A stretch of DNA of 64,000 nucleotides, taken from the NCBI RefSeq assembly GCF_009498035.1, contig NZ_CP034550.1:8866001-8930000 (forward strand), written 5' to 3'. A program made the translations under genes and the position numbers. The notes beneath the pieces were generated by a model that worked only from the letters and a program-made list of their open reading frames with translations, searched no databases and was not told where the DNA came from. Origin of the DNA: Saccharothrix syringae (GTDB taxonomy: Bacteria; Actinomycetota; Actinomycetes; Mycobacteriales; Pseudonocardiaceae). Positions 1-64,000 of the stretch are shown here, in pieces (within the stretch, counting starts at the first letter, position 1; each line of letters begins with the position of its first letter).

Positions 1-632
1 TCCAGCACCGGGTGCTCCAGCGGCGGCACGCTGACCAGTTCCAGGTCGTGCTCCGCCGCCCGGTCGAGGGCCGCCACCACCCACGACTCGAAGTCGGCGT
101 TCGCCGCCGCGGCGGCCCGGCGCCACCGGTCCACCGCCTCGCTGGCCGCGCTGACCCGCGGCAGCACCGCCCGGTAGGACCGGGAGTTCGGGTCCCGGCT
201 CTCGCGCAGCGCCCGGCGCAGCGCGGTGCGCGACCAGCTCTCCCGCTCGGCGCGGTCCAGCCACCGGTCCTGCTCGGCGGGCGGCAGGGCCGCGACCTCC
301 GCGTGGTGCTGGAACGGCAGGCCGGGCCGGCGCCGGGACGGCTCGAACTTCCGCGCGATCCACGCGTAGTTGCGCAGCGTCTGGTAGTCCAGGCCGACCG
401 CCTCGACCGCCCGCCGGTACCGGTCGGTGTACTTGTCCTGCCCGAACACCAGCCAGTCGCCGAGGTACCACGCGGAGGAGCTGGCGATCCGCGAGATCCG
501 CTTGCCGGCCTGCTCCCACGACTCGAAGGTGACGTCACGCGGGAACGCGAGCCCCACCGGCGTGGTGAGGATCCGGTTCTCCACGGGACCGACGGGCCGT
601 CTGCGCTGCAGTGGTGCGTTCACATTGTTCAC
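1..632 (-). CDS. LmbU-family transcriptional regulator (3' end cut by window edge)
   Basis: About 210 residues are visible; the C-terminus lies beyond position 1. The N-terminal half has the hallmark LmbU-type segment: FESWEQAGKRIS, then SSAWYLGDWLVFGQDKY, then LDYQTLRNYAWIARKFE. LmbU is the lincomycin cluster activator, and relatives occur in many actinomycete antibiotic clusters, where they bind DNA through a helix-turn-helix. The start is the GTG at 632 behind a GGGGGG-AA ribosome site; a second in-frame GTG lies at 623. It is divergent from an ECF sigma gene with about 200 bp between them. Family assignment comes from motif recognition; the target genes are not visible here. Confidence 0.82.
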   Translation of the reverse strand, partial: MNNVNAPLQRRRPVGPVENRILTTPVGLAFPRDVTFESWEQAGKRISRIASSSAWYLGDWLVFGQDKYTDRYRRAVEAVGLDYQTLRNYAWIARKFEPSRRRPGLPFQHHAEVAALPPAEQDRWLDRAERESWSRTALRRALRESRDPNSRSYRAVLPRVSAASEAVDRWRRAAAAANADFESWVVAALDRAAEHDLELVSVPPLEHPVL

Positions 633-730
633 TGGTTCCCCCCATGTGTCCGCTTTCGGACTCCTGCCTACTCGGGGGCACTCACACACCAATCATCTTC
701 CGCTCACACCTCCGACGTGTGCGTGCACCT

Positions 731-756
731 GCCCGTGCAGGCGCCCGTGCACGGGC
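731..756. promoter_or_regulatory. Inverted repeat between lmbU-like and ECF sigma genes
   Basis: GCCCGTGCA at 731-739 is repeated inverted as TGCACGGGC at 748-756 with an 8-nt spacer. It lies in the divergent intergenic region (633-832), about 75 bp before the sigma gene. It could be an operator or a hairpin; no binding protein can be assigned from sequence. Confidence 0.4.
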
Positions 757-832
757 GGGCGTGAACCCGATCGGCCCCTCCGGCGGAGTACCGGTGACCG
801 CCCGCCACCGGGAGAAAGCCGGAAAGGGAACC

Positions 833-1411
833 ATGACACCAACCGACGCCGAGGTCATCGCGAGGTCCGGGCAGGAGCCGGGCGCGTTCGCGGTGCTCTT
901 CGACCGGCACGCCGCGCACGTCCGGCGCTACCTGGCCCGCAGGCTGGGCGACCAGGTCGCGGACGACCTGGTCGCCGAGACGTTCCTCGTCGCGTTCGAC
1001 AAGCGGGGCCGCTACGACCGGGACCGGCCGGACGCCCGGCCGTGGCTCTACGGCATCGCCACGAACCTGGTCGGGCAGCACCGCCGCGCGGAGGCGCGCC
1101 GCTTCCAGCACGCCGCCGCCACCCCGCCGGCCGCCGCCGAGCAGGACCACGCCGACCGGGTCGCCGCCGAGGTGACCGCGGGCGCGGTGCGGTCGGCGCT
1201 GGTCGGCGCGCTGGGCGGGCTGGCACCGGAGGACCGGGACGTGCTGCTGCTGGTCGCGTGGGAGCAGCTGAGCTACGAGGAGGTCGCGGCGGCGCTGGCC
1301 GTCCCGGTCGGCACGGTCCGCTCCCGGCTCCACCGGGCACGGCGCAAGGTCCGGCAGGCGCTGGGCGGGCAGAACCCCACCGAGGTCGAGGAGTTGCTGA
1401 GCAATGGATGA
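833..1411 (+). CDS. RNA polymerase sigma factor, ECF subfamily
   Basis: 192 residues, normal for an ECF sigma factor. Region 2 runs from about residue 18 to 85 (FAVLFDRHAAHVRRYLARR, LVAETFLVAFDK, WLYGIATNLV). Region 4 is the C-terminal helix-turn-helix (LAPEDRDVLLLVAWEQLS, then VPVGTVRSRLHRARRKVR). The ATG at 833 was chosen over longer in-frame starts because GGAAAGGG lies just upstream and homology to region 2 begins soon after. It overlaps the next gene by 8 bp, so the pair is translationally coupled. It would redirect RNA polymerase to a small regulon; the inducing signal is unknown. Confidence 0.88.
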   Translation: MTPTDAEVIARSGQEPGAFAVLFDRHAAHVRRYLARRLGDQVADDLVAETFLVAFDKRGRYDRDRPDARPWLYGIATNLVGQHRRAEARRFQHAAATPPAAAEQDHADRVAAEVTAGAVRSALVGALGGLAPEDRDVLLLVAWEQLSYEEVAAALAVPVGTVRSRLHRARRKVRQALGGQNPTEVEELLSNG

Positions 1412-2324
1412 TCTTCAACTGGTGCGCGGGCTGGGCGACGAGACGCCCCTGCCCGACGCGGCGGCGCTGGCGCCGGCGCGGGCGAAGTTCCTGGCCGGGG
1501 TCGCCGAGCGCACCGCGCCGCGACCGCGCCGGGCCCGGTTCGCCCTGGTCGGGGCGTCCGCGGTCGGCCTGGCCGCGGCCGCGGCGGCGGTGGTCGCCCT
1601 GGTGCCCGGGACGGAGCCTGCCGGCCCTGGTGGCGGTGGGGTGGCGGTGTCGAGCGCCGCGGAGGACCCGACCGGCGACCCGGTGCGGCTGCTCTCCCAC
1701 GCCGCGCGCGTGGCCCGCGCCGAACCGGCCGTCGAACCGAGGGCGGACCAGTTCGTCTACACGCGCAGCCGGAACCGGCAGGGCGAGCGGGAGATCTGGC
1801 TCTCGGTCGACGGCACCCACGACGGGCTGCTGCGGCAGCAGGGCGACCAGATCCCGTTCCCGGGGTGCCGCGACGGGCGGCGGGCCGTCTACAAGGGGCC
1901 GGAGCCGCTGCCCGGGGTGACCGAGCCGTGCGAGCCGAGCCCCGCGTACCGGCCGGACCTGCCGACCGACGTGGACGGCATGCTGGCCTACCTGGGTGCG
2001 AACGCCAGTGGTGAGCCGGGCAGCGTCAACTCGCGCGGCAAGGACGTGTTCGCGCTGATCAGCGAGCAGCTGCTGATGCCGGCGTCCCGGGCGGCGCTGT
2101 TCGAGGCGGCGGCGCGGACACCCGGGCTGAGCGTGGTGGGGGACGCGCGGGACGCCTCCGGGCGGCCCGGGGTCGGCATCACCTGGCCGACCCCGCCGGG
2201 GTCCGATCCGCGGGCGGAGCCGGTGGTGGTCGTGTTCGACCGGACCAGCTACGAGCTGCTGGGCACGAACTCCAGCGCGATCCTGGAGCAGTTCGTGGTG
2301 GACGCGGCGGGGCAGGGGCTCTGA
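1404..2324 (+). CDS. CU044_5270 family membrane protein, probable sigma partner
   Basis: 306 residues. A cytoplasmic N-terminus of about 50 residues is followed by one membrane segment (about 50-72, rich in Ala and Val) and an extracytoplasmic domain with LLSHAARVARAEPA and QFVYTRS motifs. This matches the actinobacterial CU044_5270 family, which is very often encoded directly behind an ECF sigma factor. The 8-bp overlap with the sigma gene suggests that it controls the sigma factor as an unconventional membrane anti-sigma. That role is inferred from position; the family has no established biochemical function, and no zinc-binding anti-sigma motif is seen. Confidence 0.8.
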   Translation: MDDLQLVRGLGDETPLPDAAALAPARAKFLAGVAERTAPRPRRARFALVGASAVGLAAAAAAVVALVPGTEPAGPGGGGVAVSSAAEDPTGDPVRLLSHAARVARAEPAVEPRADQFVYTRSRNRQGEREIWLSVDGTHDGLLRQQGDQIPFPGCRDGRRAVYKGPEPLPGVTEPCEPSPAYRPDLPTDVDGMLAYLGANASGEPGSVNSRGKDVFALISEQLLMPASRAALFEAAARTPGLSVVGDARDASGRPGVGITWPTPPGSDPRAEPVVVVFDRTSYELLGTNSSAILEQFVVDAAGQGL

Positions 2325-2330
2325 TCGGCG

Positions 2331-2359
2331 GGGTGGGACCGGCGGGCCCGGTCCCACCC
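2331..2359 (+). terminator. Hairpin terminator after sigma/CU044_5270 pair
   Basis: A perfect 12-bp stem (GGGTGGGACCGG at 2331-2342 with CCGGTCCCACCC at 2348-2359) and a 5-nt loop lie 6 bp after the stop codon. No T-tract follows, as is usual in high-GC actinomycetes. Confidence 0.7.
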
Positions 2360-2375
2360 GACTACGGTTTGCCGG

Positions 2376-2639
2376 GTGAACCCGCACGAGGACGACGAAG
2401 AGGACGACTTCGACCCCGAGGACGAGGACGACTTCGACGAAGAGGACGACGAGGACGACGACCTGTTCGGCGTGACGTCGGACGCCCGCACGATCTGCCA
2501 CCTGTGCGGCGGGGCCGGTTTCATCGCCAACCCGACCGCGGCGGTCATCGGCGGCGTGCCGCGCACGGTGGACAACGGCCGGGAGTGCCCGCACTGCAAC
2601 GGCGCGCGCAAGTTCCCGGGCCTGGTGCCGCCGCTCTAG
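2376..2639 (+). CDS. Small acidic protein with paired CxxC zinc-ribbon motifs
   Basis: 87 residues from a GTG start. Residues 3-30 are almost only Asp and Glu with a few Phe. The C-terminal half carries CHLCGGAGF and CPHCNGARKF, spaced about 30 residues apart, which resembles the Cys-rich zinc finger of DnaJ (CxxCxGxG). It probably binds one zinc ion. It stands alone between a terminator and the convergent MFS gene. No function is recognised. Codon use is typical of the genome and both strong features are inside the frame, so it is likely a real gene. Confidence 0.72.
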   Translation: MNPHEDDEEDDFDPEDEDDFDEEDDEDDDLFGVTSDARTICHLCGGAGFIANPTAAVIGGVPRTVDNGRECPHCNGARKFPGLVPPL

Positions 2640-2714
2640 CGGTTCGGACGGGGCTCTGACGGCCGGGGACGCCGCCACGCGCGAAGCCGCCGGCCTGGAC
2701 GCCGGGCCGCCCCG

Positions 2715-3947
2715 TCACACCCCCACCACACCCCCCGCCGCCAGGCGCCGCGCCTCCTCCCGCTCCGCCTCGGAGAACGCCCTCGGCGACAGCCCCACCA
2801 GGGCGACGACCAGCGCGCCGAGCTGGACCAGCGCGGCAGCCACCCACACCTCCCGCAGCCCGAACCCCGCCGCCACCAGCCCACCGGCCAGCGCGCCCAG
2901 CGGCGTCAGCCCCCACGCCAGCGCCCGGTGGCTGGTCAGCACCCGCCCCAGCAGCCCGGCCGGGGTGAAGCGCTGGCGGCTGGACTGCGAGCACACGTTC
3001 CACACCATCACCACCGCCGACTCCGCGAACGCCACCGCGGCGACCGCCCACGGCCACGGCGGCAGCACGGCCATCAGCGCCGCGCCCACCACCATGCCGA
3101 CCTGCGCCCACCGCATCGCCCACGCGTACCCCAGCCGCGCGACCACCCGGCCCGTCACGAACGACGACGCGACCCACCCGGCCGCCATGGACGCCAGCAG
3201 CACGCCGTACCCGACCGGGCCCAGGTGCAGCACGTCCTGCGCGTACAGCACGAGCATCGCGTTCATCGCGCTGGCCGCGAACGACCCGAGCGCCACCGCC
3301 AGCGTGATCGACCGCAGCAGCCGCGTGCGCACCAGGTACCGCAGGCCCTCGCCGATGTCGCGCAGCGGGTGCCGGTCCGACGGCGGCACCGGCGCCGACC
3401 GCAGGCCCCTGACCAGCACGAGCGCCACCAGCGCGGCCACCACGGCCACCCACGCGGGCGCGCCGAGCCCGACGCCGACCAGCAGGCCCATCACCGGCGG
3501 CACGCCGAACTGCACGACACCCCGGTCGAGGACGATCATCCTGGTGTTCGCGGCGGGCAGCCGGTCCGGCGGCACCACCTCGGGCACCAGCGCGCCGGAC
3601 GCGCCGTCGCCGAGCACCTGCGCCGAGGTCACCACGAACGCCACGGCCAGCAGCAGCGGCAGGCCCAGCCCGTCGACCAGGCCCGCGACCCCGACCACCA
3701 GCGCCGCGCACAGCTGCACCAGGTAGGCCGCGGCCAGCACCGCGCTGCGCCGCACCCGGTCGATCAGCACCCCCGCGAACAGCGAGAACAGCAGCCACGG
3801 CGCCTGGCCGACCACGTTGACCAGCGACACCTGCCGCGGGTCGTCGGTGATCGTGGTCGCCAACCACGGCAGCAGCGTCACCATCAAACCCTCGGCCACC
3901 GACCCGGACACCGCGACGGCCTGGAGCCGCACCCACCCCCTGGACAT
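2715..3947 (-). CDS. Major facilitator superfamily transporter
   Basis: 410 residues with about 12 hydrophobic segments and the cytoplasmic loop FAGVLIDRVRRSAVL between helices 2 and 3, typical of MFS proteins of the enterobactin-exporter/MFS_3 type. Such proteins in actinomycetes usually export small hydrophobic compounds or drugs; the substrate cannot be read from sequence. The ATG at 3947 has GGCAGGG about 8 nt upstream; a GTG at 3956 is an alternative. It is divergent from the 3-methyladenine glycosylase-like gene, and its stop lies 75 bp from that of the zinc-ribbon protein. Confidence 0.85.
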   Translation of the reverse strand: MSRGWVRLQAVAVSGSVAEGLMVTLLPWLATTITDDPRQVSLVNVVGQAPWLLFSLFAGVLIDRVRRSAVLAAAYLVQLCAALVVGVAGLVDGLGLPLLLAVAFVVTSAQVLGDGASGALVPEVVPPDRLPAANTRMIVLDRGVVQFGVPPVMGLLVGVGLGAPAWVAVVAALVALVLVRGLRSAPVPPSDRHPLRDIGEGLRYLVRTRLLRSITLAVALGSFAASAMNAMLVLYAQDVLHLGPVGYGVLLASMAAGWVASSFVTGRVVARLGYAWAMRWAQVGMVVGAALMAVLPPWPWAVAAVAFAESAVVMVWNVCSQSSRQRFTPAGLLGRVLTSHRALAWGLTPLGALAGGLVAAGFGLREVWVAAALVQLGALVVALVGLSPRAFSEAEREEARRLAAGGVVGV

Positions 3948-4025
3948 GACCGACACCCTGCCAAGCGCGACCGCCCGCCGGCGACCTTTTAGCGTGGGGT
4001 GAACCCCGGCCAGTACCCTGGTGAC

Positions 4026-4910
4026 GTGGGGGAAGTCCTGTCCGAGGCCGAGTGGACCGCGCGCCGCGACGCGCACGCGGCCCGCGTGCGGCGGTGGACC
4101 GGCCCGCACCACGAGCGCCGCGCCGCCGGCCGCAAGCACCCGGTGCTCGACTTCCTGTTCTCCTACTACTCCCACCGCCCCTCGCGGCTGGAGCGCTGGC
4201 ACCCGGGCCCCGGCGTGGTGCTCGAAGGCGACGCGGCACGTGCCTACCTGCGGTGGCCGCTCTACCGGGAGACCGGTGACGGGGTGACCCTGGACGTGGC
4301 GGCGTTCGCGCGGGAGCGGGCGAGCACGATCGGGTTCGCCCGGCGGCTGCTCACCGCCACCGCGTCCCGCGCGCCCCGGCTGGGCTGCTTCGGCCTGCAC
4401 GAGTGGGCGATGGTCTACCGGCAGCGACCCGACGAGGTGCGGCACAACGCGTGGCCGCTGCGGCTGGGCAGCTCCGGCACGGACGCGGTGGTCGAGTCGC
4501 AGCGGGTGCAGTGCGGGCACTTCGACGCGTTCCGGTTCTTCACGCCCGAGGCGCGGCCGCGCAACACCCTCCAGCCGACCCGCGAGACCCAGGTGGAGCT
4601 GGAGCAGCCGGGCTGCCTGCACGCCAACATGGACCTGTTCAAGTGGTCCTACAAGCTGGACCCGGCGACCCCGTCCGAGCTGGTCGCGGACTGCTTCGAG
4701 CTGGCCGTGCGAATCCGCGAGCTGGACATGCGGGCCAGCCCGTACGACCTGTCCGCGCTGGGCTACCGGCCGGTGCGGGTCGAGACGGCCGAGGGCCGGG
4801 CCGAGTACGCGCGGGAGCAGGCCGCGTTCGCCGAGGCCGCCGCACCGCTGAGGGCCGGGCTGATCGGGCTGACCGAGGTGCTGTCGCGCGAACCCGTGGC
4901 CGGCGGGTGA
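4026..4910 (+). CDS. Putative 3-methyladenine DNA glycosylase family protein
   Basis: About 294 residues. The N-terminal EAEWTARRDAHAARVRRWT and HPVLDFLFSYYSHRPSRLER blocks match a well conserved actinobacterial family annotated as 3-methyladenine DNA glycosylase. That name comes from database annotation; no classical AlkA helix-hairpin-helix motif or catalytic Asp is obvious, so the enzymatic claim is uncertain. The GTG at 4026 was chosen because homology starts right there and TACCCT, a possible -10 box, lies just upstream, consistent with a leaderless mRNA. An in-frame GTG at 3999 would add nine residues. Confidence 0.72.
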   Translation: MGEVLSEAEWTARRDAHAARVRRWTGPHHERRAAGRKHPVLDFLFSYYSHRPSRLERWHPGPGVVLEGDAARAYLRWPLYRETGDGVTLDVAAFARERASTIGFARRLLTATASRAPRLGCFGLHEWAMVYRQRPDEVRHNAWPLRLGSSGTDAVVESQRVQCGHFDAFRFFTPEARPRNTLQPTRETQVELEQPGCLHANMDLFKWSYKLDPATPSELVADCFELAVRIRELDMRASPYDLSALGYRPVRVETAEGRAEYAREQAAFAEAAAPLRAGLIGLTEVLSREPVAGG

Positions 4911-5002
4911 CCACCCGTCACTTCACCGGATCCCCAAGCGCCACCTGTTAGCGTGGCCGCGGTCGGGATTCGCGCTCGTGGTCGACGCTGAGAGGGAAGA
5001 CG

Positions 5003-6781
5003 ATGTCTCGACACCGCGCGCTGCGGACGAAGGTGCGGCGCGGTATCGCCAAGTGGCCGGTCGCCATCGTCGGCCTGGTGGCCCTGGTGGTCCTCGGGTG
5101 GCTCGGCTGGACCTGGATCGGCGGCGTCGCCGAGCGCCGCGCCGCGGCCGAGGCCGGCGCGTGCGACGAGGGCGAGGCCGCCCTGCGGGTGTCCGCGGCG
5201 CCCAGCGTGGCCGAGGCGGTCAAGCAGGTCGCCGAGGAGTGGAGCAGGCAGCGGCCCGTCGTCTACGACCACTGCATCCGCGTCGAGGTGCAGTCGATCG
5301 ACTCCGAGGTCGTGCTGGCCGGCCTCACCCAGGGCTGGGACGAGGAGAAGCTGGGCGCCCGCCCGCACGCGTGGGTCACCGACTCGACGCTGTGGGCGAA
5401 CCGGCTCGGCGCGCAGGACGCGAGCCTGCTGGGCGCGGCACCCGAGTCCATCGCCTCCAGCCCCGTGCTGCTCGCCCTGCACCAGGACGCGGCGCAGGCG
5501 CTCCAGGCCGGTGACGGGTTCCGCTGGACCGACCTGCCGGACCTGACCGGCGCGGCCGACGGCTGGGGCCGGTTCGGCAAGCCCGAGTGGGGGCCGTTCC
5601 GGGTGGCCATGCCGGACCCGGCGACCAACGCCGCCACCGCGATGGCCGTGCAGTCCGCGCTGGCCGGGGCGAGCCCGGAGGGCAAGGGCCCGGTGACCAC
5701 CGCGATGCTGGCGCTGGACCCGGTGAAGACCACGCTGGGCAAGCTGACCGCGGGCAAGCCGGCGCAGGCGCCCGCGGGCACGTGGGAGGCGCTGAACCTG
5801 CTGGCGGACACCACCGGCGTGGGCGAGGCCGGGTTCAGCGCGGTGCCCGTGTTCGAGGTCGACCTGTACCGGCACAACACCGGCAAGGACGGCGGCGCGG
5901 CGCCGCTGAACCCCCTGTACGGGGTGGCGGCGGGCGGGCCGACGCCGGTCGCGGACTTCCCGTTCGTGCCGCTGGCCGGTGACTGGGTCGGCGAGGCGCA
6001 GGTGCGGGCCGCGCAGGCGTTCCGGCAGTTCCTCAAGGAGGACCCGCAGCAGGCCATCCTGGCCCGCGCCGGGCTGCGGGTGGGCTCCACCACCGAGCGG
6101 CCCAAGCCGTCGCCGGGCGTGCGGTGGGCGGCGATCACCGACGAGCTGGCGCCCGCCGACGCCAACACCACCCAGCAGATCTCGGCCGCGTGGGCGGCCG
6201 CGGGCGACGGCCAGGTGGTGACCGTGCTGGTGGACACGTCCAAGTCGATGGAGGAACCCGGCGGCGACGGGCGCAGCCGGGTGGAGTGGGTCCGGCGGGC
6301 GCTGGCCGGGCAGGTCGAGCGGTCGGTGTCGGGTTCGCTGGGGCTGTGGGAGTTCTCCCGGCAGCTCGACGGCGACAAGCCGTACCGGCAGCTCGTGCCG
6401 ACCGGGCCGGTGGCCGGTCAGCGGCAGGCGCTGCTCGACGGCGTGGCCCGGCTGGAGCCGCGGAGCGCCACGCAGCTCTACACCAGCGTGCTGGCGCTCT
6501 ACGAGCACGCGCTGGCCAACTACCAGGACGGCAAGCGCAACCGGATCGTGGTGCTGACCGACGGCGCGAACGACGGCGGGCTGACGTTCGGCGAGCTGAC
6601 GTCGCGGCTGGCGGAGGTCAGGCAGCCGGGCAAGGACGTCCCGATCAGCGTCATCGCCATCGGCCCGGACCCCGAGCGCGAACCGCTGGCCGAGCTGACC
6701 CGCGCCACGGGCGGCACCCTGTCGTTCGTCGAGGACGGCCGCGGCATCGACCCCGCCCTGGCCCAACTCCTGTCCGCCTGA
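5003..6781 (+). CDS. Membrane-anchored solute-binding/VWA domain fusion protein
   Basis: 592 residues. One uncleaved membrane segment (about 18-40) anchors the protein outside the cell. Residues about 52-370 form a type-2 extracellular solute-binding fold (LRVSAAPSVAEAVKQVAEEW and following). Residues about 405-590 form a von Willebrand A domain with an intact MIDAS motif (LVDTSKSM) and VVLTDGAND. Binding-protein/VWA fusions are common in actinobacteria; the ligand is unknown and no ABC permease is adjacent. The ATG is preceded by GAGAGGGAAG. The gene appears monocistronic, and an inverted-repeat region follows it. Confidence 0.82.
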   Translation: MSRHRALRTKVRRGIAKWPVAIVGLVALVVLGWLGWTWIGGVAERRAAAEAGACDEGEAALRVSAAPSVAEAVKQVAEEWSRQRPVVYDHCIRVEVQSIDSEVVLAGLTQGWDEEKLGARPHAWVTDSTLWANRLGAQDASLLGAAPESIASSPVLLALHQDAAQALQAGDGFRWTDLPDLTGAADGWGRFGKPEWGPFRVAMPDPATNAATAMAVQSALAGASPEGKGPVTTAMLALDPVKTTLGKLTAGKPAQAPAGTWEALNLLADTTGVGEAGFSAVPVFEVDLYRHNTGKDGGAAPLNPLYGVAAGGPTPVADFPFVPLAGDWVGEAQVRAAQAFRQFLKEDPQQAILARAGLRVGSTTERPKPSPGVRWAAITDELAPADANTTQQISAAWAAAGDGQVVTVLVDTSKSMEEPGGDGRSRVEWVRRALAGQVERSVSGSLGLWEFSRQLDGDKPYRQLVPTGPVAGQRQALLDGVARLEPRSATQLYTSVLALYEHALANYQDGKRNRIVVLTDGANDGGLTFGELTSRLAEVRQPGKDVPISVIAIGPDPEREPLAELTRATGGTLSFVEDGRGIDPALAQLLSA

Positions 6782-6809
6782 CCCCTCCGAACGCGGAACT
6801 CACCGGCCC

Positions 6810-6954
6810 CGAACGTTCGACACGCGCGCCCCGGACGTTCGACACGCGCGAGTCGAACCTCCGCGACCGTCGTGTCGAACGTTCGCGACCCCCGAGTTCT
6901 ACGTTCGCGGGTGTCCGAGTGGAGGGCACGCGGTGTCGGAGTGGAGGACACGCG
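6810..6954. repeat. Complex repeat region: 15-bp inverted arms and 22-bp tandem unit
   Basis: CGAACGTTCGACACG (6810-6824) recurs in near-identical form at 6833-6847 and as a perfect inverted copy at 6871-6885. Next, a 22-bp unit starting GTGTC-C/G-GAGTGGAGG occurs twice in tandem (6911-6932, 6933-6954) and ends next to the stop codon of the WYL regulator gene. The last part resembles 29052-29074. It lies between convergent genes and may act as a terminator or be a dispersed element. Confidence 0.6.
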
Positions 6955-6959
6955 CGGGG

Positions 6960-7919
6960 TCAGGGGGTGTAGACGGCGAGGGTGGCGCGGAGGGTGTCGA
7001 TCACGCGGGCGCGCAGGTCGGCGGGGGCCACGACCTCGACGTCCGGGCCCAGGCGCGCCAGGTCGACCAGGGCGTGGTCGGGCGACTCGACGGGGATCTC
7101 GACGGTGGTCCAGGCGCCTTCGGGGGTGACGCCCTCCAGGGCGCGGGAGGCGACCAGGCCCAGCAGGACGCGGGCGCGGCCCAGGCCCTCGGGGGTCAGC
7201 CGCACGGTCACGCGCATCGGGTACATGTGCCGCTCGAAACGCGCCGACCAGCCCGCCCAGAAGTCGGCCAGGTCGAAGTCGGGCGGCCGCTCGAACCCCT
7301 CGTCCAGCACGGTCGCCTCCAGCACGCGCGAGACGCGGTACGTGCGCAGGTCGTCGGTGCGCGCCACCAGGTACCAGAGGCCCGCCTTGAGCACCAGGCC
7401 CAGCGGCTCGGCGGTCCGCGACACCTCGACGTCGCTCCACCGCCGGTACCGCACCCGCACCCGCCGCTGCCGCCACACCGCGTCCGCGACCACCGCCAGG
7501 TGCGGCACGTCCTCGGCGCCCCGGAACCAGCCGGGCGCGTCCAGGTGGAACCGCTCGCGCACCCGCCCGGCCCGCGACCGCAGCTCCGGCGGCAGCGCGG
7601 CCAGCACCTTCAGCTGGGTCGCCGCCACCACCGCGCCCAGCCCCAGCTCGGCGGCCGGGCCGGGCAGGCCGGCCAGGAACAGCGAGTCGGCCTCCTCCGC
7701 GCTCAGCCCGGTCAGCCGCGTCCGGTAGCCGTCCACCAGCCGGTAGCCGCCCGCCGGGCCGCGGTCGGCGTACACCGGCACGCCGGAGGCACCCAGCGCC
7801 TCCACGTCCCGGTAGACGGTGCGGACCGACACCTCCAGCTCGTCGGCGAGCTGCCGGGCCGTCATCCGCCCGCGCGACTGCAACAGCAGCAACAACGACA
7901 ACAACCGGCTGGCGCGCAC
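6960..7919 (-). CDS. WYL-domain transcriptional regulator (YafY type)
   Basis: 319 residues. The N-terminal DeoR-like winged helix (LLSLLLLLQSRGRMTARQLA, VSVRTVYRDVEAL) is followed by a WYL domain (about 140-220; the signature reads LWYLVARTDDLRTYRVSRV) and a WCX extension. WYL proteins sense nucleic acid or small ligands and mostly repress neighbouring genes. It starts at GTG 7919, 54 bp from the divergent DUF3224 gene. The space between them holds a perfect inverted repeat, so auto-regulation and control of the neighbour are likely. Confidence 0.9.
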   Translation of the reverse strand: MRASRLLSLLLLLQSRGRMTARQLADELEVSVRTVYRDVEALGASGVPVYADRGPAGGYRLVDGYRTRLTGLSAEEADSLFLAGLPGPAAELGLGAVVAATQLKVLAALPPELRSRAGRVRERFHLDAPGWFRGAEDVPHLAVVADAVWRQRRVRVRYRRWSDVEVSRTAEPLGLVLKAGLWYLVARTDDLRTYRVSRVLEATVLDEGFERPPDFDLADFWAGWSARFERHMYPMRVTVRLTPEGLGRARVLLGLVASRALEGVTPEGAWTTVEIPVESPDHALVDLARLGPDVEVVAPADLRARVIDTLRATLAVYTP

Positions 7920-7933
7920 CGCCCCAGTTCTAC

Positions 7934-7950
7934 CTGACAGGAACTGTCAG
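7934..7950. promoter_or_regulatory. Candidate operator of the WYL regulator
   Basis: CTGACAG-GAA-CTGTCAG is a perfect 7-bp inverted repeat with a 3-bp centre, placed 15 bp before the WYL regulator start and 23 bp before the DUF3224 start. Position and symmetry suggest that one site controls both divergent genes. The assignment to the WYL protein is inference. Confidence 0.6.
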
Positions 7951-7973
7951 CCACAGGGGGCAGCCTGAACCGC

Positions 7974-8375
7974 ATGACGACGCACGCGACCGCCGCGGTC
8001 GAGATGAAGAGCTGGACCGAGCACACCTGGGACGGCCGACCGCACGAAGAGGTCACCGGCCCGAAGCAGACGACCGGCACCATGACCACGACCTACACCG
8101 GGGACCTGGAGGGCACGGGCGAGCTGCGGTTCCTGATGGCCTACCCGGACGACGAGTCCTGCGACTCGGTCGGGCACGAGGTGGTCACCGGCGTGCTGGC
8201 CGGCCGCGAGGGCACGCTGGTCCTCCGGCACGTCGGCGACTACCGCGACGGGGTGGCCCGCGCCGAGGTCACCGTGGTCTCGGCGGGCGGGGGGTTGAGC
8301 GGGCTGCGCGGGACCGGCCGGATCACCTGGCGGCACGGCGAACCGGGGCGGTTCGAGCTCGACCACGCGTTCTGA
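7974..8375 (+). CDS. DUF3224 domain-containing protein
   Basis: 133 residues covering the full DUF3224 domain, a small lipocalin/AOC-like beta-barrel fold found mainly in actinobacteria. Seen in the sequence: the N-terminal KSWTEHTWDG segment, the GTGELRFLMAYP strand and VLRHVGDYRDG. No signal peptide is present, so it is probably cytoplasmic. No reaction is established for the family. It is divergent from the WYL regulator and shares with it a palindromic candidate operator, so it is probably the regulator's main target. Confidence 0.85.
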   Translation: MTTHATAAVEMKSWTEHTWDGRPHEEVTGPKQTTGTMTTTYTGDLEGTGELRFLMAYPDDESCDSVGHEVVTGVLAGREGTLVLRHVGDYRDGVARAEVTVVSAGGGLSGLRGTGRITWRHGEPGRFELDHAF

Positions 8376-8377
8376 GC

Positions 8378-8411
8378 CGGTGGGGGAGCGGGTCCGGCCG
8401 CTCCCCCACCG
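8378..8411. terminator. Bidirectional terminator between DUF3224 and gcvP
   Basis: A perfect 14-bp stem (CGGTGGGGGAGCGG at 8378-8391 with its complement at 8398-8411) and a 6-nt loop lie between the convergent stop codons. Confidence 0.8.
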
Positions 8412-8426
8412 ATCCGACAGCCGGGC

Positions 8427-11315
<2,889 letters not shown>

Positions 11316-11353
11316 AAAGGCGCCTCCTGGGCTACGGGCACACTTCTGCCGTT

Positions 11354-11550
11354 GCCCTCCCCCTCTGTCTCCTGCCCGAGGTCGGGCGCCTGAGAGCTTC
11401 ACCCGGCTGACACCGGGTTTGCACCGTCGGCGGGGTCGGAAACCGACCCGCTTTCCAGAGGCGTCTCACCCGCGCGGTCCTTGCGCCTGAGAGGTTCCGG
11501 GGAGGATTTGCTCCTTCGGCGCCGAGACTGGCTCGGACTCTCCCGCGCGG
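11354..11550 (-). promoter_or_regulatory. Tandem glycine riboswitch upstream of gcvP
   Basis: Read on the minus strand, aptamer 1 (about 11550-11455) has GCGGGAGAGTCC, GCGCCGAAGGAGCAA, CTCTCAGGCGC and GACGCCTCTGGA. Aptamer 2 (about 11450-11354) has GACGGTGCAAACCCGG, CTCTCAGGCGCC and GACAGAGGGGGA. These are the conserved blocks of the two-aptamer glycine riboswitch, which usually turns on glycine cleavage genes. It ends about 40 nt before the gcvP start, and the terminal segment leads into the AGGAGG site, so control of translation initiation or transcription is possible. Confidence 0.93.
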
Positions 11551-11753
11551 GATAAAGCGACTACCCGCGAATCGTACCTGGTAGGACCACCGCCGGTCCC
11601 CCCTGCGCGACGTGGATCTCATTGTTCGGGGCGGTCGGCGTTTGAACGGGTTTCGCGGCGGGCACCAGAGGGGTACCGGGCTGTAGCGCGCCCTCGACGC
11701 CCCGTGCCCGGAGCGCTTCCCCCCGGGTGCCCCCTTCGCCTGGCCCCCGGCCC

Positions 11754-12329
<576 letters not shown>

Positions 12330-12473
12330 GCCTGCCTCCCCTCGGTCCGGCCACGACGACCGGCGACCAACGTGAAGCCGCCGCGGTGCCCGAATCACAC
12401 CGTGGCAATTCACCTGAGCTCGACGGTAAGACCGCCTAGGGGGCAGGTCAACGCGACGCGCTGGGCGTGTCTG

Positions 12474-12488
12474 ACCTCAACGTGAGGT
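12474..12488. promoter_or_regulatory. Inverted repeat upstream of the MerR gene, candidate operator
   Basis: ACCTCA-ACG-TGAGGT is a perfect 6-bp inverted repeat. It is flanked by AGAGGTTGAG, so a second, wider pairing CTCAAC/GTTGAG also exists (12477-12499). MerR proteins bind such dyads between spaced promoter elements. It lies 145-160 bp before the MerR start at 12329. Confidence 0.45.
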
Positions 12489-12848
12489 AGAGGTTGAGAG
12501 AGTCGACCGACGTACGCCATTCGGGTGACGTTTAGTGATCGTTTAGCCGACCAGTGCTGACGTTGTGTAATCCGGACGTGTGACACCGAGGGGGTGGCAC
12601 GCGGGGTTGATCCACAACGCACCGCACACGCCTACGAGGGGCTGGGACCACCGGTCGCGCCTCTCGTAGGTGTTACCCGCCCGCGGCGGGTGGAGGTCGG
12701 CCGCGCGAGGTTTGGCGGTGGGGGCGGGGGTGCGCTCCCGGTGGGGTCATCCGGTCACGATCGGGTCTTCTCGGGCGGGGCTCCCGGGCGGTCGGGGTGT
12801 CGGCGCGGGCAGCCGGGGGGCAGTGCGGAGGCGCGGCGTCGGCACGGG

Positions 12849-12896
12849 GTGTCGAGGTGTCGAGGTGTCGAGGTGTCGAGGTGTCGCGGTGTCGCG
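12849..12896. repeat. Short tandem repeat, 8-bp unit
   Basis: Four copies of GTGTCGAG followed by two of GTGTCGCG, head to tail, in intergenic DNA. The unit is not a multiple of three, and copy number may vary between strains. Confidence 0.75.
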
Positions 12897-13497
12897 GTGC
12901 CGACCGCTTCGGCTGTCGACGGCAGGTCGGCGCAGCCGCCGGGCCCGCCCCGGCCACCAGGCGAGACCAACTCATTTGCAGTTGTCCACAGGCGCCACCC
13001 GCGAGGTCCCGAAATGTCATCCCCCGCCGGCAGAATCAAAAACAGGGGTCCCCTGGGCGGGCGGGGTTCCGGCAAAGTCGTGCGTGCCGTTCAGGACCTG
13101 AATGTGGGTGGGCACGGCGCTCCGGAGTGATCATGTGAGTGTCTGGGTCGCATGATCCGGGCAGTGTCACGCCGGTGTCCGGTGTCGTCGACCGGTTGGT
13201 CTCGGTGCCGGACGGGCAGGTGGCCGGCACGTTCGGCCAGGCCGGCGGCGAGAGCGTGGTGGGCCCTCGCCCGAGAACCCGCCGCACGGCCTCGGCCAGC
13301 GTGCTTCAAGCCGGACGACCGGGCTCCAAGCCGAACCGGGGTTGCCCGAAGCGGATCAGCGGGCCCCAAACCCGACCAGCCTGACCAGCGCGTTCCGGGC
13401 CAGACCGGGGCGGTCCAAGCCGAACCGGCACCCTCCCGGTCGAGCCGGAGCGTTCCGAACTCGCCCCTCCCAGCCCCGAAGCCCCAGCCCCAGCGGC

Positions 13498-13971
13498 CTA
13501 CGTGTCGGCGCCCCGGAAGTCCTCCGGCGAGACGGAGTCCAGGAACTCGCGGAACTTCTCCACCTCGTCCTCCTGCTCGTCCGGGATGATCAACCCGGCC
13601 TCGGCCAGCACGGACTCCTCCGCGTGGATCGGCACCCCGATCCGCAGCGCCAGCGCCACGGAGTCGCTGGGCCGCGCGGACACCCGCACGTCACCGTCGA
13701 ACACGAGCTCGGCGAAGTACGTCCCCTCCTGCAGGTCCGTGATCCGCACCTGCTCCAGCTGCCGCCCGAGGGCACCGATGACGTCCTTGAGCAGGTCGTG
13801 CGTCAGCGGTCGGGCGGGCCGGACGCCCTGCTGCTCCAGCGCGATGGCGGTGGCCTCGACGGATCCGATCCAAATCGGCAGGTACCGCTCGCCCTCGGTT
13901 TCGCGCAGCAGCAGGATCGGCTGGTTGGCGGGCAGTTCCACCCGCACACCCACGACGCGCATCTCGCTCAT
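13498..13971 (-). CDS. Bifunctional nuclease family protein (DUF151, Rv1829-like)
   Basis: 157 residues forming one DUF151/BFN domain: MRVVGVRVELPANQPILLLRE, LPIWIGSVEATAIALEQQG, RPSDSVALALRIGVPI. Plant and bacterial members have been reported to have DNase and RNase activity, but for actinobacterial members the role is unclear. It lies between two MerR genes exactly as Rv1829 does in mycobacteria. The ATG at 13971 gives the standard N-terminus; an ATG at 13962 is also in frame. The C-terminal tail is acidic (IPDEQEDEVEKFREFLD). Confidence 0.88.
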   Translation of the reverse strand: MSEMRVVGVRVELPANQPILLLRETEGERYLPIWIGSVEATAIALEQQGVRPARPLTHDLLKDVIGALGRQLEQVRITDLQEGTYFAELVFDGDVRVSARPSDSVALALRIGVPIHAEESVLAEAGLIIPDEQEDEVEKFREFLDSVSPEDFRGADT

Positions 13972-14115
13972 CGGGTCTCGCCTCCCTCAGCGCGCTGAAA
14001 TCCTGGCGTCCCCGCTTCCCAACGAGGATCCCCCACGTACCCATTCGACGCTACCCGCCAAGCGGGCCCTGTGCGCAACCGCCCACCGCTTCCTCATCAC
14101 GATGCGGACACGTGT

Positions 14116-14754
14116 TCAGCGCGGCGGAACGCGGCCACCTGCGGCATCGCGCAAACTCACCTTTACCAGGAGTGTGTGCAGCGTTACGGAAAGTGCCAGC
14201 AGCTCGCGGGTCACGTCCGCCCTCTGCGCCGCGGCCTGCTCGACCAGGGCGACCTCCCGGTCGGCCGCGGCCCGGAACGGGCGCAGGTGCCGGGCCTGGA
14301 GGCCGTGCTCGGACATGGCCCGCACCGTCGTGGCGATCTGCACCGCCTCGTGGTCGTAGAACCCGCCCGCGACGGCCTGGACCAGGCCGTGCTGCTCCAG
14401 GTCGGCCAGCTCGGCCGCGTCGATGCCCGCCCGCGCCAGGAGTTCCTCGCGGGTGATCCGGTGGCCGGGGGTGAGGTCGACCGCGCGCACGCCCCGGTCG
14501 GCCGCGTCGAGCTGTTCCTTGATGACCTTCAGCGGCAGGTAGCGGTCGCGCTGGGCGGCCAGCACGTACCGCAGGCGCTCGACGTCCGCCGGGGTGAACT
14601 GCCGGTACCCCGAGGCCGTGCGCGCCGGGCGGACCAACCCCTCCGACTCCAGGAACCGGATCTTGGAGATGGTGACGTCGGGGAAGTCGGGTCGGAGCTG
14701 CGTCAGCACCGCCCCGATGCTCAACCCCCCGCGTGGCCGCCCGGCCGCCGTCAC
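14116..14754 (-). CDS. ftsR: MerR-family cell-division regulator FtsR (Rv1828-like)
   Basis: 212 residues. An N-terminal MerR winged helix (LSIGAVLTQLRPDFPDVTIS, IRFLESEGLVRPARTASGYR, YLPLKVIKEQLD) is followed by a long helical effector/dimer domain. The sequence and the place next to the FHA gene match mycobacterial Rv1828 and corynebacterial FtsR, which activates ftsZ transcription. It starts at GTG 14754, 13 nt after the garA stop, so both probably share an mRNA. Activity at ftsZ in this organism is inferred from orthology. Confidence 0.85.
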   Translation of the reverse strand: MTAAGRPRGGLSIGAVLTQLRPDFPDVTISKIRFLESEGLVRPARTASGYRQFTPADVERLRYVLAAQRDRYLPLKVIKEQLDAADRGVRAVDLTPGHRITREELLARAGIDAAELADLEQHGLVQAVAGGFYDHEAVQIATTVRAMSEHGLQARHLRPFRAAADREVALVEQAAAQRADVTRELLALSVTLHTLLVKVSLRDAAGGRVPPR

Positions 14755-14767
14755 CGGAGCCCCACCG

Positions 14768-15229
14768 TCAGGCCCCCTGGCCCCCGGCGCCCGGACCGGT
14801 CAGGAACACCAGGCGGAACTTGCCGATCTGGACCTCGTCGCCGTTGGCGAGGACCGCCTGGTCGACGGGCTCGCGGTTGACGTAGGTGCCGTTGAGGCTG
14901 CCCACGTCGATCACCACGAACTCGCCGCCCTCGCGGCGGAACTCGGCGTGCCGGCGGGACACCGTCACGTCGTCGAGGAAGATGTCGCTGTCGGGGTGCC
15001 TGCCGGCGCTGGTCGTGTCGCGGTCCAGCAGGAACCTCGACCCCGCGTTGGGGCCGCGCTTGACCACGAGCAGGGCCGACCCGGCGGGCAGCGCGTCGAC
15101 GCCGGCGACCGCCGGCTCCTGGGCGGGCGCCTCGGCGCCCTCGACCTCGGCGAGGAAGTCGGCCCGGAAAACGGAGGTCCGCTCCGGGGACTGCTCGGGC
15201 GGGACGCCTGGCCCGTCGTTCGTGCTCAC
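14768..15229 (-). CDS. garA: FHA-domain metabolic regulator GarA/OdhI
   Basis: 153 residues. An N-terminal tail carrying the kinase site (ERTSVFRADFL, Thr18) is followed by an FHA domain (about 60-130) with the phosphothreonine-binding residues in SAGRHPDSD, TVSRRHAEF and GSLNGTYVNRE. Unphosphorylated GarA binds and inhibits 2-oxoglutarate dehydrogenase and related enzymes; phosphorylation by PknB or PknG makes the tail bind its own FHA domain and frees the enzymes. The usual ETTS reads ERTS here, so the first Thr (the PknG site in mycobacteria) is Arg17. The GTG at 15229 has GGAGGAG upstream. gcvH lies 113 bp before it. Confidence 0.93.
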   Translation of the reverse strand: MSTNDGPGVPPEQSPERTSVFRADFLAEVEGAEAPAQEPAVAGVDALPAGSALLVVKRGPNAGSRFLLDRDTTSAGRHPDSDIFLDDVTVSRRHAEFRREGGEFVVIDVGSLNGTYVNREPVDQAVLANGDEVQIGKFRLVFLTGPGAGGQGA

Positions 15230-15342
15230 CTGAGCTCTCCTCCTGCTGCTGGAACCGTCGAGTTCGTTAGAACCTACCGTGCCCGAACCCTTGTCTGAGG
15301 AGCGGCTCCCCCACCGACCGAAGAGCCGCCGGAAGATCGACG

Positions 15343-15726
15343 TCACCCCTGTGCCACCAGCTCCTGGTACGCGGCGGCGTCCAGCAGGTCGTCGACCGCG
15401 GTCGGGTCGTCCAGCCGGAGCTCCACCATCCAGCCCTCGCCGTACGGGTCGCTGTTGACCAGGTCGGGCTGCTGGTCCAGGGAGTCGTTGCGGGTGACGA
15501 CCTCACCGGCGAGCGGCGCGTAGAGGTCGGACACGCTCTTGGTGGACTCCACCTCGCCCAGCGTCTGACCGGCGCCGACCTGCTCGCCGAGCTCCGGGAG
15601 CTGGACGAACACGACCTCGCCGAGCTGCTCCTGGGCGTAGTCGGTGATGCCCACGCGCACGGTGTCGTCGCCCGTGCGCAGCACCCACTCATGTTCCTCG
15701 GTGTACTTGAGCTCCTCGGGAATCAC
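15343..15726 (-). CDS. gcvH: Glycine cleavage system H protein
   Basis: 127 residues, the family's usual length. It is the lipoyl carrier that shuttles aminomethyl groups among P, T and L proteins. The lipoylated lysine is Lys63 in GEVESTKSVSDLYAP; the C-terminal GEGWMVEL segment is also typical. The GTG at 15726 was chosen because AAGGAG lies 9 nt upstream; the ATG at 15744 would add six residues and lacks a ribosome site. Its gene is 57 bp downstream of the phosphatidyltransferase gene on the same strand. Confidence 0.95.
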   Translation of the reverse strand: MIPEELKYTEEHEWVLRTGDDTVRVGITDYAQEQLGEVVFVQLPELGEQVGAGQTLGEVESTKSVSDLYAPLAGEVVTRNDSLDQQPDLVNSDPYGEGWMVELRLDDPTAVDDLLDAAAYQELVAQG

Positions 15727-15783
15727 CGCGGTGCGCTCCTTCATGACGGTGGATCTTCGGTGCCGGATCTTCCCACGACGCGC

Positions 15784-16380
15784 TCAGACCGGCGCGACCC
15801 CCGGCCGCCGGCGCAGCGCGAGGGTGAGCTGGTAGACGTACAGGGCACCCGACCACAGGTACAAGGCCCCGCCCCACGCCATGAACGCGTAGGCGACCGG
15901 GCGGGCGACCTGGGCGGCCGTGGAGCCGCCCTGCGCCAGCAGCAGCACGGGGAACGCGTAGAGCAGGTTGAACGTGGCCGCCTTGCCCAGGTAGTTGACC
16001 TCGAACGGGCCGTAGCCGCGGACCCGGAGCACGGGCAGGCAGGCGCCGACCACCAGCTCGCGGCCGACCAGCACCGCGACCAGCCACCACGGGACGATGT
16101 CGCGCACCACGAACGCGACCAGCGTGGCCAGGATGTAGAGGCGGTCGGCGGCGGGGTCGAGCAGGGTGCCCAGCTTGCTGGTCTGGTCGAGCCAGCGGGC
16201 GATCTTGCCGTCCAGCCAGTCCGACAGGCCCGCGGCGGCCAGCAGGACCACCGCCCAGCCGTCGGCGTGCGGGCCGAGCAGGAGGTACAGGAACAGGGGC
16301 ACGCCGAGCAGCCGGAGGACGCTGAGCGCGTTCGGGATCGTCAGCAGCCGGTCGGTGGGCTCGGCGTCGTCGTGCGGCAC
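15784..16380 (-). CDS. CDP-alcohol phosphatidyltransferase family membrane protein
   Basis: 198 residues with about five membrane segments. The catalytic motif of the family is complete (D-x2-DG-x2-AR-x8-G-x3-D-x3-D): SDWLDGKIARW, then KLGTLLDPAADR. It transfers a phosphatidyl group from CDP-diacylglycerol to an alcohol, probably glycerol-3-phosphate (PgsA2-like, as Rv1822 near garA in mycobacteria), but the acceptor cannot be proven from sequence. The GTG start at 16380 follows TAGAGT, a plausible -10 box, which suggests a leaderless mRNA. Confidence 0.88.
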   Translation of the reverse strand: MPHDDAEPTDRLLTIPNALSVLRLLGVPLFLYLLLGPHADGWAVVLLAAAGLSDWLDGKIARWLDQTSKLGTLLDPAADRLYILATLVAFVVRDIVPWWLVAVLVGRELVVGACLPVLRVRGYGPFEVNYLGKAATFNLLYAFPVLLLAQGGSTAAQVARPVAYAFMAWGGALYLWSGALYVYQLTLALRRRPGVAPV

Positions 16381-16660
16381 AGGCGGGGACTCTAGTGGCG
16401 GGGTGCCCCGCGGGCTCGCGCCGAGTGCCCGGGGCGCGCCCGCGGCCGCCTCCGGTGGAATCACACGAACCGGCGAAAACGCGCACACCGGCGCGCCCTC
16501 GGTCCGGCCGGGCCCCGGGAACGCCCCCGGCGCCCGCGGAGCGAGCACGTGCCCGGGCCGTGGGGCGCCCCCACGGGCCCCACCCCCTCGGGGCACCCCG
16601 TGGAGCGCCCCCACGAGCCCTCGGAGCGCCCCCCGGCGCCCCGCACCCCCCGAGTACCCC

Positions 16661-16900
16661 TCAGCTGGCCCTGGTGCGGCTCCAGCCGCGTCGCTGCAAC
16701 TCGTCACCGCTGAGCGCCTGCGGACGACCCCGGTCGTCGACGCCGACCCAGCGGCCCCGGAAACCTTCGAGCACGTAGGCGTGGCCCTTGCTCCAGACCA
16801 CGCTGCACGGAGTGGTGGGCAGCGTTCCCGCGCCACTGGAACCGGCGCGCGCCACCCTGCGCTTCGCCGGCTCGGACTCGACTTCCGCACTGGTGTTCAT
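16661..16900 (-). CDS. Small hypothetical protein
   Basis: 79 residues from the ATG at 16900, which is preceded by a good GGAGGGG ribosome site at 6-nt spacing. The basic N-terminus (KRRVARAG) is followed by a compact core (CSVVWSKGHAYVLEGFRGRW, VGVDDRGRPQALS). No signal peptide or membrane segment is seen and no family is recognised. It lies upstream of the phosphatidyltransferase gene on the same strand, separated by about 280 bp of GC-rich DNA with repeated CCCCCACGGG-like stretches and no gene. Confidence 0.65.
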   Translation of the reverse strand: MNTSAEVESEPAKRRVARAGSSGAGTLPTTPCSVVWSKGHAYVLEGFRGRWVGVDDRGRPQALSGDELQRRGWSRTRAS

Positions 16901-17342
16901 GTCAATCCCCTCCACCACGGGTGTCGCCCGCGGACCTCGCGGCGTTATCCCCACCACGGATTCTGCGCGACCGTGACCGGGCTCACCCCGCGACCGGCCG
17001 GGGCTTGCGACAACCGGGTCGGTCCGGTCGACAAGCTGCACGGCGCTTCCGCCCGGCGTGCAGCGCGGCTGAAGCGGGGACCACCGGGATCGAACCGTTC
17101 ACCGTCCGTCATCCGCCGCACACCGAGATGCGCTCTACACTGGTACTGATCATGCTGCCGCCGGTGCGCTTGTGGTACCCCCACGGGCTCCGTACGGTGG
17201 TGGCGCAGCGGTTGAGCCAACAGCCGCACCGGGAACGGCCTGGTCAGCGGACGTGTCCGCCACGCTGCGACGTTGCGCTGCGCGCGCTTCCGCCAGTCCA
17301 CCGGCCGATCCACCAGCGGTTCCAGCTGAAGAGGAGACCCTC
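16901..17342. other. Intergenic region, no gene seen
   Basis: 442 bp between divergent genes. The minus strand contains a tRNA T-arm-like string (GGTTCGATCCC, 17096-17086) without a matching acceptor stem. The right end carries the ribosome site of the STAS gene. No promoter can be assigned with confidence. Confidence 0.5.
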
Positions 17343-17762
17343 GTGACGGTTCAGGATCCGGACGTCGTGGCGACGAGCGGACCCGAGTCCGCCGCGGCCA
17401 GCAGCCCGCGGGCCGGGCAGATCGGGCTCACCGTCCGCAAGGTGGGCGAAGGTGTCACCGTGGTCGCCGCGAGCGGCGAGATCGACATGTTGACCGCACC
17501 GCAGTTGCGGGCCGAGGTCCTGCGCCACCTCGACGGGGGCGACACCCTGGTGCTCGACCTGTCCGGGGTGAGCTTCCTGGGCTCGGCGGGCCTCGCCGTG
17601 CTCGTGGAGGCGTCGCAGCACGGCAAGCGCCGCGGCACCGCGTTCCGCGTGGTGGCCGTCGAGCGCGCCGTGACCCGCCCGCTGGCCGCGACCGGCCTGG
17701 GCGAGGTGTTCAGCGTGTTCGAGTCGGTCGACCTGGCGCTGGGCGCCGACGGGCCGCGTTAA
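17343..17762 (+). CDS. STAS-domain anti-sigma factor antagonist
   Basis: 139 residues. A flexible N-terminus of about 30 residues is followed by one STAS domain: VVAASGEIDMLTAPQLRAEV, LVLDLSGVSFLGSAGLAVLV. Such proteins release sigma factors by binding the anti-sigma kinase when unphosphorylated. The usual DSSG reads GSAG here, leaving a single serine as a possible phosphosite. The GTG at 17343 has AAGAGGAG upstream. The gene converges on an ATPase-STAS fusion with a 14-bp gap and lies near the SigF-type operon, which is its likely circuit. Confidence 0.87.
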   Translation: MTVQDPDVVATSGPESAAASSPRAGQIGLTVRKVGEGVTVVAASGEIDMLTAPQLRAEVLRHLDGGDTLVLDLSGVSFLGSAGLAVLVEASQHGKRRGTAFRVVAVERAVTRPLAATGLGEVFSVFESVDLALGADGPR

Positions 17763-17776
17763 CCCGGGAAGGGGTC

Positions 17777-18526
17777 CTACCCGTGCGGCACCAGGTCGAC
17801 GACCTGGTCCACGCCCGCCGCGACGAGAGCGCGGCGGGCGTAGCCGTTCACGGGGGCGCGCACGATGACCCGGTTGCCCGCCGCGGCGGCGGCCTCGGCG
17901 ACCGGGCGCAGGCTCCTGATCAGGCCGTCGCTGCGCTCGCCGAGCGCGCGCAGGTCGACCACGATGGGCACGGCGCCGCCGCGGGCGGCGGTGAGGATGC
18001 GGCGGCGGACGGCGGGCGCGGCGTGCGCGGGCACGTCGCCCAGCACGACCACCTCCACCCAGCCGGAGCACTCGGTGACCAGCACCGGCTCGTGCGGCGA
18101 GGTGTTGTAGGTGCCGCGGGTGGTGTGCCGGGGGCCGAGCACGAGGGTGACGGTGGTGCCGGACGGCCGGCGGTCGACGAGCACCTCGTCGACGTTCTCC
18201 CGCATCAGCAGCAGGCCGCGGCCGCGGGTGGACAGCGAGGGCGGCGGCACGCGCCAGGTGCCGTGGTCGCTGACCACCACGCGCACGCTGCCGTCGGGCC
18301 TGGCGTCCGCGGCGATGTGCACCACACCGCCCTCACCAGGGCCGTAGGCGTGCTCCACGGCGTTGCTCGCGGCCTCGTTGACCGCGATGAGCATGTCGTA
18401 GCGGTCGTCCTCGGTGAGCCCGGCGCGGGCCAACCAGGTGTCCAGCCGGGCGCGGACCGCCGCGAGCTCCGCGGCGTGCGCCGGGAACTCGACACCCCAG
18501 TGGTGGTCCGCGAGTTGATCGGTCAA
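17777..18526 (-). CDS. Anti-sigma ATPase (RsbW-like) fused to a STAS domain
   Basis: About 249 residues. The N-terminal half is a GHKL ATPase (N box AVNEAASNAVEHAYG, then VVSDHGTWR and GRGLLLMRENVDEV); the C-terminal half is a STAS domain (VEVVVLGDVP, VVDLRALGERSDGLIRSL). In partner switching the ATPase phosphorylates STAS proteins; having both in one chain suggests internal control or a bridge to another STAS protein. The TTG at 18526 sits behind GGGGAGGCGAC; a GTG at 18544 is the alternative start. It is divergent from the anti-sigma/sigma operon and convergent with the STAS gene. Confidence 0.83.
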   Translation of the reverse strand: MTDQLADHHWGVEFPAHAAELAAVRARLDTWLARAGLTEDDRYDMLIAVNEAASNAVEHAYGPGEGGVVHIAADARPDGSVRVVVSDHGTWRVPPPSLSTRGRGLLLMRENVDEVLVDRRPSGTTVTLVLGPRHTTRGTYNTSPHEPVLVTECSGWVEVVVLGDVPAHAAPAVRRRILTAARGGAVPIVVDLRALGERSDGLIRSLRPVAEAAAAAGNRVIVRAPVNGYARRALVAAGVDQVVDLVPHG

Positions 18527-18578
18527 GTCGCCTCCCCGTTGCACCTGTCAGTCTTCCCTGCCCGCGTGTCCGCTACAC

Positions 18579-18604
18579 GTGTGAGCGACGATCGGTTCGG
18601 GTAC
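18579..18604 (+). promoter_or_regulatory. Candidate SigF-type promoter before the anti-sigma/sigma operon
   Basis: GTGTG (18579-18583) and GGGTAC (18599-18604) are separated by 15 bp, close to the SigF/SigB consensus (GTTT, 14-17 bp, GGGTAY). It lies about 40 bp before the anti-sigma start, so the operon is probably autoregulated. Confidence 0.6.
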
Positions 18605-18645
18605 CGATAGCGTCAGCAGCACAACGAGACAGAACGGACGTCGAG

Positions 18646-19083
18646 GTGAGCGTGTCGCACACTGAGCCGCAGAGCGGTGAGTCGGAAAGCGCCCTGACCG
18701 GGGTCGAGCTGCGCATGGCGGCCGACCCCACGCAGTTGTCGATCGTCCGGGCGGTGGCCGCGGACATCGCCATGCGCCAGGACTTCGACCTGGACTCGAT
18801 CGAGGACCTGAAGCTGGCCGTCGACGAGGCGTGCTCGACCCTCATCTCGCTGGCGACCCCGGGCGCGGTGCTGAGCGCCCGGTTCGTGGTGGTGGAAGGC
18901 TCGGTGCAGGTCTTCACGGAGGTCAGCTCGCAGCGCTCGGCGCCGCCGGACCGGGACAGCTTCGGCTGGCGGGTGCTCAGCGCGCTGGTCGACTCGGTCA
19001 CGACCTGGGTCGCGCCCCGGGCCGAGGCGTTCGAGGTGCACATCGACCTGGTCAAGCGGTCACTGGGGACGGTGGATGCGTGA
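18646..19083 (+). CDS. Anti-sigma factor of the RsbW/UsfX type
   Basis: 145 residues with a GHKL ATPase fold: ELRMAADPTQLSIVRAVAAD, IEDLKLAVDEACSTLI, and a DSFGWRVLSALVD segment at the end. The glycine-rich ATP-lid motifs are weak, as in mycobacterial UsfX, the SigF anti-sigma. It should bind and hold the SigF-type protein encoded next. The stop codon overlaps the sigma start (GTGA), so translation is coupled. The GTG at 18646 is used; a GTG at 18652 is also possible. Confidence 0.87.
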   Translation: MSVSHTEPQSGESESALTGVELRMAADPTQLSIVRAVAADIAMRQDFDLDSIEDLKLAVDEACSTLISLATPGAVLSARFVVVEGSVQVFTEVSSQRSAPPDRDSFGWRVLSALVDSVTTWVAPRAEAFEVHIDLVKRSLGTVDA

Positions 19084-19871
19084 CGGGGTCCGACGGGGGC
19101 ACGGCGCGATCCGGCACGCAGGGGGACTACGACCACCTCGCACCGCTGTTCGTCCAGCTCGCCTCGCTTCCCGCCGACGACCCGGCGCGGGAGCGGCTGC
19201 GCGACGAGCTGGTGACCGAGCACCTGCCGGTGGCCAAGCACATCGCGCGGCGGTTCGGCCACCGCGGTGAGCCGTACGACGACCTGGTGCAGGTGGCGAC
19301 GGTCGGCCTGATCAACGCGGTCGACCGGTTCGACCCGGAGCGGGGCAGCGACTTCCTGTCCTTCGCGGTGCCGACGATCATGGGCGAGGTCCGGAAGTAC
19401 TTCCGCGACTCCAGCTGGTCGGTGCGCATGCCGCGCCGGCTCAAGGAGCTGCACCTGGCCATCAACGCGGGCTCGGCGCGGCTGTCGCAGGAGCTGGGGC
19501 GGGCGCCGACGCCGAGCGAGCTGGCCCAGCACCTGGGCCTGAGCCGCGAGGAGGTCCACGAGGGCCTGGCCGCGGGCAACGCCTACCACAGCGCGTCGCT
19601 GGACGACCTGCTGGTGGCCGACGACAGCTCCATCTCGCTGGGCAGCACGCTCGGCGAGGAGGACCCGGAGCTGGAGGCGATCGAGCAGCGGGAGGCGCTG
19701 CACCCGCTGCTGGAGAAGCTGCCGGAGCGGGAGCGCAAGATCGTGGTGATGCGGTTCTTCGGCAACATGACGCAGACGCAGATCGCCCAGAAGGTGGGCA
19801 TCTCTCAGATGCACGTCTCCCGGCTGCTGGCCAAGACGCTGCGGCAGCTGCGGGAAGGACTGACCGAGTAG
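19080..19871 (+). CDS. SigB/SigF-type RNA polymerase sigma factor
   Basis: 263 residues with sigma-70 regions 2, 3 and 4: HLPVAKHIARRF, DLVQVATVGLINAVDRFDPE, FAVPTIMGEVRKYFRD, LSREEVHEGLAAGNAYHSAS, and the C-terminal helix-turn-helix MTQTQIAQKVGISQMHVSRL. There is no region 1.1, as expected for the SigB/F/G group. It is held by the anti-sigma encoded just before it (4-bp overlap), and a SigF-like promoter precedes the operon. Known relatives drive general stress or stationary-phase genes; the regulon here is unknown. Confidence 0.93.
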   Translation: MTGSDGGTARSGTQGDYDHLAPLFVQLASLPADDPARERLRDELVTEHLPVAKHIARRFGHRGEPYDDLVQVATVGLINAVDRFDPERGSDFLSFAVPTIMGEVRKYFRDSSWSVRMPRRLKELHLAINAGSARLSQELGRAPTPSELAQHLGLSREEVHEGLAAGNAYHSASLDDLLVADDSSISLGSTLGEEDPELEAIEQREALHPLLEKLPERERKIVVMRFFGNMTQTQIAQKVGISQMHVSRLLAKTLRQLREGLTE

Positions 19872-19885
19872 GCGCGGAACGAACG

Positions 19886-19924
19886 GAGAAGGGCCGCCCG
19901 GTGTCGCACCGGGCGGCCCTTCTC
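19886..19924 (+). terminator. Strong hairpin terminator after the sigF-type operon
   Basis: A perfect 18-bp stem (GAGAAGGGCCGCCCGGTG at 19886-19903 with its complement at 19907-19924) with a TCG loop begins 14 bp after the sigma stop codon. It is the strongest hairpin noticed in the window. The 275 bp that follow up to the WhiB stop hold no gene. Confidence 0.88.
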
Positions 19925-20199
19925 GTCGTCCAGGGCCCTGACGCGTCGTCCGAGGGGGTTCGTGGAGCTGACGGGACGCGTCGGGGGCGTGGTCCGGGCT
20001 GCGCTGACCGGCACGCGTTCTTCGGGGGTCCGACGGGCGGCCGGTCGGCCGCGTCGTCGGGGGGGTGTCGGCAGCCCTGGCCCGGGTGAGCGGGCCGGTG
20101 CGCGGTTCGCCGGTCCGGCCGTCGATCCGGCCGGGCGGCGGCGGCAGGGGGGCCGCCGCGACGGGAGCGGGCTTGGGTGGGAGTCGGCGGTGCGGAGGC

Positions 20200-20493
20200 T
20201 CAGGCGGCGGTGCGGCGACGCGACGCGGCGATGAGGCGACGGCGCTCGTCCTCGCCCATGCCGCCCCAGACGCCGTACGGCTCCTGGACGCTCAGGGCGT
20301 GGTCGCGGCACCTCATCAGGACCGGGCAGCGGGCGCACAGCTGCTTCGCCCGTTCCTCGCGGGCGGCGCGCGCGGCGCCCCGCTCGTTGTCCGGGTGGAA
20401 GAAGACCGCGCTGTCACGGCCCCGGCACAGCCCGTCCTTCTGCCAGTCCCAGACATCGGTCACGGGCTTGGGCAGGCGCGCGGTGCTGGTCAT
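20200..20493 (-). CDS. WhiB-family iron-sulfur regulator (WhiB3/WhiD type)
   Basis: 97 residues. The four cluster cysteines are in GLCRGRDS, LCARCPVLMRC, and the G(V/I)WGG turn appears in EPYGVWGGMGEDERRR followed by a basic DNA-binding tail. The segment WDWQKDGLCRGRDSAVFFHP with DNERGAARAAR matches the WhiB3/WhiD subgroup better than WhiB1, WhiB2 or WhiB7. Such proteins bind a 4Fe-4S cluster and the principal sigma factor, and are linked to redox sensing and sporulation or differentiation. The ATG at 20493 follows AAGGGGG. Confidence 0.9.
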   Translation of the reverse strand: MTSTARLPKPVTDVWDWQKDGLCRGRDSAVFFHPDNERGAARAAREERAKQLCARCPVLMRCRDHALSVQEPYGVWGGMGEDERRRLIAASRRRTAA

Positions 20494-20580
20494 CGGGTGG
20501 ACCCCCTTGCGATGTTGCAGGTGCTTGATCACGGCGTACCCGCTGTTGGCGGGCGGGCAAACGTGGTGTGCTCGATCGGA

Positions 20581-21540
20581 TTACTTCGATCCGATCGCGG
20601 GAGCCACGGACTCCGACCAGAACCGGAAGAACGACTCCTGCTCCGGCCCGATCTGCTGGACGTAGACCTCGTCGAAACCGGCGTCGGCGTACTCGCCGAC
20701 CATCTCCACGTACGGCCCGACCTCGGGCCCCACGGGCAGCGACGACCCCACCATCTCCTCGGTGACCAGCGTCGACGCCTGCTCGAAGTGCTCGGGCGTG
20801 GGCAGCACCTGGGCCAGCTCGCCGGGCAGCTGCTCGTTGGCCCACAGCCGGTGGGCGGTCTTCGCACCCGCCTCGGCCGAGGCGGCGTGGCAGACCTTGA
20901 ACCCGGCCTGCGCCGGCTTGGACCCGCCGCCCGCCGAGCGGAACCCGTCGACCAGCGACTTGTCCGGCATGGTCGAGCAGAACCCGTCGCCGATGCGGCC
21001 GGCCAGCTCCGCCGCCTTCGGCCCGAACGCCGAGACGTACACCGGCACGGGCTCGGGCGGCAGCGTGTAGAGGCGGGCGTTCTCCACCCGGTAGTGCTCG
21101 CCGCGGTGGGTGACCTGCTTGCCGCTCCACAGGGCCCGCATCACCTCGACCGCCTCCTCCAGCATCTCCTGCCGTTCGGGTGCGGACGGCCAGGCGTCAC
21201 CGAGGATGTGCTCGTTGAGGGCTTCGCCGGATCCCACGCCGAGGGTGAACCCGCCGCGGCACTGGACCGCGGCCGTGGCGGCGGCCTGGGCCACCACCGC
21301 CGGGTGGATGCGCACCGTGGGGCAGGTGACCGCGGTGGTGATGGGCAGTGACGTGACCTCCGACAGCGCCCCGATCACCGACCACACGAACGGGCTCTGC
21401 CCCTGCTCGGCGTTCCACGGGTGGTAGTGGTCGGAGATCCACAACCGCTCGAAGCCCGCCTCCTCCGCCCAGCGGGCCTGCCGGACGAGTTCACGCGGCC
21501 CGAACTCCTCGCACGACAGGAAGTAACCGATGCTGACCAT
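20581..21540 (-). CDS. F420-dependent LLM-class oxidoreductase (TIGR03557 family)
   Basis: 319 residues with the luciferase-like TIM-barrel pattern: LVRQARWAEEAGFERLWISD, HYHPWNAEQGQSPFVW, TSLPITTAVTCPTVRIHPAV, FTLGVGSGEALNEHILGD. This is the F420-dependent glucose-6-phosphate-dehydrogenase-like TIGR03557 group. It most likely transfers hydride between F420 and an unknown substrate in the cytoplasm. It is a single gene, 88 bp upstream of the whiB gene on the same strand. Confidence 0.88.
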   Translation of the reverse strand: MVSIGYFLSCEEFGPRELVRQARWAEEAGFERLWISDHYHPWNAEQGQSPFVWSVIGALSEVTSLPITTAVTCPTVRIHPAVVAQAAATAAVQCRGGFTLGVGSGEALNEHILGDAWPSAPERQEMLEEAVEVMRALWSGKQVTHRGEHYRVENARLYTLPPEPVPVYVSAFGPKAAELAGRIGDGFCSTMPDKSLVDGFRSAGGGSKPAQAGFKVCHAASAEAGAKTAHRLWANEQLPGELAQVLPTPEHFEQASTLVTEEMVGSSLPVGPEVGPYVEMVGEYADAGFDEVYVQQIGPEQESFFRFWSESVAPAIGSK

Positions 21541-21624
21541 GGGCCCCGGTTACCCCCGCGCACGGCCCTAAACCGCCGGGCCCGCCAACCACCACCACCC
21601 GGATGACGTGCGGTGGAGCGCGTT

Positions 21625-22287
21625 TCAGGCGGTGACCGGCAGCAGCGCCCGGCCGCCCAGGAACAGGGCGCCGACCACGACGGCGGCGAACAGCAGCACC
21701 CACACCAGGCCGGGCACGCGAGTGATCCGCGCGAGCTGGTCGGCGTCGGACCGCGGCGCCCGCCCGCGCGCCCGGCTGCGCTGCAGCTCACCCACCGGGC
21801 GCACGCCGCCCAGCAGCAGGAACCACGTCACGAACAGCGCGAACGCCGCCTGCCACTCGGCGGTGGCGTACCAGGACACGACGAACAGCACCGCGCCGGT
21901 CAGCAGGACCGACAGCACGCCGAAGGCGTTGCGGATCATCACCAGCATCCCGGCCAGCAGCACCGCGGTCGCCCACAGCAGCGGCCGGACCTGCCCGGCG
22001 GTCACCAGCGCCGCCGCGCCCAGGCCCAGCAGCGACGGGGTGACGTAGCCGGCGAAGTACATGAGCACCACGGCGACACCGGTGGGCCGGCCGCGCGAGA
22101 CGGTCACGCCCGAGGTGTCGGGGTTGAGCTTGATGCCCTCCAGCCGGCGGCCGGTGAGCAGGGCGACCAGCGCGTGCCCGGCCTCGTGGGCGATGGTGAT
22201 CACGTGCCTGCTGTAGCGCCACAGCCCCGGGCTGGCCACGAGCACCAGCGCGGCGACCGCGGGCGCCCACTTCGCGAGAGTCGACAT
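21625..22287 (-). CDS. M50-family membrane metallopeptidase
   Basis: 220 residues, several membrane segments, and the zinc motif HEAGH at residues 34-38 in the first helical region. This is the M50B-like architecture (SpoIVFB/yeast-like intramembrane proteases). The second zinc ligand is probably the Asp of the LNPDTSG segment, but this is less clear. It would cleave a membrane substrate not identifiable here. The start codon is 60 bp from the divergent aldo/keto reductase start, with a MerR-type promoter between. Confidence 0.85.
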   Translation of the reverse strand: MSTLAKWAPAVAALVLVASPGLWRYSRHVITIAHEAGHALVALLTGRRLEGIKLNPDTSGVTVSRGRPTGVAVVLMYFAGYVTPSLLGLGAAALVTAGQVRPLLWATAVLLAGMLVMIRNAFGVLSVLLTGAVLFVVSWYATAEWQAAFALFVTWFLLLGGVRPVGELQRSRARGRAPRSDADQLARITRVPGLVWVLLFAAVVVGALFLGGRALLPVTA

Positions 22288-22307
22288 CGCCGTCCAGCAT
22301 GCCAGGC

Positions 22308-22338
22308 TTGACCTGGAGCGCGCTCCAGCACCGAAGCT
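22308..22338 (+). promoter_or_regulatory. MerR-type promoter with 19-bp spacer before the aldo/keto reductase
   Basis: TTGACC (22308-22313) and GAAGCT (22333-22338) are separated by 19 bp, longer than the normal 17. The spacer holds a perfect 14-bp palindrome, TGGAGCGCGCTCCA (22314-22327). This is the architecture of MerR-activated promoters. The ATG is only 9 nt past the -10 element, so the transcript is probably leaderless. Confidence 0.72.
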
Positions 22339-22346
22339 TGATCACC

Positions 22347-23291
22347 ATGAGGCAACACCGCATCGGTTCCCTGGAGGTCAGCGCGCTCTGCCTGGGCACG
22401 CTCCCGTTCGGCAAGTGGGTGGACGAGCAGACCTCGTTCGCGATCATGGACCGCTTCGTCGAGGCGGGCGGCACGTTCCTGGACACGGCGAACAACTACG
22501 TGTTCTGGGACGGCGGCACGGGGGACGAGAGCGAGCTCACCGTCGGCCGGTGGCTGGCCGCCCGCGGCAACCGCGACGACGTGGTGCTGGCCACCAAGGT
22601 GGGTGCCCGGCCGCGCACGCCGGGCACCGGCCTGGAGAACGCCGAGGGCCTGTCCGGGCCGGTGGTGCGGGCCGCGGCCGAGGCGAGCCTGAAGCGGCTG
22701 GGCACCGACCGGGTCGACCTGTACTACAGCCACGTCGAGGACCGGTCCGTGCCGCTGGAGGACACTCTGGGCGCGTTCGCCGACCTGGTCGGGCGGGGGG
22801 CGGTGCGGGAGGTCGGCGCGAGCAACCACGCCACGTGGCGGCTGGAGCGGGCGCGGGCGGTGGCCCGGGCCAACGGCTGGCCGCTCTACGCGGCGGTGCA
22901 GCAGCGGTACAGCTACCTCCAGCCGCGGCCGGGGGTGCGGCTGCCCGAGTCCGGTCACGTGCACATGACCCCGGAGCTGTTCGACTACGCGGCGGCGGAG
23001 GGCGACGTGGCGCTGGTGGCGTACTCGACGCTGCTGTCCGGGCGGTACCGCGACAAGCCGCTGGGCGACGAGTACAACCACCCCGGCACGGCGCGGCGGC
23101 TGCGGGTGCTGGGCGAGGTCGGGGTGGAGCTGGGCGCGACGGTCAACCAGGTCGTGCTCGCCTGGGTGCTGCGCCGGGGCGTCCTGCCGCTGGTGGGGGT
23201 GAGCAGCCTGGCCCAGTTGGAGGAGGTGCTGGCCGCGCTGGACCTGGAGCTGGACGACGACCAGCTGCGGCGCATGGACGAGGCGGTGTGA
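22347..23291 (+). CDS. Aldo/keto reductase
   Basis: 314 residues, a complete (alpha/beta)8 reductase. Catalytic tetrad candidates are Asp and Tyr in FLDTANNYV, Lys in LATKVGAR and His in YYSHVEDRSV. NADPH-binding residues are in the C-terminal part (VVLAWVLRRGVLPLVGVSS). It reduces aldehydes or ketones; the substrate is unknown. A MerR-type promoter suggests induction by a reactive compound or drug, but no MerR gene of the classical drug or metal type is adjacent. Confidence 0.9.
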   Translation: MRQHRIGSLEVSALCLGTLPFGKWVDEQTSFAIMDRFVEAGGTFLDTANNYVFWDGGTGDESELTVGRWLAARGNRDDVVLATKVGARPRTPGTGLENAEGLSGPVVRAAAEASLKRLGTDRVDLYYSHVEDRSVPLEDTLGAFADLVGRGAVREVGASNHATWRLERARAVARANGWPLYAAVQQRYSYLQPRPGVRLPESGHVHMTPELFDYAAAEGDVALVAYSTLLSGRYRDKPLGDEYNHPGTARRLRVLGEVGVELGATVNQVVLAWVLRRGVLPLVGVSSLAQLEEVLAALDLELDDDQLRRMDEAV

Positions 23292-23295
23292 CGAA

Positions 23296-23328
23296 GCGGG
23301 GCCCGGTCCACAGTGGACCGGGCCCCGC
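23296..23328. terminator. Bidirectional terminator
   Basis: A perfect 15-bp stem (GCGGGGCCCGGTCCA at 23296-23310 and its complement at 23314-23328) with a CAG loop lies between the convergent aldo/keto reductase and DUF4383 genes. Confidence 0.85.
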
Positions 23329-23342
23329 GTGGTGGAACGGCG

Positions 23343-24071
23343 TCAGCGCGTGTGACGGGCCTTGTGCTGCTCCGCGATCGCCGGGTCGATCGGCTGCGTC
23401 GGCCGCATGGCCGGGTCGACCGGGCGGTGGGTGACGGTCGGGTCCATCGACTCGATCCGCTCGTCCCCGATCCGCTCGCCGCCGGGGTGCGAACCCGTGC
23501 GGTGGGTGTCGACCCGCTGGGTCGGCATCGGCCGGGTCTCCGGCTCGTCCCGGACCGCGCGCGGGTCGCGGATGCTCTCGTCCCGCTCGAAGTGCCGCTC
23601 GTCGAGCGTCGCCTCGTCGGGCACGACGACCTTGCGCCGCGCCGGGAGCACCGCGATCAGCAGGCCGGCGGCGGCCAGGCCGAGGTGCAGCCAGTTGTCG
23701 TTGGTGTTCAGCGCCAGGGGGTTGCCCAGGCCCTGGACCGGGTTGTTCGCGAACACGCCCGCCAGTGCCAGGCCCCACAGCAGCACCGCGCCGTAGGACA
23801 GGAACACGATCCAGCCGTAGAGGCGGGACAGGCCAGAGCTGGTCGCCATCAGCAGGCCGAGCACGCCGAACGCCAGGTGGATCACGTTGTGCAGCGGGTT
23901 CACCGCGAACCCGAGCACCATGGCGTGCTGGTCGCCCGCGAAGTCGCCGAAGCCGGTGCGCAGGAAGCCCGCGACACCGAACACGAGGAAGACCAGGCCG
24001 AGCAGGCCCGCCAGCACCTGGGCGGGCTGGAGACCCGCGACCTTGACGCGGCCGACGGTCGAGTGGGTCAT
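23343..24071 (-). CDS. DUF4383 domain-containing membrane protein
   Basis: 242 residues. Four membrane segments in the first 140 residues (LAGLLGLVFLVFGVAGFL, NPLHNVIHLAFGVLGLLMA, and two more) form the DUF4383 domain, followed by a long hydrophilic tail of about 95 residues rich in Asp, Glu, Arg and Pro. The function of the family is unknown. The ATG at 24071 has GGAGGG upstream; four more codons are possible. The tail is longer than in the short family members and probably cytoplasmic. Confidence 0.86.
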   Translation of the reverse strand: MTHSTVGRVKVAGLQPAQVLAGLLGLVFLVFGVAGFLRTGFGDFAGDQHAMVLGFAVNPLHNVIHLAFGVLGLLMATSSGLSRLYGWIVFLSYGAVLLWGLALAGVFANNPVQGLGNPLALNTNDNWLHLGLAAAGLLIAVLPARRKVVVPDEATLDERHFERDESIRDPRAVRDEPETRPMPTQRVDTHRTGSHPGGERIGDERIESMDPTVTHRPVDPAMRPTQPIDPAIAEQHKARHTR

Positions 24072-24856
24072 CACGCCCTCCAAACGAGGACCACGAGCCC
24101 GCCTTCCGGGCTCCGGACGTCCACCGACTACCCGTGGGTCGGAGCGGGCAAACGAGGCGTGGTGGGCGGGCAGGCGGGGCGGGGCGCGGCGGGGCCGGGT
24201 GGCGGGGCCGAGCGGCGGGCCGAGTGGCGGCAGGGCTGGGGCGGCGGGCCGGGTGGCGGCAGGACCGGCGGCAGGCCGGGGGCCGCAGGGCTGAGCGGCG
24301 GGCCGAGCGGCGGCAGGGCCGAGCGGCGGGCCGGGCGGTGGGGCCGGGTGATGTGGCCGGGTAGTGGAGCCGGGTGGCAGGGCCGAGTGGTGGGGCCGGC
24401 AGTGGGGCTCGGGGTGGAACCGAGTGCGGCAAGGCGGCGGAACGAGGCAGCGCGAAAGGGCGGGCCCGCGGGCCCGCCCCCGTCCCCGGCTCTCACCGAC
24501 CGGGGCCGCCGACCGAAGCCGGCACCCCCGTCACCCACCGGGGTCCACGCCTACCCGACCCACCCCGTCGAGGCCGGGCGCACGCGGTGCGGAATTGAAT
24601 TCTGATCACCGCGACGAATGGGAGCGATCGGATCGCCGAATATCAGCCGCGATCCCCGCCGGGCCGCCCCGCGCCCCAGTGGCGGAATGTGGTTTTTCAG
24701 CGCGCGGAACGACGCGTCGCCGACCCGTTCCAGTCCGACTGCGTGCTGTTCACTAAATCCCCCAGACAGGTTGCGACACCGGTACGGTGTTGCCTTCGGT
24801 GTTGCCGTGAACTATCGCCCAGGCAACGGCCGCCGTCAAAGGGGTTTCCGAATGCG
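24072..24856. other. Intergenic region with degenerate GC-rich repeats
   Basis: 785 bp upstream of DUF4383 and downstream of the methyltransferase. From about 24140 to 24420 the plus strand is nearly all G and C with a loosely repeated GGCGGGCCGGG-TGGCGGCAGG pattern. From about 24590 to 24860 GC content falls visibly. No ribosome site plus recognisable protein is found; the promoter of DUF4383 should lie near 24080-24160. Confidence 0.55.
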
Positions 24857-25426
24857 CTAATTGCGGCCGCCGGCACCCGGCGCCGCCCACACCATCGAGT
24901 AGCGCCAGTACAGGTGCCGCCGGAACCGCGCGCCCGGCACCACCCGGTCCGCCACCTCCCTGATCTCCCGCAGCGACAGCGACCACCCCCGCACGGGCGC
25001 GGTCTGCGGCGGGTCGTCCCGGACCAGCCGGTGGGCGAGGTTCAGCGGCACCGACACCAGGCTCAGCGCCCGGTCCAGCGCGCCCTCCTCGCGCGCCAGG
25101 CCGAGCACCGCCAGCACGCCGCCCGGCGCGACCAGCGACCGCAGCCGGGTCAGCCCCTCCTCCAGCGGCAGGTGGTGGAGCACGGCGATGCACGACACGA
25201 AGTCGTACGGGCCGCCGAGGTCGTCGGTCAGCACGTCGGCGCGCCGGAAACCGGGCACCGCCGCCTCCACCTCCCGGTCCACCGCGGTCACCGCGAGGCC
25301 CATGGCGGCCAGCTCGCGCGCGAACGCGCCGTGACCGCACCCGACGTCCAGCGCCGTGCGCGCCCCCTCGGGCACCCGGGCCAGCAGGAACGGGTGGTGG
25401 TGGGCGTTGTGGTCGAAGTGCTTCAC
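24857..25426 (-). CDS. Class I SAM-dependent methyltransferase
   Basis: 189 residues with the Rossmann motif I (ALDVGCGHGAFAREL), the acidic residue after strand 2 (AVDRE) and the motif IV region (YDFVSCIAVLHHLPL). The substrate is unknown. The GTG at 25426 was chosen because the conserved KHFDHNAHHHPFLLA start follows it directly. The gene is divergent from the quinone oxidoreductase. Confidence 0.87.
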   Translation of the reverse strand: MKHFDHNAHHHPFLLARVPEGARTALDVGCGHGAFARELAAMGLAVTAVDREVEAAVPGFRRADVLTDDLGGPYDFVSCIAVLHHLPLEEGLTRLRSLVAPGGVLAVLGLAREEGALDRALSLVSVPLNLAHRLVRDDPPQTAPVRGWSLSLREIREVADRVVPGARFRRHLYWRYSMVWAAPGAGGRN

Positions 25427-25470
25427 GCCCTGTCGACGCGCGGGCGCCCCACCGGGTTGGCCCGCCGGAC

Positions 25471-25501
25471 TTGATCTCCAGTTAACTCGAACTCCTAGCG
25501 T
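25471..25501 (+). promoter_or_regulatory. MerR-type promoter with 19-bp spacer before the quinone oxidoreductase
   Basis: TTGATC (25471-25476) and TAGCGT (25496-25501) are 19 bp apart with the dyad core AGTTAACT (25480-25487) in the spacer. This resembles promoters activated by MerR-family redox or aldehyde sensors. Confidence 0.65.
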
Positions 25502-25532
25502 GGCCGCATCCGACGACGAGGGGGATGCCCGC

Positions 25533-26489
25533 GTGCACGCCATCCGACAGCACGAGTTCGGCCCGGCCGAGAACCTGCGCCACGAGGAGGTGCCCGACCC
25601 GGAACCGGGGCCCGACCAGGTGCGGGTCAGCGTGTCCGCGGCGGGGGTGCACCTGCTGGACACGTCGATCCGCCGCGGCGAGGCGGGCGGACCGGTGCCG
25701 CTGCCGCGACTGCCCGCGACGCCCGGCCGCGAGGTCGCCGGGGTGGTGACCGCGCTCGGCCCGGGCGTCGACGGGCACTGGCTCGGCAAGCGCGTCGTCG
25801 CCCACCTCGGGCAGGCCGGCGGCGGTTACGCCGAACTGGCGGTGGTGGGCGTCGGCTCGCTGCACGAGCTGCCCGACCACGTGTCCGACGACGCGGCCGT
25901 GGCCATGATCGGCACCGGCCGGACCGCGGTGGGCGTGCTGCGCATCGCGGAGCCGGCGAAGGACGACGTGGTCCTGGTGACGGCCGCGGCGGGCGGCCTG
26001 GGCTCGCTGTTCGTGCAGGCGGTCAAGGCGGCCGGGGCGCGCGTGGTCGGCGCGGCGAGCACGGCCAAGCTCGACCTGGTCCGGGGACTGGGCGCGGACC
26101 AGGTGGTGGACTACACCCGGCCGGGGTGGGGCGAGGAGGTCGGCGAGGTGAGCCTCGTGCTCGACGGCGTCGGCGGCGACGCCGGGCGGGCCGCGCTGGA
26201 GCTGCTGGGCGTGGGCGGCCGGATCGTGCTGTTCGGGTGGTCCGCCGGCGCGCCGACCCGCATCGAGACCCCGGACCTGTACCGGCGCGGGCTGACCGCG
26301 TCGGTCGCGCTCGGGCCGCGGCTGCTGAAGGGGACGAGCCTGCGCGAGTTGGAGGAGCGGTCGCTCGCGCTGCTCGCCGAGCACCGGCTCACCCCGCTGA
26401 CCACGACGTTCCCGCTGCGCGACGCGGCACGCGCGCACACCGCGCTGGAGACGCGCGCGACCACCGGCAAGGTCGTGCTCAACCCGTGA
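25533..26489 (+). CDS. Quinone oxidoreductase-like zinc-independent dehydrogenase
   Basis: 318 residues of the medium-chain dehydrogenase family: an N-terminal GroES-like domain (VSAAGVHLLDTSIRRGE, TPGREVAGVVTALG) and an NADPH-binding domain (VTAAAGGLGSLFVQAVKAAG). Zinc-ligand cysteines are absent, which points to the NADPH:quinone reductase subfamily. It starts at GTG 25533 after GAGGGGG. A MerR-type promoter upstream fits a role in redox or electrophile stress. A 13-bp hairpin terminator follows about 115 bp downstream. Confidence 0.9.
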   Translation: MHAIRQHEFGPAENLRHEEVPDPEPGPDQVRVSVSAAGVHLLDTSIRRGEAGGPVPLPRLPATPGREVAGVVTALGPGVDGHWLGKRVVAHLGQAGGGYAELAVVGVGSLHELPDHVSDDAAVAMIGTGRTAVGVLRIAEPAKDDVVLVTAAAGGLGSLFVQAVKAAGARVVGAASTAKLDLVRGLGADQVVDYTRPGWGEEVGEVSLVLDGVGGDAGRAALELLGVGGRIVLFGWSAGAPTRIETPDLYRRGLTASVALGPRLLKGTSLRELEERSLALLAEHRLTPLTTTFPLRDAARAHTALETRATTGKVVLNP

Positions 26490-26602
26490 GGTGACCGCGC
26501 GCGAAGGCGGGGCGAGCCACGAGGCGCCCACGCACGTGACGGCGAGTCGAGCACCAAGGCATCGCGGCCCCGCGCGTGCGGGGACCACGACGCGACCGGC
26601 CC

Positions 26603-26634
26603 GGGTGGCCCCCGCACGTGCGCGGGGGCCACCC
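26603..26634. terminator. Terminator between quinone oxidoreductase and anti-sigma genes
   Basis: A 13-bp perfect stem (GGGTGGCCCCCGC at 26603-26615 with its complement at 26622-26634) with a 6-nt loop lies between convergent genes; a second short hairpin follows directly. Confidence 0.75.
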
Positions 26635-26670
26635 GTCCGCCGGACGGGCGCGGCGACCGGACCGACCCCC

Positions 26671-27372
26671 TTACAGGGGCACGGTGACGATCCGCTCGCC
26701 GTCGAAGTTCTGCACCTCGATCGCCGCCACCTCCTCCGGCGCGATCAGCGCGGAACCGTCGAGGTTCGTCCCGTCCTTCTCCCCCGCGGGCGAGACCAGC
26801 CAGCTGCCGGCCTCCTGCCTGCTCCCGTCCTTGGCCACGACCAGGAGCCGGCACTTCTCGTTCGCGGCGATGCCCGCCACCGAGGCGTTCACCCGCACCC
26901 AGCCCGCGGCCGGCCTGACCTGCACGGTCATCCGGGCACCGGTCACCGGGTCGGTGGCCGTGCCCAGCTTCGTGCCCGCGGGCGGCGCGGGTGCCGTGGT
27001 CGGCGTGACCTGCGCGAAGTCCTCCGGCGCGGTGGTGCGGCCCACCGCGAAACCGCCGCCGAGCACGACGGCGGCCACCGCCGCGGCGACCAGGCCGAGC
27101 CCGACCTGCCGACGGCGCAGCTGTCCACCCCGCTCCGCCCGCACCTGCCGCAGCGTGCGCTGGAGCAGCAGGTCACCGCCGTCCGGCGGCCCGTCGAGCA
27201 GCGCCTCGGGCGGCACCTCGCCCATCGCCTCCTCCATCGCCCGCAACTCGGCCAGCTCGGCGCTGCACGTCGGGCAGCCCGCCAAGTGGTCGTCCACGGC
27301 GCGCACCTCCTGCTCGTCGAGCGCGCCCAGGACGTAGGCACCGAGCAGCTGCGGATCGTGGTTCGCGGTCAT
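26671..27372 (-). CDS. Zinc-binding anti-sigma factor (RskA-like)
   Basis: 233 residues. The N-terminal ZAS domain has HLAGCPTCSAEL; one membrane segment lies at about 93-113 and an extracytoplasmic RskA-like domain follows (KLGTATDPVTGARMTVQVRP and onward). It should hold the ECF sigma factor encoded just before it at the membrane and release it after regulated proteolysis. The start overlaps the sigma stop (ATGA). Its C-terminal domain is clearly similar to the protein at 29072-29524. Confidence 0.9.
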   Translation of the reverse strand: MTANHDPQLLGAYVLGALDEQEVRAVDDHLAGCPTCSAELAELRAMEEAMGEVPPEALLDGPPDGGDLLLQRTLRQVRAERGGQLRRRQVGLGLVAAAVAAVVLGGGFAVGRTTAPEDFAQVTPTTAPAPPAGTKLGTATDPVTGARMTVQVRPAAGWVRVNASVAGIAANEKCRLLVVAKDGSRQEAGSWLVSPAGEKDGTNLDGSALIAPEEVAAIEVQNFDGERIVTVPL

Positions 27373-27920
27373 CCGGCCACCCCCTTCAGCGCGACCTGCT
27401 GTCCGGCGAACGTCTCCCTGAGGGCACGCAACGCGTAATGCGATCTCGATTTCACCGTTCCCGGGGGTACCCCGAGCGCTTCCGCCGCCTCGGTCACGCT
27501 CCGGCCGCGGAAGTAGATCTCCATGAGCACGTCGCGGTGGTCGGACGACAACCGGTCCAGGGCTTCCAGCACGACCATGGAGTCCACCACGGCGTCGGCG
27601 TGGTCGCGCTCCACCGGCGGGGTCGCGGGCGTCTCCGCCACCTCCTGCGGTCGGGCCGCCTTGGCCCTGATCCGATCCGTGACGATGTTGCGCGTCACCG
27701 TGAGCAGCCAGCCGCGGACCGAGCCCTTGCCGTTGACCAGGGCGTCCGGGTGCCGCCAAGCGCGCACGAGGGTTTCCTGGACGACGTCCTCGGCCGCCGC
27801 CCGGTCGCCCGTCAGCCGCGTCGCGTAGGCGAGCAGCGCCCGACCGTGCTCCTCGTAGAGCGACCGGATCAGTGCCTCGTCGGCCGCGGCCTCCCGTTTC
27901 CGGGACCACAGAGCCGCCAT
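27369..27920 (-). CDS. RNA polymerase sigma factor, ECF subfamily
   Basis: 183 residues. Region 2 (YEEHGRALLAYATRLTGDRA, AEDVVQETLVRAWRHPD, LLTVTRNIVTDRIR) and region 4 (LSSDHRDVLMEIYFRGRSVT, LGVPPGTVKSRSHYALRALR) are both complete. The ATG at 27920 has GAGAGGAG at 7-nt spacing; the GTG at 27956 would be less well placed. It forms a coupled pair with the RskA-like anti-sigma. The inducing signal is not visible; relatives (SigK/SigL type) respond to redox or envelope stress. Confidence 0.92.
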   Translation of the reverse strand: MAALWSRKREAAADEALIRSLYEEHGRALLAYATRLTGDRAAAEDVVQETLVRAWRHPDALVNGKGSVRGWLLTVTRNIVTDRIRAKAARPQEVAETPATPPVERDHADAVVDSMVVLEALDRLSSDHRDVLMEIYFRGRSVTEAAEALGVPPGTVKSRSHYALRALRETFAGQQVALKGVAG

Positions 27921-28010
27921 CCACCCACTCCTCTCGTCAACTCCCGCCACGGACACGGATGTCGGCGGGATGCGGTTCAGCGGGCGGCGGAAAAAGTTCG
28001 CGCGGTGCGG

Positions 28011-28925
28011 CTACGGGCAGGTGCGGCCGGCGTTCAGGCAGGTCACGACCTCGTTCATCAGGGCGTCGGGCATGACGTCGACGAACATGGCGTGGTCGGT
28101 GCGCGGGTCGCGCAACTGCTCGGGGAAGCTGTCGATGGCGAACGGGTGCCCGCTCGGCACGTCGTAGGCGACCCGCAGCCGCAGCCGCGGCACCGGGAAG
28201 GTACCCAGCCGGCACACCCCGTTCGCGGCCGGGTGCTCCAGGTGCGCGCGGTGGCTCGGGCTGTCGGTGTTGCGGCCGTCCCAGCAGCTCGGGAAGTCGA
28301 AGGTGCGCACCACCAGGCTGCCCGCCGCGCACACCGGGTACAGGTCGGTCTGCCGGTCCTCGAACCCGGTGCAGCTCCACTTCGCCCGGCCGCCGCCGGT
28401 GGTGAGGGCGGCGGGGTCGCCGGTGATCGTGCGCAGGAAGCGGGGCAGCGGGACGACCTTGCTGACCGGGCTGCCGGTGAAGGTGATCGTGACCTCGGCG
28501 GGGACCAGGACCTCGCCGGTGTTGCCGTGCACTCCCCCGCCCTGGGCGTGCGCGTCGTGGCCGGTGCGGTCGGTCACGCGCAGGACCGGCCAGTAGTAGG
28601 CGGACAGGTCGCCGGCGGCGCAGGTGGTGCCGGCGGCGGCGAGGGACTGGTCGGTGGAGTAGGCGTCGGTGGTGAGGTTGCCGACGTACTCGTGGGTGTG
28701 GTGGGCGCCGAAGGGCCGACCGGGGTTGATGACCATGTTGTCGGCGTTGAGGTGGCGCTCCTCGTTGCGGCCGCAGTCGAGGGTGTAGGAGCCGGTGGAG
28801 GCGTCCTGGGTGACCGGCACGTCCTCGGCGGCGGCCGGGACCTCGTCGATCGCCACCGTGCGGCTGTCCGAGCAGCCTGCGGCGAGCAGGAGGACCAGGA
28901 GTGCGGGCAGCCACCTCACGGGCAC
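28011..28925 (-). CDS. DUF1996 domain-containing lipoprotein
   Basis: 304 residues. A signal peptide ends in a lipobox (LLLAAGC), so the protein is anchored outside the cell. The DUF1996 domain follows, with HHTHEYVGN, SAYYWPVL, and the paired aromatic and Cys-rich segments FPSCWDGRNTDSPSH and HAMFVDVMPD. DUF1996 occurs in secreted fungal and actinobacterial proteins, some linked to carbohydrate-binding modules; no activity is established. TAAGCT just before the GTG suggests a leaderless mRNA. Confidence 0.87.
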   Translation of the reverse strand: MPVRWLPALLVLLLAAGCSDSRTVAIDEVPAAAEDVPVTQDASTGSYTLDCGRNEERHLNADNMVINPGRPFGAHHTHEYVGNLTTDAYSTDQSLAAAGTTCAAGDLSAYYWPVLRVTDRTGHDAHAQGGGVHGNTGEVLVPAEVTITFTGSPVSKVVPLPRFLRTITGDPAALTTGGGRAKWSCTGFEDRQTDLYPVCAAGSLVVRTFDFPSCWDGRNTDSPSHRAHLEHPAANGVCRLGTFPVPRLRLRVAYDVPSGHPFAIDSFPEQLRDPRTDHAMFVDVMPDALMNEVVTCLNAGRTCP

Positions 28926-29051
28926 AGCTTATGCGGCCGGGGCGGTGTAGGGGTCGACGGCGACCGGGTGAGACGGCGGGCCCGGGGCGGGGCGGGCACG
29001 GGGGCCCGCGAGGGAGGTTTTCCTTGTCCGGGTGGAATTTTCGCGGTGCCC

Positions 29052-29074
29052 GGGTGGAGGACACGCGGGGGTCA
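29052..29074. repeat. Second copy of the stop-proximal repeat
   Basis: GGGTGGAGGACACGCG followed by G-rich sequence and the stop triplet TCA (minus-strand TGA) matches 6939-6962 almost base for base, in the same position relative to a minus-strand stop codon. Confidence 0.6.
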
Positions 29075-29524
29075 GGGGGCGGTGGCGGTGATCAGGGTGC
29101 GGTTGTCGGTGGTGACGACGCTGATGGTGGCGAGGTCGGTCGGGGGCACCACGGCGGCGCCGGTCAGGGTGGTGTCCTCGCGGCCCGGGGCGACCCAGCC
29201 GCCGGCCACGTAGCGGCGGCCCCGGGTGTCGGTCACCACGAGCTGGCAGCGGGAACCGGGCGGGATGCCGTCGACCACGGCGCGCAGGCGGACCCAGCCG
29301 TCGGCCGGGGTGACGGTGGTGGTCATGTGGATCCCGTCCGCCGAGGAGGCGACCAGGACCCTGGTCGCGGGCACGCTCTGCCTGCCGAGGTGGACGCCCC
29401 CGGCCAGGACCGCGGCGGCGAGCGTCGTGCCCACCACCGCGACCACGCCGCCGCGGCGCCGGTGATCCCTGGTCCGCTCGGTGCGGACCTGGCTCAGCGC
29501 GCGTTCGAGGATCGGATCGTGCAT
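29072..29524 (-). CDS. Anti-sigma-like membrane protein lacking the zinc-binding domain
   Basis: About 150 residues from the ATG at 29524 (a GTG at 29623 would give 183). A short cytoplasmic N-terminus (ILERALSQVRTERTRDHRRR) and one membrane segment lead to a domain that aligns with the C-terminal part of the anti-sigma at 26671: TPADGWVRLRAVVDGIP and VPPTDLATISVVTTDNRTL correspond to similar blocks there. The HxxxCxxC zinc site is missing and no sigma gene is adjacent. It is probably a truncated duplicate that may compete for the same extracellular signal; real but of unknown function. Confidence 0.65.
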   Translation of the reverse strand: MHDPILERALSQVRTERTRDHRRRGGVVAVVGTTLAAAVLAGGVHLGRQSVPATRVLVASSADGIHMTTTVTPADGWVRLRAVVDGIPPGSRCQLVVTDTRGRRYVAGGWVAPGREDTTLTGAAVVPPTDLATISVVTTDNRTLITATAP

Positions 29525-29932
29525 CTCGTCTCGTTCAGCCGGGGCTCGGGACGTGGGCTCCGAGCGGTGACGGGTTGGGGTGGGTGGCGTGCATCGGCGG
29601 TACCTCGTCTCGACGGCGGTCACCCACCTACACGGGTCCGTTCGGCATTCGGTTCAAAGGCGGCGGGGCGCGGGGCCGCGCCCTGGTGGCCCGCGCCCCG
29701 TGCCCCGGGGTCGGGTCAGGTCGGTTGGGCCGGACGCGAGTAGCGGGGCAGCCCTGGAAGCCGCGCCCGGGTCGACGCGGAGCCGGCCGGGGTCGACGCC
29801 GGACCTGCCGGTCCAGCGGGTGCCGGGTCGGACCGGGGGCCGCTCGCGCCTCGACCGCGAGGGCCGGCCCCTGGCTCGGTCCGGCGGCGGCTCGACCGGC
29901 GCGTTCGCCCGGCGGGGGTCCCGCCGTGGTGT
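29525..29932. other. Intergenic region, no convincing gene
   Basis: About 300-400 bp, very G/C-rich, with a 9-bp stem (29665-29673 with 29691-29699). Open frames on both strands lack ribosome sites and motifs. The first 100 bp may be the N-terminal extension of the anti-sigma-like gene if its GTG at 29623 is used. Confidence 0.45.
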
Positions 29933-30574
29933 CTACTGTGGACTTGAGGGGATGCCGTACACCGAGCGCAGCCACACGCAGGTCAGCGTGTCGACCAGCT
30001 CGCGGTCGCGGGCGGTGGGCCGGCGCGAGCGCGAGCGGTTCAGGAAGCTCTGCTCGTTCATCGACACCAGGGCGGCGGCCAGGGAGCGCGCGTCCGGACC
30101 GGGCGGCGCGGCGCCGGAGGCGCGTTCCAGCTCGATCTGGGCCGCCGTCTCGTCGACGAACCGCCGCGCCACGCCCGCCCAGAACTCGCGCATCAGCGGG
30201 TCGGTGTCACGGGCCCGGACGGCGGCGCGCAGCACCGCGCCGTGCTTGCGCCACAGCGCCAGGCTCGTGCTCAGCGCCCGGCGGACCGCGTCCTCGGGCG
30301 GCTCGCCGCCCCGGCGCAGCCAGGTGGACGCCGACTCGTACAGCGCGTCCAGGACCGCGCCGGACAGGGCGTGCAGCACGGCTTCGCGGGAGGCGAAGTG
30401 GAAGTAGAAGGTGGACCGCGAGATGCCCGCGCCCGCGGCCAGCTCGTCGACCGCGATGTCGTCCAGGGAGCGGGTTTGCAGCAGTCTTTCGGCGGTGTCC
30501 AGGATCGCCTGGGAGGTGAGGTCGCCCTTGCTGGGCCTGCGCCGCGACCCGACCGTGCCGGCACGTGGGGACAT
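29933..30574 (-). CDS. TetR-family transcriptional regulator
   Basis: 213 residues. The N-terminal helix-turn-helix is typical (AILDTAERLLQTRSLDDIAV, AGISRSTFYFHFASREAVLH). The C-terminal ligand domain resembles EthR-type regulators (LVDTLTCVWLRSVYG at the end). It binds as a dimer and normally represses an adjacent exporter or enzyme gene, but here the divergent neighbour is a PHP-domain gene. The ATG at 30574 has AGGA upstream; an ATG at 30583 is close by. Confidence 0.88.
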   Translation of the reverse strand: MSPRAGTVGSRRRPSKGDLTSQAILDTAERLLQTRSLDDIAVDELAAGAGISRSTFYFHFASREAVLHALSGAVLDALYESASTWLRRGGEPPEDAVRRALSTSLALWRKHGAVLRAAVRARDTDPLMREFWAGVARRFVDETAAQIELERASGAAPPGPDARSLAAALVSMNEQSFLNRSRSRRPTARDRELVDTLTCVWLRSVYGIPSSPQ

Positions 30575-30793
30575 GGCGGACATCCTGGGTTCCGGGGGAC
30601 GGCAGCCGCAAGGTTTCCGCGGACAACGCGGCCAAGTCGAGTTGATCGGGGCAATGGGTTCCGGTGATCGGGGCAGCGGGGTGAGGGGGACGGCGGCAGC
30701 GGGGTGAGGGGGACGGTGGCAGCGGGTGTGCTGGGCGGCGGGGCGTCCGGGTGTCGGCGCGCGGGGGCTGCCCGATCCGGGTACACAGGACGG

Positions 30794-31795
30794 GTGGACC
30801 CCCTCTGGGCATTGCGGCAGGTGGCGTTGCGGCTGGAGCGCGCGGGCGAGCCCACCTACCGGGTGCGGGCCTTCCGGCGGGCCGCCGACGTGGTGGAGGC
30901 GCTTCCCCTCGGCGAGCTGGAGCGCCGGGTCGAGGCCGGGACGCTGACCGACCTGCCCGGCATCGGCAAGTCCACCGCGGGCGTGATCACCGACGCCCTC
31001 GCCGGGCGGGAACCGTCCTACCTGGGCAAGTTCCGCGAACCCGACCCGGTCGGCGGGCGGGTGCTGCGCGCGGCGCTCAAGGGCGACTGCCACACCCACT
31101 CGGACTGGTCGGACGGCGGCAGCCCGATCCGCGAGATGGCCGAGGCGGCCCGGGACCTGGGCCACTCCTGGGTCGTGCTGACCGACCACTCCCCCCGGCT
31201 CACCGTGGCCAACGGCCTGTCCGCCGACCGGCTGCGCAGGCAGCTGGAGGTGGTCGCGGAGCTGAACGTCGAGCTGGCGCCCTTCACCGTGCTGACCGGC
31301 ATCGAGGTGGACGTCCTGGACGACGGTGCGCTCGACCAGCGGGAGGACCTGTTGGCGCAGTTGGACGTCGTGGTGGCGAGCGTGCACTCGAAGCTGCGCA
31401 TGCCCGCGCCCGAGATGACCGCCCGCATGGTCGCCGCCGTGTCCAACCCGCACGTGGACGTCCTCGGCCACTGCACGGGGCGGCTGGTCACCGGCAAGGG
31501 GCGGCCGGAGTCGACCTTCGACGCGGTCGAGGTGTTCGCCGCGTGCGTCGAGAACGACACCGCGGTGGAGGTCAACTCGCGGCCGGAGCGCCGGGACCCG
31601 CCGGGGCGGTTGCTGCGGTTGGCCGTCGACATGGGGTGCACCTTCGCGATCGACAGCGACGCCCACGCGCCCGGGCAGCTCGACTGGGTCGCCTACGGGT
31701 GCGAGCGCGCCGAGGAGTGCGGGGTCACGCCCGACCGGGTGATCAACACGCTGGACGCGGCCGCCTTGCTGTCCCGCGGGAACATCGGCGACTGA
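30794..31795 (+). CDS. PHP-domain phosphoesterase with helix-hairpin-helix N-terminus (PolX-like)
   Basis: 333 residues. The N-terminal part resembles the pol-beta 8-kDa/HhH region (RVRAFRRAADVVEAL, LTDLPGIGKSTAGVI). The PHP metal-binding motifs follow: DCHTHSDWSDG, LTDHSPRL, ASVHSK, HCTGRL and IDSDAHAPG. The family PolX usually has a polymerase domain before the PHP part; that domain is missing, so this is the stand-alone type, possibly a nuclease or phosphatase in DNA repair. The GTG at 30794 is near TACACA, consistent with a leaderless mRNA. Confidence 0.86.
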   Translation: MDPLWALRQVALRLERAGEPTYRVRAFRRAADVVEALPLGELERRVEAGTLTDLPGIGKSTAGVITDALAGREPSYLGKFREPDPVGGRVLRAALKGDCHTHSDWSDGGSPIREMAEAARDLGHSWVVLTDHSPRLTVANGLSADRLRRQLEVVAELNVELAPFTVLTGIEVDVLDDGALDQREDLLAQLDVVVASVHSKLRMPAPEMTARMVAAVSNPHVDVLGHCTGRLVTGKGRPESTFDAVEVFAACVENDTAVEVNSRPERRDPPGRLLRLAVDMGCTFAIDSDAHAPGQLDWVAYGCERAEECGVTPDRVINTLDAAALLSRGNIGD

Positions 31796-32151
31796 TCCAC
31801 CGGCCGGTTCACGCCGCCCCCCTGGCCTGGCCGCCTCGCCTCACCGCCTCGCCCCGCCACCGCCTCGCCTCGCCACCTCACCGCCCCGCCACAGCGCCGC
31901 ACCGCCACCTCACCGCCCCGCCGCGCCGCACCCCGCCGCACCGCGCCACACCGCCCCGCCCCGCCCCGCCGCGCCGCGCCGCAGCACCCTTCCGACCCCC
32001 GCCTCACCGCCCCGCCGCACCGCGCCGCACCGCCGCGCCGCGCCGCGCCGCGCCGCAGCACCCTTCCGACCCCCGCCTCACCGCCCCGCCGCACCGCGCC
32101 GCACCGCCGCGCCGCGCCGCGCCGCGCCGCAGCACCCTTCCGACCCCCGCC
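31796..32151. other. Intergenic low-complexity region between convergent genes
   Basis: 356 bp of almost pure C/G sequence with CGCC/CACCGCC runs, ending in a 74-bp tandem repeat. No gene is supported; every open frame is an artefact of the repeat. Confidence 0.7.
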
Positions 32152-32162
32152 TCACCGCCCCG
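31981..32162. repeat. 74-bp tandem repeat, about 2.5 copies
   Basis: GCAGCACCCTTCCGACCCCC begins at 31981, 32055 and 32129, giving an exact 74-bp period. The third copy is cut short and contains the stop codon of the radical SAM gene. Copies 1 and 2 appear identical by eye. Confidence 0.85.
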
Positions 32163-33156
32163 CAGCAGCCGGCCGCCGGCTCCGCGAAGCCCGCACCAGG
32201 TGGCCGTACCAGGTGATCAGCGGCCCGGTCCGCCCCTCCACCAACCGCTGCCAAGTCCCCCGGCACAGCGCCAGGAACGGCGCCGGGTCCCAGCCACCCG
32301 CCAGCGCCGCCAGCGGCCGCTCCTGCACGTTCCCCAACCAGTACCGCCGGTCGAACCCGTACGACACCGGCACCACCGCCCCGTTGGCCTCCACCACCAG
32401 CGGCGTGAGCCAGCTCCCCAGCGGCCGCCCGGCGGGCACCGGCGCGGCCATGAACGCCTGCGGCTCGCGCATCAGCACCGTCCTGGGCACGGCGTCCAGC
32501 TGCACGGCCAGCCCGTGCTCCTCGGCGATCCGCCCCAGCTCCACCGCCGCGTACGCCAGCTCCACCGCGTCCGGCCGCTCACCCGCCATCAACCGGTTGG
32601 CCGCCCCCTCCGGTTCGAGCGGGTGGACCTGGAGCAGCAGCGCGCCGGACCGGGCGGCGGCCACCGCGACCTCGCCGAGCTGGGTGGCGTTGCCCTGGGT
32701 CAGGGTGGTGACGACGCCGACCGGGATGCCCGCCTCGGTGAGCCGACGGATGCCGGCCAGCGCCTTGTCGAAGCAGCCCGGCTGGTCGCGGATGCGGTCG
32801 TGGGTGGCGCGGTCGCCGTCCAGGGAGACCGCGGCCAGGTCGACCAGGCCGCGGACCACGCCGATCCGCCGCTGGGTGAGCGCCACACCGTTGGTGGTGA
32901 CGGTCGTTCGCATCCCGGCTTCGCGCGCGGACCGCAGGAGTGCGGGCAGTTCCGGGTAGAGGAACGGTTCACCGCCCGAGACGTGCAGCACGTCGTAGCC
33001 GAGCTGGGCGGCCTCCCGGACCACCCCCGCCAGCACCGCGATCGGCACCGACTCGGCCACGTCGGGCCCGGAGCTGGAGTAGCAGTGCCGACAGCGCAGG
33101 TTGCACAGCCGGGTCGGGTGCACCTGGAGCACCGCCCGGCCGCCGGTCCGACCCAT
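32152..33156 (-). CDS. Radical SAM enzyme without C-terminal cluster cysteines
   Basis: 334 residues. The 4Fe-4S/SAM motif is Cys18, Cys22 and Cys25 in RLCNLRCRHCYS; the SAM-binding GGEP motif is in VSGGEPFLYPEL. The C-terminal part resembles SPASM proteins in layout (VVPVSYGFDRRYWLGNVQE) but lacks the expected cysteines, so only one cluster is likely. SPASM-like enzymes often modify peptides, but no precursor peptide gene is seen nearby. The ATG at 33156 follows GGGAGGG. The end of the gene lies within a 74-bp repeat. Confidence 0.87.
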   Translation of the reverse strand: MGRTGGRAVLQVHPTRLCNLRCRHCYSSSGPDVAESVPIAVLAGVVREAAQLGYDVLHVSGGEPFLYPELPALLRSAREAGMRTTVTTNGVALTQRRIGVVRGLVDLAAVSLDGDRATHDRIRDQPGCFDKALAGIRRLTEAGIPVGVVTTLTQGNATQLGEVAVAAARSGALLLQVHPLEPEGAANRLMAGERPDAVELAYAAVELGRIAEEHGLAVQLDAVPRTVLMREPQAFMAAPVPAGRPLGSWLTPLVVEANGAVVPVSYGFDRRYWLGNVQERPLAALAGGWDPAPFLALCRGTWQRLVEGRTGPLITWYGHLVRASRSRRPAAAGR

Positions 33157-33350
33157 GCCACCCTCCCGTGCACTCGTCTATCCGTATGGAGCACCGTGGT
33201 TGGGCCGCGATACGTCATCGCGTCACGACAGTTCGGCGGATTCCCTCTAACGTGGGAACCTCCGCGCCGTTTGAAACGGCCTGTCAAACGTTGACGACTT
33301 CCTTTACGAGGCGAGGCAGCCCCGAGCGCTCACCCATTGGGGGAGGGATC

Positions 33351-34013
33351 ATGCACCGCGAGTTCATGGTTCCCACCGACGCGGCCGACGAGGCGCGCCG
33401 TCGGCTGCTGCGCGACCTGCACGACGGGCTCGGGCCCTCGCTGGCGGCGGTCGCGCTGGGGCTGCGCGCGGCCAGGCACCTGGCGCAGCGGGACCCGGCG
33501 TCCGCCGGCCTGCTGCTGGCCCGCCTGGAGGAGGAGGTGCACGCCGCGGTCGACGAGGTGCGGCGGCTGGCCTCGGGCGCGTACCCGGCGGTGCTGGCGC
33601 GGCTGGGGCTGGTGGGCGCGGTGCGGGAGCACGTGGCGTCGCTGACCGGGCGGCACCCGGTGCGGGTGGCCGTGGAGTGCGACGGCCTGCCGGAGCTGCC
33701 GGTGGCGGTGCAGGTGGCGGCCTACCGGATCGTGTGCGAGGCGCTGACCAACGTGGTGCGGCACGCGGGCGCGCGGCACTGCGCGGTGCGGCTGGGCTTC
33801 GACGACCGGCTGCGCGTGGAGGTCGTCGACGACGGCGTGGGCGCGTGGTCCCCCGAGAACGACGGGGACGCCGAGCACGACGGGGGCGCCGGGGTCGGCC
33901 TGCGCTCGATGTGCGAGCGGGCGCGCGAGGTGGGCGGCACGTGGCGGGTCGAACCCGCCGCGGCGGGAGGGACGCGCGTGGCGGCCGACCTGCCCGTGCC
34001 CGGCGGGGTGTGA
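33351..34013 (+). CDS. Soluble NarL-type sensor histidine kinase
   Basis: 220 residues with no membrane segment or sensor domain. HisKA_3 dimerisation segment with phospho-His24 in LLRDLHDGLGPS; ATPase with N box EALTNVVRHAG, DDGVGAW and GVGLRSMCERA. It phosphorylates a LuxR-type response regulator, most likely the one encoded 1 bp downstream. Because it has only catalytic parts, its signal must come from a partner protein. ATG follows GGGGGAGGG. The pair lies just before the contractile injection locus. Confidence 0.9.
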   Translation: MHREFMVPTDAADEARRRLLRDLHDGLGPSLAAVALGLRAARHLAQRDPASAGLLLARLEEEVHAAVDEVRRLASGAYPAVLARLGLVGAVREHVASLTGRHPVRVAVECDGLPELPVAVQVAAYRIVCEALTNVVRHAGARHCAVRLGFDDRLRVEVVDDGVGAWSPENDGDAEHDGGAGVGLRSMCERAREVGGTWRVEPAAAGGTRVAADLPVPGGV

Positions 34014-34014
34014 G

Positions 34015-34695
34015 GTGGTCCCCGCCGCGCTGCGGGCCCTGGTGGTGGACGACCACCCGCTGTTCCGCTACGGCCTGGCGGCGACGCTGGGCGACGCGGC
34101 GGACCTGGAGGTGGTCGGCGAGGCGTCCGGCGGCGCGATGGCGGTCTCGATGGCCGCCGCGCTGCGGCCGGACGTGGTGGTGATGGACCTGAACATGCCC
34201 GACCTGGGCGGGGTGGAGGCGACGCGGCGGATCGTGGCGCACGACCCGGAGGCCCGGGTGCTGGTGCTGACCATGTTCGACGACGACGAGTCGGTGTTCG
34301 CCGCGATGCGCGCGGGCGCCCTGGGCTACCTGCTCAAGGCGTCCCGGCCGCAGCAGATCGTGCGGGCGGTGCGGGCGGTCGGCGAGGGCGAGGCGATCTT
34401 CAGCCCGGCGATCGCGGTGCGGCTGCTGGCCTACTTCGGCAGCGGGCCGCCGGAGCCGGTGGCCGCGTTCCCGGAGCTGACCGGGCGCGAGCGCGAGGTG
34501 CTGCGGCTGATGGCCGCCGGCCGGGGCAACGCCACGATCGCCGGCGAGCTGGTGCTCAGCCCGAAGACCGTGCGCAACCACGTGTCGAACATCCTGCGCA
34601 AGCTCCACGTGGCCGACCGCGCCCAGGCGGTGTCCCGGGCCAAGCGGGCCGGCCTGGGCGACGGGTCGGGACACATCGGGACACCTGGTCCGTAG
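34015..34695 (+). CDS. NarL/FixJ-family response regulator
   Basis: 226 residues. Receiver domain with acidic pocket VVDDHP, phospho-Asp58 in VVVMDLNMPD, and Lys in GYLLKAS. A LuxR-type helix-turn-helix follows (LTGREREVLRLMAAGRGNAT, LSPKTVRNHVSNILRKLHV). It starts (GTG) 1 bp after the kinase stop, so both are co-translated and form a two-component system. Its target may be the next LuxR gene or the injection-system operon, inferred from proximity only. Confidence 0.92.
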   Translation: MVPAALRALVVDDHPLFRYGLAATLGDAADLEVVGEASGGAMAVSMAAALRPDVVVMDLNMPDLGGVEATRRIVAHDPEARVLVLTMFDDDESVFAAMRAGALGYLLKASRPQQIVRAVRAVGEGEAIFSPAIAVRLLAYFGSGPPEPVAAFPELTGREREVLRLMAAGRGNATIAGELVLSPKTVRNHVSNILRKLHVADRAQAVSRAKRAGLGDGSGHIGTPGP

Positions 34696-34794
34696 TGCCG
34701 GTCCGCGCCCGGCGGTGACGATGGGGGTGGCAGTCGGGGCGGACCCGGGGGCGGGCTTCGCGGCCCGTGCGGGCACGGAGGGCGGGAGCACGAG

Positions 34795-35418
34795 ATGAAC
34801 GGTGAGCGGATCGCGGTGGCCCTGCACGCGGCGGACTCGATCACCAGGGCCGGTGTCACCGCCGCCCTGCGGTCGCGCCCGGAGGTCCGGCTGGTGGACC
34901 CGGAGGAGCCGGCGGCGGTGGCGCTGGTGGTGCTGGAGCGGTTGGACGCCGAGGCCCAGCAGCTGCTGCGCAGGCTCCAGGCGCCGGGCGGCGCGGGCAT
35001 CGTGCTGGTGACCGGCGACACCGCGGACCCGGAGCTGCTGAACGTGGTCAGCAGCGGCGTGTCGGCCGTGGTGCGCCGGGCCGAGGCGACGCCGGACGCG
35101 CTGGTGCGGCTGGTGCGGGCCACCGCGGCGGGCCAGGGCGCGCTGCCGCCGGAGCTGCTGGGCCGGCTGCTGGACCGGGTGTCGCGGTTGCAGCGCAACG
35201 TGCTGCACCCCAACGGCTGGTCCATGGCCGGCATGTCGGACCGGGAGACCGAGGTGCTGCGGCTGATCGCCGACGGCTTCGAGACCCGTGAGATCGCCGA
35301 GAAGCTGTGCTACTCGCAGCGCACGGTCAAGAGCATCCTGCACGACATCACCAACCGGTTCCAGCTGCGCAACCGGGCGCACGCGGTGGCCTTCGCCCTG
35401 CGGGAGGGCCTGATCTAG
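34795..35418 (+). CDS. LuxR-type regulator with degenerate receiver domain
   Basis: 207 residues. The N-terminal half has the length and pattern of a receiver domain, but the phospho-Asp position reads VALVVLERLD, so phosphorylation there is not possible. The C-terminal helix-turn-helix is intact (MSDRETEVLRLIADGFETRE, YSQRTVKSILHDITN). Such orphan regulators respond by ligand or protein contact rather than phosphotransfer. It converges on the last gene of the injection-system operon (24-bp gap), and LuxR-type genes are frequent near actinobacterial injection loci. Confidence 0.88.
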   Translation: MNGERIAVALHAADSITRAGVTAALRSRPEVRLVDPEEPAAVALVVLERLDAEAQQLLRRLQAPGGAGIVLVTGDTADPELLNVVSSGVSAVVRRAEATPDALVRLVRATAAGQGALPPELLGRLLDRVSRLQRNVLHPNGWSMAGMSDRETEVLRLIADGFETREIAEKLCYSQRTVKSILHDITNRFQLRNRAHAVAFALREGLI

Positions 35419-35441
35419 CCCGCTGGGGGCGCGCGGCGCGG

Positions 35442-36758
35442 TCAGGGCGCGTCGACGGCCCGACCGGAGAACGACACCGACGGGGTGCAGTTCACCGCGC
35501 TGTCGGGGTTCTGGCAGCTGACCTGGACCACGACCTTCTCGCCCTTGCGGAACCGCAGCGGCTCGACGTAGTGGCGGTCGAGGTCGCGGAAGTTGGCCAG
35601 GCCCACCTCCAGCAGCACGCCCCGGGTGCCGTCGGCGGCCTCGCGCAGCACCCGGACGGTGCCGGTGTCGCCGCGCGGGTTCTGCAGCACGATGTCGGTC
35701 ACCAGCAGCGCCTTGTCGGCGGGCAGGTCGGCGGTGAAGTCGGCGAACTGGTCGCGGTTCGCGGTCACGTCGGCGTCGGCGGCGACCCGGAAGTCGGTCG
35801 GCTCGCCCTGCTCGGCGGCCGGGTCCGGGCGCCGCGAGGTGGGCGGCGAGCCGGGTGACGCGCTCGGGTCCAGGCCCACCTCGCGCATGGCCGCCTCGGA
35901 GTTGGTCTTGGCCTGCTCGGCGGCGCCCTGCGCCTGCTGGGCACCCGCCTGGGCCTGCTCGGCGACGGCCTTGACCTCACTCGCCTGCTCGGCGGCGGCG
36001 TCGCGGGCGGCGGACTTCACCGCGGGCCGCAGCACGGTGAACCACAGCGCCACCAGCGCCACCGCGAGCGCCAGCAGGGCGGCCAGCGCGGGCAGCAGCC
36101 ACTTGGGCAGCAGCTGCCGCTGCACGAGGGTCCCGGTGGCGGTCAGCGACGGCCCGCTGCTGGGCACGACCTCCACCCGGAACGGCCGCGGCTGCGAGGG
36201 TCCGCGCAGGAAGGTGTCGCGGGGCTTGGCGACCAGCCGCACGAACGCGGCCGTGCCCGGTGTCAGCACCAGGTCGGTGCGGTCGAGCCGGAACTCCAGC
36301 TCGCCGTCCGGGTCGGCCGGGTGCAGGCGCACCGCGACCGGGGCGTTGCCGACGTTGTCGATCGCGACCTCGAACTTCCCCCTCGAACCGGCCTCGACCT
36401 TGGCGGGCACCAGCTCGGCGGACACCCCGGTGAACTCGCCGACCTCGACGCTGCCCTCCTCGACCACCGAGCCGTAGGGGTCCTCGCGGGAGGTGACGCG
36501 GATGCCGAACGGCACCGGCCCCGCGGCCACCTCGGCCGCGCGCGGCGGCGCGAACCGCACGACGACCGAGGCGGACCCCTGGGGCACCAGGTTCACGACC
36601 GCGGGCTCGGCGGTGGCCCAGCCCGCGGCGTCGCCGACGACGTCCACGGTGAACTCGTCGACCAGGTCACCGGTGTTGCGCACGACGACCGTGCAGGTGA
36701 CGTCTTCGCCCGGCGCCACGGCCAGGCCGGTGGTGGACAGCGTCGCGGTTGCACCCAT
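35442..36758 (-). CDS. Membrane protein with Ig-like domains and coiled coil, end of CIS operon
   Basis: 438 residues. The N-terminal 200 residues hold two beta-sandwich, CARDB-like units (VAPGEDVTCTVVVRNTGDLV, SRGKFEVAIDNVGNAPVAVR). One membrane segment lies at about 213-236, then a heptad, Ala/Gln-rich coiled coil (about 240-290) and a C-terminal beta domain (about 320-438). There is no signal peptide, so the N-terminal part is probably cytoplasmic and the rest outside. Proteins of this kind occur at the end of Streptomyces injection loci, annotated as hydrolytic protein without evidence of an enzyme. Start ATG 36758. Confidence 0.75.
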   Translation of the reverse strand: MGATATLSTTGLAVAPGEDVTCTVVVRNTGDLVDEFTVDVVGDAAGWATAEPAVVNLVPQGSASVVVRFAPPRAAEVAAGPVPFGIRVTSREDPYGSVVEEGSVEVGEFTGVSAELVPAKVEAGSRGKFEVAIDNVGNAPVAVRLHPADPDGELEFRLDRTDLVLTPGTAAFVRLVAKPRDTFLRGPSQPRPFRVEVVPSSGPSLTATGTLVQRQLLPKWLLPALAALLALAVALVALWFTVLRPAVKSAARDAAAEQASEVKAVAEQAQAGAQQAQGAAEQAKTNSEAAMREVGLDPSASPGSPPTSRRPDPAAEQGEPTDFRVAADADVTANRDQFADFTADLPADKALLVTDIVLQNPRGDTGTVRVLREAADGTRGVLLEVGLANFRDLDRHYVEPLRFRKGEKVVVQVSCQNPDSAVNCTPSVSFSGRAVDAP

Positions 36759-36852
36759 GGTGGTGGATCCTCCGGTGGTCGGCCCGGTCCGGGAACCGGC
36801 GCGGGGGTGGGGCGCGGTGCGTCCGCCGCTGCCCCATCGGGCGGGCGCCGGG

Positions 36853-39800
36853 TCAGTCCCGGCTGGCGAAGTCGGGTGGTTGCAGGGTCCTGGGCACGAC
36901 CAGGAAGTCGCCGGAGCGCACCGGCCCGAACCGCGGGCCGAGCACCGCCGTCGCCTCCAGCCTGCGCTGGCCGATGAGGTCGTTGTGGAACACCAGGAAC
37001 TGCGCGTCGAAGGTGCCGTCGGGGCGCACCGCGAACTCGCCGGGCGTCGGGGAGAGGCCCGCGGTCCAGGCGAGCCGGACGGTCGCGCCGGGCGGGAACC
37101 CGCGGCCGGTGGCGTGCGGCACGAACCCGGTGGGCCCGGTGCGCGGGTCGACCACCAGCTCCGGCTGCCGCACCAGCACGCGGGTGGTGGCGGTGTTGTC
37201 GGCCGGGTCGCTGTCCGGTCCGGTGCCCAGCACCGAGCCGCCCGCGGTGGTGTCGACCGCGGCGCGCGCGGGCAGGGCCACCCGCACCTCGGCCTCCTGA
37301 CCGGGTTCGAGGGTGCCCAGCGGGCACGTGGTGCAGCCGGCGACCGGCAGGAGCGCCGGCGGCAGCGAGGTGACCACGCGGACGTCGGTCATCGGCCGGG
37401 GCGCGCCGTTGCGGACCCGGAAGGACAGCACCAGGTCGTCACCGCCGACGAACGCCTCCGCCGGCAGCACGGCCACGGCCATCGACAGCGAGCCGGGGTT
37501 CTCCGGCGGCCGGACCCGCTCGGCGACCTCGACGGCGGCCTCGGCGCGGTTGTCGCCGGGGTTGACGTCGTCGGGCAGGGCCGCCGCCACGACGTGCCGC
37601 CCGGCGCCGGCGCCGGTGAGGGTGAGCCGGACCTCGGCGGTGGCGCCGGGTGCCAGGCGGCCCAGCGCGCAGCCGGTCGGGGCGCACGTGCCCGCGGTGG
37701 TGGTCACCGCGTCCACGCGCAGCCCGGCGGGCACGGTCAGCGCCAGGTCCGCCGCGCGCGGCGGGGCCAGGCCCCGGTTGGTCACGGTGAACCGCGCGGT
37801 GGTGGTGCCGCCGAACGCGACCGCGCCGGGCACGACCGCGCCGGTGACCCGCAGGTCGGGCAGGGGCCGGAACGCGGGCCGCTCCGCGTCCTCGCCGTCG
37901 AAGGAGACGAGCGGGGTCGGGTCGCCGCCCCCGGCCGGGATCGCCAGCACGCGAGCCGGGCTCTCGCCGTCGTAGCGCTGGAACGCGATCAGCTCGCCGT
38001 CCGGGGACCACGCCGGGTACCCGGGGTCGTCCTCGGCCAGGCCCCGGGCGATGCGCGATCCCAGGTCGAGCACGCACAGCCAGGACGACGAGGAGTAGGC
38101 GAGGCGGTTGCCGTCGGGTGACCAGGCGGGCGCGTCGTCGTCCTGCCCGCAGCCCTCGTTGAAGCGGGCGGTCAGGTCGACCTCGCGGCGCACGGCGGTC
38201 CCGGCCAGCTCGGCCAGCCAGATCGTCCGGAGGTTCTGCTCGCGCGGTTCGAACGCGGTGATGCCGGTGCTCGCGGTGGCGGTCCGGCCCGCCGAGGTGG
38301 CCGTGCACGTCACGGGGGTCAGGCCGACCGGGAACAGCGCGCCGGGCGTGGCGTCGCAGGTCGGGGTGAGCGGTGCGCCGGCGGCGTCGGTCGCGGTGGC
38401 GGTGAAGGGCACCGGCACCGGGGCACCGTCCGGGCTGGGCACGGCGTCCGCGCCGACCACGACCGTCGGGCCGGCGGCCTCGGTGACGTCGACGTACTGG
38501 TCGTGCGGTTGGGCGGGGTACCTGCCGTCGAAGCGGAACCGCACCCGGCAGCGCGGTGGGTCCGGCGACCGCGAGGACGCCCCCTGGTCCAGCCGCACGG
38601 TCTCGGTGAAGGTGACGTCGGTGTCGCCGGGCACGGTCGCCGAGGCCGGGGTGAACGAGATCGAGACGTTCGCCGGGCACTCCGCGACCGGCTCCACGGT
38701 CACCGGCACCTCGGCGATGCCCGCCTCCACGGCGGCGGCGACCAGGCCGGGCGGCGCGCCCTCCTCCACCAGGGAGCCGCCGGTCGCGTCCGTGATGGCG
38801 GTGGCCTGGCCCCGGGAGTCCAGGTGCTCGCCCGTGCCGGTCTCGACCGGGACGCCGACCACGTGGATGTGCCGGTTCTCGTCGCCCTCGCCGTGCGTGG
38901 TGAGGTCCTTGATGACGGTGTCGCGCCGCCAGTAGGGGCCGCACCAGTCCGGTTCGCCGGTGGGTTGCGCCGCGGCCGGCCGGACCGGCGCCCGCAGGCC
39001 CGGGCGGGCCGGCGTGGTCGGCGTGGTCGGCGTGGTCGGCGGGTCGGTCCACGGCGGGTCGGGGTCGGGTGACGACGGGTCGGGGGTCGGGTCCGTCGGC
39101 GGGCACTCGTGGCTGCTCGCGTCGCCCGCCAGCACCACGATCCGGCTCGTGTCGGGCTGCTCGAACACCCGGTCCGCGCCGCGCGCGACCTCGTGCAGGG
39201 CGTTGAACCAGTCCTCGGGCAGGTCCGGGTAGCCGTGCGAGGGGTCCACCACGATCGCGGCCAGCGCCGTGCGCACCGCCGCCCGGTCGCCCAGGTGCTC
39301 GACGAGCCGGTAGCGGCGTTCCCCGTCCTCGTAGTCCTGGTAGGTGGCCAGGCCGAACCTCGCGTCGGGCTCCTCGGTCTGGATGCGCCCCATCACGCCG
39401 TCCAGGTCGCTGGCCAGCTCGCCGACCGCGTGCTCCATGGACCCGGTGGTGTCGACCAGGAACAGGATCTCCGGCCGGGTGGGCACGGTCGGCGTGCGCA
39501 CGGTCGCCGAGGTGGTGAAACCGTCCGGTGTGGACCCGTGGACGGTGAACGGCCGGACGCGCGGCGTGGTCGGGTTCTCGCTGCGGCGGGCGAAGGCGAT
39601 CGAGTCGCCGTCCGGGGACCACGCCGGCTGGCTGTCGTAGGCGCTGACGTGGGCCGGGCGCGGCACGCGGGTGAGCACCGCGCCGTCGGACACCCGCACC
39701 ACCGAGATGCCGTTGTCGTCGGTGACCGCGATCATCGTGCCGTCCGGCGACCAGGTCGGTTCGCGCTCGCCCTCGCGGTCGCTGAGCGGGCGGGGGTCGG

Positions 39801-40122
39801 CGCCGTCGGCGTCGGCGATCATCACCCGGCCGGGGTCGTCGGTCGAGGCGTACCAGGCGGTGTAGGCGATCAGCGAGCCGTCCGGCGAGTAGGCCGGGTC
39901 GGACTCGTGCAGCGGCCCGGTGTCCGTGGTGGGTCGCGCGTCGCCGCCGACGGCGTCGGTGCTCCAGATGTCGCCGGGCCGGCCGCGGGACACGCCGACC
40001 CGGTAGGGCGTGAGCGGGTCCCGGGCCGCGGCCAGGACGGGCTGCGGCCGGCCCGCGGCGGCCGGGAGCAGGCCGGTGAGCAGGCCGGTGAGCAGCAGTG
40101 CGACCAGTGCCAGGTGCTTCAT
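36853..40122 (-). CDS. Secreted TolB-like/VWA/CARDB multidomain protein in the CIS operon
   Basis: 1089 residues with a signal peptide (about 1-24). It carries PD40/TolB beta-propeller repeats (PAYSPDGSLIAYTA, PTWSPDGTMIAVTD, PAWSPDGDSIAFAR), then a VWA domain with a MIDAS-like FLVDTTGSM (about 215-430) that includes a Pro/Thr-rich insert, then a HYR-like region, more PD40 repeats (PAWSPDGNRLAYSS) and three C-terminal CARDB/DUF11-type beta domains. It looks like an adhesive or scaffolding surface protein. The gene is 6 bp behind the zinc-ribbon gene, so it belongs to the operon; its role in injection is unknown. Confidence 0.8.
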   Translation of the reverse strand: MKHLALVALLLTGLLTGLLPAAAGRPQPVLAAARDPLTPYRVGVSRGRPGDIWSTDAVGGDARPTTDTGPLHESDPAYSPDGSLIAYTAWYASTDDPGRVMIADADGADPRPLSDREGEREPTWSPDGTMIAVTDDNGISVVRVSDGAVLTRVPRPAHVSAYDSQPAWSPDGDSIAFARRSENPTTPRVRPFTVHGSTPDGFTTSATVRTPTVPTRPEILFLVDTTGSMEHAVGELASDLDGVMGRIQTEEPDARFGLATYQDYEDGERRYRLVEHLGDRAAVRTALAAIVVDPSHGYPDLPEDWFNALHEVARGADRVFEQPDTSRIVVLAGDASSHECPPTDPTPDPSSPDPDPPWTDPPTTPTTPTTPARPGLRAPVRPAAAQPTGEPDWCGPYWRRDTVIKDLTTHGEGDENRHIHVVGVPVETGTGEHLDSRGQATAITDATGGSLVEEGAPPGLVAAAVEAGIAEVPVTVEPVAECPANVSISFTPASATVPGDTDVTFTETVRLDQGASSRSPDPPRCRVRFRFDGRYPAQPHDQYVDVTEAAGPTVVVGADAVPSPDGAPVPVPFTATATDAAGAPLTPTCDATPGALFPVGLTPVTCTATSAGRTATASTGITAFEPREQNLRTIWLAELAGTAVRREVDLTARFNEGCGQDDDAPAWSPDGNRLAYSSSSWLCVLDLGSRIARGLAEDDPGYPAWSPDGELIAFQRYDGESPARVLAIPAGGGDPTPLVSFDGEDAERPAFRPLPDLRVTGAVVPGAVAFGGTTTARFTVTNRGLAPPRAADLALTVPAGLRVDAVTTTAGTCAPTGCALGRLAPGATAEVRLTLTGAGAGRHVVAAALPDDVNPGDNRAEAAVEVAERVRPPENPGSLSMAVAVLPAEAFVGGDDLVLSFRVRNGAPRPMTDVRVVTSLPPALLPVAGCTTCPLGTLEPGQEAEVRVALPARAAVDTTAGGSVLGTGPDSDPADNTATTRVLVRQPELVVDPRTGPTGFVPHATGRGFPPGATVRLAWTAGLSPTPGEFAVRPDGTFDAQFLVFHNDLIGQRRLEATAVLGPRFGPVRSGDFLVVPRTLQPPDFASRD

Positions 40123-40128
40123 CGTCGG

Positions 40129-41652
40129 TCACCTCACCGCGAAGAACTCGATCTCGGCGAGGGCCACCTCGCTGCCCCGCAGCGACCGGTGGACCTCGAC
40201 CACGTGCACCTCGACCGAGGTCGCGCCCTCGCTGCCCTCGATCTTCACGCGCTGCTCGTCCGGCGTGTCCGCCAGCTCGACGTCGAACGTCCGGCCGGTC
40301 GGGTAGACCAGGTGCAGCTTCTTCGGCCGGTGCGCGGCCTGGAAGTCGTCCGGGTCGCCGGCGCGCACGATCGCCTGCCGCAGGTCGACCTCCTGGCCGA
40401 AGTCCAGGACCAGCGCCGGGGGACGCGGCTCGACCGGCGCGAGCCAGAACGTGTTCTTCGCGTTGTCCGCCGCCAGCAGCGCCGGGTGGCCGGCGGACTC
40501 GGCGGTGGCGGTGACCGAGGTCGGGTGGACCGGGGTCAGGTCGGTGGCGAACACGCCCTTGACGTCGTGGACCCGGTCCAGGGCCCAGGTGTTGACGGCG
40601 GACCGGACGGCCGGCGCGAGCCCGTACAGGCCGACCGCGGCCAGCAGGGCGGTCAGGAAGGACCAGCGCAGCACCTTGCCCACGCCCCGGCGCGCGTTGC
40701 CGCGGCGGTGGCGGGTGCCGGCCTTGGCGGGTGCCCGCTCGGGCAGCAGGCGGCGCCACCACTTCTCCGGCACCACGGCGGCTTCGGCGAGGGCGGAGCC
40801 GCAGCGGGAGCAGAACTTGCGGGTGGGGGTGTTGGCCTCGCCGCACTGGCCGCAGATCAGGTCGCCGGGTTGGGGTTGGCGGCGCTCGGTCAGGCGGGGG
40901 CGGGGCGGGGAGGGGGACTTCTGGTCGCTCGGCTGCATGGCGCCCGGTTGTTGGGGGGCCGGTTGTTGCGGGGCCGGTTGTTGCGGGGCTGTTGATGGAT
41001 AATCCGGTCCTGGCTGATCAATGGGTGGGAAACCGGGACCGGACTGACCCGCGGGCAGGAACCCCGGACCCGACTGACCCGACTGACCCGCGGGTGGAAA
41101 CCCAGGACCGGACTGACCCGCGGGCGGGAAGCCGGGACCGGATTGCCCAGTTGATGGATAACCCGGCCCTGCCTGCCCCGCCGGAGGGAATCCCGGACCG
41201 GACTGCCCCACCGGGGGAAACCCCGGCCCCGCCTGCCCCACCGGAGGAAACCCGGGACCAGACTGCCCCACCGGAGGAAACCCCGGCCCTGCCTGCCCCA
41301 CCGGCGGGAACCCGGGACCAGACTGACCGGTTGATGGATAACCAGGTCCCCCCTGACCCGCCGGCGAAAACCCCGGCCCCGCCCCACCGCTTGATGGATA
41401 ACCCGCCCCCGGCTGCCCCGCCGAAGAAACCCCCGCCCCCGACTGCCCGCCCGACCTGCCCGCCCCCGGCGGCCCGCCCGGCTGCCGCGGCGGTCCCGAC
41501 CTCCCGCCCCCGGGAGCCCCACCCCGCGGCATCCCGTTCCGCGGCTGGTCACCCGACCCCGGCTGCGGGTCCCACTCCAGGTAAGTCCCGCAGGCACCGC
41601 AGAACTCCGCACCCACCGCGCTCCGCTCACCGCACTGCGCGCACACGATCAT
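40129..41652 (-). CDS. Zinc-ribbon/collagen-like repeat/TM/discoidin-like protein (CisA-like candidate)
   Basis: 507 residues. First zinc ribbon (CAQC...CGAC, about 4-21); a Gly/Pro/Ser/Gln-rich region with about a dozen near-identical units such as GQSGPGFPPV (about 80-220); second zinc ribbon (CGQC...CSRC, about 267-285); one membrane segment (about 340-362); and a C-terminal discoidin/NADase-type glycan-binding-like domain (ALLAADNAKNTFWLA, VLDFGQEVDLRQAIVR) outside. The layout suggests a membrane docking protein with an outside glycan-binding head, like Streptomyces CisA, but this equivalence is inferred. The ATG overlaps the tail-protein stop (ATGA). Confidence 0.8.
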   Translation of the reverse strand: MIVCAQCGERSAVGAEFCGACGTYLEWDPQPGSGDQPRNGMPRGGAPGGGRSGPPRQPGGPPGAGRSGGQSGAGVSSAGQPGAGYPSSGGAGPGFSPAGQGGPGYPSTGQSGPGFPPVGQAGPGFPPVGQSGPGFPPVGQAGPGFPPVGQSGPGFPPAGQAGPGYPSTGQSGPGFPPAGQSGPGFPPAGQSGQSGPGFLPAGQSGPGFPPIDQPGPDYPSTAPQQPAPQQPAPQQPGAMQPSDQKSPSPPRPRLTERRQPQPGDLICGQCGEANTPTRKFCSRCGSALAEAAVVPEKWWRRLLPERAPAKAGTRHRRGNARRGVGKVLRWSFLTALLAAVGLYGLAPAVRSAVNTWALDRVHDVKGVFATDLTPVHPTSVTATAESAGHPALLAADNAKNTFWLAPVEPRPPALVLDFGQEVDLRQAIVRAGDPDDFQAAHRPKKLHLVYPTGRTFDVELADTPDEQRVKIEGSEGATSVEVHVVEVHRSLRGSEVALAEIEFFAVR

Positions 41653-42161
41653 GCCCCCACCACCTCCAGCTCCACCGCGACGTGCGCGGGCACCGCCGAG
41701 GCGATCGCCGCGTGCAGCCGGGTCCGGTCGACCTCCTGCGGCCGCGCCACGCGCACCCGGACGTGCACCCGCGCCGGGTTCTCCACCACCGGCAACCCCG
41801 GCCGGTCGGTCGACGTCACCCCGCCGCTGTCGCGCACCTCCACCTGCCCCCCGGTCAGCAGGGACACGTGCTCGGCCAGCCCGCGGCGCGTCCCCCGCCA
41901 CCGGTGCAGCTCCACCGCTCGCGCCACCAGCACCCGCCGCTGGAGCACCGACCAGCCCTCGCCGACGTCGAGCGCCACCCAGTGCGCCAGCCAGTCCAGG
42001 AAGTCCTCGGGCGCCAGCCGCGGGTCCAGGTAGCCGGCGAACCCGTCCAGCACGGTGAACACCGGCTCCAGCACCTCGTCCAGCGCGGCCAGGAACCGCT
42101 GGGTGAACAGGTCCTCCAGGTACACGGCGGGCAGCCGGTCGGCCAGCGGGTGCGGGGTCAT
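41649..42161 (-). CDS. Phage tail protein I-like baseplate component
   Basis: 170 residues, matching the short tail-protein family (P2 gpI-like, TIGR02242 type) found next to baseplate J in injection systems. Seen: LPAVYLEDLFTQRFLAALDE, FLDWLAHWVALDVGE, ELHRWRGTRRGLAEHVSLLT. It should form part of the baseplate wedge with the J-like protein. Stop/start overlaps of 4 bp on both sides show tight coupling. Confidence 0.88.
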   Translation of the reverse strand: MTPHPLADRLPAVYLEDLFTQRFLAALDEVLEPVFTVLDGFAGYLDPRLAPEDFLDWLAHWVALDVGEGWSVLQRRVLVARAVELHRWRGTRRGLAEHVSLLTGGQVEVRDSGGVTSTDRPGLPVVENPARVHVRVRVARPQEVDRTRLHAAIASAVPAHVAVELEVVGA

Positions 42162-44098
42162 CTCGCCACCCGCACCTGGTGGCCGTAGGAGAACGCCAGC
42201 CCGTTGGCGGGCAGGTCCAGCCGGGCCACCGCGGCGCCGCGCTCGCCGGTCACCGGGTTCGCGCCGAACAGCCTGATGTCCTCGACCAGCTCCACCCCTG
42301 GCAGGCGCTGGAGCACCGCGAACACCTCGCCGGACTGCACCGGCCGGCCGAACGGCCACCCGTCGCCGTCCGGGCCGCCGCTGACCGGGTTGAAGTAGTC
42401 GTAGAGGGCCTGCACGGCGCGCGTGCGCAGCACGTCCTCGGGCGTGCCGGCCCGCGCGCGCAGCTGCGCCACCACGGTGACGCCCTGGTAGAACGGCGGC
42501 TCCACGGACACCCGGGCGCCGACGCACCGGCGTTGCTCCAGGAACCGCTCGATCCGCTCGCGCACGTCCGCGCCCGGTTGCAGCGCGGCGAAGTCCGACT
42601 CCTCGTCCGCGGCCACCGACGGCACCACCAGCACCCGCACCGCCGACCCGGCCTCCCCGGCGGGCACGCACCGCACCCGCGCGATCTCCGGCGCGGCCTC
42701 GCGGGTCAGCAGCTCGTAGTCCTCGGCGGTCACCGCCCGGTCGCGGGTGCGCAGCAGCAGCGGCCCGCGCAGCGCCGCGTCCGCCACCGACTCGCCCGCC
42801 ACGCCGCCCGCCGCGGGCCGCCGGTTGGTCACCGAGCTGACGAACGGCACCGGGTCCCGCTGCACCCGCAGCAGCCCGCGCGCCACGTTGCCGCGCAGCC
42901 CGCCGCCGGTCCGGTACTCGGGCACGCGGACCGCGGCCGACTTGGCGGGCACCGCGCCGTAGTGGCGCACCCCGCCGCCGGGCTGCCGCACGGCCGGCCC
43001 GAACAGCACCTCGCCGCCGACGCGGTCGAGCACCACGTGCCGGTCCTGCGGCCCGGACTCGGCGAACGAGCGCACCTCGTGCCACCGCTCCCAGCCGTCC
43101 GGGCAGGCGACCTCCACGACCAGCGCGCCCTCGTCGACCACGACCGGGGTGCGGGCCAGCGGGAACCGCTGCCCCGGCACGCCCTCGGACACGCCCAGCA
43201 CCTCGCCGCGCACCACGTCGGCGTGCGTGGCCGCGGTGGTGCCGCCGATGGTGGCGGCGGTGACCGCGAGCAGCTTCGGCGGCCGCTGGTAGGTGGGCCG
43301 GTCCGGGCCCGGTTCGACGGCGCGGCAGCGCAGCCAGCCCGCGCGCAGCCGGGCCACCACCGACGCGGTGTGCGAGTGCGGCACGTGCAGCACCACGTCA
43401 CCGGGCTGGTTGAAGCCGCCGGTGCTGTCGCGGTCGACCTCGCACGGGCTCCACCCGGCGCCGTTCCACGCCTCCCAGGCCCACGGCGGGTCGCGCGGGT
43501 CCACGCCGCGGCCCTCGGCGTGCGCCTCGACGCGCAGCAGCACCGCGCACCCGGGCACGGCGTCGGACAGGCCGAACAGCACCGCGTCACCGGCGGCGGG
43601 CGGGTCGGCGAACACCTCGGGCGCCTTGCCGTCGCGCAATTCGTCGGTGCGGTCGGCGGGCGGCACGTCCGGGTCGGCCACCGCGGTCACCAGGTGCGCC
43701 AGCGAGCACGGCACGACGGTCAGCTCCCGGTCCACGGTGAACACCACCGGGTCCTCGACCTCGCTGCGCTCGGTGGCCACCTGCGCGCCGGCGGGCACCA
43801 CCACGGGCACGTCGCGCGGCGCGGACAGCCAGAACGTCACCTCGCCGCGCGCCGCGGTCGGCGGGAACAGCTTCACCCCGATCAGGTCCAGGAACCGCAG
43901 GTAGTGCAGGTCCGGCACGCGGTTGAGCCGGTACAGCAGCTCGTCGACCATGTGCGCGAACGCCTCGATCAGCGTCACGCCGGGGTCGGAGACGTTGTGG
44001 TCGGTCCACTCGGGGCAGTGCTGCTGGACGCGGCGCTTGGCCTCGTCCACCAGGTCCTGGAAGCGGCGGTCGTCCAGGTTGGGCGTGGGCAGGGACAT
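42158..44098 (-). CDS. Baseplate assembly protein (gpJ-like wedge)
   Basis: 646 residues, of the putative baseplate assembly family (TIGR02243 type, equivalent to Pvc11/Afp11 and P2 gpJ). N-terminal LPTPNLDDRRFQDLVDEAK and WTDHNVSDPGVTLIEAFAHM are diagnostic; the middle is a variable beta domain; the C-terminal half contains VTAEDYELLTREAAPEIARV and YDYFNPVSGGPDGDGWPFGR. It forms the baseplate wedge that holds the sheath before contraction. It overlaps the gp25 stop by 3 bp and the tail protein start by 4 bp. Confidence 0.93.
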   Translation of the reverse strand: MSLPTPNLDDRRFQDLVDEAKRRVQQHCPEWTDHNVSDPGVTLIEAFAHMVDELLYRLNRVPDLHYLRFLDLIGVKLFPPTAARGEVTFWLSAPRDVPVVVPAGAQVATERSEVEDPVVFTVDRELTVVPCSLAHLVTAVADPDVPPADRTDELRDGKAPEVFADPPAAGDAVLFGLSDAVPGCAVLLRVEAHAEGRGVDPRDPPWAWEAWNGAGWSPCEVDRDSTGGFNQPGDVVLHVPHSHTASVVARLRAGWLRCRAVEPGPDRPTYQRPPKLLAVTAATIGGTTAATHADVVRGEVLGVSEGVPGQRFPLARTPVVVDEGALVVEVACPDGWERWHEVRSFAESGPQDRHVVLDRVGGEVLFGPAVRQPGGGVRHYGAVPAKSAAVRVPEYRTGGGLRGNVARGLLRVQRDPVPFVSSVTNRRPAAGGVAGESVADAALRGPLLLRTRDRAVTAEDYELLTREAAPEIARVRCVPAGEAGSAVRVLVVPSVAADEESDFAALQPGADVRERIERFLEQRRCVGARVSVEPPFYQGVTVVAQLRARAGTPEDVLRTRAVQALYDYFNPVSGGPDGDGWPFGRPVQSGEVFAVLQRLPGVELVEDIRLFGANPVTGERGAAVARLDLPANGLAFSYGHQVRVAR

Positions 44099-44508
44099 CA
44101 GGCGCCCTCCTCGTCGGCCTCGTGCGGCGGGATGACGTAGAAGGGGAACACCAGGTTGCGGGGGTCGTTGGTGCCGCGCAGCGCGTACCTGATGTCGATG
44201 AGCAGGGTCCCCCGGTCGACCTCGTCGAAGCCGACCGACACGTCGGTGAGGGTGATCCGCGGCTCCCAGCGCTCCAGCGACAGCCGCACCTCGTAGGCGA
44301 TGCGGCCGGCGGTGGCGGCGTCGGCGGGCGCGAACACCAGGTCGTGGATGGCGCAGCCGAACTCGGGGCGCATGGGGCGCTCGCCGGGCGCGGTGGCCAG
44401 GATGAGCCGGATGCTCTCGACGACCTCGCGCCCACCGCCGACCAGCGCCACCGAGCCGGTCGCGTCGGTGTGCACGGGGAAGGCCAGGCCGCGGCCGATG
44501 AAGTCCAC
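44098..44508 (-). CDS. GPW/gp25 family baseplate protein
   Basis: 136 residues with the gp25 fold: GRGLAFPVHT, VVESIRLILATAPGERPMRP, FGCAIHDLVFAP. It is the conserved wedge protein that starts sheath polymerisation. The GTG at 44508 is 1 bp after the PAAR stop. Equivalent to Pvc9. Confidence 0.92.
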   Translation of the reverse strand: MDFIGRGLAFPVHTDATGSVALVGGGREVVESIRLILATAPGERPMRPEFGCAIHDLVFAPADAATAGRIAYEVRLSLERWEPRITLTDVSVGFDEVDRGTLLIDIRYALRGTNDPRNLVFPFYVIPPHEADEEGA

Positions 44509-44509
44509 G

Positions 44510-44791
44510 TCAGCCCCCGATCAGCACGGTCGGGCAGCCGAGGAGTATCGGCGCGCCGCAGGTCGCCAGGTCGCCCGTGCGGGCCGCGGGCCGGCCGCCG
44601 ATCAGCACCGTCGGGCAGCCGGGCGGCAGCACCGGCGACGGCGGGTGCGGCGGCAGGCCGGGGAACGAGCAGGTGTGCAGGCCGCCCACGGTCGCGGCGG
44701 GCAGGCCGCCGATGAGCACGGTCGGCACGCCCGGCGGCGCCAGCACGCCGGGGTGGCCGGTCGGGTCGCCGACCCTCGCCGCTGGTGGCAC
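44510..44791 (-). CDS. PAAR-like spike tip protein
   Basis: 93 residues built from three PTVLIGG units and GDLATCGAP/GGLHTCSFP segments, which is the PAAR pattern. It should form the sharp tip on the VgrG-like spike with bound metal (His and Cys present). GTG 44791 follows a GGGGGG ribosome site, 11 bp after the VgrG stop. No extra toxin domain is fused to it. Confidence 0.88.
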   Translation of the reverse strand: MPPAARVGDPTGHPGVLAPPGVPTVLIGGLPAATVGGLHTCSFPGLPPHPPSPVLPPGCPTVLIGGRPAARTGDLATCGAPILLGCPTVLIGG

Positions 44792-44802
44792 GCCGCACCC
44801 CC

Positions 44803-46617
44803 CTAGTTGATCCGGACCAGCGCGCCGCGCACCGTGACCGGTCCGCTCGCGGTCAGCTCGGCCTGCCCCTGGCCGGCGACGGACACCGTCGCGCCCTCGA
44901 CCTTCACCCCGGCCTGGCCCGCGGCCTTGAGCTGGGCACCGGCCTCGATGGCCACGTCGGCCTGCGCCCTGGCGGTGATCCTCTGGCCCTTGAGCTCCAG
45001 GGGCCCGGTGCCGGAGTCGATGGTCACGCCGTCGCGGGCCTTGATCGTCACGGCCTTGCCGCTGGTCACCTCGACCACCTGGTTGCGCTGGTCGAGCTTG
45101 ACCACGAACTTCCCGTCGCCGCTGGAGATCACGATGCCGTCGTCCTCCACGAACTCCACCTTGTGGTGCTTGCGGGAGACGAAGGCGCGGGCGGTGACCT
45201 CGCCGCTGTTGGCGTCCACCGGCTCCTTGGTGAGCCCCGGCGGCGCGTCCTTGCCGTTGTAGAGGCCGCCGAGCACGTAGGGCGCGTCGAAGTCGCCGTG
45301 CTCGAAGCCCACCAGCACCTCGTCGCCGACCTCGGGCAGCGCCAGCGCGCCGTAGCCGTTGCCCGCGCTCGCGTGCACGGTCCGCGCCCAGCCGCTGGTG
45401 AAGTCCTGCGCCAGCCACGGGAAGGTGACCTTGACCCGCCCGGTCCTGGCCGGGTCGCGCACGTCGCTGACCACGGCGGGCACCAGGCCCCGGTGGTCCG
45501 CGGGTCGCGCGCCGCCGTTGGCCAGCCCGTAGAGGGAGCGCTCCTGGCGGCCGGACGCGGTGAACTCGGTGGTGTAGCCGACGTCGGCGGCGAACAGGTG
45601 GCGGGTGCCGCTGAGCACGTACTTGCCGGAGAACTGCTCGCCGATGTTGGTCAGCGCCACGGCGGTGCCCGCGCGCAGCTCGGGGTTGCCGCGCGCCACG
45701 CCCGCCAGCTCCGTGCACGCGCCGCCGAGCTGCGTGGCCAGGCTCGTGGCGTGGGCGCTCGCCGCGGCCTGCGTGCGGTGCGGCCCGTGGGCCAGGTGGG
45801 GCGGGCTGCCGAACTCGCGGGCCAGGTGCACCGGGTCGACGCCGGCGACCTCGGTGCCGACCGCCTCCGCCGGTCTGGTCGCCAGGACGTGCTCCTTGTT
45901 CTCCACGTCCCAGCCGCGCACCTGGACCTCGGGCACCTGCTCGGCGGCGGTGACCGAGGCGCGCAGCGACAGCAGGGTGCGGTGCATCTCCAGCACGAGC
46001 GGGCTGGTCCGGGCGCGGGCGTTCGCGGCGGGCGCGGACGTCGGCTCCTCGGGCAGCCGGAACTCCAGCTTCCCCTCCACCACCGCGACCTGGGCGCCGA
46101 CCAGCGCGGCCAGCCGGGCCAGGAACTCCCAGTCGCTCGTGCCCGCCTGGCTGAGCTGGGTGTGCGGGCGGCCGAAGCCCCGCACGTCGTCGACGCGGCC
46201 CAGCGGGATCGAGGCGCGCTGGGCGACCTTGCGGACCACGTCGGCGACGGTCATGTTCGGGTAGGCGGCGACCCGCGTGCCGCGGAACAGGCGGTGCGCC
46301 AGGTCGTAGCCCCGGACCTCGGTGAACGTGCCGCCCGCGTCGAACTCCACGCCGACCGCGGTGACCTCGCCACTGGTCAGCGGCCGCGGCCCGCCCGGGT
46401 CGGAGGTCTGGACCTTGAGGACGACCTTCGCGCCGACCTTGAGGTTCGCCTTGCCGAGCACCACGTGCCCCGGGTCGCGGAAGCGCAGCACGAACAGGTC
46501 CGGCAGGTTCCGGCTGTCGTCCACGAACGCGTGAACGAGCAGCCCCTTCACGTCGGCGGGCAGCGGACCGCCGTCCACCTCGACCACGAGGGAGTTGGCG
46601 AAGGTGTCACCGGGCAT
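44803..46617 (-). CDS. VgrG/gpV-like spike protein
   Basis: 604 residues. The N-terminal gpD-like region (about 1-340; FVLRFRDPGHVVLGKANLKV, YPNMTVADVVRKVAQRASIP) is followed by a gp5-type OB fold (VPAVVSDVRDPARTGRVKVT, WARTVHASAG, LPEVGDEVLVGFEHGD) and a C-terminal beta-helix of short repeats (about 490-604). It is the hub and spike that carries the PAAR tip. No enzymatic extension is visible. Overlaps the LysM stop by 11 bp. Confidence 0.93.
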   Translation of the reverse strand: MPGDTFANSLVVEVDGGPLPADVKGLLVHAFVDDSRNLPDLFVLRFRDPGHVVLGKANLKVGAKVVLKVQTSDPGGPRPLTSGEVTAVGVEFDAGGTFTEVRGYDLAHRLFRGTRVAAYPNMTVADVVRKVAQRASIPLGRVDDVRGFGRPHTQLSQAGTSDWEFLARLAALVGAQVAVVEGKLEFRLPEEPTSAPAANARARTSPLVLEMHRTLLSLRASVTAAEQVPEVQVRGWDVENKEHVLATRPAEAVGTEVAGVDPVHLAREFGSPPHLAHGPHRTQAAASAHATSLATQLGGACTELAGVARGNPELRAGTAVALTNIGEQFSGKYVLSGTRHLFAADVGYTTEFTASGRQERSLYGLANGGARPADHRGLVPAVVSDVRDPARTGRVKVTFPWLAQDFTSGWARTVHASAGNGYGALALPEVGDEVLVGFEHGDFDAPYVLGGLYNGKDAPPGLTKEPVDANSGEVTARAFVSRKHHKVEFVEDDGIVISSGDGKFVVKLDQRNQVVEVTSGKAVTIKARDGVTIDSGTGPLELKGQRITARAQADVAIEAGAQLKAAGQAGVKVEGATVSVAGQGQAELTASGPVTVRGALVRIN

Positions 46618-47374
46618 CGCGCACCTCCTCCAGCGCCGGCACCAGCAGCCGCCGGCCGGGCCGCAGCCGCATCGGGTCGTCGATGTCGTTGGCCTCGGCG
46701 ATCTCCCGCCACAGCTCGGCGTTGCCGTAGGCGCGGTAGGCCAGGGACTGGAGGGAGTCGCCCGCCACCACGACGTGCGAGTCGCGGGCCGCGAGGGCGC
46801 CCGAGGTCGGGTTCTGCCCGCCGGGTTCGCCGGAGATCTCCTCCAGGTTGACCGTGCAGGTGGCCCGCACCGGGACGCCGGCGGGGGTGAACAGGGTGTA
46901 CTTGGCGCTGACGCTCGACACGAACGCGGGAAATCCCGTCATGCCACCCCACTTGAAGACCACCCACGGCGGCGAGCCCTTGCCGTGCTGCCGGCTGTCC
47001 TCGGTGGGGACGCAGCAGGCGAACAGCTGCTCGACCTTCTTCACGACGCCGTCGTCCATGCGCTCGGTGGCGTCGAGGAAGACCTCCAGGGTGAGCTTGC
47101 ACGGGTCGGAGCCCTTGAACTCCGGGGTGCCGCTCTTGGGCACGTTGGGCTGGCGGCTGCGCTCCCACTTGGCGTTCTTGGTCAGCGAGAGTTCCCGGGG
47201 GTTGAACTGGAAGGTGATGTCGTGCATGAAGTCGCCGGGCTTGGCCGCGCCACCCGCCTTGGGCGGGCGGTGGACGCTGAGCAGGGCCTTCTGCAGGTTG
47301 GTCGGCGCGGCGTAGCTGGTGGCGCGGGCGGTGCCCGCGGAGGTGAAGGTGATCGGGGAGGCCACGGCCGTCAC
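46607..47374 (-). CDS. LysM-containing baseplate hub adaptor
   Basis: 255 residues. The N-terminal part has FQFNPRELSLTKNAKWER, DATERMDDGVVKKVEQLF and PWVVFKWG, typical of Pvc7/Afp7-like adaptors between tube and spike; the last 60 residues are a LysM domain (VVVAGDSLQSLAYRAYGNAE). In T4-like systems the LysM here binds inside the hub rather than peptidoglycan. GTG 47374 overlaps the tube stop by 4 bp (GTGA). Confidence 0.92.
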   Translation of the reverse strand: MTAVASPITFTSAGTARATSYAAPTNLQKALLSVHRPPKAGGAAKPGDFMHDITFQFNPRELSLTKNAKWERSRQPNVPKSGTPEFKGSDPCKLTLEVFLDATERMDDGVVKKVEQLFACCVPTEDSRQHGKGSPPWVVFKWGGMTGFPAFVSSVSAKYTLFTPAGVPVRATCTVNLEEISGEPGGQNPTSGALAARDSHVVVAGDSLQSLAYRAYGNAELWREIAEANDIDDPMRLRPGRRLLVPALEEVRDAR

Positions 47375-47802
47375 CTCGCCGTGCCGAGGAAACCGTGGTG
47401 GGCCAGCTCCAGGGTCTCGGTGGCGACCTTCGGCGAGTCGGCCGAGAGCTGCGGGCCGCTCCACCGCACCGGGACCACGCCCGACAGCGCCCAGCTGGCG
47501 ACGACGGTGCCGCCCAGGGTGCGCGCCTCGATGACCGCGGTGCGCCGGCTCACCCCGGCGGCCATGCCCGCGATCCAGTCCATGATCTTGGAGCTGTCCT
47601 TGGTGACCGGGCGGGAGAGCTTGACGTTGGAGTACTTGATGCGGGTGGGGAGCTGCCACACCATGCCGTTGTTGCCGCCCTCCTCGCGCTGTTCGAGGGT
47701 GAACTCCACGCCCAGCCCGTCGCAGCTGTTGAACGAGCCGAGGCTCTGGTCGTCGATGCGGACGACGAAGCACACGGCGACTGCTTCCTCTGCCTGGGTC
47801 AC
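47371..47802 (-). CDS. Second inner-tube protein (T4 gp19/Pvc5-like)
   Basis: 143 residues of the phage tail tube family (TIGR02241 type): CFVVRIDDQSLGSFNSCDGL, SNVKLSRPVTKDSSKIMDW. It is more diverged than the main tube protein (50790-51233) and lies next to the LysM gene, as Pvc5 does; it likely forms the first ring on the hub. The GTG at 47802 was chosen because GGAGG lies 8 nt upstream; the GTG at 47817 would be too early for this site. Confidence 0.88.
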   Translation of the reverse strand: MTQAEEAVAVCFVVRIDDQSLGSFNSCDGLGVEFTLEQREEGGNNGMVWQLPTRIKYSNVKLSRPVTKDSSKIMDWIAGMAAGVSRRTAVIEARTLGGTVVASWALSGVVPVRWSGPQLSADSPKVATETLELAHHGFLGTAR

Positions 47803-47807
47803 GCCTC

Positions 47808-50174
47808 TCACCTCCACCTGTCGGTCAGCGCACCGCGCCGTTCGCGGTCCAGCCAGAGTTCGGCTTTCAGTCGGCGGACCAGGGGGTCGTAGAGCTTGTT
47901 GAGCAGTGCTTCGGGGTCTGGGGGCGTGTTGGGGGCGCCTGTGCTGGTGCTGGTGCTGGTGCTGGTGCTCGCGGTGTCGGTGCTGGTGGCGGTGGTCATG
48001 TCGGTTGTGCCAGTCATGTCGCCCGGCGCGGCGGACACCTGCTCCGCAGGAGCACCCGCTAGGGCCTGCCCGACATCCCGTTGCACCACAGCCGCGACGG
48101 GTTGCGCCGGCTCGACGCGCGGAACGACGTTCGCGATGGGCATCCCCAGCCCGAACTCGATCCGCCGGGGTGACGGTTCCCCAGCCTGAACACTCCTCTG
48201 GGCGGCGACAGAACGAGCGGCGACGGGTTGGGCTGGAACTGGTCGGGCGGGATCAGGTTGGTAGGGAACAGGTTGGTAGGGAACAGGTTGATAGGGAAGC
48301 TGTTGGCCGGACACGGCTTGACCGGCCATCGGTTGGGCGGACACCGGTTGGGCGGACACCGCTTGAACAGTGATCGGGACACCCAAGCCACGTCGCGCGT
48401 TGCCAACAGATGGCGCAGTTCCAGTAACCGCAGCCCCAACAGTCACAGAACCAACGGCCGCAGACCCGACAGCCGAAGTCTCAGTCGCAGCCGAGACAAG
48501 CCCGGGACTTACAGTTCCAGCGGTCACAGGCCCAGCGATCGGCGCTGCCACTTCAGTCCCAATGAGCCGCTGCACTTGAGGCGCAACAGGCGCGACCTGA
48601 CTCCCACCCAACGTAATGTCGAATGTTGACATTCCAAGGGCCGGAGCACCATCACCCGGAATGTCAACATTCGACAAAACCGTTGGCTCTGGCGCGCTTC
48701 CCACTTCCGCCTTCACCGCAGCAGCACCGAGAGGGACGACCGACCTGCTCTGCCGTACTACAGCAACGTCGTTTGCGGATGTGGAGTCGTTTGCAGATGG
48801 AGACGGGGATGGAGTGACAGAACCTTCCCACTTCCGCTGGACTGTCCCGGTATCACGCGGGCCAGGTCGCACTGAGGGACCACCCGCCGAGGAACCGACT
48901 GCCGAGGAACCAACCAACGGTGCGATCGGTTCTACCGCACCTGACTCCACCGCACCTGACTCCACCGCACCTGACTCCACCGCGCGCGACTCAGCAACAT
49001 CCGATCCGGCGATACTCGACTCGACGACATCCGGCTCCACCGCAAACGCTTCCGCGACACCCAACTCCGCAGCATCCGCCTCCACGGCGCTCGATCCCAC
49101 GGCGCTTGCCCCCACAGCAGGCCCCACCGGCTCGGGACTGTTCGCGACTTCAGCCAGTCGAGGCTCCCCAACCGAGAACTTCTGCACCAGGAGCTGTGGG
49201 TGAACCGATGGCCGCGCGCCCACCGGTGGCGACGAGCGGACCGGTGGCGACAGGTGAACCGGCGGCTGCGAGTGAACCGGCGGCTGGGCATGGGCCAGCG
49301 GCTGCGGAGAAGTGGGCCGCACTGGGGCTTGCGATCGCTGCACCGTCCCGATCTGCGGCTCGCGGAGCCGGTTAGGCAGCGCAGGCGGCAGTTCAGGACC
49401 GACGGGCGCCTCCACCGCAACCGGCATCTCCACCACATCTGCCACATCTGCCACATCTGCCGTCTCGCCTTCGGCGGCCGTCCCGACAACAGGTGTCTCG
49501 ACCGCAGCCGGCTTGTCATCGGCAGGCGCCTCGCCCACCGTCGGGGCCGGAACATCGGCCTGGAGTGGGGTCGCGGCAGAAACAGAAGCAGAAGCGGTAG
49601 AAGCAGAAGCCGGAGTCGCAGCGGGAAGCACAGCGGGAAGCACAGCAGGAGCCGGAGCCTCGGCCGCCCCGCCCATCCGCAACAGCCGCGACAACACCCC
49701 TCGTCCCCCGCCCTTCGGGGGGCGCACCGAAGGAACCCCGACTAAAGGCGTCCCACCCGAAGCCACCCCGCCGGAAGCCACCTCATTCGAAAGCACCTCG
49801 CCCGAAGCCACCCCACCTGAGGGCACCTCGCCCGAAGCCAGGCCACCCGAAAACACCCCACCCGAAGCCACCCCACCCACAGGCGCCCCACCCACGATCC
49901 GCCCACCCGAAGCCGCCCCACCCCAAGGCACCTCACCAGCGCGCTGCACCACGCCCTCGACCACCCCGGACGGCTCGTCCACCCCCACCAGGTGCCCCAA
50001 CACCCCCACCACCCCGGGCGACCGCCAAGAAGCCAACGACCCCGAGAACCGCTCCACCGGGTTCACCAACGGGTGATCACCCACCACCCGCTGCACAGGC
50101 GGCAACGACCGCCACTCAGCGCGCCGCACCGGCAGCACGTCCTCCACCCGGCCCCGTCGGAACGGCCACATCAC
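47808..50174 (-). CDS. Large low-complexity CIS protein with conserved ends
   Basis: 788 residues, dominated by Ala, Val, Pro, Ser and Gly. The N-terminus (WPFRRGRVEDVLPVRRAEW, VQRVVGDHPLVNPVERFSGS) and C-terminus (PDPEALLNKLYDPLVRRLKA, ERRGALTDRWR) are non-repetitive; the middle has short repeats (SGGVASGE, SGAVESGAVES, PYQPVPYQP) and several VQR triplets. It has no membrane segment or signal peptide. Similar genes sit here in Streptomyces injection loci and are often named extensin; the function is unknown. It may be a length ruler, a flexible linker or tube cargo. The repetitive region shows lower GC and more A in codons than its neighbours. Confidence 0.78.
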   Translation of the reverse strand: MMWPFRRGRVEDVLPVRRAEWRSLPPVQRVVGDHPLVNPVERFSGSLASWRSPGVVGVLGHLVGVDEPSGVVEGVVQRAGEVPWGGAASGGRIVGGAPVGGVASGGVFSGGLASGEVPSGGVASGEVLSNEVASGGVASGGTPLVGVPSVRPPKGGGRGVLSRLLRMGGAAEAPAPAVLPAVLPAATPASASTASASVSAATPLQADVPAPTVGEAPADDKPAAVETPVVGTAAEGETADVADVADVVEMPVAVEAPVGPELPPALPNRLREPQIGTVQRSQAPVRPTSPQPLAHAQPPVHSQPPVHLSPPVRSSPPVGARPSVHPQLLVQKFSVGEPRLAEVANSPEPVGPAVGASAVGSSAVEADAAELGVAEAFAVEPDVVESSIAGSDVAESRAVESGAVESGAVESGAVEPIAPLVGSSAVGSSAGGPSVRPGPRDTGTVQRKWEGSVTPSPSPSANDSTSANDVAVVRQSRSVVPLGAAAVKAEVGSAPEPTVLSNVDIPGDGAPALGMSTFDITLGGSQVAPVAPQVQRLIGTEVAAPIAGPVTAGTVSPGLVSAATETSAVGSAAVGSVTVGAAVTGTAPSVGNARRGLGVPITVQAVSAQPVSAQPMAGQAVSGQQLPYQPVPYQPVPYQPDPARPVPAQPVAARSVAAQRSVQAGEPSPRRIEFGLGMPIANVVPRVEPAQPVAAVVQRDVGQALAGAPAEQVSAAPGDMTGTTDMTTATSTDTASTSTSTSTSTGAPNTPPDPEALLNKLYDPLVRRLKAELWLDRERRGALTDRWR

Positions 50175-50177
50175 CCC

Positions 50178-50336
50178 TCACCGCCCCTGGCTGATCCGCG
50201 TGTTGATGCGCGCGATCTCGGCCACGTACCGCCGCCGGTCCGCGTGCTCCAGGTCGAGGATCGAGTCCCACGACCAGTGGAAGTGGTAAGCCACGTACGC
50301 GACCTCCTCGTGCAGCCGGTCGGCCGCGTACGTCAC
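50178..50336 (-). CDS. DUF6760-like small CIS protein
   Basis: 52 residues from GTG 50336, with GGGGGAA upstream: DRLHEEVAYVAYHFHWSWDS and ILDLEHADRRRYVAEIARIN. The pattern resembles phage tail assembly chaperone fragments of the DUF6760 type found between tube genes in injection loci. The start overlaps the upstream stop by 4 bp. Short, but the place, overlap and motifs support it. Confidence 0.82.
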   Translation of the reverse strand: MTYAADRLHEEVAYVAYHFHWSWDSILDLEHADRRRYVAEIARINTRISQGR

Positions 50337-50785
50337 GATTCCCCCGGGCGACCGCCCGCGACGTCCACGCTGAACCCGTGGCCGCACTCGGGGCAGGCCA
50401 CCGGCGCCCGCGTGTGCCCCTCGCTGTTGACCCGCCGGTACACGTCCTGCAGGAAGGCCAGGTCCGCCGCGAACAGGTTCTCCACGACCCCGGCGTGCAC
50501 GTCGGTCACCGTGCCGAGGCGCACGACCACCCGCGCCAGCAGCACGACGGTCAGGTAGGCCGGGTTCTCGCGCACCCGGTCGTCGCGCAGCGGCACCAGC
50601 TCGTCCCGCGCGGTGGCCAGGCGCATCACGCCCGCCCGGTGCACCACGCCCGCGTCGTCGACGTACCCGCGCGGCAGCTCGAAGGCGAACTCCGTGCGCA
50701 TCGGCTCGACCACCGGAGCACCAACCGGGGCACCGACCGGGGCACCGACCCCCGGAGCACCGACCCCCGCCATCACCCTGCGCAT
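50333..50785 (-). CDS. Conserved CIS protein with single CxxC motif
   Basis: 150 residues from ATG 50785 (an ATG at 50773 is equally possible). After a short GAPVGAP repeat, the core reads FELPRGYVDDAGVVHRAGVM and AYLTVVLLARVVVRLGTVTD, and the end has CPECGHGFSVDV. The core looks like the T4-like tail assembly proteins next to tube genes. The CxxC could bind zinc as a dimer. Function is not known; operon position between main tube and DUF6760 is constant in such loci. Confidence 0.78.
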   Translation of the reverse strand: MRRVMAGVGAPGVGAPVGAPVGAPVVEPMRTEFAFELPRGYVDDAGVVHRAGVMRLATARDELVPLRDDRVRENPAYLTVVLLARVVVRLGTVTDVHAGVVENLFAADLAFLQDVYRRVNSEGHTRAPVACPECGHGFSVDVAGGRPGES

Positions 50786-50789
50786 CGCG

Positions 50790-51233
50790 TCACTCGACTT
50801 CCATCATCTCGTAGGTGACGACGAGCTTCTCGGTCAGCACGCTGGTGTCGCCCGCCTTCAGCGACCCGATCTCCAGCGACTTGGGCCACGCGTTGGTCAG
50901 CTTGTACCGCTTGATCGGCTGCCCCTCGTAGTCGTAGACGATGATCGCCCCGCCCTTGCGCGCGCTGCCCATCTTCCCGAAGTGCGCGTCCTTGACCCAC
51001 TTCTCGAAGCTGTTGTCCGCGGTCAACCCTCGGGTCAGGGTGACCTCGCCCGCCTTGGGCCGACCGGGCAGCTTCTTGATGACGTACTTGCCGTCGGAGG
51101 TGTTCTGCTTGAGCTCGATGACGTCCTGCTCCATCTTCAAGCCGGACACCTCGGAGATCTGCTTGATGGCGACACCGTCCACCTCAAGGCCGAAGGAGTG
51201 GCCGACGGACGTGTCGAGATCGGGGAGGGCCAT
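50790..51233 (-). CDS. Main inner-tube protein (Hcp/gp19-like)
   Basis: 147 residues: LDTSVGHSFGLEVDGVAIKQ, SEVSGLKMEQDVIELKQNTS, KLPGRPKAGEVTLTRGLTAD. This is the typical major tube subunit (Pvc1-like, TIGR02241 type); hexamers stack to form the tube pushed out on contraction. It lies 12 bp behind the sheath gene. Lys-rich composition is normal for tube subunits. Confidence 0.94.
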   Translation of the reverse strand: MALPDLDTSVGHSFGLEVDGVAIKQISEVSGLKMEQDVIELKQNTSDGKYVIKKLPGRPKAGEVTLTRGLTADNSFEKWVKDAHFGKMGSARKGGAIIVYDYEGQPIKRYKLTNAWPKSLEIGSLKAGDTSVLTEKLVVTYEMMEVE

Positions 51234-51245
51234 CGCTTACCGCCT

Positions 51246-52778
51246 CTACTCGTTGACCAGACTGGTGCCGCCGGAGATCTGCGCCAGGCGGAAGATGACG
51301 AACTCGGCGGGCTTGACCGGTGCGACGCCCACCTCGCAGACCACCTGGCCGAGGTCGATGGACTCGGCGGGGTTGGTCTCGCGGTCGCACTTGACGTAGA
51401 ACGCCTCGTCCGGCGTGAGCCCGAACAGCGCGCCCTTGCGCCACTCCGTGACCAGGAAGGCGCTGATGGTGCGGCGGATGCGCGCCCACAGCGCGTCGTC
51501 GTTGGGCTCGAACACGACCCACTGGGTGCCGTTGAGGATGGACTCCTCCAGGTAGTTGAACAGCCGCCGCACGTTGAGGTAGCGCCACGCCGGGTCGGAC
51601 GACAGCGTGCGCGCGCCCCACACCCGGATGCCGCGACCGGGGAACGACCGCACGCAGTTCACGCCGATCGGGTTCAGCAGCTCCTGCTCGGCCTTGGTCA
51701 GCTGCGTCTCCAGCGCCACCGCGCCGCGCAGGACCTCGTTGGCGGGCGCCTTGTGCACGCCGCGCGTGCCGTCGGTGCGCGCCCACACGCCGGCCACGTG
51801 CCCGCTGGGCGGGATGTGCACGTGCTCGTCGCTGGCCGGGTCGAAGACCTTGACCCACGGGTAGTACAGGGCGGCGTACTTCGAGTCGTAGCCCGCGTCG
51901 TTGAGGCGCCAGTCCTTGACCTGCTGCGGGTTCAGCCCCGGCGGCGGGTCGAGCACGGCGACCCGGTTGCCCATCAGCTCGCAGTGGGCGATCATCGCCA
52001 GCTGCACGGCCTTGACGGACTCCAGCGTGATCGCGCCGCGCCGGTAGCTCGACATCAGGTCGGGCACGGCCACCATGGTGACCTCCTCGACGGCCTCCAG
52101 CCCGCCGAACCCGGTGCGGTCGGCCACGTCGCCCACGTAGTCGTCGGCGGCGACCTCGCGCGGCACGGGCGGTGCGGCGGGCGAGTCCTTGAGCGTCACG
52201 CTGCCCTTGTCCGGCTTGGCGAGCCCGCTGGACGCGGCCTCCTCGATGGTGATCAGCTTCGACTTCTCCTGCACCACCGTGACCACGTTCTCCTTGGTGC
52301 GCTTGGTGGTCACGTGGTGCGTCTCGACGACCTTGCCGTTCTGCTTGACCAGCAGCGTGAACCGGTCGTCGGGCGCGTTCTCGCCCTGCGCGTCGGCCAC
52401 CTCCACGGTGATCTCGCCCGCGTCGAGCTGCTTGGCGGCGACGCGGTAGCCGCCGAGCGCGGCCTGGGCGGTCGGCGCCTCGACGGGCTTGCCGTTGCCG
52501 CCGGCGCCGGCGCGCTCGCCGCCGATGCGGACGACGTAGCAGTTGGTGCCGCCGTTGAGGAAGTAGCCGTACACCGACTGGGCGAGGTAGCAGTCCTCGA
52601 CGTAGTCGCCGAACACCTGCGTGTACTGGGCCCAGTTGGTGACCAGGGTCGGTGTGTTGAACGGTCCCCTGGCCGCGAAGCCGACGAAGGCGGCGACGGC
52701 GGTGCCCACGCCCTCGATGGGCCGCGCACCAGCCTCCACCTCCTCGACGTACACCCCCGGCGAGAGATAGGTGGGCAT
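51246..52778 (-). CDS. Contractile tail sheath protein
   Basis: 510 residues, the single sheath gene of the locus. N-terminal LSPGVYVEEVEAGARPIEGV and TAVAAFVGFAARGPFNTPTL are diagnostic; the C-terminal sheath core has GVNCVRSFPGRGIRVWGART, YLNVRRLFNYLEESI and NPAESIDLGQVVCEVGVAPV. Residues about 110-260 form a variable insert likely exposed on the surface. Contraction of the sheath drives the tube. ATG 52778 with GGGAGG upstream starts the main operon. Systems such as Pvc have three sheath genes; only one is here, as in Streptomyces. Confidence 0.95.
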   Translation of the reverse strand: MPTYLSPGVYVEEVEAGARPIEGVGTAVAAFVGFAARGPFNTPTLVTNWAQYTQVFGDYVEDCYLAQSVYGYFLNGGTNCYVVRIGGERAGAGGNGKPVEAPTAQAALGGYRVAAKQLDAGEITVEVADAQGENAPDDRFTLLVKQNGKVVETHHVTTKRTKENVVTVVQEKSKLITIEEAASSGLAKPDKGSVTLKDSPAAPPVPREVAADDYVGDVADRTGFGGLEAVEEVTMVAVPDLMSSYRRGAITLESVKAVQLAMIAHCELMGNRVAVLDPPPGLNPQQVKDWRLNDAGYDSKYAALYYPWVKVFDPASDEHVHIPPSGHVAGVWARTDGTRGVHKAPANEVLRGAVALETQLTKAEQELLNPIGVNCVRSFPGRGIRVWGARTLSSDPAWRYLNVRRLFNYLEESILNGTQWVVFEPNDDALWARIRRTISAFLVTEWRKGALFGLTPDEAFYVKCDRETNPAESIDLGQVVCEVGVAPVKPAEFVIFRLAQISGGTSLVNE

Positions 52779-52934
52779 CCGTTGCCTCCCCGCGATTAGT
52801 GCCGACACGGCTGTGCTGCCGACGATGTTGCTGCGGTGGGGCGAGCTCCGGAACGACCGCGCGGCGGTGCCGGGGTACGCCGCCGGCTGCCCAAAGGTGC
52901 AGCGGCGCGTCCGGGGCGGACCTGGTAGGACGGG

Positions 52935-53984
52935 GTGGTGACCGCTCACCCGGACGTCGTCGGCGTCGGCGCGCTCAACCTCGACCACGTGGTGACCACC
53001 GACCTCGACGTCGGCCTGGAACCGGGCGTCGAGCACGCGGTGGACGCCGCCACCGCCCGCGCGGCCGTCGAGGCGGTCGCGCCGGCCGGGCCGCGCACCG
53101 CCCTGGGCGGGTCCGCGTTCAACGCCGTGCACGCGATCGCCCGCACCGGCTCCGGCCTGCGGCTGGGCTACGTCGGCGTGGCGGGTCGGGCGCCGGGCTT
53201 CGACGTGGTGCGGGAGTTCGAGCGGCTGGGCGTCGACCACCGCTTCGTGTTCGAGGAGGACGACCTGCTGTGCGGGACGTGCGTGTCCCTGGTGCGGGGC
53301 GGCGAGCGGACGCTGCTGACCCACGACGGGGCGAACGCGCGGCTCGCCGACCTGGTCGGGCGGCACTTCGACGAGCTGGCCGGGTACCTGGCCGGCGCCC
53401 GGGTGGTGCACGTGACGTCGTTGCTCGACGACCGCGCGCCCGGCCGGCTGCCGGCCCTGCTCACCGAGGTCAGGCGGCGGTCACCGGGCACCGTGCTCTC
53501 CTTCGACCCCGGTCACGCGTGGTGCGCCGCGCGGCCGCCTGGGGTCGACGGCATCGCGCGGCTGAGCGACTGCCTGCTGCTCAACGAGCGCGAGTTCCGC
53601 GCGCTGGGCGACCACCGGCCGGGCGAGCCGGAGCGGGACACCGCGGCACGGCTGTTGGCGCGGTTCGCCGACCCGCGCGCCGCGGTCGTGGTCAAGCGGC
53701 CGACGGGCACCGCGGTGTTCCGGCGCGACGGCGACGAGTTCCACCCCGGCGAGCTGCTGGCCGAGCGGGACATCGCGGACCCCACGGGCGCCGGTGACGC
53801 GTTCGCCGCCGGCCTGCTGGCGGTGCTGGCCCGCGACCGGTCCGCCGTCGGGCTCGGCGCGTCGCTCGGGATGGCGCTGGCCAGGCACAAGATGCGCCAC
53901 GCCGGGTACGAGGGGTTCCCGGGGCTGTTCCAGGAGATCTACTCCTCCTCGTCCTCCTCGCGCTGCACCGCGGGCGGCACGTAG
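52935..53984 (+). CDS. PfkB-family carbohydrate kinase inside the CIS locus
   Basis: 349 residues. PfkB motifs: the N-terminal glycine pair region ([20 protein letters not shown]) and the C-terminal signature with catalytic Asp ([16 protein letters not shown]). It phosphorylates a sugar or nucleoside; the substrate cannot be assigned. It is divergent from the sheath gene, and its end overlaps the DUF4157 gene by 46 bp (convergent), so it separates the two parts of the locus. TAGGAC just upstream of the GTG pair suggests a leaderless mRNA. The C-terminal serine run comes from the overlap. Confidence 0.88.
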
Positions 53985-54667
53985 GTCTGCGCGACCTCTT
54001 CCTCCGGCGCCTCCTCCGGAGCCGGGGCGGGCATTTCGTCCCGCTGCACCGAGACCTCCCGGTGCCCCGCGGCCTCCCGCTGCACGGCGGCCCCGGGCGC
54101 CGGCCCGGCCATGACGCGGTCGGCGTTGGCGCTCGCCTCCCGCTCGAAGCGGTCGGACGGGTCGCTGACCTTGATGCCCCCGCCGGCGTCCGTGCCGTCC
54201 ACCGGGCCGCTGCGCTGCTGCACCACGTGCGTCAGCTCGTGGGCGAGCACGTGCCGCCCCGCGTCGGAGGACGGGTCGTACGCGTCGCGCTGGAACACGA
54301 TGTCCGACCCCACCGTGTAAGCGTGCGCGCTGACCGACCGGGCCGACTCGTGCGCCGCGCCGTCGGTGTGCACGCGCACGTCGCCGAAGTCCTGGTTGAA
54401 CCGGGCCTCCATGTCCTCGCGCACGTCCGCGTCCAGCGGCGAGCCGCCGGAGTTCACCACGTCGTGCACCGGCGACTCCTCGGCCAGGGCGCTCGCGCCC
54501 GCGTTGCCGACGACCCGCTGGAGCCCCAGCATGCCCGCCGGTCCCAGCACGTCCCGCCTGCCCGCGGCGGCGGCTCGGCCGAGCAGGTCGCCCTCGTCGC
54601 GGTCGGGCCGGTCGCCCCTGGGCCGGAACCCGGCCTCGCCGTCGTGGTCGTGCTCGTGGCCGCGCAT
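53939..54667 (-). CDS. DUF4157 (eCIS core domain) protein
   Basis: 242 residues. His/Asp-rich N-terminus, then [19 protein letters not shown] and the DUF4157 domain (about 65-150) with the zinc motif in [16 protein letters not shown]. The tail is acidic and carries repeated VQR triplets ([31 protein letters not shown]). DUF4157 is a marker of contractile injection loci, where it often heads toxin cargo; here no toxin domain follows. It may be cargo, a processing protease or a loading factor. ATG 54667 follows GGGAGGGAG. The 243 bp upstream contains an 18-bp repeat (54829-54864) and no gene. Confidence 0.9.
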
Positions 54668-54910
54668 GTCGCTCCCTCCCGAACCCCTCGCCCCATCGTG
54701 AACCCGCGGCCACCGAATGGACCACGACCTCACGGGCAGCGCTCGCTGCCCGAACGGGCGGCTGACGACAGCCGGTGGTCCGCGGCGGCGGGTGGCTCAC
54801 GGCAGGCCGGTGGTCTGTGGGAGGCCGGCGCGCGGCGGCGGTACAGCGCGCGGCGGCGGTACAGCGCGCGGCGGCCGACTCGGGCGCGTCGCCCTCACCG
54901 CCCCACCCCC

Positions 54911-56902
54911 TCACCGCCCCACCCCCTCCGCCGCCAACCCCAAGTACCGCCCGAACTCGCGCTCCCCGACCAACCGCCCCAGCTTGCGGTACTCGCGGGC
55001 CACCGCGCCGACCACCTCGGCCATGCCCACCGGCCGCCCCGACTCGGCGGCCAGGTACGCGGCCGTCACCGCGGCCGACCGGATGTGCCCGCCCGCCAGC
55101 TCGAACGACGCGGCCAGGAAGTCCAGGTCCACCTCACCGCGCGGCGCGGACGCCCCCAGGCACCGGTCCCACAGCCTCCGCCTCAACACCGGGTCGGGCA
55201 GCGGGAAGTCGACCACCACGTCCAGCCTGCGGGTGAACGCCTCGTCCAGGTTCGCCCGCAGGTTCGTGGCCAGCACCGCGATCCCGTCGAAGGTCTCCAC
55301 CCGCTGCAGCAGGTAGGCGCTCTCGATGTTGGCGTACCGGTCGTGCGCGTCGCGCACCTCCGACCGCTTGCCGAAGATCGCGTCGGCCTCGTCGAACAGC
55401 AGCACGCCGTTCACGCCCGCCGCCTCGGTGAAGATCCGCTCCAGGTTCTTCTCGGTCTCACCCACGTACTTGTCCACCACGGTCGCCAGGTTCACCGTGT
55501 AGAGGTCCAACCCCAAAGACGCGGCGATGACCTCGGCGGACATCGTCTTGCCGGTGCCGGAGTCGCCCGCGAACAGGCCCGTGACCCCCCTTCCGCGCCC
55601 GCCGCCGGGCCGCATCCGCCACTCGTCGATCACCCGGTCGCGGTGCCGCGCGCGGGACGCCAGCTCCCGCAGCAGGCCCACCACCTGGTCGGGCAGCACC
55701 AGGTCGTCCCAGCCGACCGCGGGTTCGACCCGGCGGGCCAGCCGCTGCAACCCGGCCGCGTTCTGGCTGCGCGCGCCCGCCCGCAGGTGCTCGGTGGTCA
55801 CCACGCCGCCGTCGACCAGGGCCGACACCGACGCGGCCCGCGCGGCGCGGGCGATCTGGCCGGGGCCGAGCACGAAGTGGGCGGTGGCGGCGGCCGGGTC
55901 GACGCCGGGCGCCAGCCGGCCGTCCAGGCGGGTCCGCCACACCCTGGCGCGCTCGGCGACCGGCAGCGGCCCGGCCTCGTGCGGCAGCGGCGGTTCGGTG
56001 CTCCACCGCGGGTCCCACACCCCCGGCCCGAACACCACCAGCGGCACCGCAGGGTGGGTGAGGTCGGTCAGCGGCGGCTCGTCCTCCACCGGCCCGAGCA
56101 CCAGCCCCGCGCCGCGCAGCACGGCCTCGCGCAGCACCGCGCCGCCCCGGTCCGGTTCGGCGCGCAGCCGGTCGGCGTCGACGCCCAGCACCGCGAACCC
56201 GGCCCGCCGCAACGCGGCGGCGGCCGTCTCCCGCGCGCCGCCGCCCGGGCGTTCCCGCAGGTGGACGAGCCGTATCCCGGCCTGGAAGGCGCGCACGAGC
56301 GGGCCCACGTCGGCGGCGGGCACCTCGTCGACGACCCGGGCCACCCCGGTGAGCGCCGCGTCCGGCCGGTCGTCGCCGAGCAGGTGGTTGACCACCCGGT
56401 CGGGCACGCGCAGCGACCGCGACAGGAACGGGCGCTCCCGGTCCTCCACCACCAGCAGCCCGGCGGCGGGCAGCGGGGAGGACGGGTCCAGCCGCGCCCG
56501 GCCGGCCGCCGACGCCTCGGGCAGCCCGCACAGGCGCAGCGCCAGGCCCGCGGTGGCCCGGCGGCGCGTCACGTCGTCGTTGAGGTAGCCGTAGAACTGC
56601 TCGAACCGGCTGTCCACGTCCGGCGCCAGCGCCACCAGCAGCAGCTCCACGTCCAGCCCGGTCAACCCGGCGGTGTCGGCCAGCCTCCCCAGCCGCCCGG
56701 CCGCCGGCGACTCCTGGAACGGCACGAACGGCTCCCGGCGGGTGGCCAGCAGGGCGTCGATCGCCTCGTCGGACAGGTAGAGGCCGCGGAACGGGTCGTC
56801 GGGGTTGTGGTCGGTGCCCCGGCGGGCCGCGACCGCGTCCCGGATGCGCCGCTCCAGGGCCGCGAGCCGGGTGAACAGGTGGGGCAGGCCGCCGGTGTTC
56901 AC
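54911..56902 (-). CDS. CIS-associated AAA+ ATPase (Pvc15-like)
   Basis: 663 residues. The N-terminal 400 residues are a family-specific, helical region with degenerate nucleotide-fold features (LTGLDVELLLVALAPDVDSR). The C-terminal AAA+ domain has Walker A GDSGTGKT (about 445-452), Walker B VLLFDEADAIFGKR (about 500), and an arginine region in LDEAFTRRLDVVVDFPLPD. Members are required for or aid assembly or cargo loading in Pvc/Afp systems. GTG 56902 overlaps the Pvc16-like stop (GTGA). Confidence 0.92.
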   Translation of the reverse strand: MNTGGLPHLFTRLAALERRIRDAVAARRGTDHNPDDPFRGLYLSDEAIDALLATRREPFVPFQESPAAGRLGRLADTAGLTGLDVELLLVALAPDVDSRFEQFYGYLNDDVTRRRATAGLALRLCGLPEASAAGRARLDPSSPLPAAGLLVVEDRERPFLSRSLRVPDRVVNHLLGDDRPDAALTGVARVVDEVPAADVGPLVRAFQAGIRLVHLRERPGGGARETAAAALRRAGFAVLGVDADRLRAEPDRGGAVLREAVLRGAGLVLGPVEDEPPLTDLTHPAVPLVVFGPGVWDPRWSTEPPLPHEAGPLPVAERARVWRTRLDGRLAPGVDPAAATAHFVLGPGQIARAARAASVSALVDGGVVTTEHLRAGARSQNAAGLQRLARRVEPAVGWDDLVLPDQVVGLLRELASRARHRDRVIDEWRMRPGGGRGRGVTGLFAGDSGTGKTMSAEVIAASLGLDLYTVNLATVVDKYVGETEKNLERIFTEAAGVNGVLLFDEADAIFGKRSEVRDAHDRYANIESAYLLQRVETFDGIAVLATNLRANLDEAFTRRLDVVVDFPLPDPVLRRRLWDRCLGASAPRGEVDLDFLAASFELAGGHIRSAAVTAAYLAAESGRPVGMAEVVGAVAREYRKLGRLVGEREFGRYLGLAAEGVGR

Positions 56903-57507
56903 GGGCGCCTGCGCACCGCGGCCGGCCGGTGCGCGACGTGGTCGCCGCCCACGGCCAGGTGCAGGCCCTCCCGGACCGGGGGACCGGCGGGCAGCACGCG
57001 CCCGGCGTCGACGGGCGCCGACACCACCACGTCCAGCGACGGCTTCAGCTCGCCGCCCAGCGCCGACCACACGTCGGCGAACGCGCGGTCCTCCGGCGGC
57101 GGCAGGGCCACGGTCATCGGCACGGGCAGCTTCAGCTCGTCCAGGGAGCCGGTGAGCAGCGCGGTCGGCAGCGACTCGTGCCGCAGGAAGCCGACCAGGA
57201 GCTCGGAGAGCAGCCGGTGCTCGTCCTCGGAGCGCTGCGTCCACGCCGTGACCAGGTAGGACAGCTTGATGTGCCGGGGCGGCAGGCGGCGGGCGGTGAC
57301 CTGGCCGTTCTCGTACTCGTTGAGCAGGCCCCGCTGGCGGCGGCGCAGGTCCTCGCGGATGTCGTAGAGGTAGACGTTGACCGTGGGCGCGTTGCGGCGC
57401 GCGGCCCAGTCCTTCGTGGGGGCCTCGAACGCGACCTCCACGTCCGTGCCGCGCAACGCGTCGTCGCGCACCAGCCGCCGCAGCGCCTCGTCTACCTCGT
57501 GGATCAC
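56899..57507 (-). CDS. DUF4255 terminal cap protein (Pvc16-like)
   Basis: 202 residues: VIHEVDEALRRLV, then PTVNVYLYDIREDLRRRQRG and LPPRHIKLSYLVTAWTQRSE, then LLSELLVGFLRHE. This is the DUF4255 family, the cap that ends tube and sheath in eCIS particles. It starts with GTG 57507 and is the first gene of the cap-ATPase transcription unit; no gene lies in the 197 bp before the membrane protein at 57705. Confidence 0.92.
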   Translation of the reverse strand: MIHEVDEALRRLVRDDALRGTDVEVAFEAPTKDWAARRNAPTVNVYLYDIREDLRRRQRGLLNEYENGQVTARRLPPRHIKLSYLVTAWTQRSEDEHRLLSELLVGFLRHESLPTALLTGSLDELKLPVPMTVALPPPEDRAFADVWSALGGELKPSLDVVVSAPVDAGRVLPAGPPVREGLHLAVGGDHVAHRPAAVRRRP

Positions 57508-57704
57508 GCTCCCACGATGGCCGGGCGGGGGTGCCGCGGACCAGCGGCGGTGCGGCGAACCTCCGGGCAGCGCCGGCTGCCCGTGCGGGCAGTCCGCCGC
57601 TGCGCCGAACCGGTCAGGAATCGAGAAGCACGCGGCGGCGGGCGGTACCTAGTGTCCTTCCCACGCAACCGCGCCAAACGCTTTCCACCCCTGAGGAGCC
57701 TGTG

Positions 57705-57917
57705 ATGAACGGGAAGAAGTGGGTCCGCCCGCTGCACCGCTGGACGTCCATCGCCTTCACGGTGACCGTGGTCGCCTGCTTCGCCTTCCTCGGCCAGGCG
57801 GAGTCCCTCCCCTGGCTGTTCTACCTGCCGCTGCCGCCGCTCGCCGTGCTCCTGTTCTCCGGCCTCTACCTGTTCTCGCTGCCCTACCTGGGGAAGCGGC
57901 GCGCGCGGGCGTCGTGA
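57705..57917 (+). CDS. Small two-helix membrane protein
   Basis: 70 residues from ATG 57705 with GAGGAG upstream. Two membrane segments (about 15-31 and 37-58) are framed by basic ends (NGKKWVRPLHRWTS, GKRRARAS), so both ends are probably cytoplasmic. No enzyme motif. Similar small proteins with LHRWTSIAFT are widespread in actinomycetes and of unknown function. It is divergent from the cap gene and converges on the catalase gene with a 3-bp gap. Confidence 0.78.
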   Translation: MNGKKWVRPLHRWTSIAFTVTVVACFAFLGQAESLPWLFYLPLPPLAVLLFSGLYLFSLPYLGKRRARAS

Positions 57918-57920
57918 AGT

Positions 57921-59579
57921 TCAGTCGAACGTGACGCGCGCGTTGGGCACGCAGTGGGTCATCTTGAGCCCCCTCACGTCGCGCGGGCCGTTGTCACCGA
58001 GGTGTTCCAGGCGCTTGCGGTCCTCGTCGGTGAGGTCCTGGCTCGCCAGCGGCCGCAGTGGGGCGACGTCGGCGGGCCGGATGCCCAGCCCCTCGCCCAC
58101 GCGCAGCCCGAGGTCGTCCTCGACGAGCAGGAAGTGCCAGACCATCCGCTCCTGGACGGGCCGGTCGCACTGGGCGAGCAGGGTGACGAAGTTGTGCACC
58201 AGGTCGTCGCGCTCCCACGGTTCGAGGAGCAGGTAGCGCTGCCCGGCCTGGGTGTAGTCGTTGGCGCGGGGGATGCGCTTGCGGGTGAGCCGGCCCTCGA
58301 TGACCGGCCCCTGCTCGTCGTGGGTGGGGTACTGGGCCTCCCGCACCCCGTCGACGATCGACGGCTCGTAGTTGACGTGCGGGTTGTCGCCCGACGCGCC
58401 GTTGCGGTAGGCCATCTGGCCGTCGCGCTGGTTGGTGCGGACGTCGACGCCCTCCTTCGGCCGGTTGACCGGCAGCTGGAGGTAGTTGGGCCCGACCCGG
58501 TAGCGCTGGGTGTCGCTGTAGGAGAAGGTGCGGCCGACGAGCATCTTGTCGTCGGAGAAGTCCAGGCCGTCGACCAGCACGCCGGTGCCGAAGGCGATCT
58601 GCTCGTTGTCGGCGAAGAAGTCGCTGACGTTGCGGTCGAGCACCATGCGGCCGACCGGCTTGGCGGGGAACTCGTTCTCCGGCCACACTTTCGTGTCATC
58701 CAGCGGGTCGAAGTCCAACTCGGGGTGATCGTCGTCGCTCATGATCTGGACCAGCAGCTCCCACTCGGGGGAATCGCCGCGCTCGATGGAGTCGTAGAGG
58801 TCCTTGGTGGCGTGACCGAGTTCGGTGGCCTGGATCCGGGCCGCGTCGTCCTCGGTCATGCTGCGGACACCGGCCTTGGGCATCCAGTGGTACTTGACCA
58901 GGTGCGACTCGCCCTCGGCGTTGACCCACTTGTAGGTGTTCACGCCGAAGCCCTGCATGTGCCGGTAGTCGGCGGGGATGCCGCGCGGGCTGAACAGGTT
59001 GACCAGCATGTGCATGCACTCGGGCGTCTGCGACATGAAGTCGAAGATCCGGTTGGGTTCCTGCCGGAAGGTCACCGGGTCGGGCTTGAGGGCGTGGATG
59101 ACGTCGGGGAACTTGACGGCGTCCCGGATGAAGAACACGGCCAGGTTGTTGCCGACCAGGTCCCAGTTGCCGTCCTCGGTGTAGAACTTCACCGCGAAGC
59201 CGCGCGGGTCGCGCGCGCACTCCGACGAGTCCCGCCCGCCGATGACGGTGGAGAAGCGGACGGCCACCTCGGTGCGCCCGCCCCTGTCCTGGAACAGCTT
59301 GGCGCGGGTGTAGCGGGCGATCGGCTCGTCCCCCCAGGCGCCGTACGCCTCGAAGTGACCGAACGCGACCGCCCCCCGGGCGTGAACCACCCGTTCGGGG
59401 ATGCGCTCCCGGTCGAAGTGGCTGACCTTCTCCAGGAAGTGGTAGTTCTCCAGGGTGGCCGGCCCCCGCGCGCCGACGGTCCGCTGGTTCTGGTTGTCGT
59501 AGATGGGGTGGCCCTGCCGGTCGGTCAGGACCGGCCGGTCGTCACCGGGCTGGGGCCCCTTGCTCGCCACGTCGGTCAT
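57921..59579 (-). CDS. Heme catalase
   Basis: 552 residues. The catalytic His is in [14 protein letters not shown], the Asn in [14 protein letters not shown], and the proximal Tyr that binds heme in [30 protein letters not shown] is also conserved. It converts hydrogen peroxide to water and oxygen in the cytoplasm. ATG 59579 follows AAGGAC. The C-terminus ([16 protein letters not shown]) is slightly longer than in short catalases. It is divergent from the NLR-like gene, with 142 bp between. Confidence 0.95.
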
Positions 59580-59721
59580 GACGGTCGCGTCGTCCTTCCG
59601 CGCGTCTTTCCCGGGACTGCTTCGTCCCCTCGGACTACCCCTGGACCGAACGGAGTAACTGACCGGGTCGGGTGGCAATTCTGCGGACCTCCGGCGGGCG
59701 ACCGCCCGGAGACTGACCGGC

Positions 59722-61464
59722 GTGCGGAACGAGGCGGGCGCGGTGACCGGCGCCGTGGTCCAGGCGGGCTCGGTGGGGCAGGTGAACCTGGTCGCTTCGA
59801 GACCACCGGTCCGCCCGGCGCAGCTGCCACCGGACGTCTCGCACTTCACCGGTCGCACGCGGGAGATGGCGGAGCTGAACACCCTCCTGACCACCCGAAC
59901 CGAGGCGGTCGTCATCTCGGCCATCGCGGGCACGGGCGGCGTTGGCAAGACGTCGCTCGCGGTCCACTGGGCCCACCGGGTCAGGGACCGCTTCCCCGAC
60001 GGGCAGCTGTACGTGAACCTCCGGGGCTTCGACCCCGACCCGCCGGTCCCCCCGGCGCAAGCCCTGGACGGCTTCCTGCGCGCCCTCGGCATGTCCGGCG
60101 AGACGATCCCCCGGAGCGTCGACGCGATGGCCGCCACCTACCGGTCCCTGCTGGCGGACCGCCGTGTCCTGGTGGTGCTGGACAACGCGGCGACCGTCGA
60201 CCAGGTCCGCCCCCTGCTGCCGAACACCGCCACCTGCGCGGTCGTGGTCACCAGCCGGAACCGCCTGGCGGGACTGGTGGCCCGCGACGGCGCCCACCGG
60301 ATCAACCTGGACCAGCTCCCACCGGACGAGGCGGTGTCGCTCTTGCGGGGTGTCATCGGCCCAACAGCCGACACCGACGCGATCCACGAACTCGCCCGCC
60401 GGTGCGGCTACCTGCCCCTGGCACTGCGCATAGCCGCCGAGCACGTCGTCAACCACCCGCAGCGCCCGGTGTCCGACCTGGTGGCTGGTCTGGCGGACGA
60501 GCAGCGCCGACTGGACCTGCTCGCCGCCGAGGACGACGAGGCCACGGCAGTGCGAACCGTGTTCGAGTGGTCGTACCGCGCGCTCCCGCCCCCGACGGCA
60601 CGGGTGTTCCGGCTGCTCGGCCTGCACCCGGGTCCCTCGTTCAGCGCTCCGGCGATCGCCGCCCTGGCCGGTCTGAGTGACGCCGAGGTGCGCCGCCACC
60701 TGGACAAGCTCACCGGCACGCACATGCTGACCGAACTGCCCGGCAACCGCTTCCAGCTCCACGACCTGCTGCGGGATTACAGTCGCGAACGCGCCGACCT
60801 GGATGAGGCGGAAGACGCTCGGATCGCCGCCGTGCCACTCGCGGCTACCTTTGGCTTCCACCGCCTGGCCGCGCAGTTCCCCTTTGTTACAACCGACACC
60901 CTCGTACTGAGGGCGCGGTGGCAGGAAATCGTGACCATCAGCGAGGTCGGCTTGCACAGCGCGCACACCGAGCAGGACTCCCCACTGATATTGACTGCAC
61001 TAAGCCAACTCGCAGACGCCTACTTTTGGGCGGATCGCTTCAGCGAGTCCTTCAAAGTCGCAGGGCAGATGTTGACAGAGGCGCGAGATTTTGGTGAATG
61101 CCGAAGGGAGGCACAGGCACTGCACGCCGTAGCGATGGCTCAGGAAAAACTCGGACAAGCGACCGAAGCGGTTGCGCACTACCGTTCCGCCCTGTCGATA
61201 TACCGGAAGATCGGGGACCTCCGAGGCGAAGGTGTCATGCTCTGCATGTTGGGAAATATCCACAGGCGTCAACAGCGCTTCAATGAAGCAAAAAAGCACA
61301 TAGACCAGGCCATACACATCTTCAATCGCACCGGAAACACCTGGAGCAAGGCTCTCGCCCTTCGCAAAATAGCCCGGTTACACCTCGACCTGGACCGTCC
61401 CGGAAAGGCGATCCAGGCGTTCAGCCGAGCTGTTGCGCTCTCCCGCGCGGAAGGCGACCACTAG
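59722..61464 (+). CDS. NLR-like NB-ARC/TPR protein, ends at in-frame amber codon
   Basis: 580 residues to the TAG at 61462. The N-terminus ([19 protein letters not shown]) is a short glycine/valine segment with a VQAG core, similar to RHIM-like bacterial amyloid signalling motifs. A STAND NTPase follows: Walker [11 protein letters not shown], Walker [18 protein letters not shown] and [15 protein letters not shown]. The last 200 residues are TPR-like ([40 protein letters not shown]). Such proteins act as signal-dependent switches in regulation, cell death or defence. From about 60880 the GC content drops, unlike the NTPase part. Confidence 0.82.
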
Positions 61465-61626
61465 AAGACGGCCCGTACCCTCGAAACGCTCGGCGACACC
61501 CTGCACGCCACCGGTCGCCCCACCGAAGCCCGCCAGGCGTGGCGCGAAGCCCTGGCCCTCTACGAGGAACTGAACGCCCCGCAAGCCCCAGAACTCCGCG
61601 CCCGCCTCAACCCCGATCAGGTGTAA
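61465..61626 (+). pseudogene. Read-through remnant of the NLR-like protein C-terminus
   Basis: The same frame stays open for 53 codons after the TAG and ends at TAA 61624-61626. It encodes TARTLETLGDTLHATGRPTE and QAWREALALYEELNAP, a normal last TPR unit of this protein family. The amber codon therefore looks like a point change (for example TAC to TAG). The end overlaps the convergent binding-protein gene by 10 bp. Confidence 0.75.
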
Positions 61627-62909
61627 CAAGGCTTGTCGAACGTGAACGCCTTGGCCGTCGGCCCGGTGAAGAAGTCCTTCACCAACCCCACCCCGGTGGC
61701 CGCCGACTCGTCCGGCTTGTAGATCAACGACTGCCGGAACGTCGACTCGTCCGGCGTCCCGTTGAACTTCCCCGCCCCGACAGGCAGCATCCCCTCGTAG
61801 TCCACCGCGTCCAACTGCCGCACCGCGTCGAGCACCCCGGCCCGCGTCAAGTCCTTGTTCGCCGCCGCCTTCTCCAGAGCCGCCTTCAACGGGTAGGCCC
61901 ACACCCACCCCGACGTGTACCCGTCGTTCGGCGTGACCCCCGGCAGGGCCTCCCGCATCGCCTTGTGCCCCGGCGAATCGGTCCCCCACGACTTCCACGG
62001 CGCCGACTGGTAGTACAGCGCCTTGATCGCGGGCGCCGCCGGGCTGGCCAGCAGGCCCTGGTTCCACGTCGGCGAGGTGCCGATGAACTTCCCGGTGAAG
62101 CCGCGGGCCGCGGTCTGGCCGATGATCACCGCCGCGTCGGTCGGGCCGACCGTCAGGATCACCACGTCCGGCTTGGCCGACACGATCGCGTCGATCGCAC
62201 CGCCCTGGTTGTCCTGCCCCGTCTGGGTGACCGCGTTGGAGAACGCCACGCCGCGCCCCTCCGCGGCGCGACGGGCCCCCGCCGCGGCGTCGTCACCGTA
62301 ATCACCCGGCAGGTGGACGGCCATGACGCTCCTGGCCTTGAGGTCGTCCACCGCGTAGTCGACCGCGTTCATCGACTCCACGCAGTAGTTCGCGCCGGAC
62401 TCCAGCACGACCTCCTCGAACCCCCACAGCGACGTCCACGACGCCGGCACGCTCACCATCCGCGTGTTCTCCAGGTCGGGCAGGATGGCCGCGGTGGTCG
62501 GGGAGCCCAGGGTCTGGGTCAGCGCCAGGACGTCGCCCTTCATCTCCTGGTAGACCTGGTTGTGGATCTGCGGGTTGTACTTGTTGTCGGCGATGTGGGT
62601 GGTCATGTCCACGTCGTAGCCGCCGATGCCGCCACCGTCGTTCACGCGCTTCCAGAACGCCTTCTGCGCGTCCACGATCGACGTGGCCAGGGCCTTGAAC
62701 GGCCCCTCGGTCAGGTCGGAGATCGTGCCGAGGTAGATGCAGCCGCGGTCGGCGTGGCCGGTGTCCGGGCACGGCTCCTGGGTCACGCCGAAGTCGACCT
62801 TGATGCCGCCCCTGCCCTCCGCGGGCGCCGCGCCGTCACCACCGCGGCAGGCCGCGGCGGCGAGCGCCACCACCGCCAGGCCCGCGAGCACCGCTCTGTG
62901 CGTTGCCAT
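61617..62909 (-). CDS. ABC transporter substrate-binding lipoprotein (branched-chain amino-acid type)
   Basis: 430 residues. The lipobox is in VVALAAAAC, so it is a lipid-anchored outer-face protein. The mature part is a periplasmic-binding type I fold (IYLGTISDLTEGPFKALATS, DDGGGIGGYDVDM-like segment, then ALTQTLGSPTTAAILPDLEN). This is the Leu/Ile/Val-binding family. The ligand is not proven. It lies 26 bp behind the LivM gene in the same direction, so the two are probably co-transcribed. ATG 62909 is used; ATG 62918 is also in frame. Confidence 0.9.
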   Translation of the reverse strand: MATHRAVLAGLAVVALAAAACRGGDGAAPAEGRGGIKVDFGVTQEPCPDTGHADRGCIYLGTISDLTEGPFKALATSIVDAQKAFWKRVNDGGGIGGYDVDMTTHIADNKYNPQIHNQVYQEMKGDVLALTQTLGSPTTAAILPDLENTRMVSVPASWTSLWGFEEVVLESGANYCVESMNAVDYAVDDLKARSVMAVHLPGDYGDDAAAGARRAAEGRGVAFSNAVTQTGQDNQGGAIDAIVSAKPDVVILTVGPTDAAVIIGQTAARGFTGKFIGTSPTWNQGLLASPAAPAIKALYYQSAPWKSWGTDSPGHKAMREALPGVTPNDGYTSGWVWAYPLKAALEKAAANKDLTRAGVLDAVRQLDAVDYEGMLPVGAGKFNGTPDESTFRQSLIYKPDESAATGVGLVKDFFTGPTAKAFTFDKPCYT

Positions 62910-62935
62910 CCCATCCACCCTTCACACGCGAGAGA

Positions 62936-64000
62936 TCAGTACGAGAAAGGCCAGGTGCGCCAGTAGTTGCGGACGCGCACCCAAATCCCGAACAGGCCGC
63001 GCGGCTCGACGATCAGGAACACCACGATCAGCAGCCCGTAGAGCACCGCCTCGACCTGGAACACGGTCACCGCGCCGGTCGGCTCGGCGCTGATGAACGG
63101 CAGCACCCCGGGCAGCTCCCGGGTGATGCGCGGCAGCAGCGTGATGAACAGGGCGCCCATGACCGCCCCGGAGATCGTGCCCGCGCCCCCGATGAGCACC
63201 ATGGCGATGTACTGCACCGACAGCAGCAGCCCGAACGAGCCGGGGTCGAAGAACCCGTTGACCACGAACAGCAGCGAGCCCGCCACCCCGGCGTAGAACG
63301 AGGACACCGCGAACGCCAGCGCCTTGTACCGGGTCGGGTCGACGCCGATGACCGCCGCGGCGAGGTCCCGGTCCCGCACCGCCGCGAACGCCCGCCCGAC
63401 CCGCGACCGCACGAGGTTCCGCGCGAGCACGCCGAACAGCACCAGCAGCACGAGCATCAGCAGGTAGAGCTGCTGCGGCGCGGTGAACAGCGCCGACGCC
63501 CGGTCCAGCCGCACCCCGAACAGCTCGGGCACCGCCGCGGGCCGCCCGATGCCCGGCCCGCCGGTCAGCGACGTCCACTCGCGGAACACGTGCTCGCCCA
63601 GGAACACCAGCCCGAGCGTGACGATCGCCAGGTACAGCCCGCGCAGCCGCACCGCCAGCGGCGCCACCAGCAGCCCGGCCAGCCCGGCGACCAGGCCGGA
63701 GGCGAGCAGCCACACCGGCAGCGACGTCACGCCGAACCCGAGCACCCGGCCGTCCGGGTCGCCCGACAGCGCCGCGCCGGTGTAGGCGCCGATGGCCAGG
63801 AAGAACGCGTGCCCCAGCGACACCTGCCCCGCGTACCCGGTGACGATGTTGAGCCCGATCGCGCCGATGGCCGCGACGAACCCGGTGGCCAGCAGCACCA
63901 GCAGGTCGTCGGTGACCAGGAACGGCACCAGCGCCGCGAACAGCACCAGCGCGCCGGTCCCGACCCGCTTGGGCCGCGTGTTCAGGAAAGCGCTGTCCTG
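62936..64000 (-). CDS. livM: Branched-chain amino-acid ABC permease LivM (5' end beyond window)
   Basis: About 354 residues are visible; the frame is open to the right edge, so the N-terminus is missing. It has about nine membrane segments with the LivM signatures GLNIVTGYAGQVSLGHAFFL and AVRDRDLAAAVIGVDPTRYK, and VLIGGAGTISGAVMGAL. It is one of the two permease subunits of a HAAT-type ABC importer; LivH and the ATPases are probably located further right. It precedes the binding-protein gene in the operon. Confidence 0.93.
   Translation of the reverse strand, partial: QDSAFLNTRPKRVGTGALVLFAALVPFLVTDDLLVLLATGFVAAIGAIGLNIVTGYAGQVSLGHAFFLAIGAYTGAALSGDPDGRVLGFGVTSLPVWLLASGLVAGLAGLLVAPLAVRLRGLYLAIVTLGLVFLGEHVFREWTSLTGGPGIGRPAAVPELFGVRLDRASALFTAPQQLYLLMLVLLVLFGVLARNLVRSRVGRAFAAVRDRDLAAAVIGVDPTRYKALAFAVSSFYAGVAGSLLFVVNGFFDPGSFGLLLSVQYIAMVLIGGAGTISGAVMGALFITLLPRITRELPGVLPFISAEPTGAVTVFQVEAVLYGLLIVVFLIVEPRGLFGIWVRVRNYWRTWPFSY

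Follow-up and report, generated by a model that had tools for sequence, protein, structure and literature searches.

The contractile injection system (CIS) of Streptomyces coelicolor (Sco4242-4260) has been described, in the available portions of PMC10066040, PMC10020575 and PMC12237407, as a structural gene set accompanied by an AAA+ ATPase, a CisA gene after tail protein I and the Sco4256-4258 family, with no tail fibre; these features are shared by the locus studied here. The same literature, likewise available in part, reports that contraction requires CisA (PMC12237407), that deletion of Sco4256-4258 left most tube lumens empty and that Sco4256-4258 lowered the viability of E. coli. The SLP of S. 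lividans, with Sle1/Sle2, has a Sle2-like DUF4157 gene upstream of the sheath as our locus does, but according to the accessible part of PMC13277306 its slot holds a Sle1-type tape-measure-like effector, where our locus has a PfkB gene instead. The accessible part of an eCIS survey (PMC8213781) recorded GerE regulators at the loci, in common with the LuxR/GerE gene found here and with a histidine kinase alongside in some cases, and listed vWA among the toxins.

Gene content of the locus

The window, i.e. the whole stretch of 64,000 nucleotides of DNA from the soil actinomycete Saccharothrix syringae that was analysed, contains from 57507 to 35442 on its minus strand a complete class IId-type CIS gene set as judged by Pfam scans, and every component named in the earlier note has a Pfam match at its place. 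The core genes are as follows.

56899..57507, minus: cap / tail terminator (Pvc16_N), Cis16-type; PF14065 6.9e-47, 9gts_0A 5.4e-63
54911..56902, minus: AAA+ ATPase with winged-helix domain (WHD); PF00004 1e-21, PF22977 9.1e-25
53939..54667, minus: DUF4157 (eCIS_core) protein, Sle2-like; PF13699 1.9e-34, no other Pfam domain
52935..53984, plus: PfkB kinase in the effector slot (between DUF4157 and sheath); PF00294 1.8e-24
51246..52778, minus: contractile sheath; PF04984/PF17482, 8.9e-25 and 5.3e-20, 8bky_A 2.3e-217
50790..51233, minus: inner tube 1 (gp19-type); PF06841 7.2e-31
50333..50785, minus: conserved CIS protein of 126-150 aa with no assigned role; no Pfam match above cut-off, homologues adjoin tube 1 in other CIS loci
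50178..50387, minus: DUF6760 protein, start uncertain (50336 or 50387); PF20546 9.8e-15
47808..50174, minus: 788-aa Pro/Ala/Val-rich protein with repeated VQR/VQK motifs and conserved C-terminal tail; motif counts, tail profile
47371..47802, minus: tube 2 / tube initiator (Cis1b-type, gp19-type); PF06841 1.2e-30
46607..47365, minus: CIS_tube + LysM adaptor (Cis7-type); PF19266 3e-23, PF01476 8.8e-7
44803..46617, minus: VgrG-like spike (Cis8-type); PF04717 (Phage_base_V) 1.4e-26, 9gtr_q 6.6e-104
44510..44806, minus: PAAR tip; PF05488 6.9e-18
44098..44508, minus: gp25 baseplate wedge (Cis9-type); PF04965 6.5e-26
42158..44098, minus: Baseplate J (Cis11-type); PF04865 3.2e-14, 9gtp_1K 4.7e-220
41649..42161, minus: Tail protein I (Cis12-type); PF09684 (Tail_P2_I) 2.4e-12, 9gtp_E 1.3e-32
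40129..41652, minus: predicted CisA-type membrane adaptor; PF13240 5.8e-8, NF047619 52 bits (cut-off 38)

Sheath, tubes, LysM adaptor, VgrG spike, PAAR, gp25, J, tail I, cap, AAA+ and DUF4157, the components expected of a class IId-type system, are all present, and the CisA-type gene lies directly 3' of the baseplate genes, which is also a class IId-type trait; no tail-fibre family occurs among the Pfam matches of the operon. The J protein scored 736 bits against a solved Streptomyces-type CIS structure, and the top-ranked solved relatives of the five proteins searched singly were 9gtp, 9gts, 9gtr and 8bky, which we take to be S. coelicolor CIS entries. The gene order is conserved across Actinobacteria, and CIS loci are also present at two other places in the same genome, near 7.57-7.60 Mb and 3.417-3.44 Mb. 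Together, the Pfam and solved-structure matches bear out the earlier view that this is the locus of an actinobacterial CIS akin to the intracellular particles of Streptomyces. The CIS itself is of an already known type, and the new part is a module of two genes, named p35 and p36, and a LuxR gene.

Overlaps of 4 bp do exist in the operon, as had been claimed, at five of the 17 junctions (cap/AAA, 150-aa/DUF6760 if the start is 50336, VgrG/PAAR, J/tail I and tail I/CisA), and to call the genes mostly linked in this way was too strong. Nine others have a gap or overlap of at most 12 bp, and three are wider (AAA/DUF4157, DUF4157/sheath and p36/p35). Four genes had not appeared in the earlier note: PfkB on the plus strand and those for the 126-150 aa, DUF6760 and 788-aa proteins. 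The 788-aa protein has 7 VQR/VQK motifs against 0.28 expected, its counterparts at 59 other loci have 417 against 11.2 expected, and its C-terminal tail profile was matched in all 52 test loci; it is a candidate length-setting or cargo scaffold.

The PfkB gene in the effector slot is acquired. Its homologues are, among the matches listed, mostly PfkB-TIR fusions; it has the PfkB domain in common with these CAP12/Pycsar TIR fusion proteins, identified as such by Pfam (55% identity to P0195), but the C-terminal CAP12/Pycsar TIR domain is absent from the window protein. When the family was searched, its 119 other genomes gave no match at 1e-40 to the PfkB protein of the window. The slot beside the sheath holds this gene only and no Sle1-like effector, and one Sle1-like protein, encoded at 3.096 Mb, partially matches the slot effector of a relative, over residues 488-799.

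Genes 3' of the baseplate and the p35-p36-LuxR module

The remaining genes are the following.

36853..40122, minus: p36, predicted secreted protein; PD40 beta-propeller PF07676 8.9e-25, DUF11 PF01345 9.7e-16
35442..36758, minus: p35, with two predicted Ig-like domains, TM 225-243, helical stalk and C-terminal beta-sandwich
34795..35418, plus: LuxR/GerE regulator of the module; PF00196 2.9e-12, adjoins p35/p36 in relatives
34015..34695, plus: response regulator adjoining the module; PF00072, PF00196, 79% in a same-genus genome (G083)
33351..34013, plus: soluble histidine kinase adjoining the module; PF07730, PF02518, 70% in G083

The earlier note had grouped CisA, p35 and p36 as three large accessory genes acting at the membrane or outside the cell; the direction was right, and three different things were lumped. 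The first encodes, as its domains indicate, a CisA-type membrane adaptor, a known kind of protein: a zinc ribbon, a Pro/Gly-rich linker, a second zinc ribbon, TM 331-349 and an NADase-type discoidin domain follow one another, an architecture and position as described for Sco4242, with which it was compared by description. CisA-type matches were found in 57 of the 80 named J loci.

From its hydrophobic, Sec-type N-terminus (4-22) and its domain matches, p36 is predicted to be a secreted beta-propeller/DUF11 protein. Its conserved C-terminal domain (870-1089) was modelled with pLDDT 88.6, and the called homologues (one 315-aa partial match left out) are modular proteins of 710-1339 aa with a variable N-terminus. 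We found no description of a p36-type secreted propeller protein in the literature on related CIS. A vWA-like stretch in p36 is visible by eye only. In contrast to the vWA toxins in the accessible part of the eCIS survey (PMC8213781), p36 has a secretion signal, which makes it a poor fit to a toxin loaded in the cytoplasm, and it may be another protein family.

The topology of p35 was drawn from hydropathy and a predicted model (AF2, pLDDT 84.7, pTM 0.48). Over residues 26-253, an alignment that spans the Ig domains and TM only, it is 38% identical to a paralogue with a ricin tail from S. stelliscabiei, whose locus resembles that of S. coelicolor. Its kin show the traits of the Sco4256-4258 family, namely a conserved N-terminal Ig/chaperone-like region, one TM, a variable C-terminus and linkage to CIS; via the S. 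stelliscabiei kin and the published description, we place p35 as a predicted member of this family of candidate effectors. The C-terminus is exchangeable within the family, e.g. for a ricin-type lectin domain. In S. stelliscabiei the order is sheath, two p35-like genes, AAA, cap and LuxR; the duplicated genes have ChW and ricin C-termini, the second carrying the ricin domain as in the Sco4256-4258 locus, and p36 was not found, whereas the window has at its 3' end a single p35 with a conserved ectodomain, plus p36.

The module occurs beside CIS loci in several actinobacterial families, either 5' of cap (Stackebrandtia, Micromonospora, S. netropsis, Nocardioides and the second locus of this genome) or 3' of CisA (the window and G083). 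An order sample of 150 genomes included 37 with a J match at E<=1e-80, of which 35 had p35, against 4 of the remaining 113. With p35 labelled by us from match ranges as full or as having a replaced C-terminus, p36 was present in 21/21 and 0/14 of the named genomes, respectively (two set aside), and in 14/16 and 0/23 of the order sample, where all 17 counted p36 places lie within 6.7 kb of a p35 match. By match range one genome, G190, would be scored as full p35 without p36, because its own protein had gone into the profile; when that row was left out, the profile revealed no C-terminal domain in G190, which was therefore labelled as replaced in the trees. Weak matches to the p36 model were dropped. 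Of the 25 named genomes that gave any match at 1e-6, this removed three (G202 and G203, which matched over the generic DUF11 half, and G193, which matched over positions 124-191 at 6.7e-7). In the order sample 21 of 35 were dropped, nearly all of which matched over the DUF11 half. No p36 was found in the S. coelicolor-type clade by genome searches; because these scored part of the first-look candidates (e.g. 19 of 154), absences are not proof.

On a 39-row J tree, the p35 C-terminus and p36 changed together in three of three cases (sign p 0.25), and on a 67-row tree four of six supported pairs agreed (sign p 0.125). In the two discordant ones (G013 and G014), p36 is missing and p35 reaches the C-terminus, with weak matches to the C-terminal domain (27 and 32 bits vs 98.6-176.7 elsewhere). 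These changes are too few for significance, and the pairing rests on few independent changes. We infer that p35 and p36 may form an extracytoplasmic pair, of which we found no published description.

Possible mechanism and alternatives

It is likely that this class IId-type CIS is assembled in the cytoplasm of the producer, that CisA docks the particle, that p35 pairs with p36 outside and that LuxR controls the module; assembly in the producer's own cytoplasm is very probable. Particles would be brought by CisA to the cytoplasmic side of the membrane and would fire there, as proposed for S. coelicolor. As to p35, either the tube would carry it and firing would insert it into the membrane, or it would already be located in the membrane. 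Either way, the Ig-like domains of p35 would be cytoplasmic, and its C-terminal beta-sandwich would lie outside and pair with p36 within the wall space. Control of the module would fall to the LuxR gene, acting by itself or together with the kinase/regulator pair.

On the other hand, p35 and p36 might not be cargo: p36 would sense a condition of the envelope on the outside, and p35 would relay it to its cytoplasmic Ig-like domains and, with CisA, dock or fire the particle. p35 has the same bitopic layout as CisA, contraction reportedly requires CisA, and locus L148 has three p35-like genes, the first of which has, like CisA, a zinc ribbon at its N-terminus. However, most lumens were reportedly empty after the Sco4256-4258 deletion, which points to cargo for the family, and we consider a sensor or trigger role doubtful.

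Alternatively, the p35 ectodomain would be a toxin outside the membrane from which secreted p36 protects the producer, so that both would be lost together when the C-terminus is swapped. Ectodomain and p36 are indeed jointly present or absent and closely linked, the reported effect on E. coli viability fits, and one Sle1-type toxin has an immunity gene after it. Yet several actinobacterial families share the ectodomain in conserved, not polymorphic, form, and the Pfam scan gave no toxin-family match. Usual immunity proteins are not large, modular and N-terminally variable as p36 is. Such an effector and immunity pair is unlikely.

Propeller and Ig-type domains are often adhesive, and p36 might be a receptor-binding or fibre-like part of a classical extracellular CIS released by lysis; the accessible part of a fibre survey does report fibre genes in Actinobacteriota. 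This is very improbable: with its Sec-type N-terminus p36 should exit the cytoplasm, where particles are assembled, its gene lies after CisA here and beside cap in other loci, and fibre families are absent from the operon scans. That the locus is a defective prophage, for which the earlier note had named capsid, terminase or integrase genes as the mark, is hardly conceivable, for although the structural parts descend from phage tails, no capsid, terminase, portal or integrase family was found in the 59 window reading frames scanned with Pfam (called genes 20200-20493 and 59722-61464 left out), and AAA+, DUF4157, CisA and the synteny kept across Actinobacteria argue against it.

Returning to the assembly of the particle in the producer with p35 and p36 paired outside, the membrane and secreted protein genes may work as a pair, and the best-studied CIS version seems to be without p36. 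Tentatively, p35 with its ectodomain and secreted p36 could form an envelope-spanning device through which the cell exterior is linked to the injection machine inside, whether it senses, docks or receives the fired effector. Many actinobacterial CIS of the IId type would share such a device and the S. coelicolor-type clade would lack it, in which case the studied model organism would show a derived state. For the intracellular CIS of Streptomyces, triggers and targets are still an open matter. Should a membrane protein with a secreted partner, lacking in the S. coelicolor-type clade, be in use at many actinobacterial IId-type loci, either the trigger or the target may be extracytoplasmic; better test beds would then be organisms such as Actinosynnema, Saccharothrix or p36-bearing Streptomyces.

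Gene content and kinship of the injection system locus

The earlier note had described a complete contractile injection system (CIS) locus in this region, and this was borne out by gene calling, the list of open reading frames and Pfam, which together outline a minus-strand operon running from cap (57507) to p35 (35442). The order is cap, AAA+ ATPase, DUF4157, a PfkB gene on the plus strand, sheath, tube 1, a protein of 126-150 aa and DUF6760, followed by a 788-aa low-complexity protein, tube 2, LysM adaptor, VgrG spike, PAAR, gp25 and J, and finally tail I, a CisA-type protein, p36 and p35. On the plus strand beyond p35 are a gene for a LuxR regulator and a gene pair encoding a kinase and a response regulator. 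The genes considered individually below are:

35442-36758, minus strand: p35, Ig-like protein with a transmembrane (TM) segment
36853-40122, minus strand: p36, predicted secreted propeller/DUF11 protein
40129-41652, in the minus-strand operon: CisA-type gene, 507 aa
47808-50174, minus strand: 788-aa protein with repeated VQR/VQK and a conserved C-terminal tail
52935-53984, plus strand: PfkB gene, 349 aa, in the effector slot (the interval between the DUF4157 and sheath genes)

The remaining scanned genes of the window are mostly metabolic, transport and regulatory, and some have no Pfam match. They include a glycine cleavage P-protein gene with a glycine riboswitch upstream (11465-11555, minus strand), and STAS, anti-sigma-type ATPase and sigma-70 genes (17343-19871) that resemble a stress-sigma cascade. 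A defective prophage, the reading against which the earlier note had asked its claim to be checked, was ruled out by the absence of capsid, terminase, portal and integrase families from the 59 reading frames of the window searched with Pfam. PADLOC matches of the AAA+ gene were taken as generic AAA similarity.

When J, sheath, cap, tail I and spike were each searched alone, the top solved-structure matches were 9gtp, 9gts, 9gtr and 8bky, which we take to be Streptomyces coelicolor CIS entries. In a J-alignment scan of named genomes (best 80 loci among the matches listed), the nearest loci were those of Saccharothrix (J 86-91%), followed, among the matches listed, by Lentzea, Amycolatopsis, Actinokineospora, Micromonospora, Streptomyces and others. 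The same locus is present in a same-genus genome of 8,248,144 bases (J 84%). The CIS locus itself is an already known kind of system.

The genome of S. syringae, a single 10.93-Mb contig, carries two further CIS loci. The second (7.570-7.606 Mb) is of the same general type and has its own CisA-type gene, p35 and p36, as well as LuxR genes and DUF4157 proteins, two of each; the third (3.408-3.448 Mb) has two sheath genes and is of a different subtype. Apart from these three loci, a DUF4157 domain (6466544-6466759) was observed in a 963-aa frame, possibly an orphan effector.

The CisA-type protein consists of a zinc ribbon, a Pro/Gly-rich linker, a second zinc ribbon, one TM segment (331-349) and a C-terminal domain that scores above the cut-off of NCBIfam NF047619. 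Its layout and gene position are the same as those of Sco4242/CisA of S. coelicolor, as compared with the published description. Sequence matches were found at 57 of the 80 named loci, in some of which only the first ~28 residues align, and several of the loci with no match end on short contigs.

The gene for the 788-aa protein has counterparts between DUF6760 and tube 2 wherever both neighbors were found. A profile of the C-terminal tail trained on eight loci recovered 52 of 52 others, and the proteins with this conserved tail range from 561 to 1280 aa between loci. Their low-complexity bodies contain 417 VQR/VQK motifs versus 11.2 expected (59 loci). DUF4157 proteins are also rich in the wider [VL]Q[RK] pattern (99 versus 5.0 expected, n=30), and seven slot effectors show little of it (0 to 3 each versus 0.8 to 1.3). 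Sheath proteins fall below expectation for [VL]Q[RK] (3 versus 20.8), but the control is imperfect in that J proteins exceed it (114 versus 38.2, n=82, ~1.4 sites per protein). One paper describes the S. coelicolor cluster as lacking a tape-measure gene. From its position and length variation, we would guess that the 788-aa protein is a candidate tape measure; a tape measure or cargo scaffold is possible.

The effector slot and the PfkB gene

The slot was readable in 17 loci of relatives, bounded by DUF4157 and sheath or, in S. netropsis, by AAA and sheath; in two further loci (L134 and L135) DUF4157 is located elsewhere and the slot could not be read. It was empty in six loci, and held an opposite-strand protein of ~1000-1090 aa in five, a set of three to four genes in three, a co-directional protein of 1134-1155 aa in two and an unassigned gap in one. 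The large slot proteins of relatives look like the Sle1 type of putative effectors, with variable C-termini, as described in PMC13277306. In two slots (L123 and L137), Sle1-like effectors with differing C-termini are followed by small genes, which could be immunity proteins. A search of the S. syringae genome with the Amycolatopsis slot protein gave a single match at 3096459-3097394 (37% over residues 488-799), which lies within a frame of 961 aa and away from the three CIS loci. Thus, a Sle1-like effector may be encoded at 3.096 Mb.

The last codons of the PfkB gene run antisense into the end of the DUF4157 gene. Most of the homologs listed are fusions (~460-570 aa) in which PfkB is joined to a CAP12/Pycsar TIR domain; of the 120 listed, about a dozen have PfkB alone. 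These fusion proteins are the nearest relatives of the window protein, which lacks the TIR half. The possibility that PfkB is a conserved CIS effector was rejected: the gene was absent from 19 other loci with gene-called upstream flanks, and the family search gave no match at 1e-40 in its 119 other genomes. Among 396 genomes searched, including that of S. syringae, just one other (G410) has full PfkB-TIR genes, and no match to the window CIS proteins was detected in the 15.6 kb around them, where the contig ends 0.6 kb past the genes. Our reading is that the PfkB gene was acquired and is a relic lacking TIR, or else that it encodes a free-standing kinase; it is not a proven effector.

Structure, family and location of p35 and p36

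An AlphaFold model of p35 built from 16 sequences (pLDDT 84.7, pTM 0.48) predicts two beta-sandwich domains (~1-213), a long helix (221-294) that starts with the TM segment (225-243), a disordered linker and a C-terminal beta-sandwich (319-436). The top Foldseek matches of this model were Ig-like domains, including ASH/SPD-2 and pilus-chaperone kinds, with partial coverage and TM-scores of 0.17-0.29 by query length; a sequence-based search of solved structures with the p35 profile gave no match. These fold matches are consistent with a published note of a resemblance between pilus chaperones and the first Sco4256 domain.

Sco4256-4258 are reported as CIS effectors with one TM segment, a similar N-terminus and a ricin domain in two of the three. 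This S. coelicolor arrangement is mirrored in S. stelliscabiei, where the interval from sheath to AAA, next to cap and LuxR, holds two tandem p35-like genes, one with a ChW match and the other with a ricin lectin domain. The window p35 aligns with the ricin-tailed protein over residues 26-253 (38%), and the alignment ends there. Given this alignment and the likeness of the paralog to the published description of Sco4256-4258, p35 is, by sequence comparison, a member of that family with a different C-terminal domain. Other p35-like genes were observed in a Streptosporangiaceae stretch (L148:3609-7863), with three copies of which the first has an N-terminal zinc ribbon like that of CisA, and in the genome G115 (L150:3632-9062), where two long proteins, called at 952 and 856 aa, are encoded next to a cap-like gene and a third, weaker one is truncated by the end of the stretch.

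p36 (1089 aa) has a hydrophobic N-terminal segment (4-22), PD40 propeller repeats and DUF11, as indicated by hydropathy and Pfam. The N-terminal segment was present in 18 of 22 called homologs under the hydropathy rule; the other four show a signal-like start by eye, and probably fail the rule because their start was called too late. The best conserved part is the last 220 residues (model pLDDT 88.6). A vWA domain is listed for several homologs; in the window p36, Pfam gave no vWA match and a vWA-like stretch (DTTGS) was seen by eye only. An eCIS survey (PMC8213781) counts vWA domains among toxins loaded in the cytoplasm. Since p36 is predicted to be secreted, it does not fit such a toxin, although the vWA family of the survey may differ from that of p36.

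In the order sample (150 genomes of the order of the host), 37 genomes have a J match at E<=1e-80, and p35 was found in 35 of these versus 4 of the 113 others. One p35 match in this sample (G139) is confined to positions 221-361 and is likely to be spurious. Every named CIS-bearing genome searched (n=37, taken from 37 of the 80 named loci) contains p35. Within 10-kb flanks, tblastn detected p35 at 16 and p36 at 15 of the 80 named loci. The trio of p36, p35 and LuxR is found 3' of CisA in the window and in the same-genus genome, and 5' of cap in Stackebrandtia, Micromonospora, S. netropsis, Nocardioides and the second S. syringae locus; in one genome (G049), cap, AAA, p36, LuxR and p35 are grouped ~50 kb away from the sheath-to-tail-I genes. 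The opposite-end copies came from whole-genome searches and further flanks, with upstream gene calling on 20 stretches (19 loci) by a home-made caller with approximate starts. An origin of p35/p36 as a local invention of the Saccharothrix group was ruled out, because other families carry both at the opposite end of the locus.

Association of p36 with the p35 ectodomain

Among the 37 named genomes, p36 (E<1e-20) was found in all 21 whose p35 matches through the C-terminal domain and in none of the 14 with a different p35 C-terminus (Fisher p 4e-10, which is not a chance probability as the genomes are related). Any match to the p36 model occurs in 25 of the 37, the weak ones (G193, G202, G203) being scored as absent. 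Two genomes were set aside: G190, in which neither a p35 C-terminal domain by profile nor a p36 match was found, and G184, with p36 and the C-terminal part of p35 on a separate contig. For the order sample, where a match to the latter half of the model was required, p36 was present in 14 of 16 genomes with full p35 and in 0 of 23 otherwise; 21 further genomes, which match the model almost only over its generic DUF11 half, were scored as lacking p36. The 'full' and 'replaced' labels of p35 were set by eye from match ranges. They match the results of a C-terminal domain profile on the available proteins, some of them outside its training set, and the profile found no domain in the protein of the G190 locus (L096).

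In a J tree of 39 rows, built without the third S. syringae locus (a long outlier), the p35 C-terminus and p36 switch together in three of three cases. With 67 rows, both traits switch together in four of six supported pairs; in the remaining two (G013, on a short contig, and G014) p36 was not found and a weak p35 C-terminal match is kept. In both trees G190 was labeled as lacking the C-terminal domain and G184 was omitted from the pair count, and the changes are too few for a sign test to attain significance.

Neither p36 nor a connection between it and the p35 C-terminus is described in the accessible text of PMC12237407, PMC13277306, PMC10020575, PMC10066040, PMC8213781, PMC11126660 and PMC12923769; supplements and most subscription journals lay beyond this search. 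On good but not decisive evidence from sequence, p36 appears to be a partner of the p35 ectodomain. The new part is the conserved p35-ectodomain/p36/LuxR module, which merits an experimental test.
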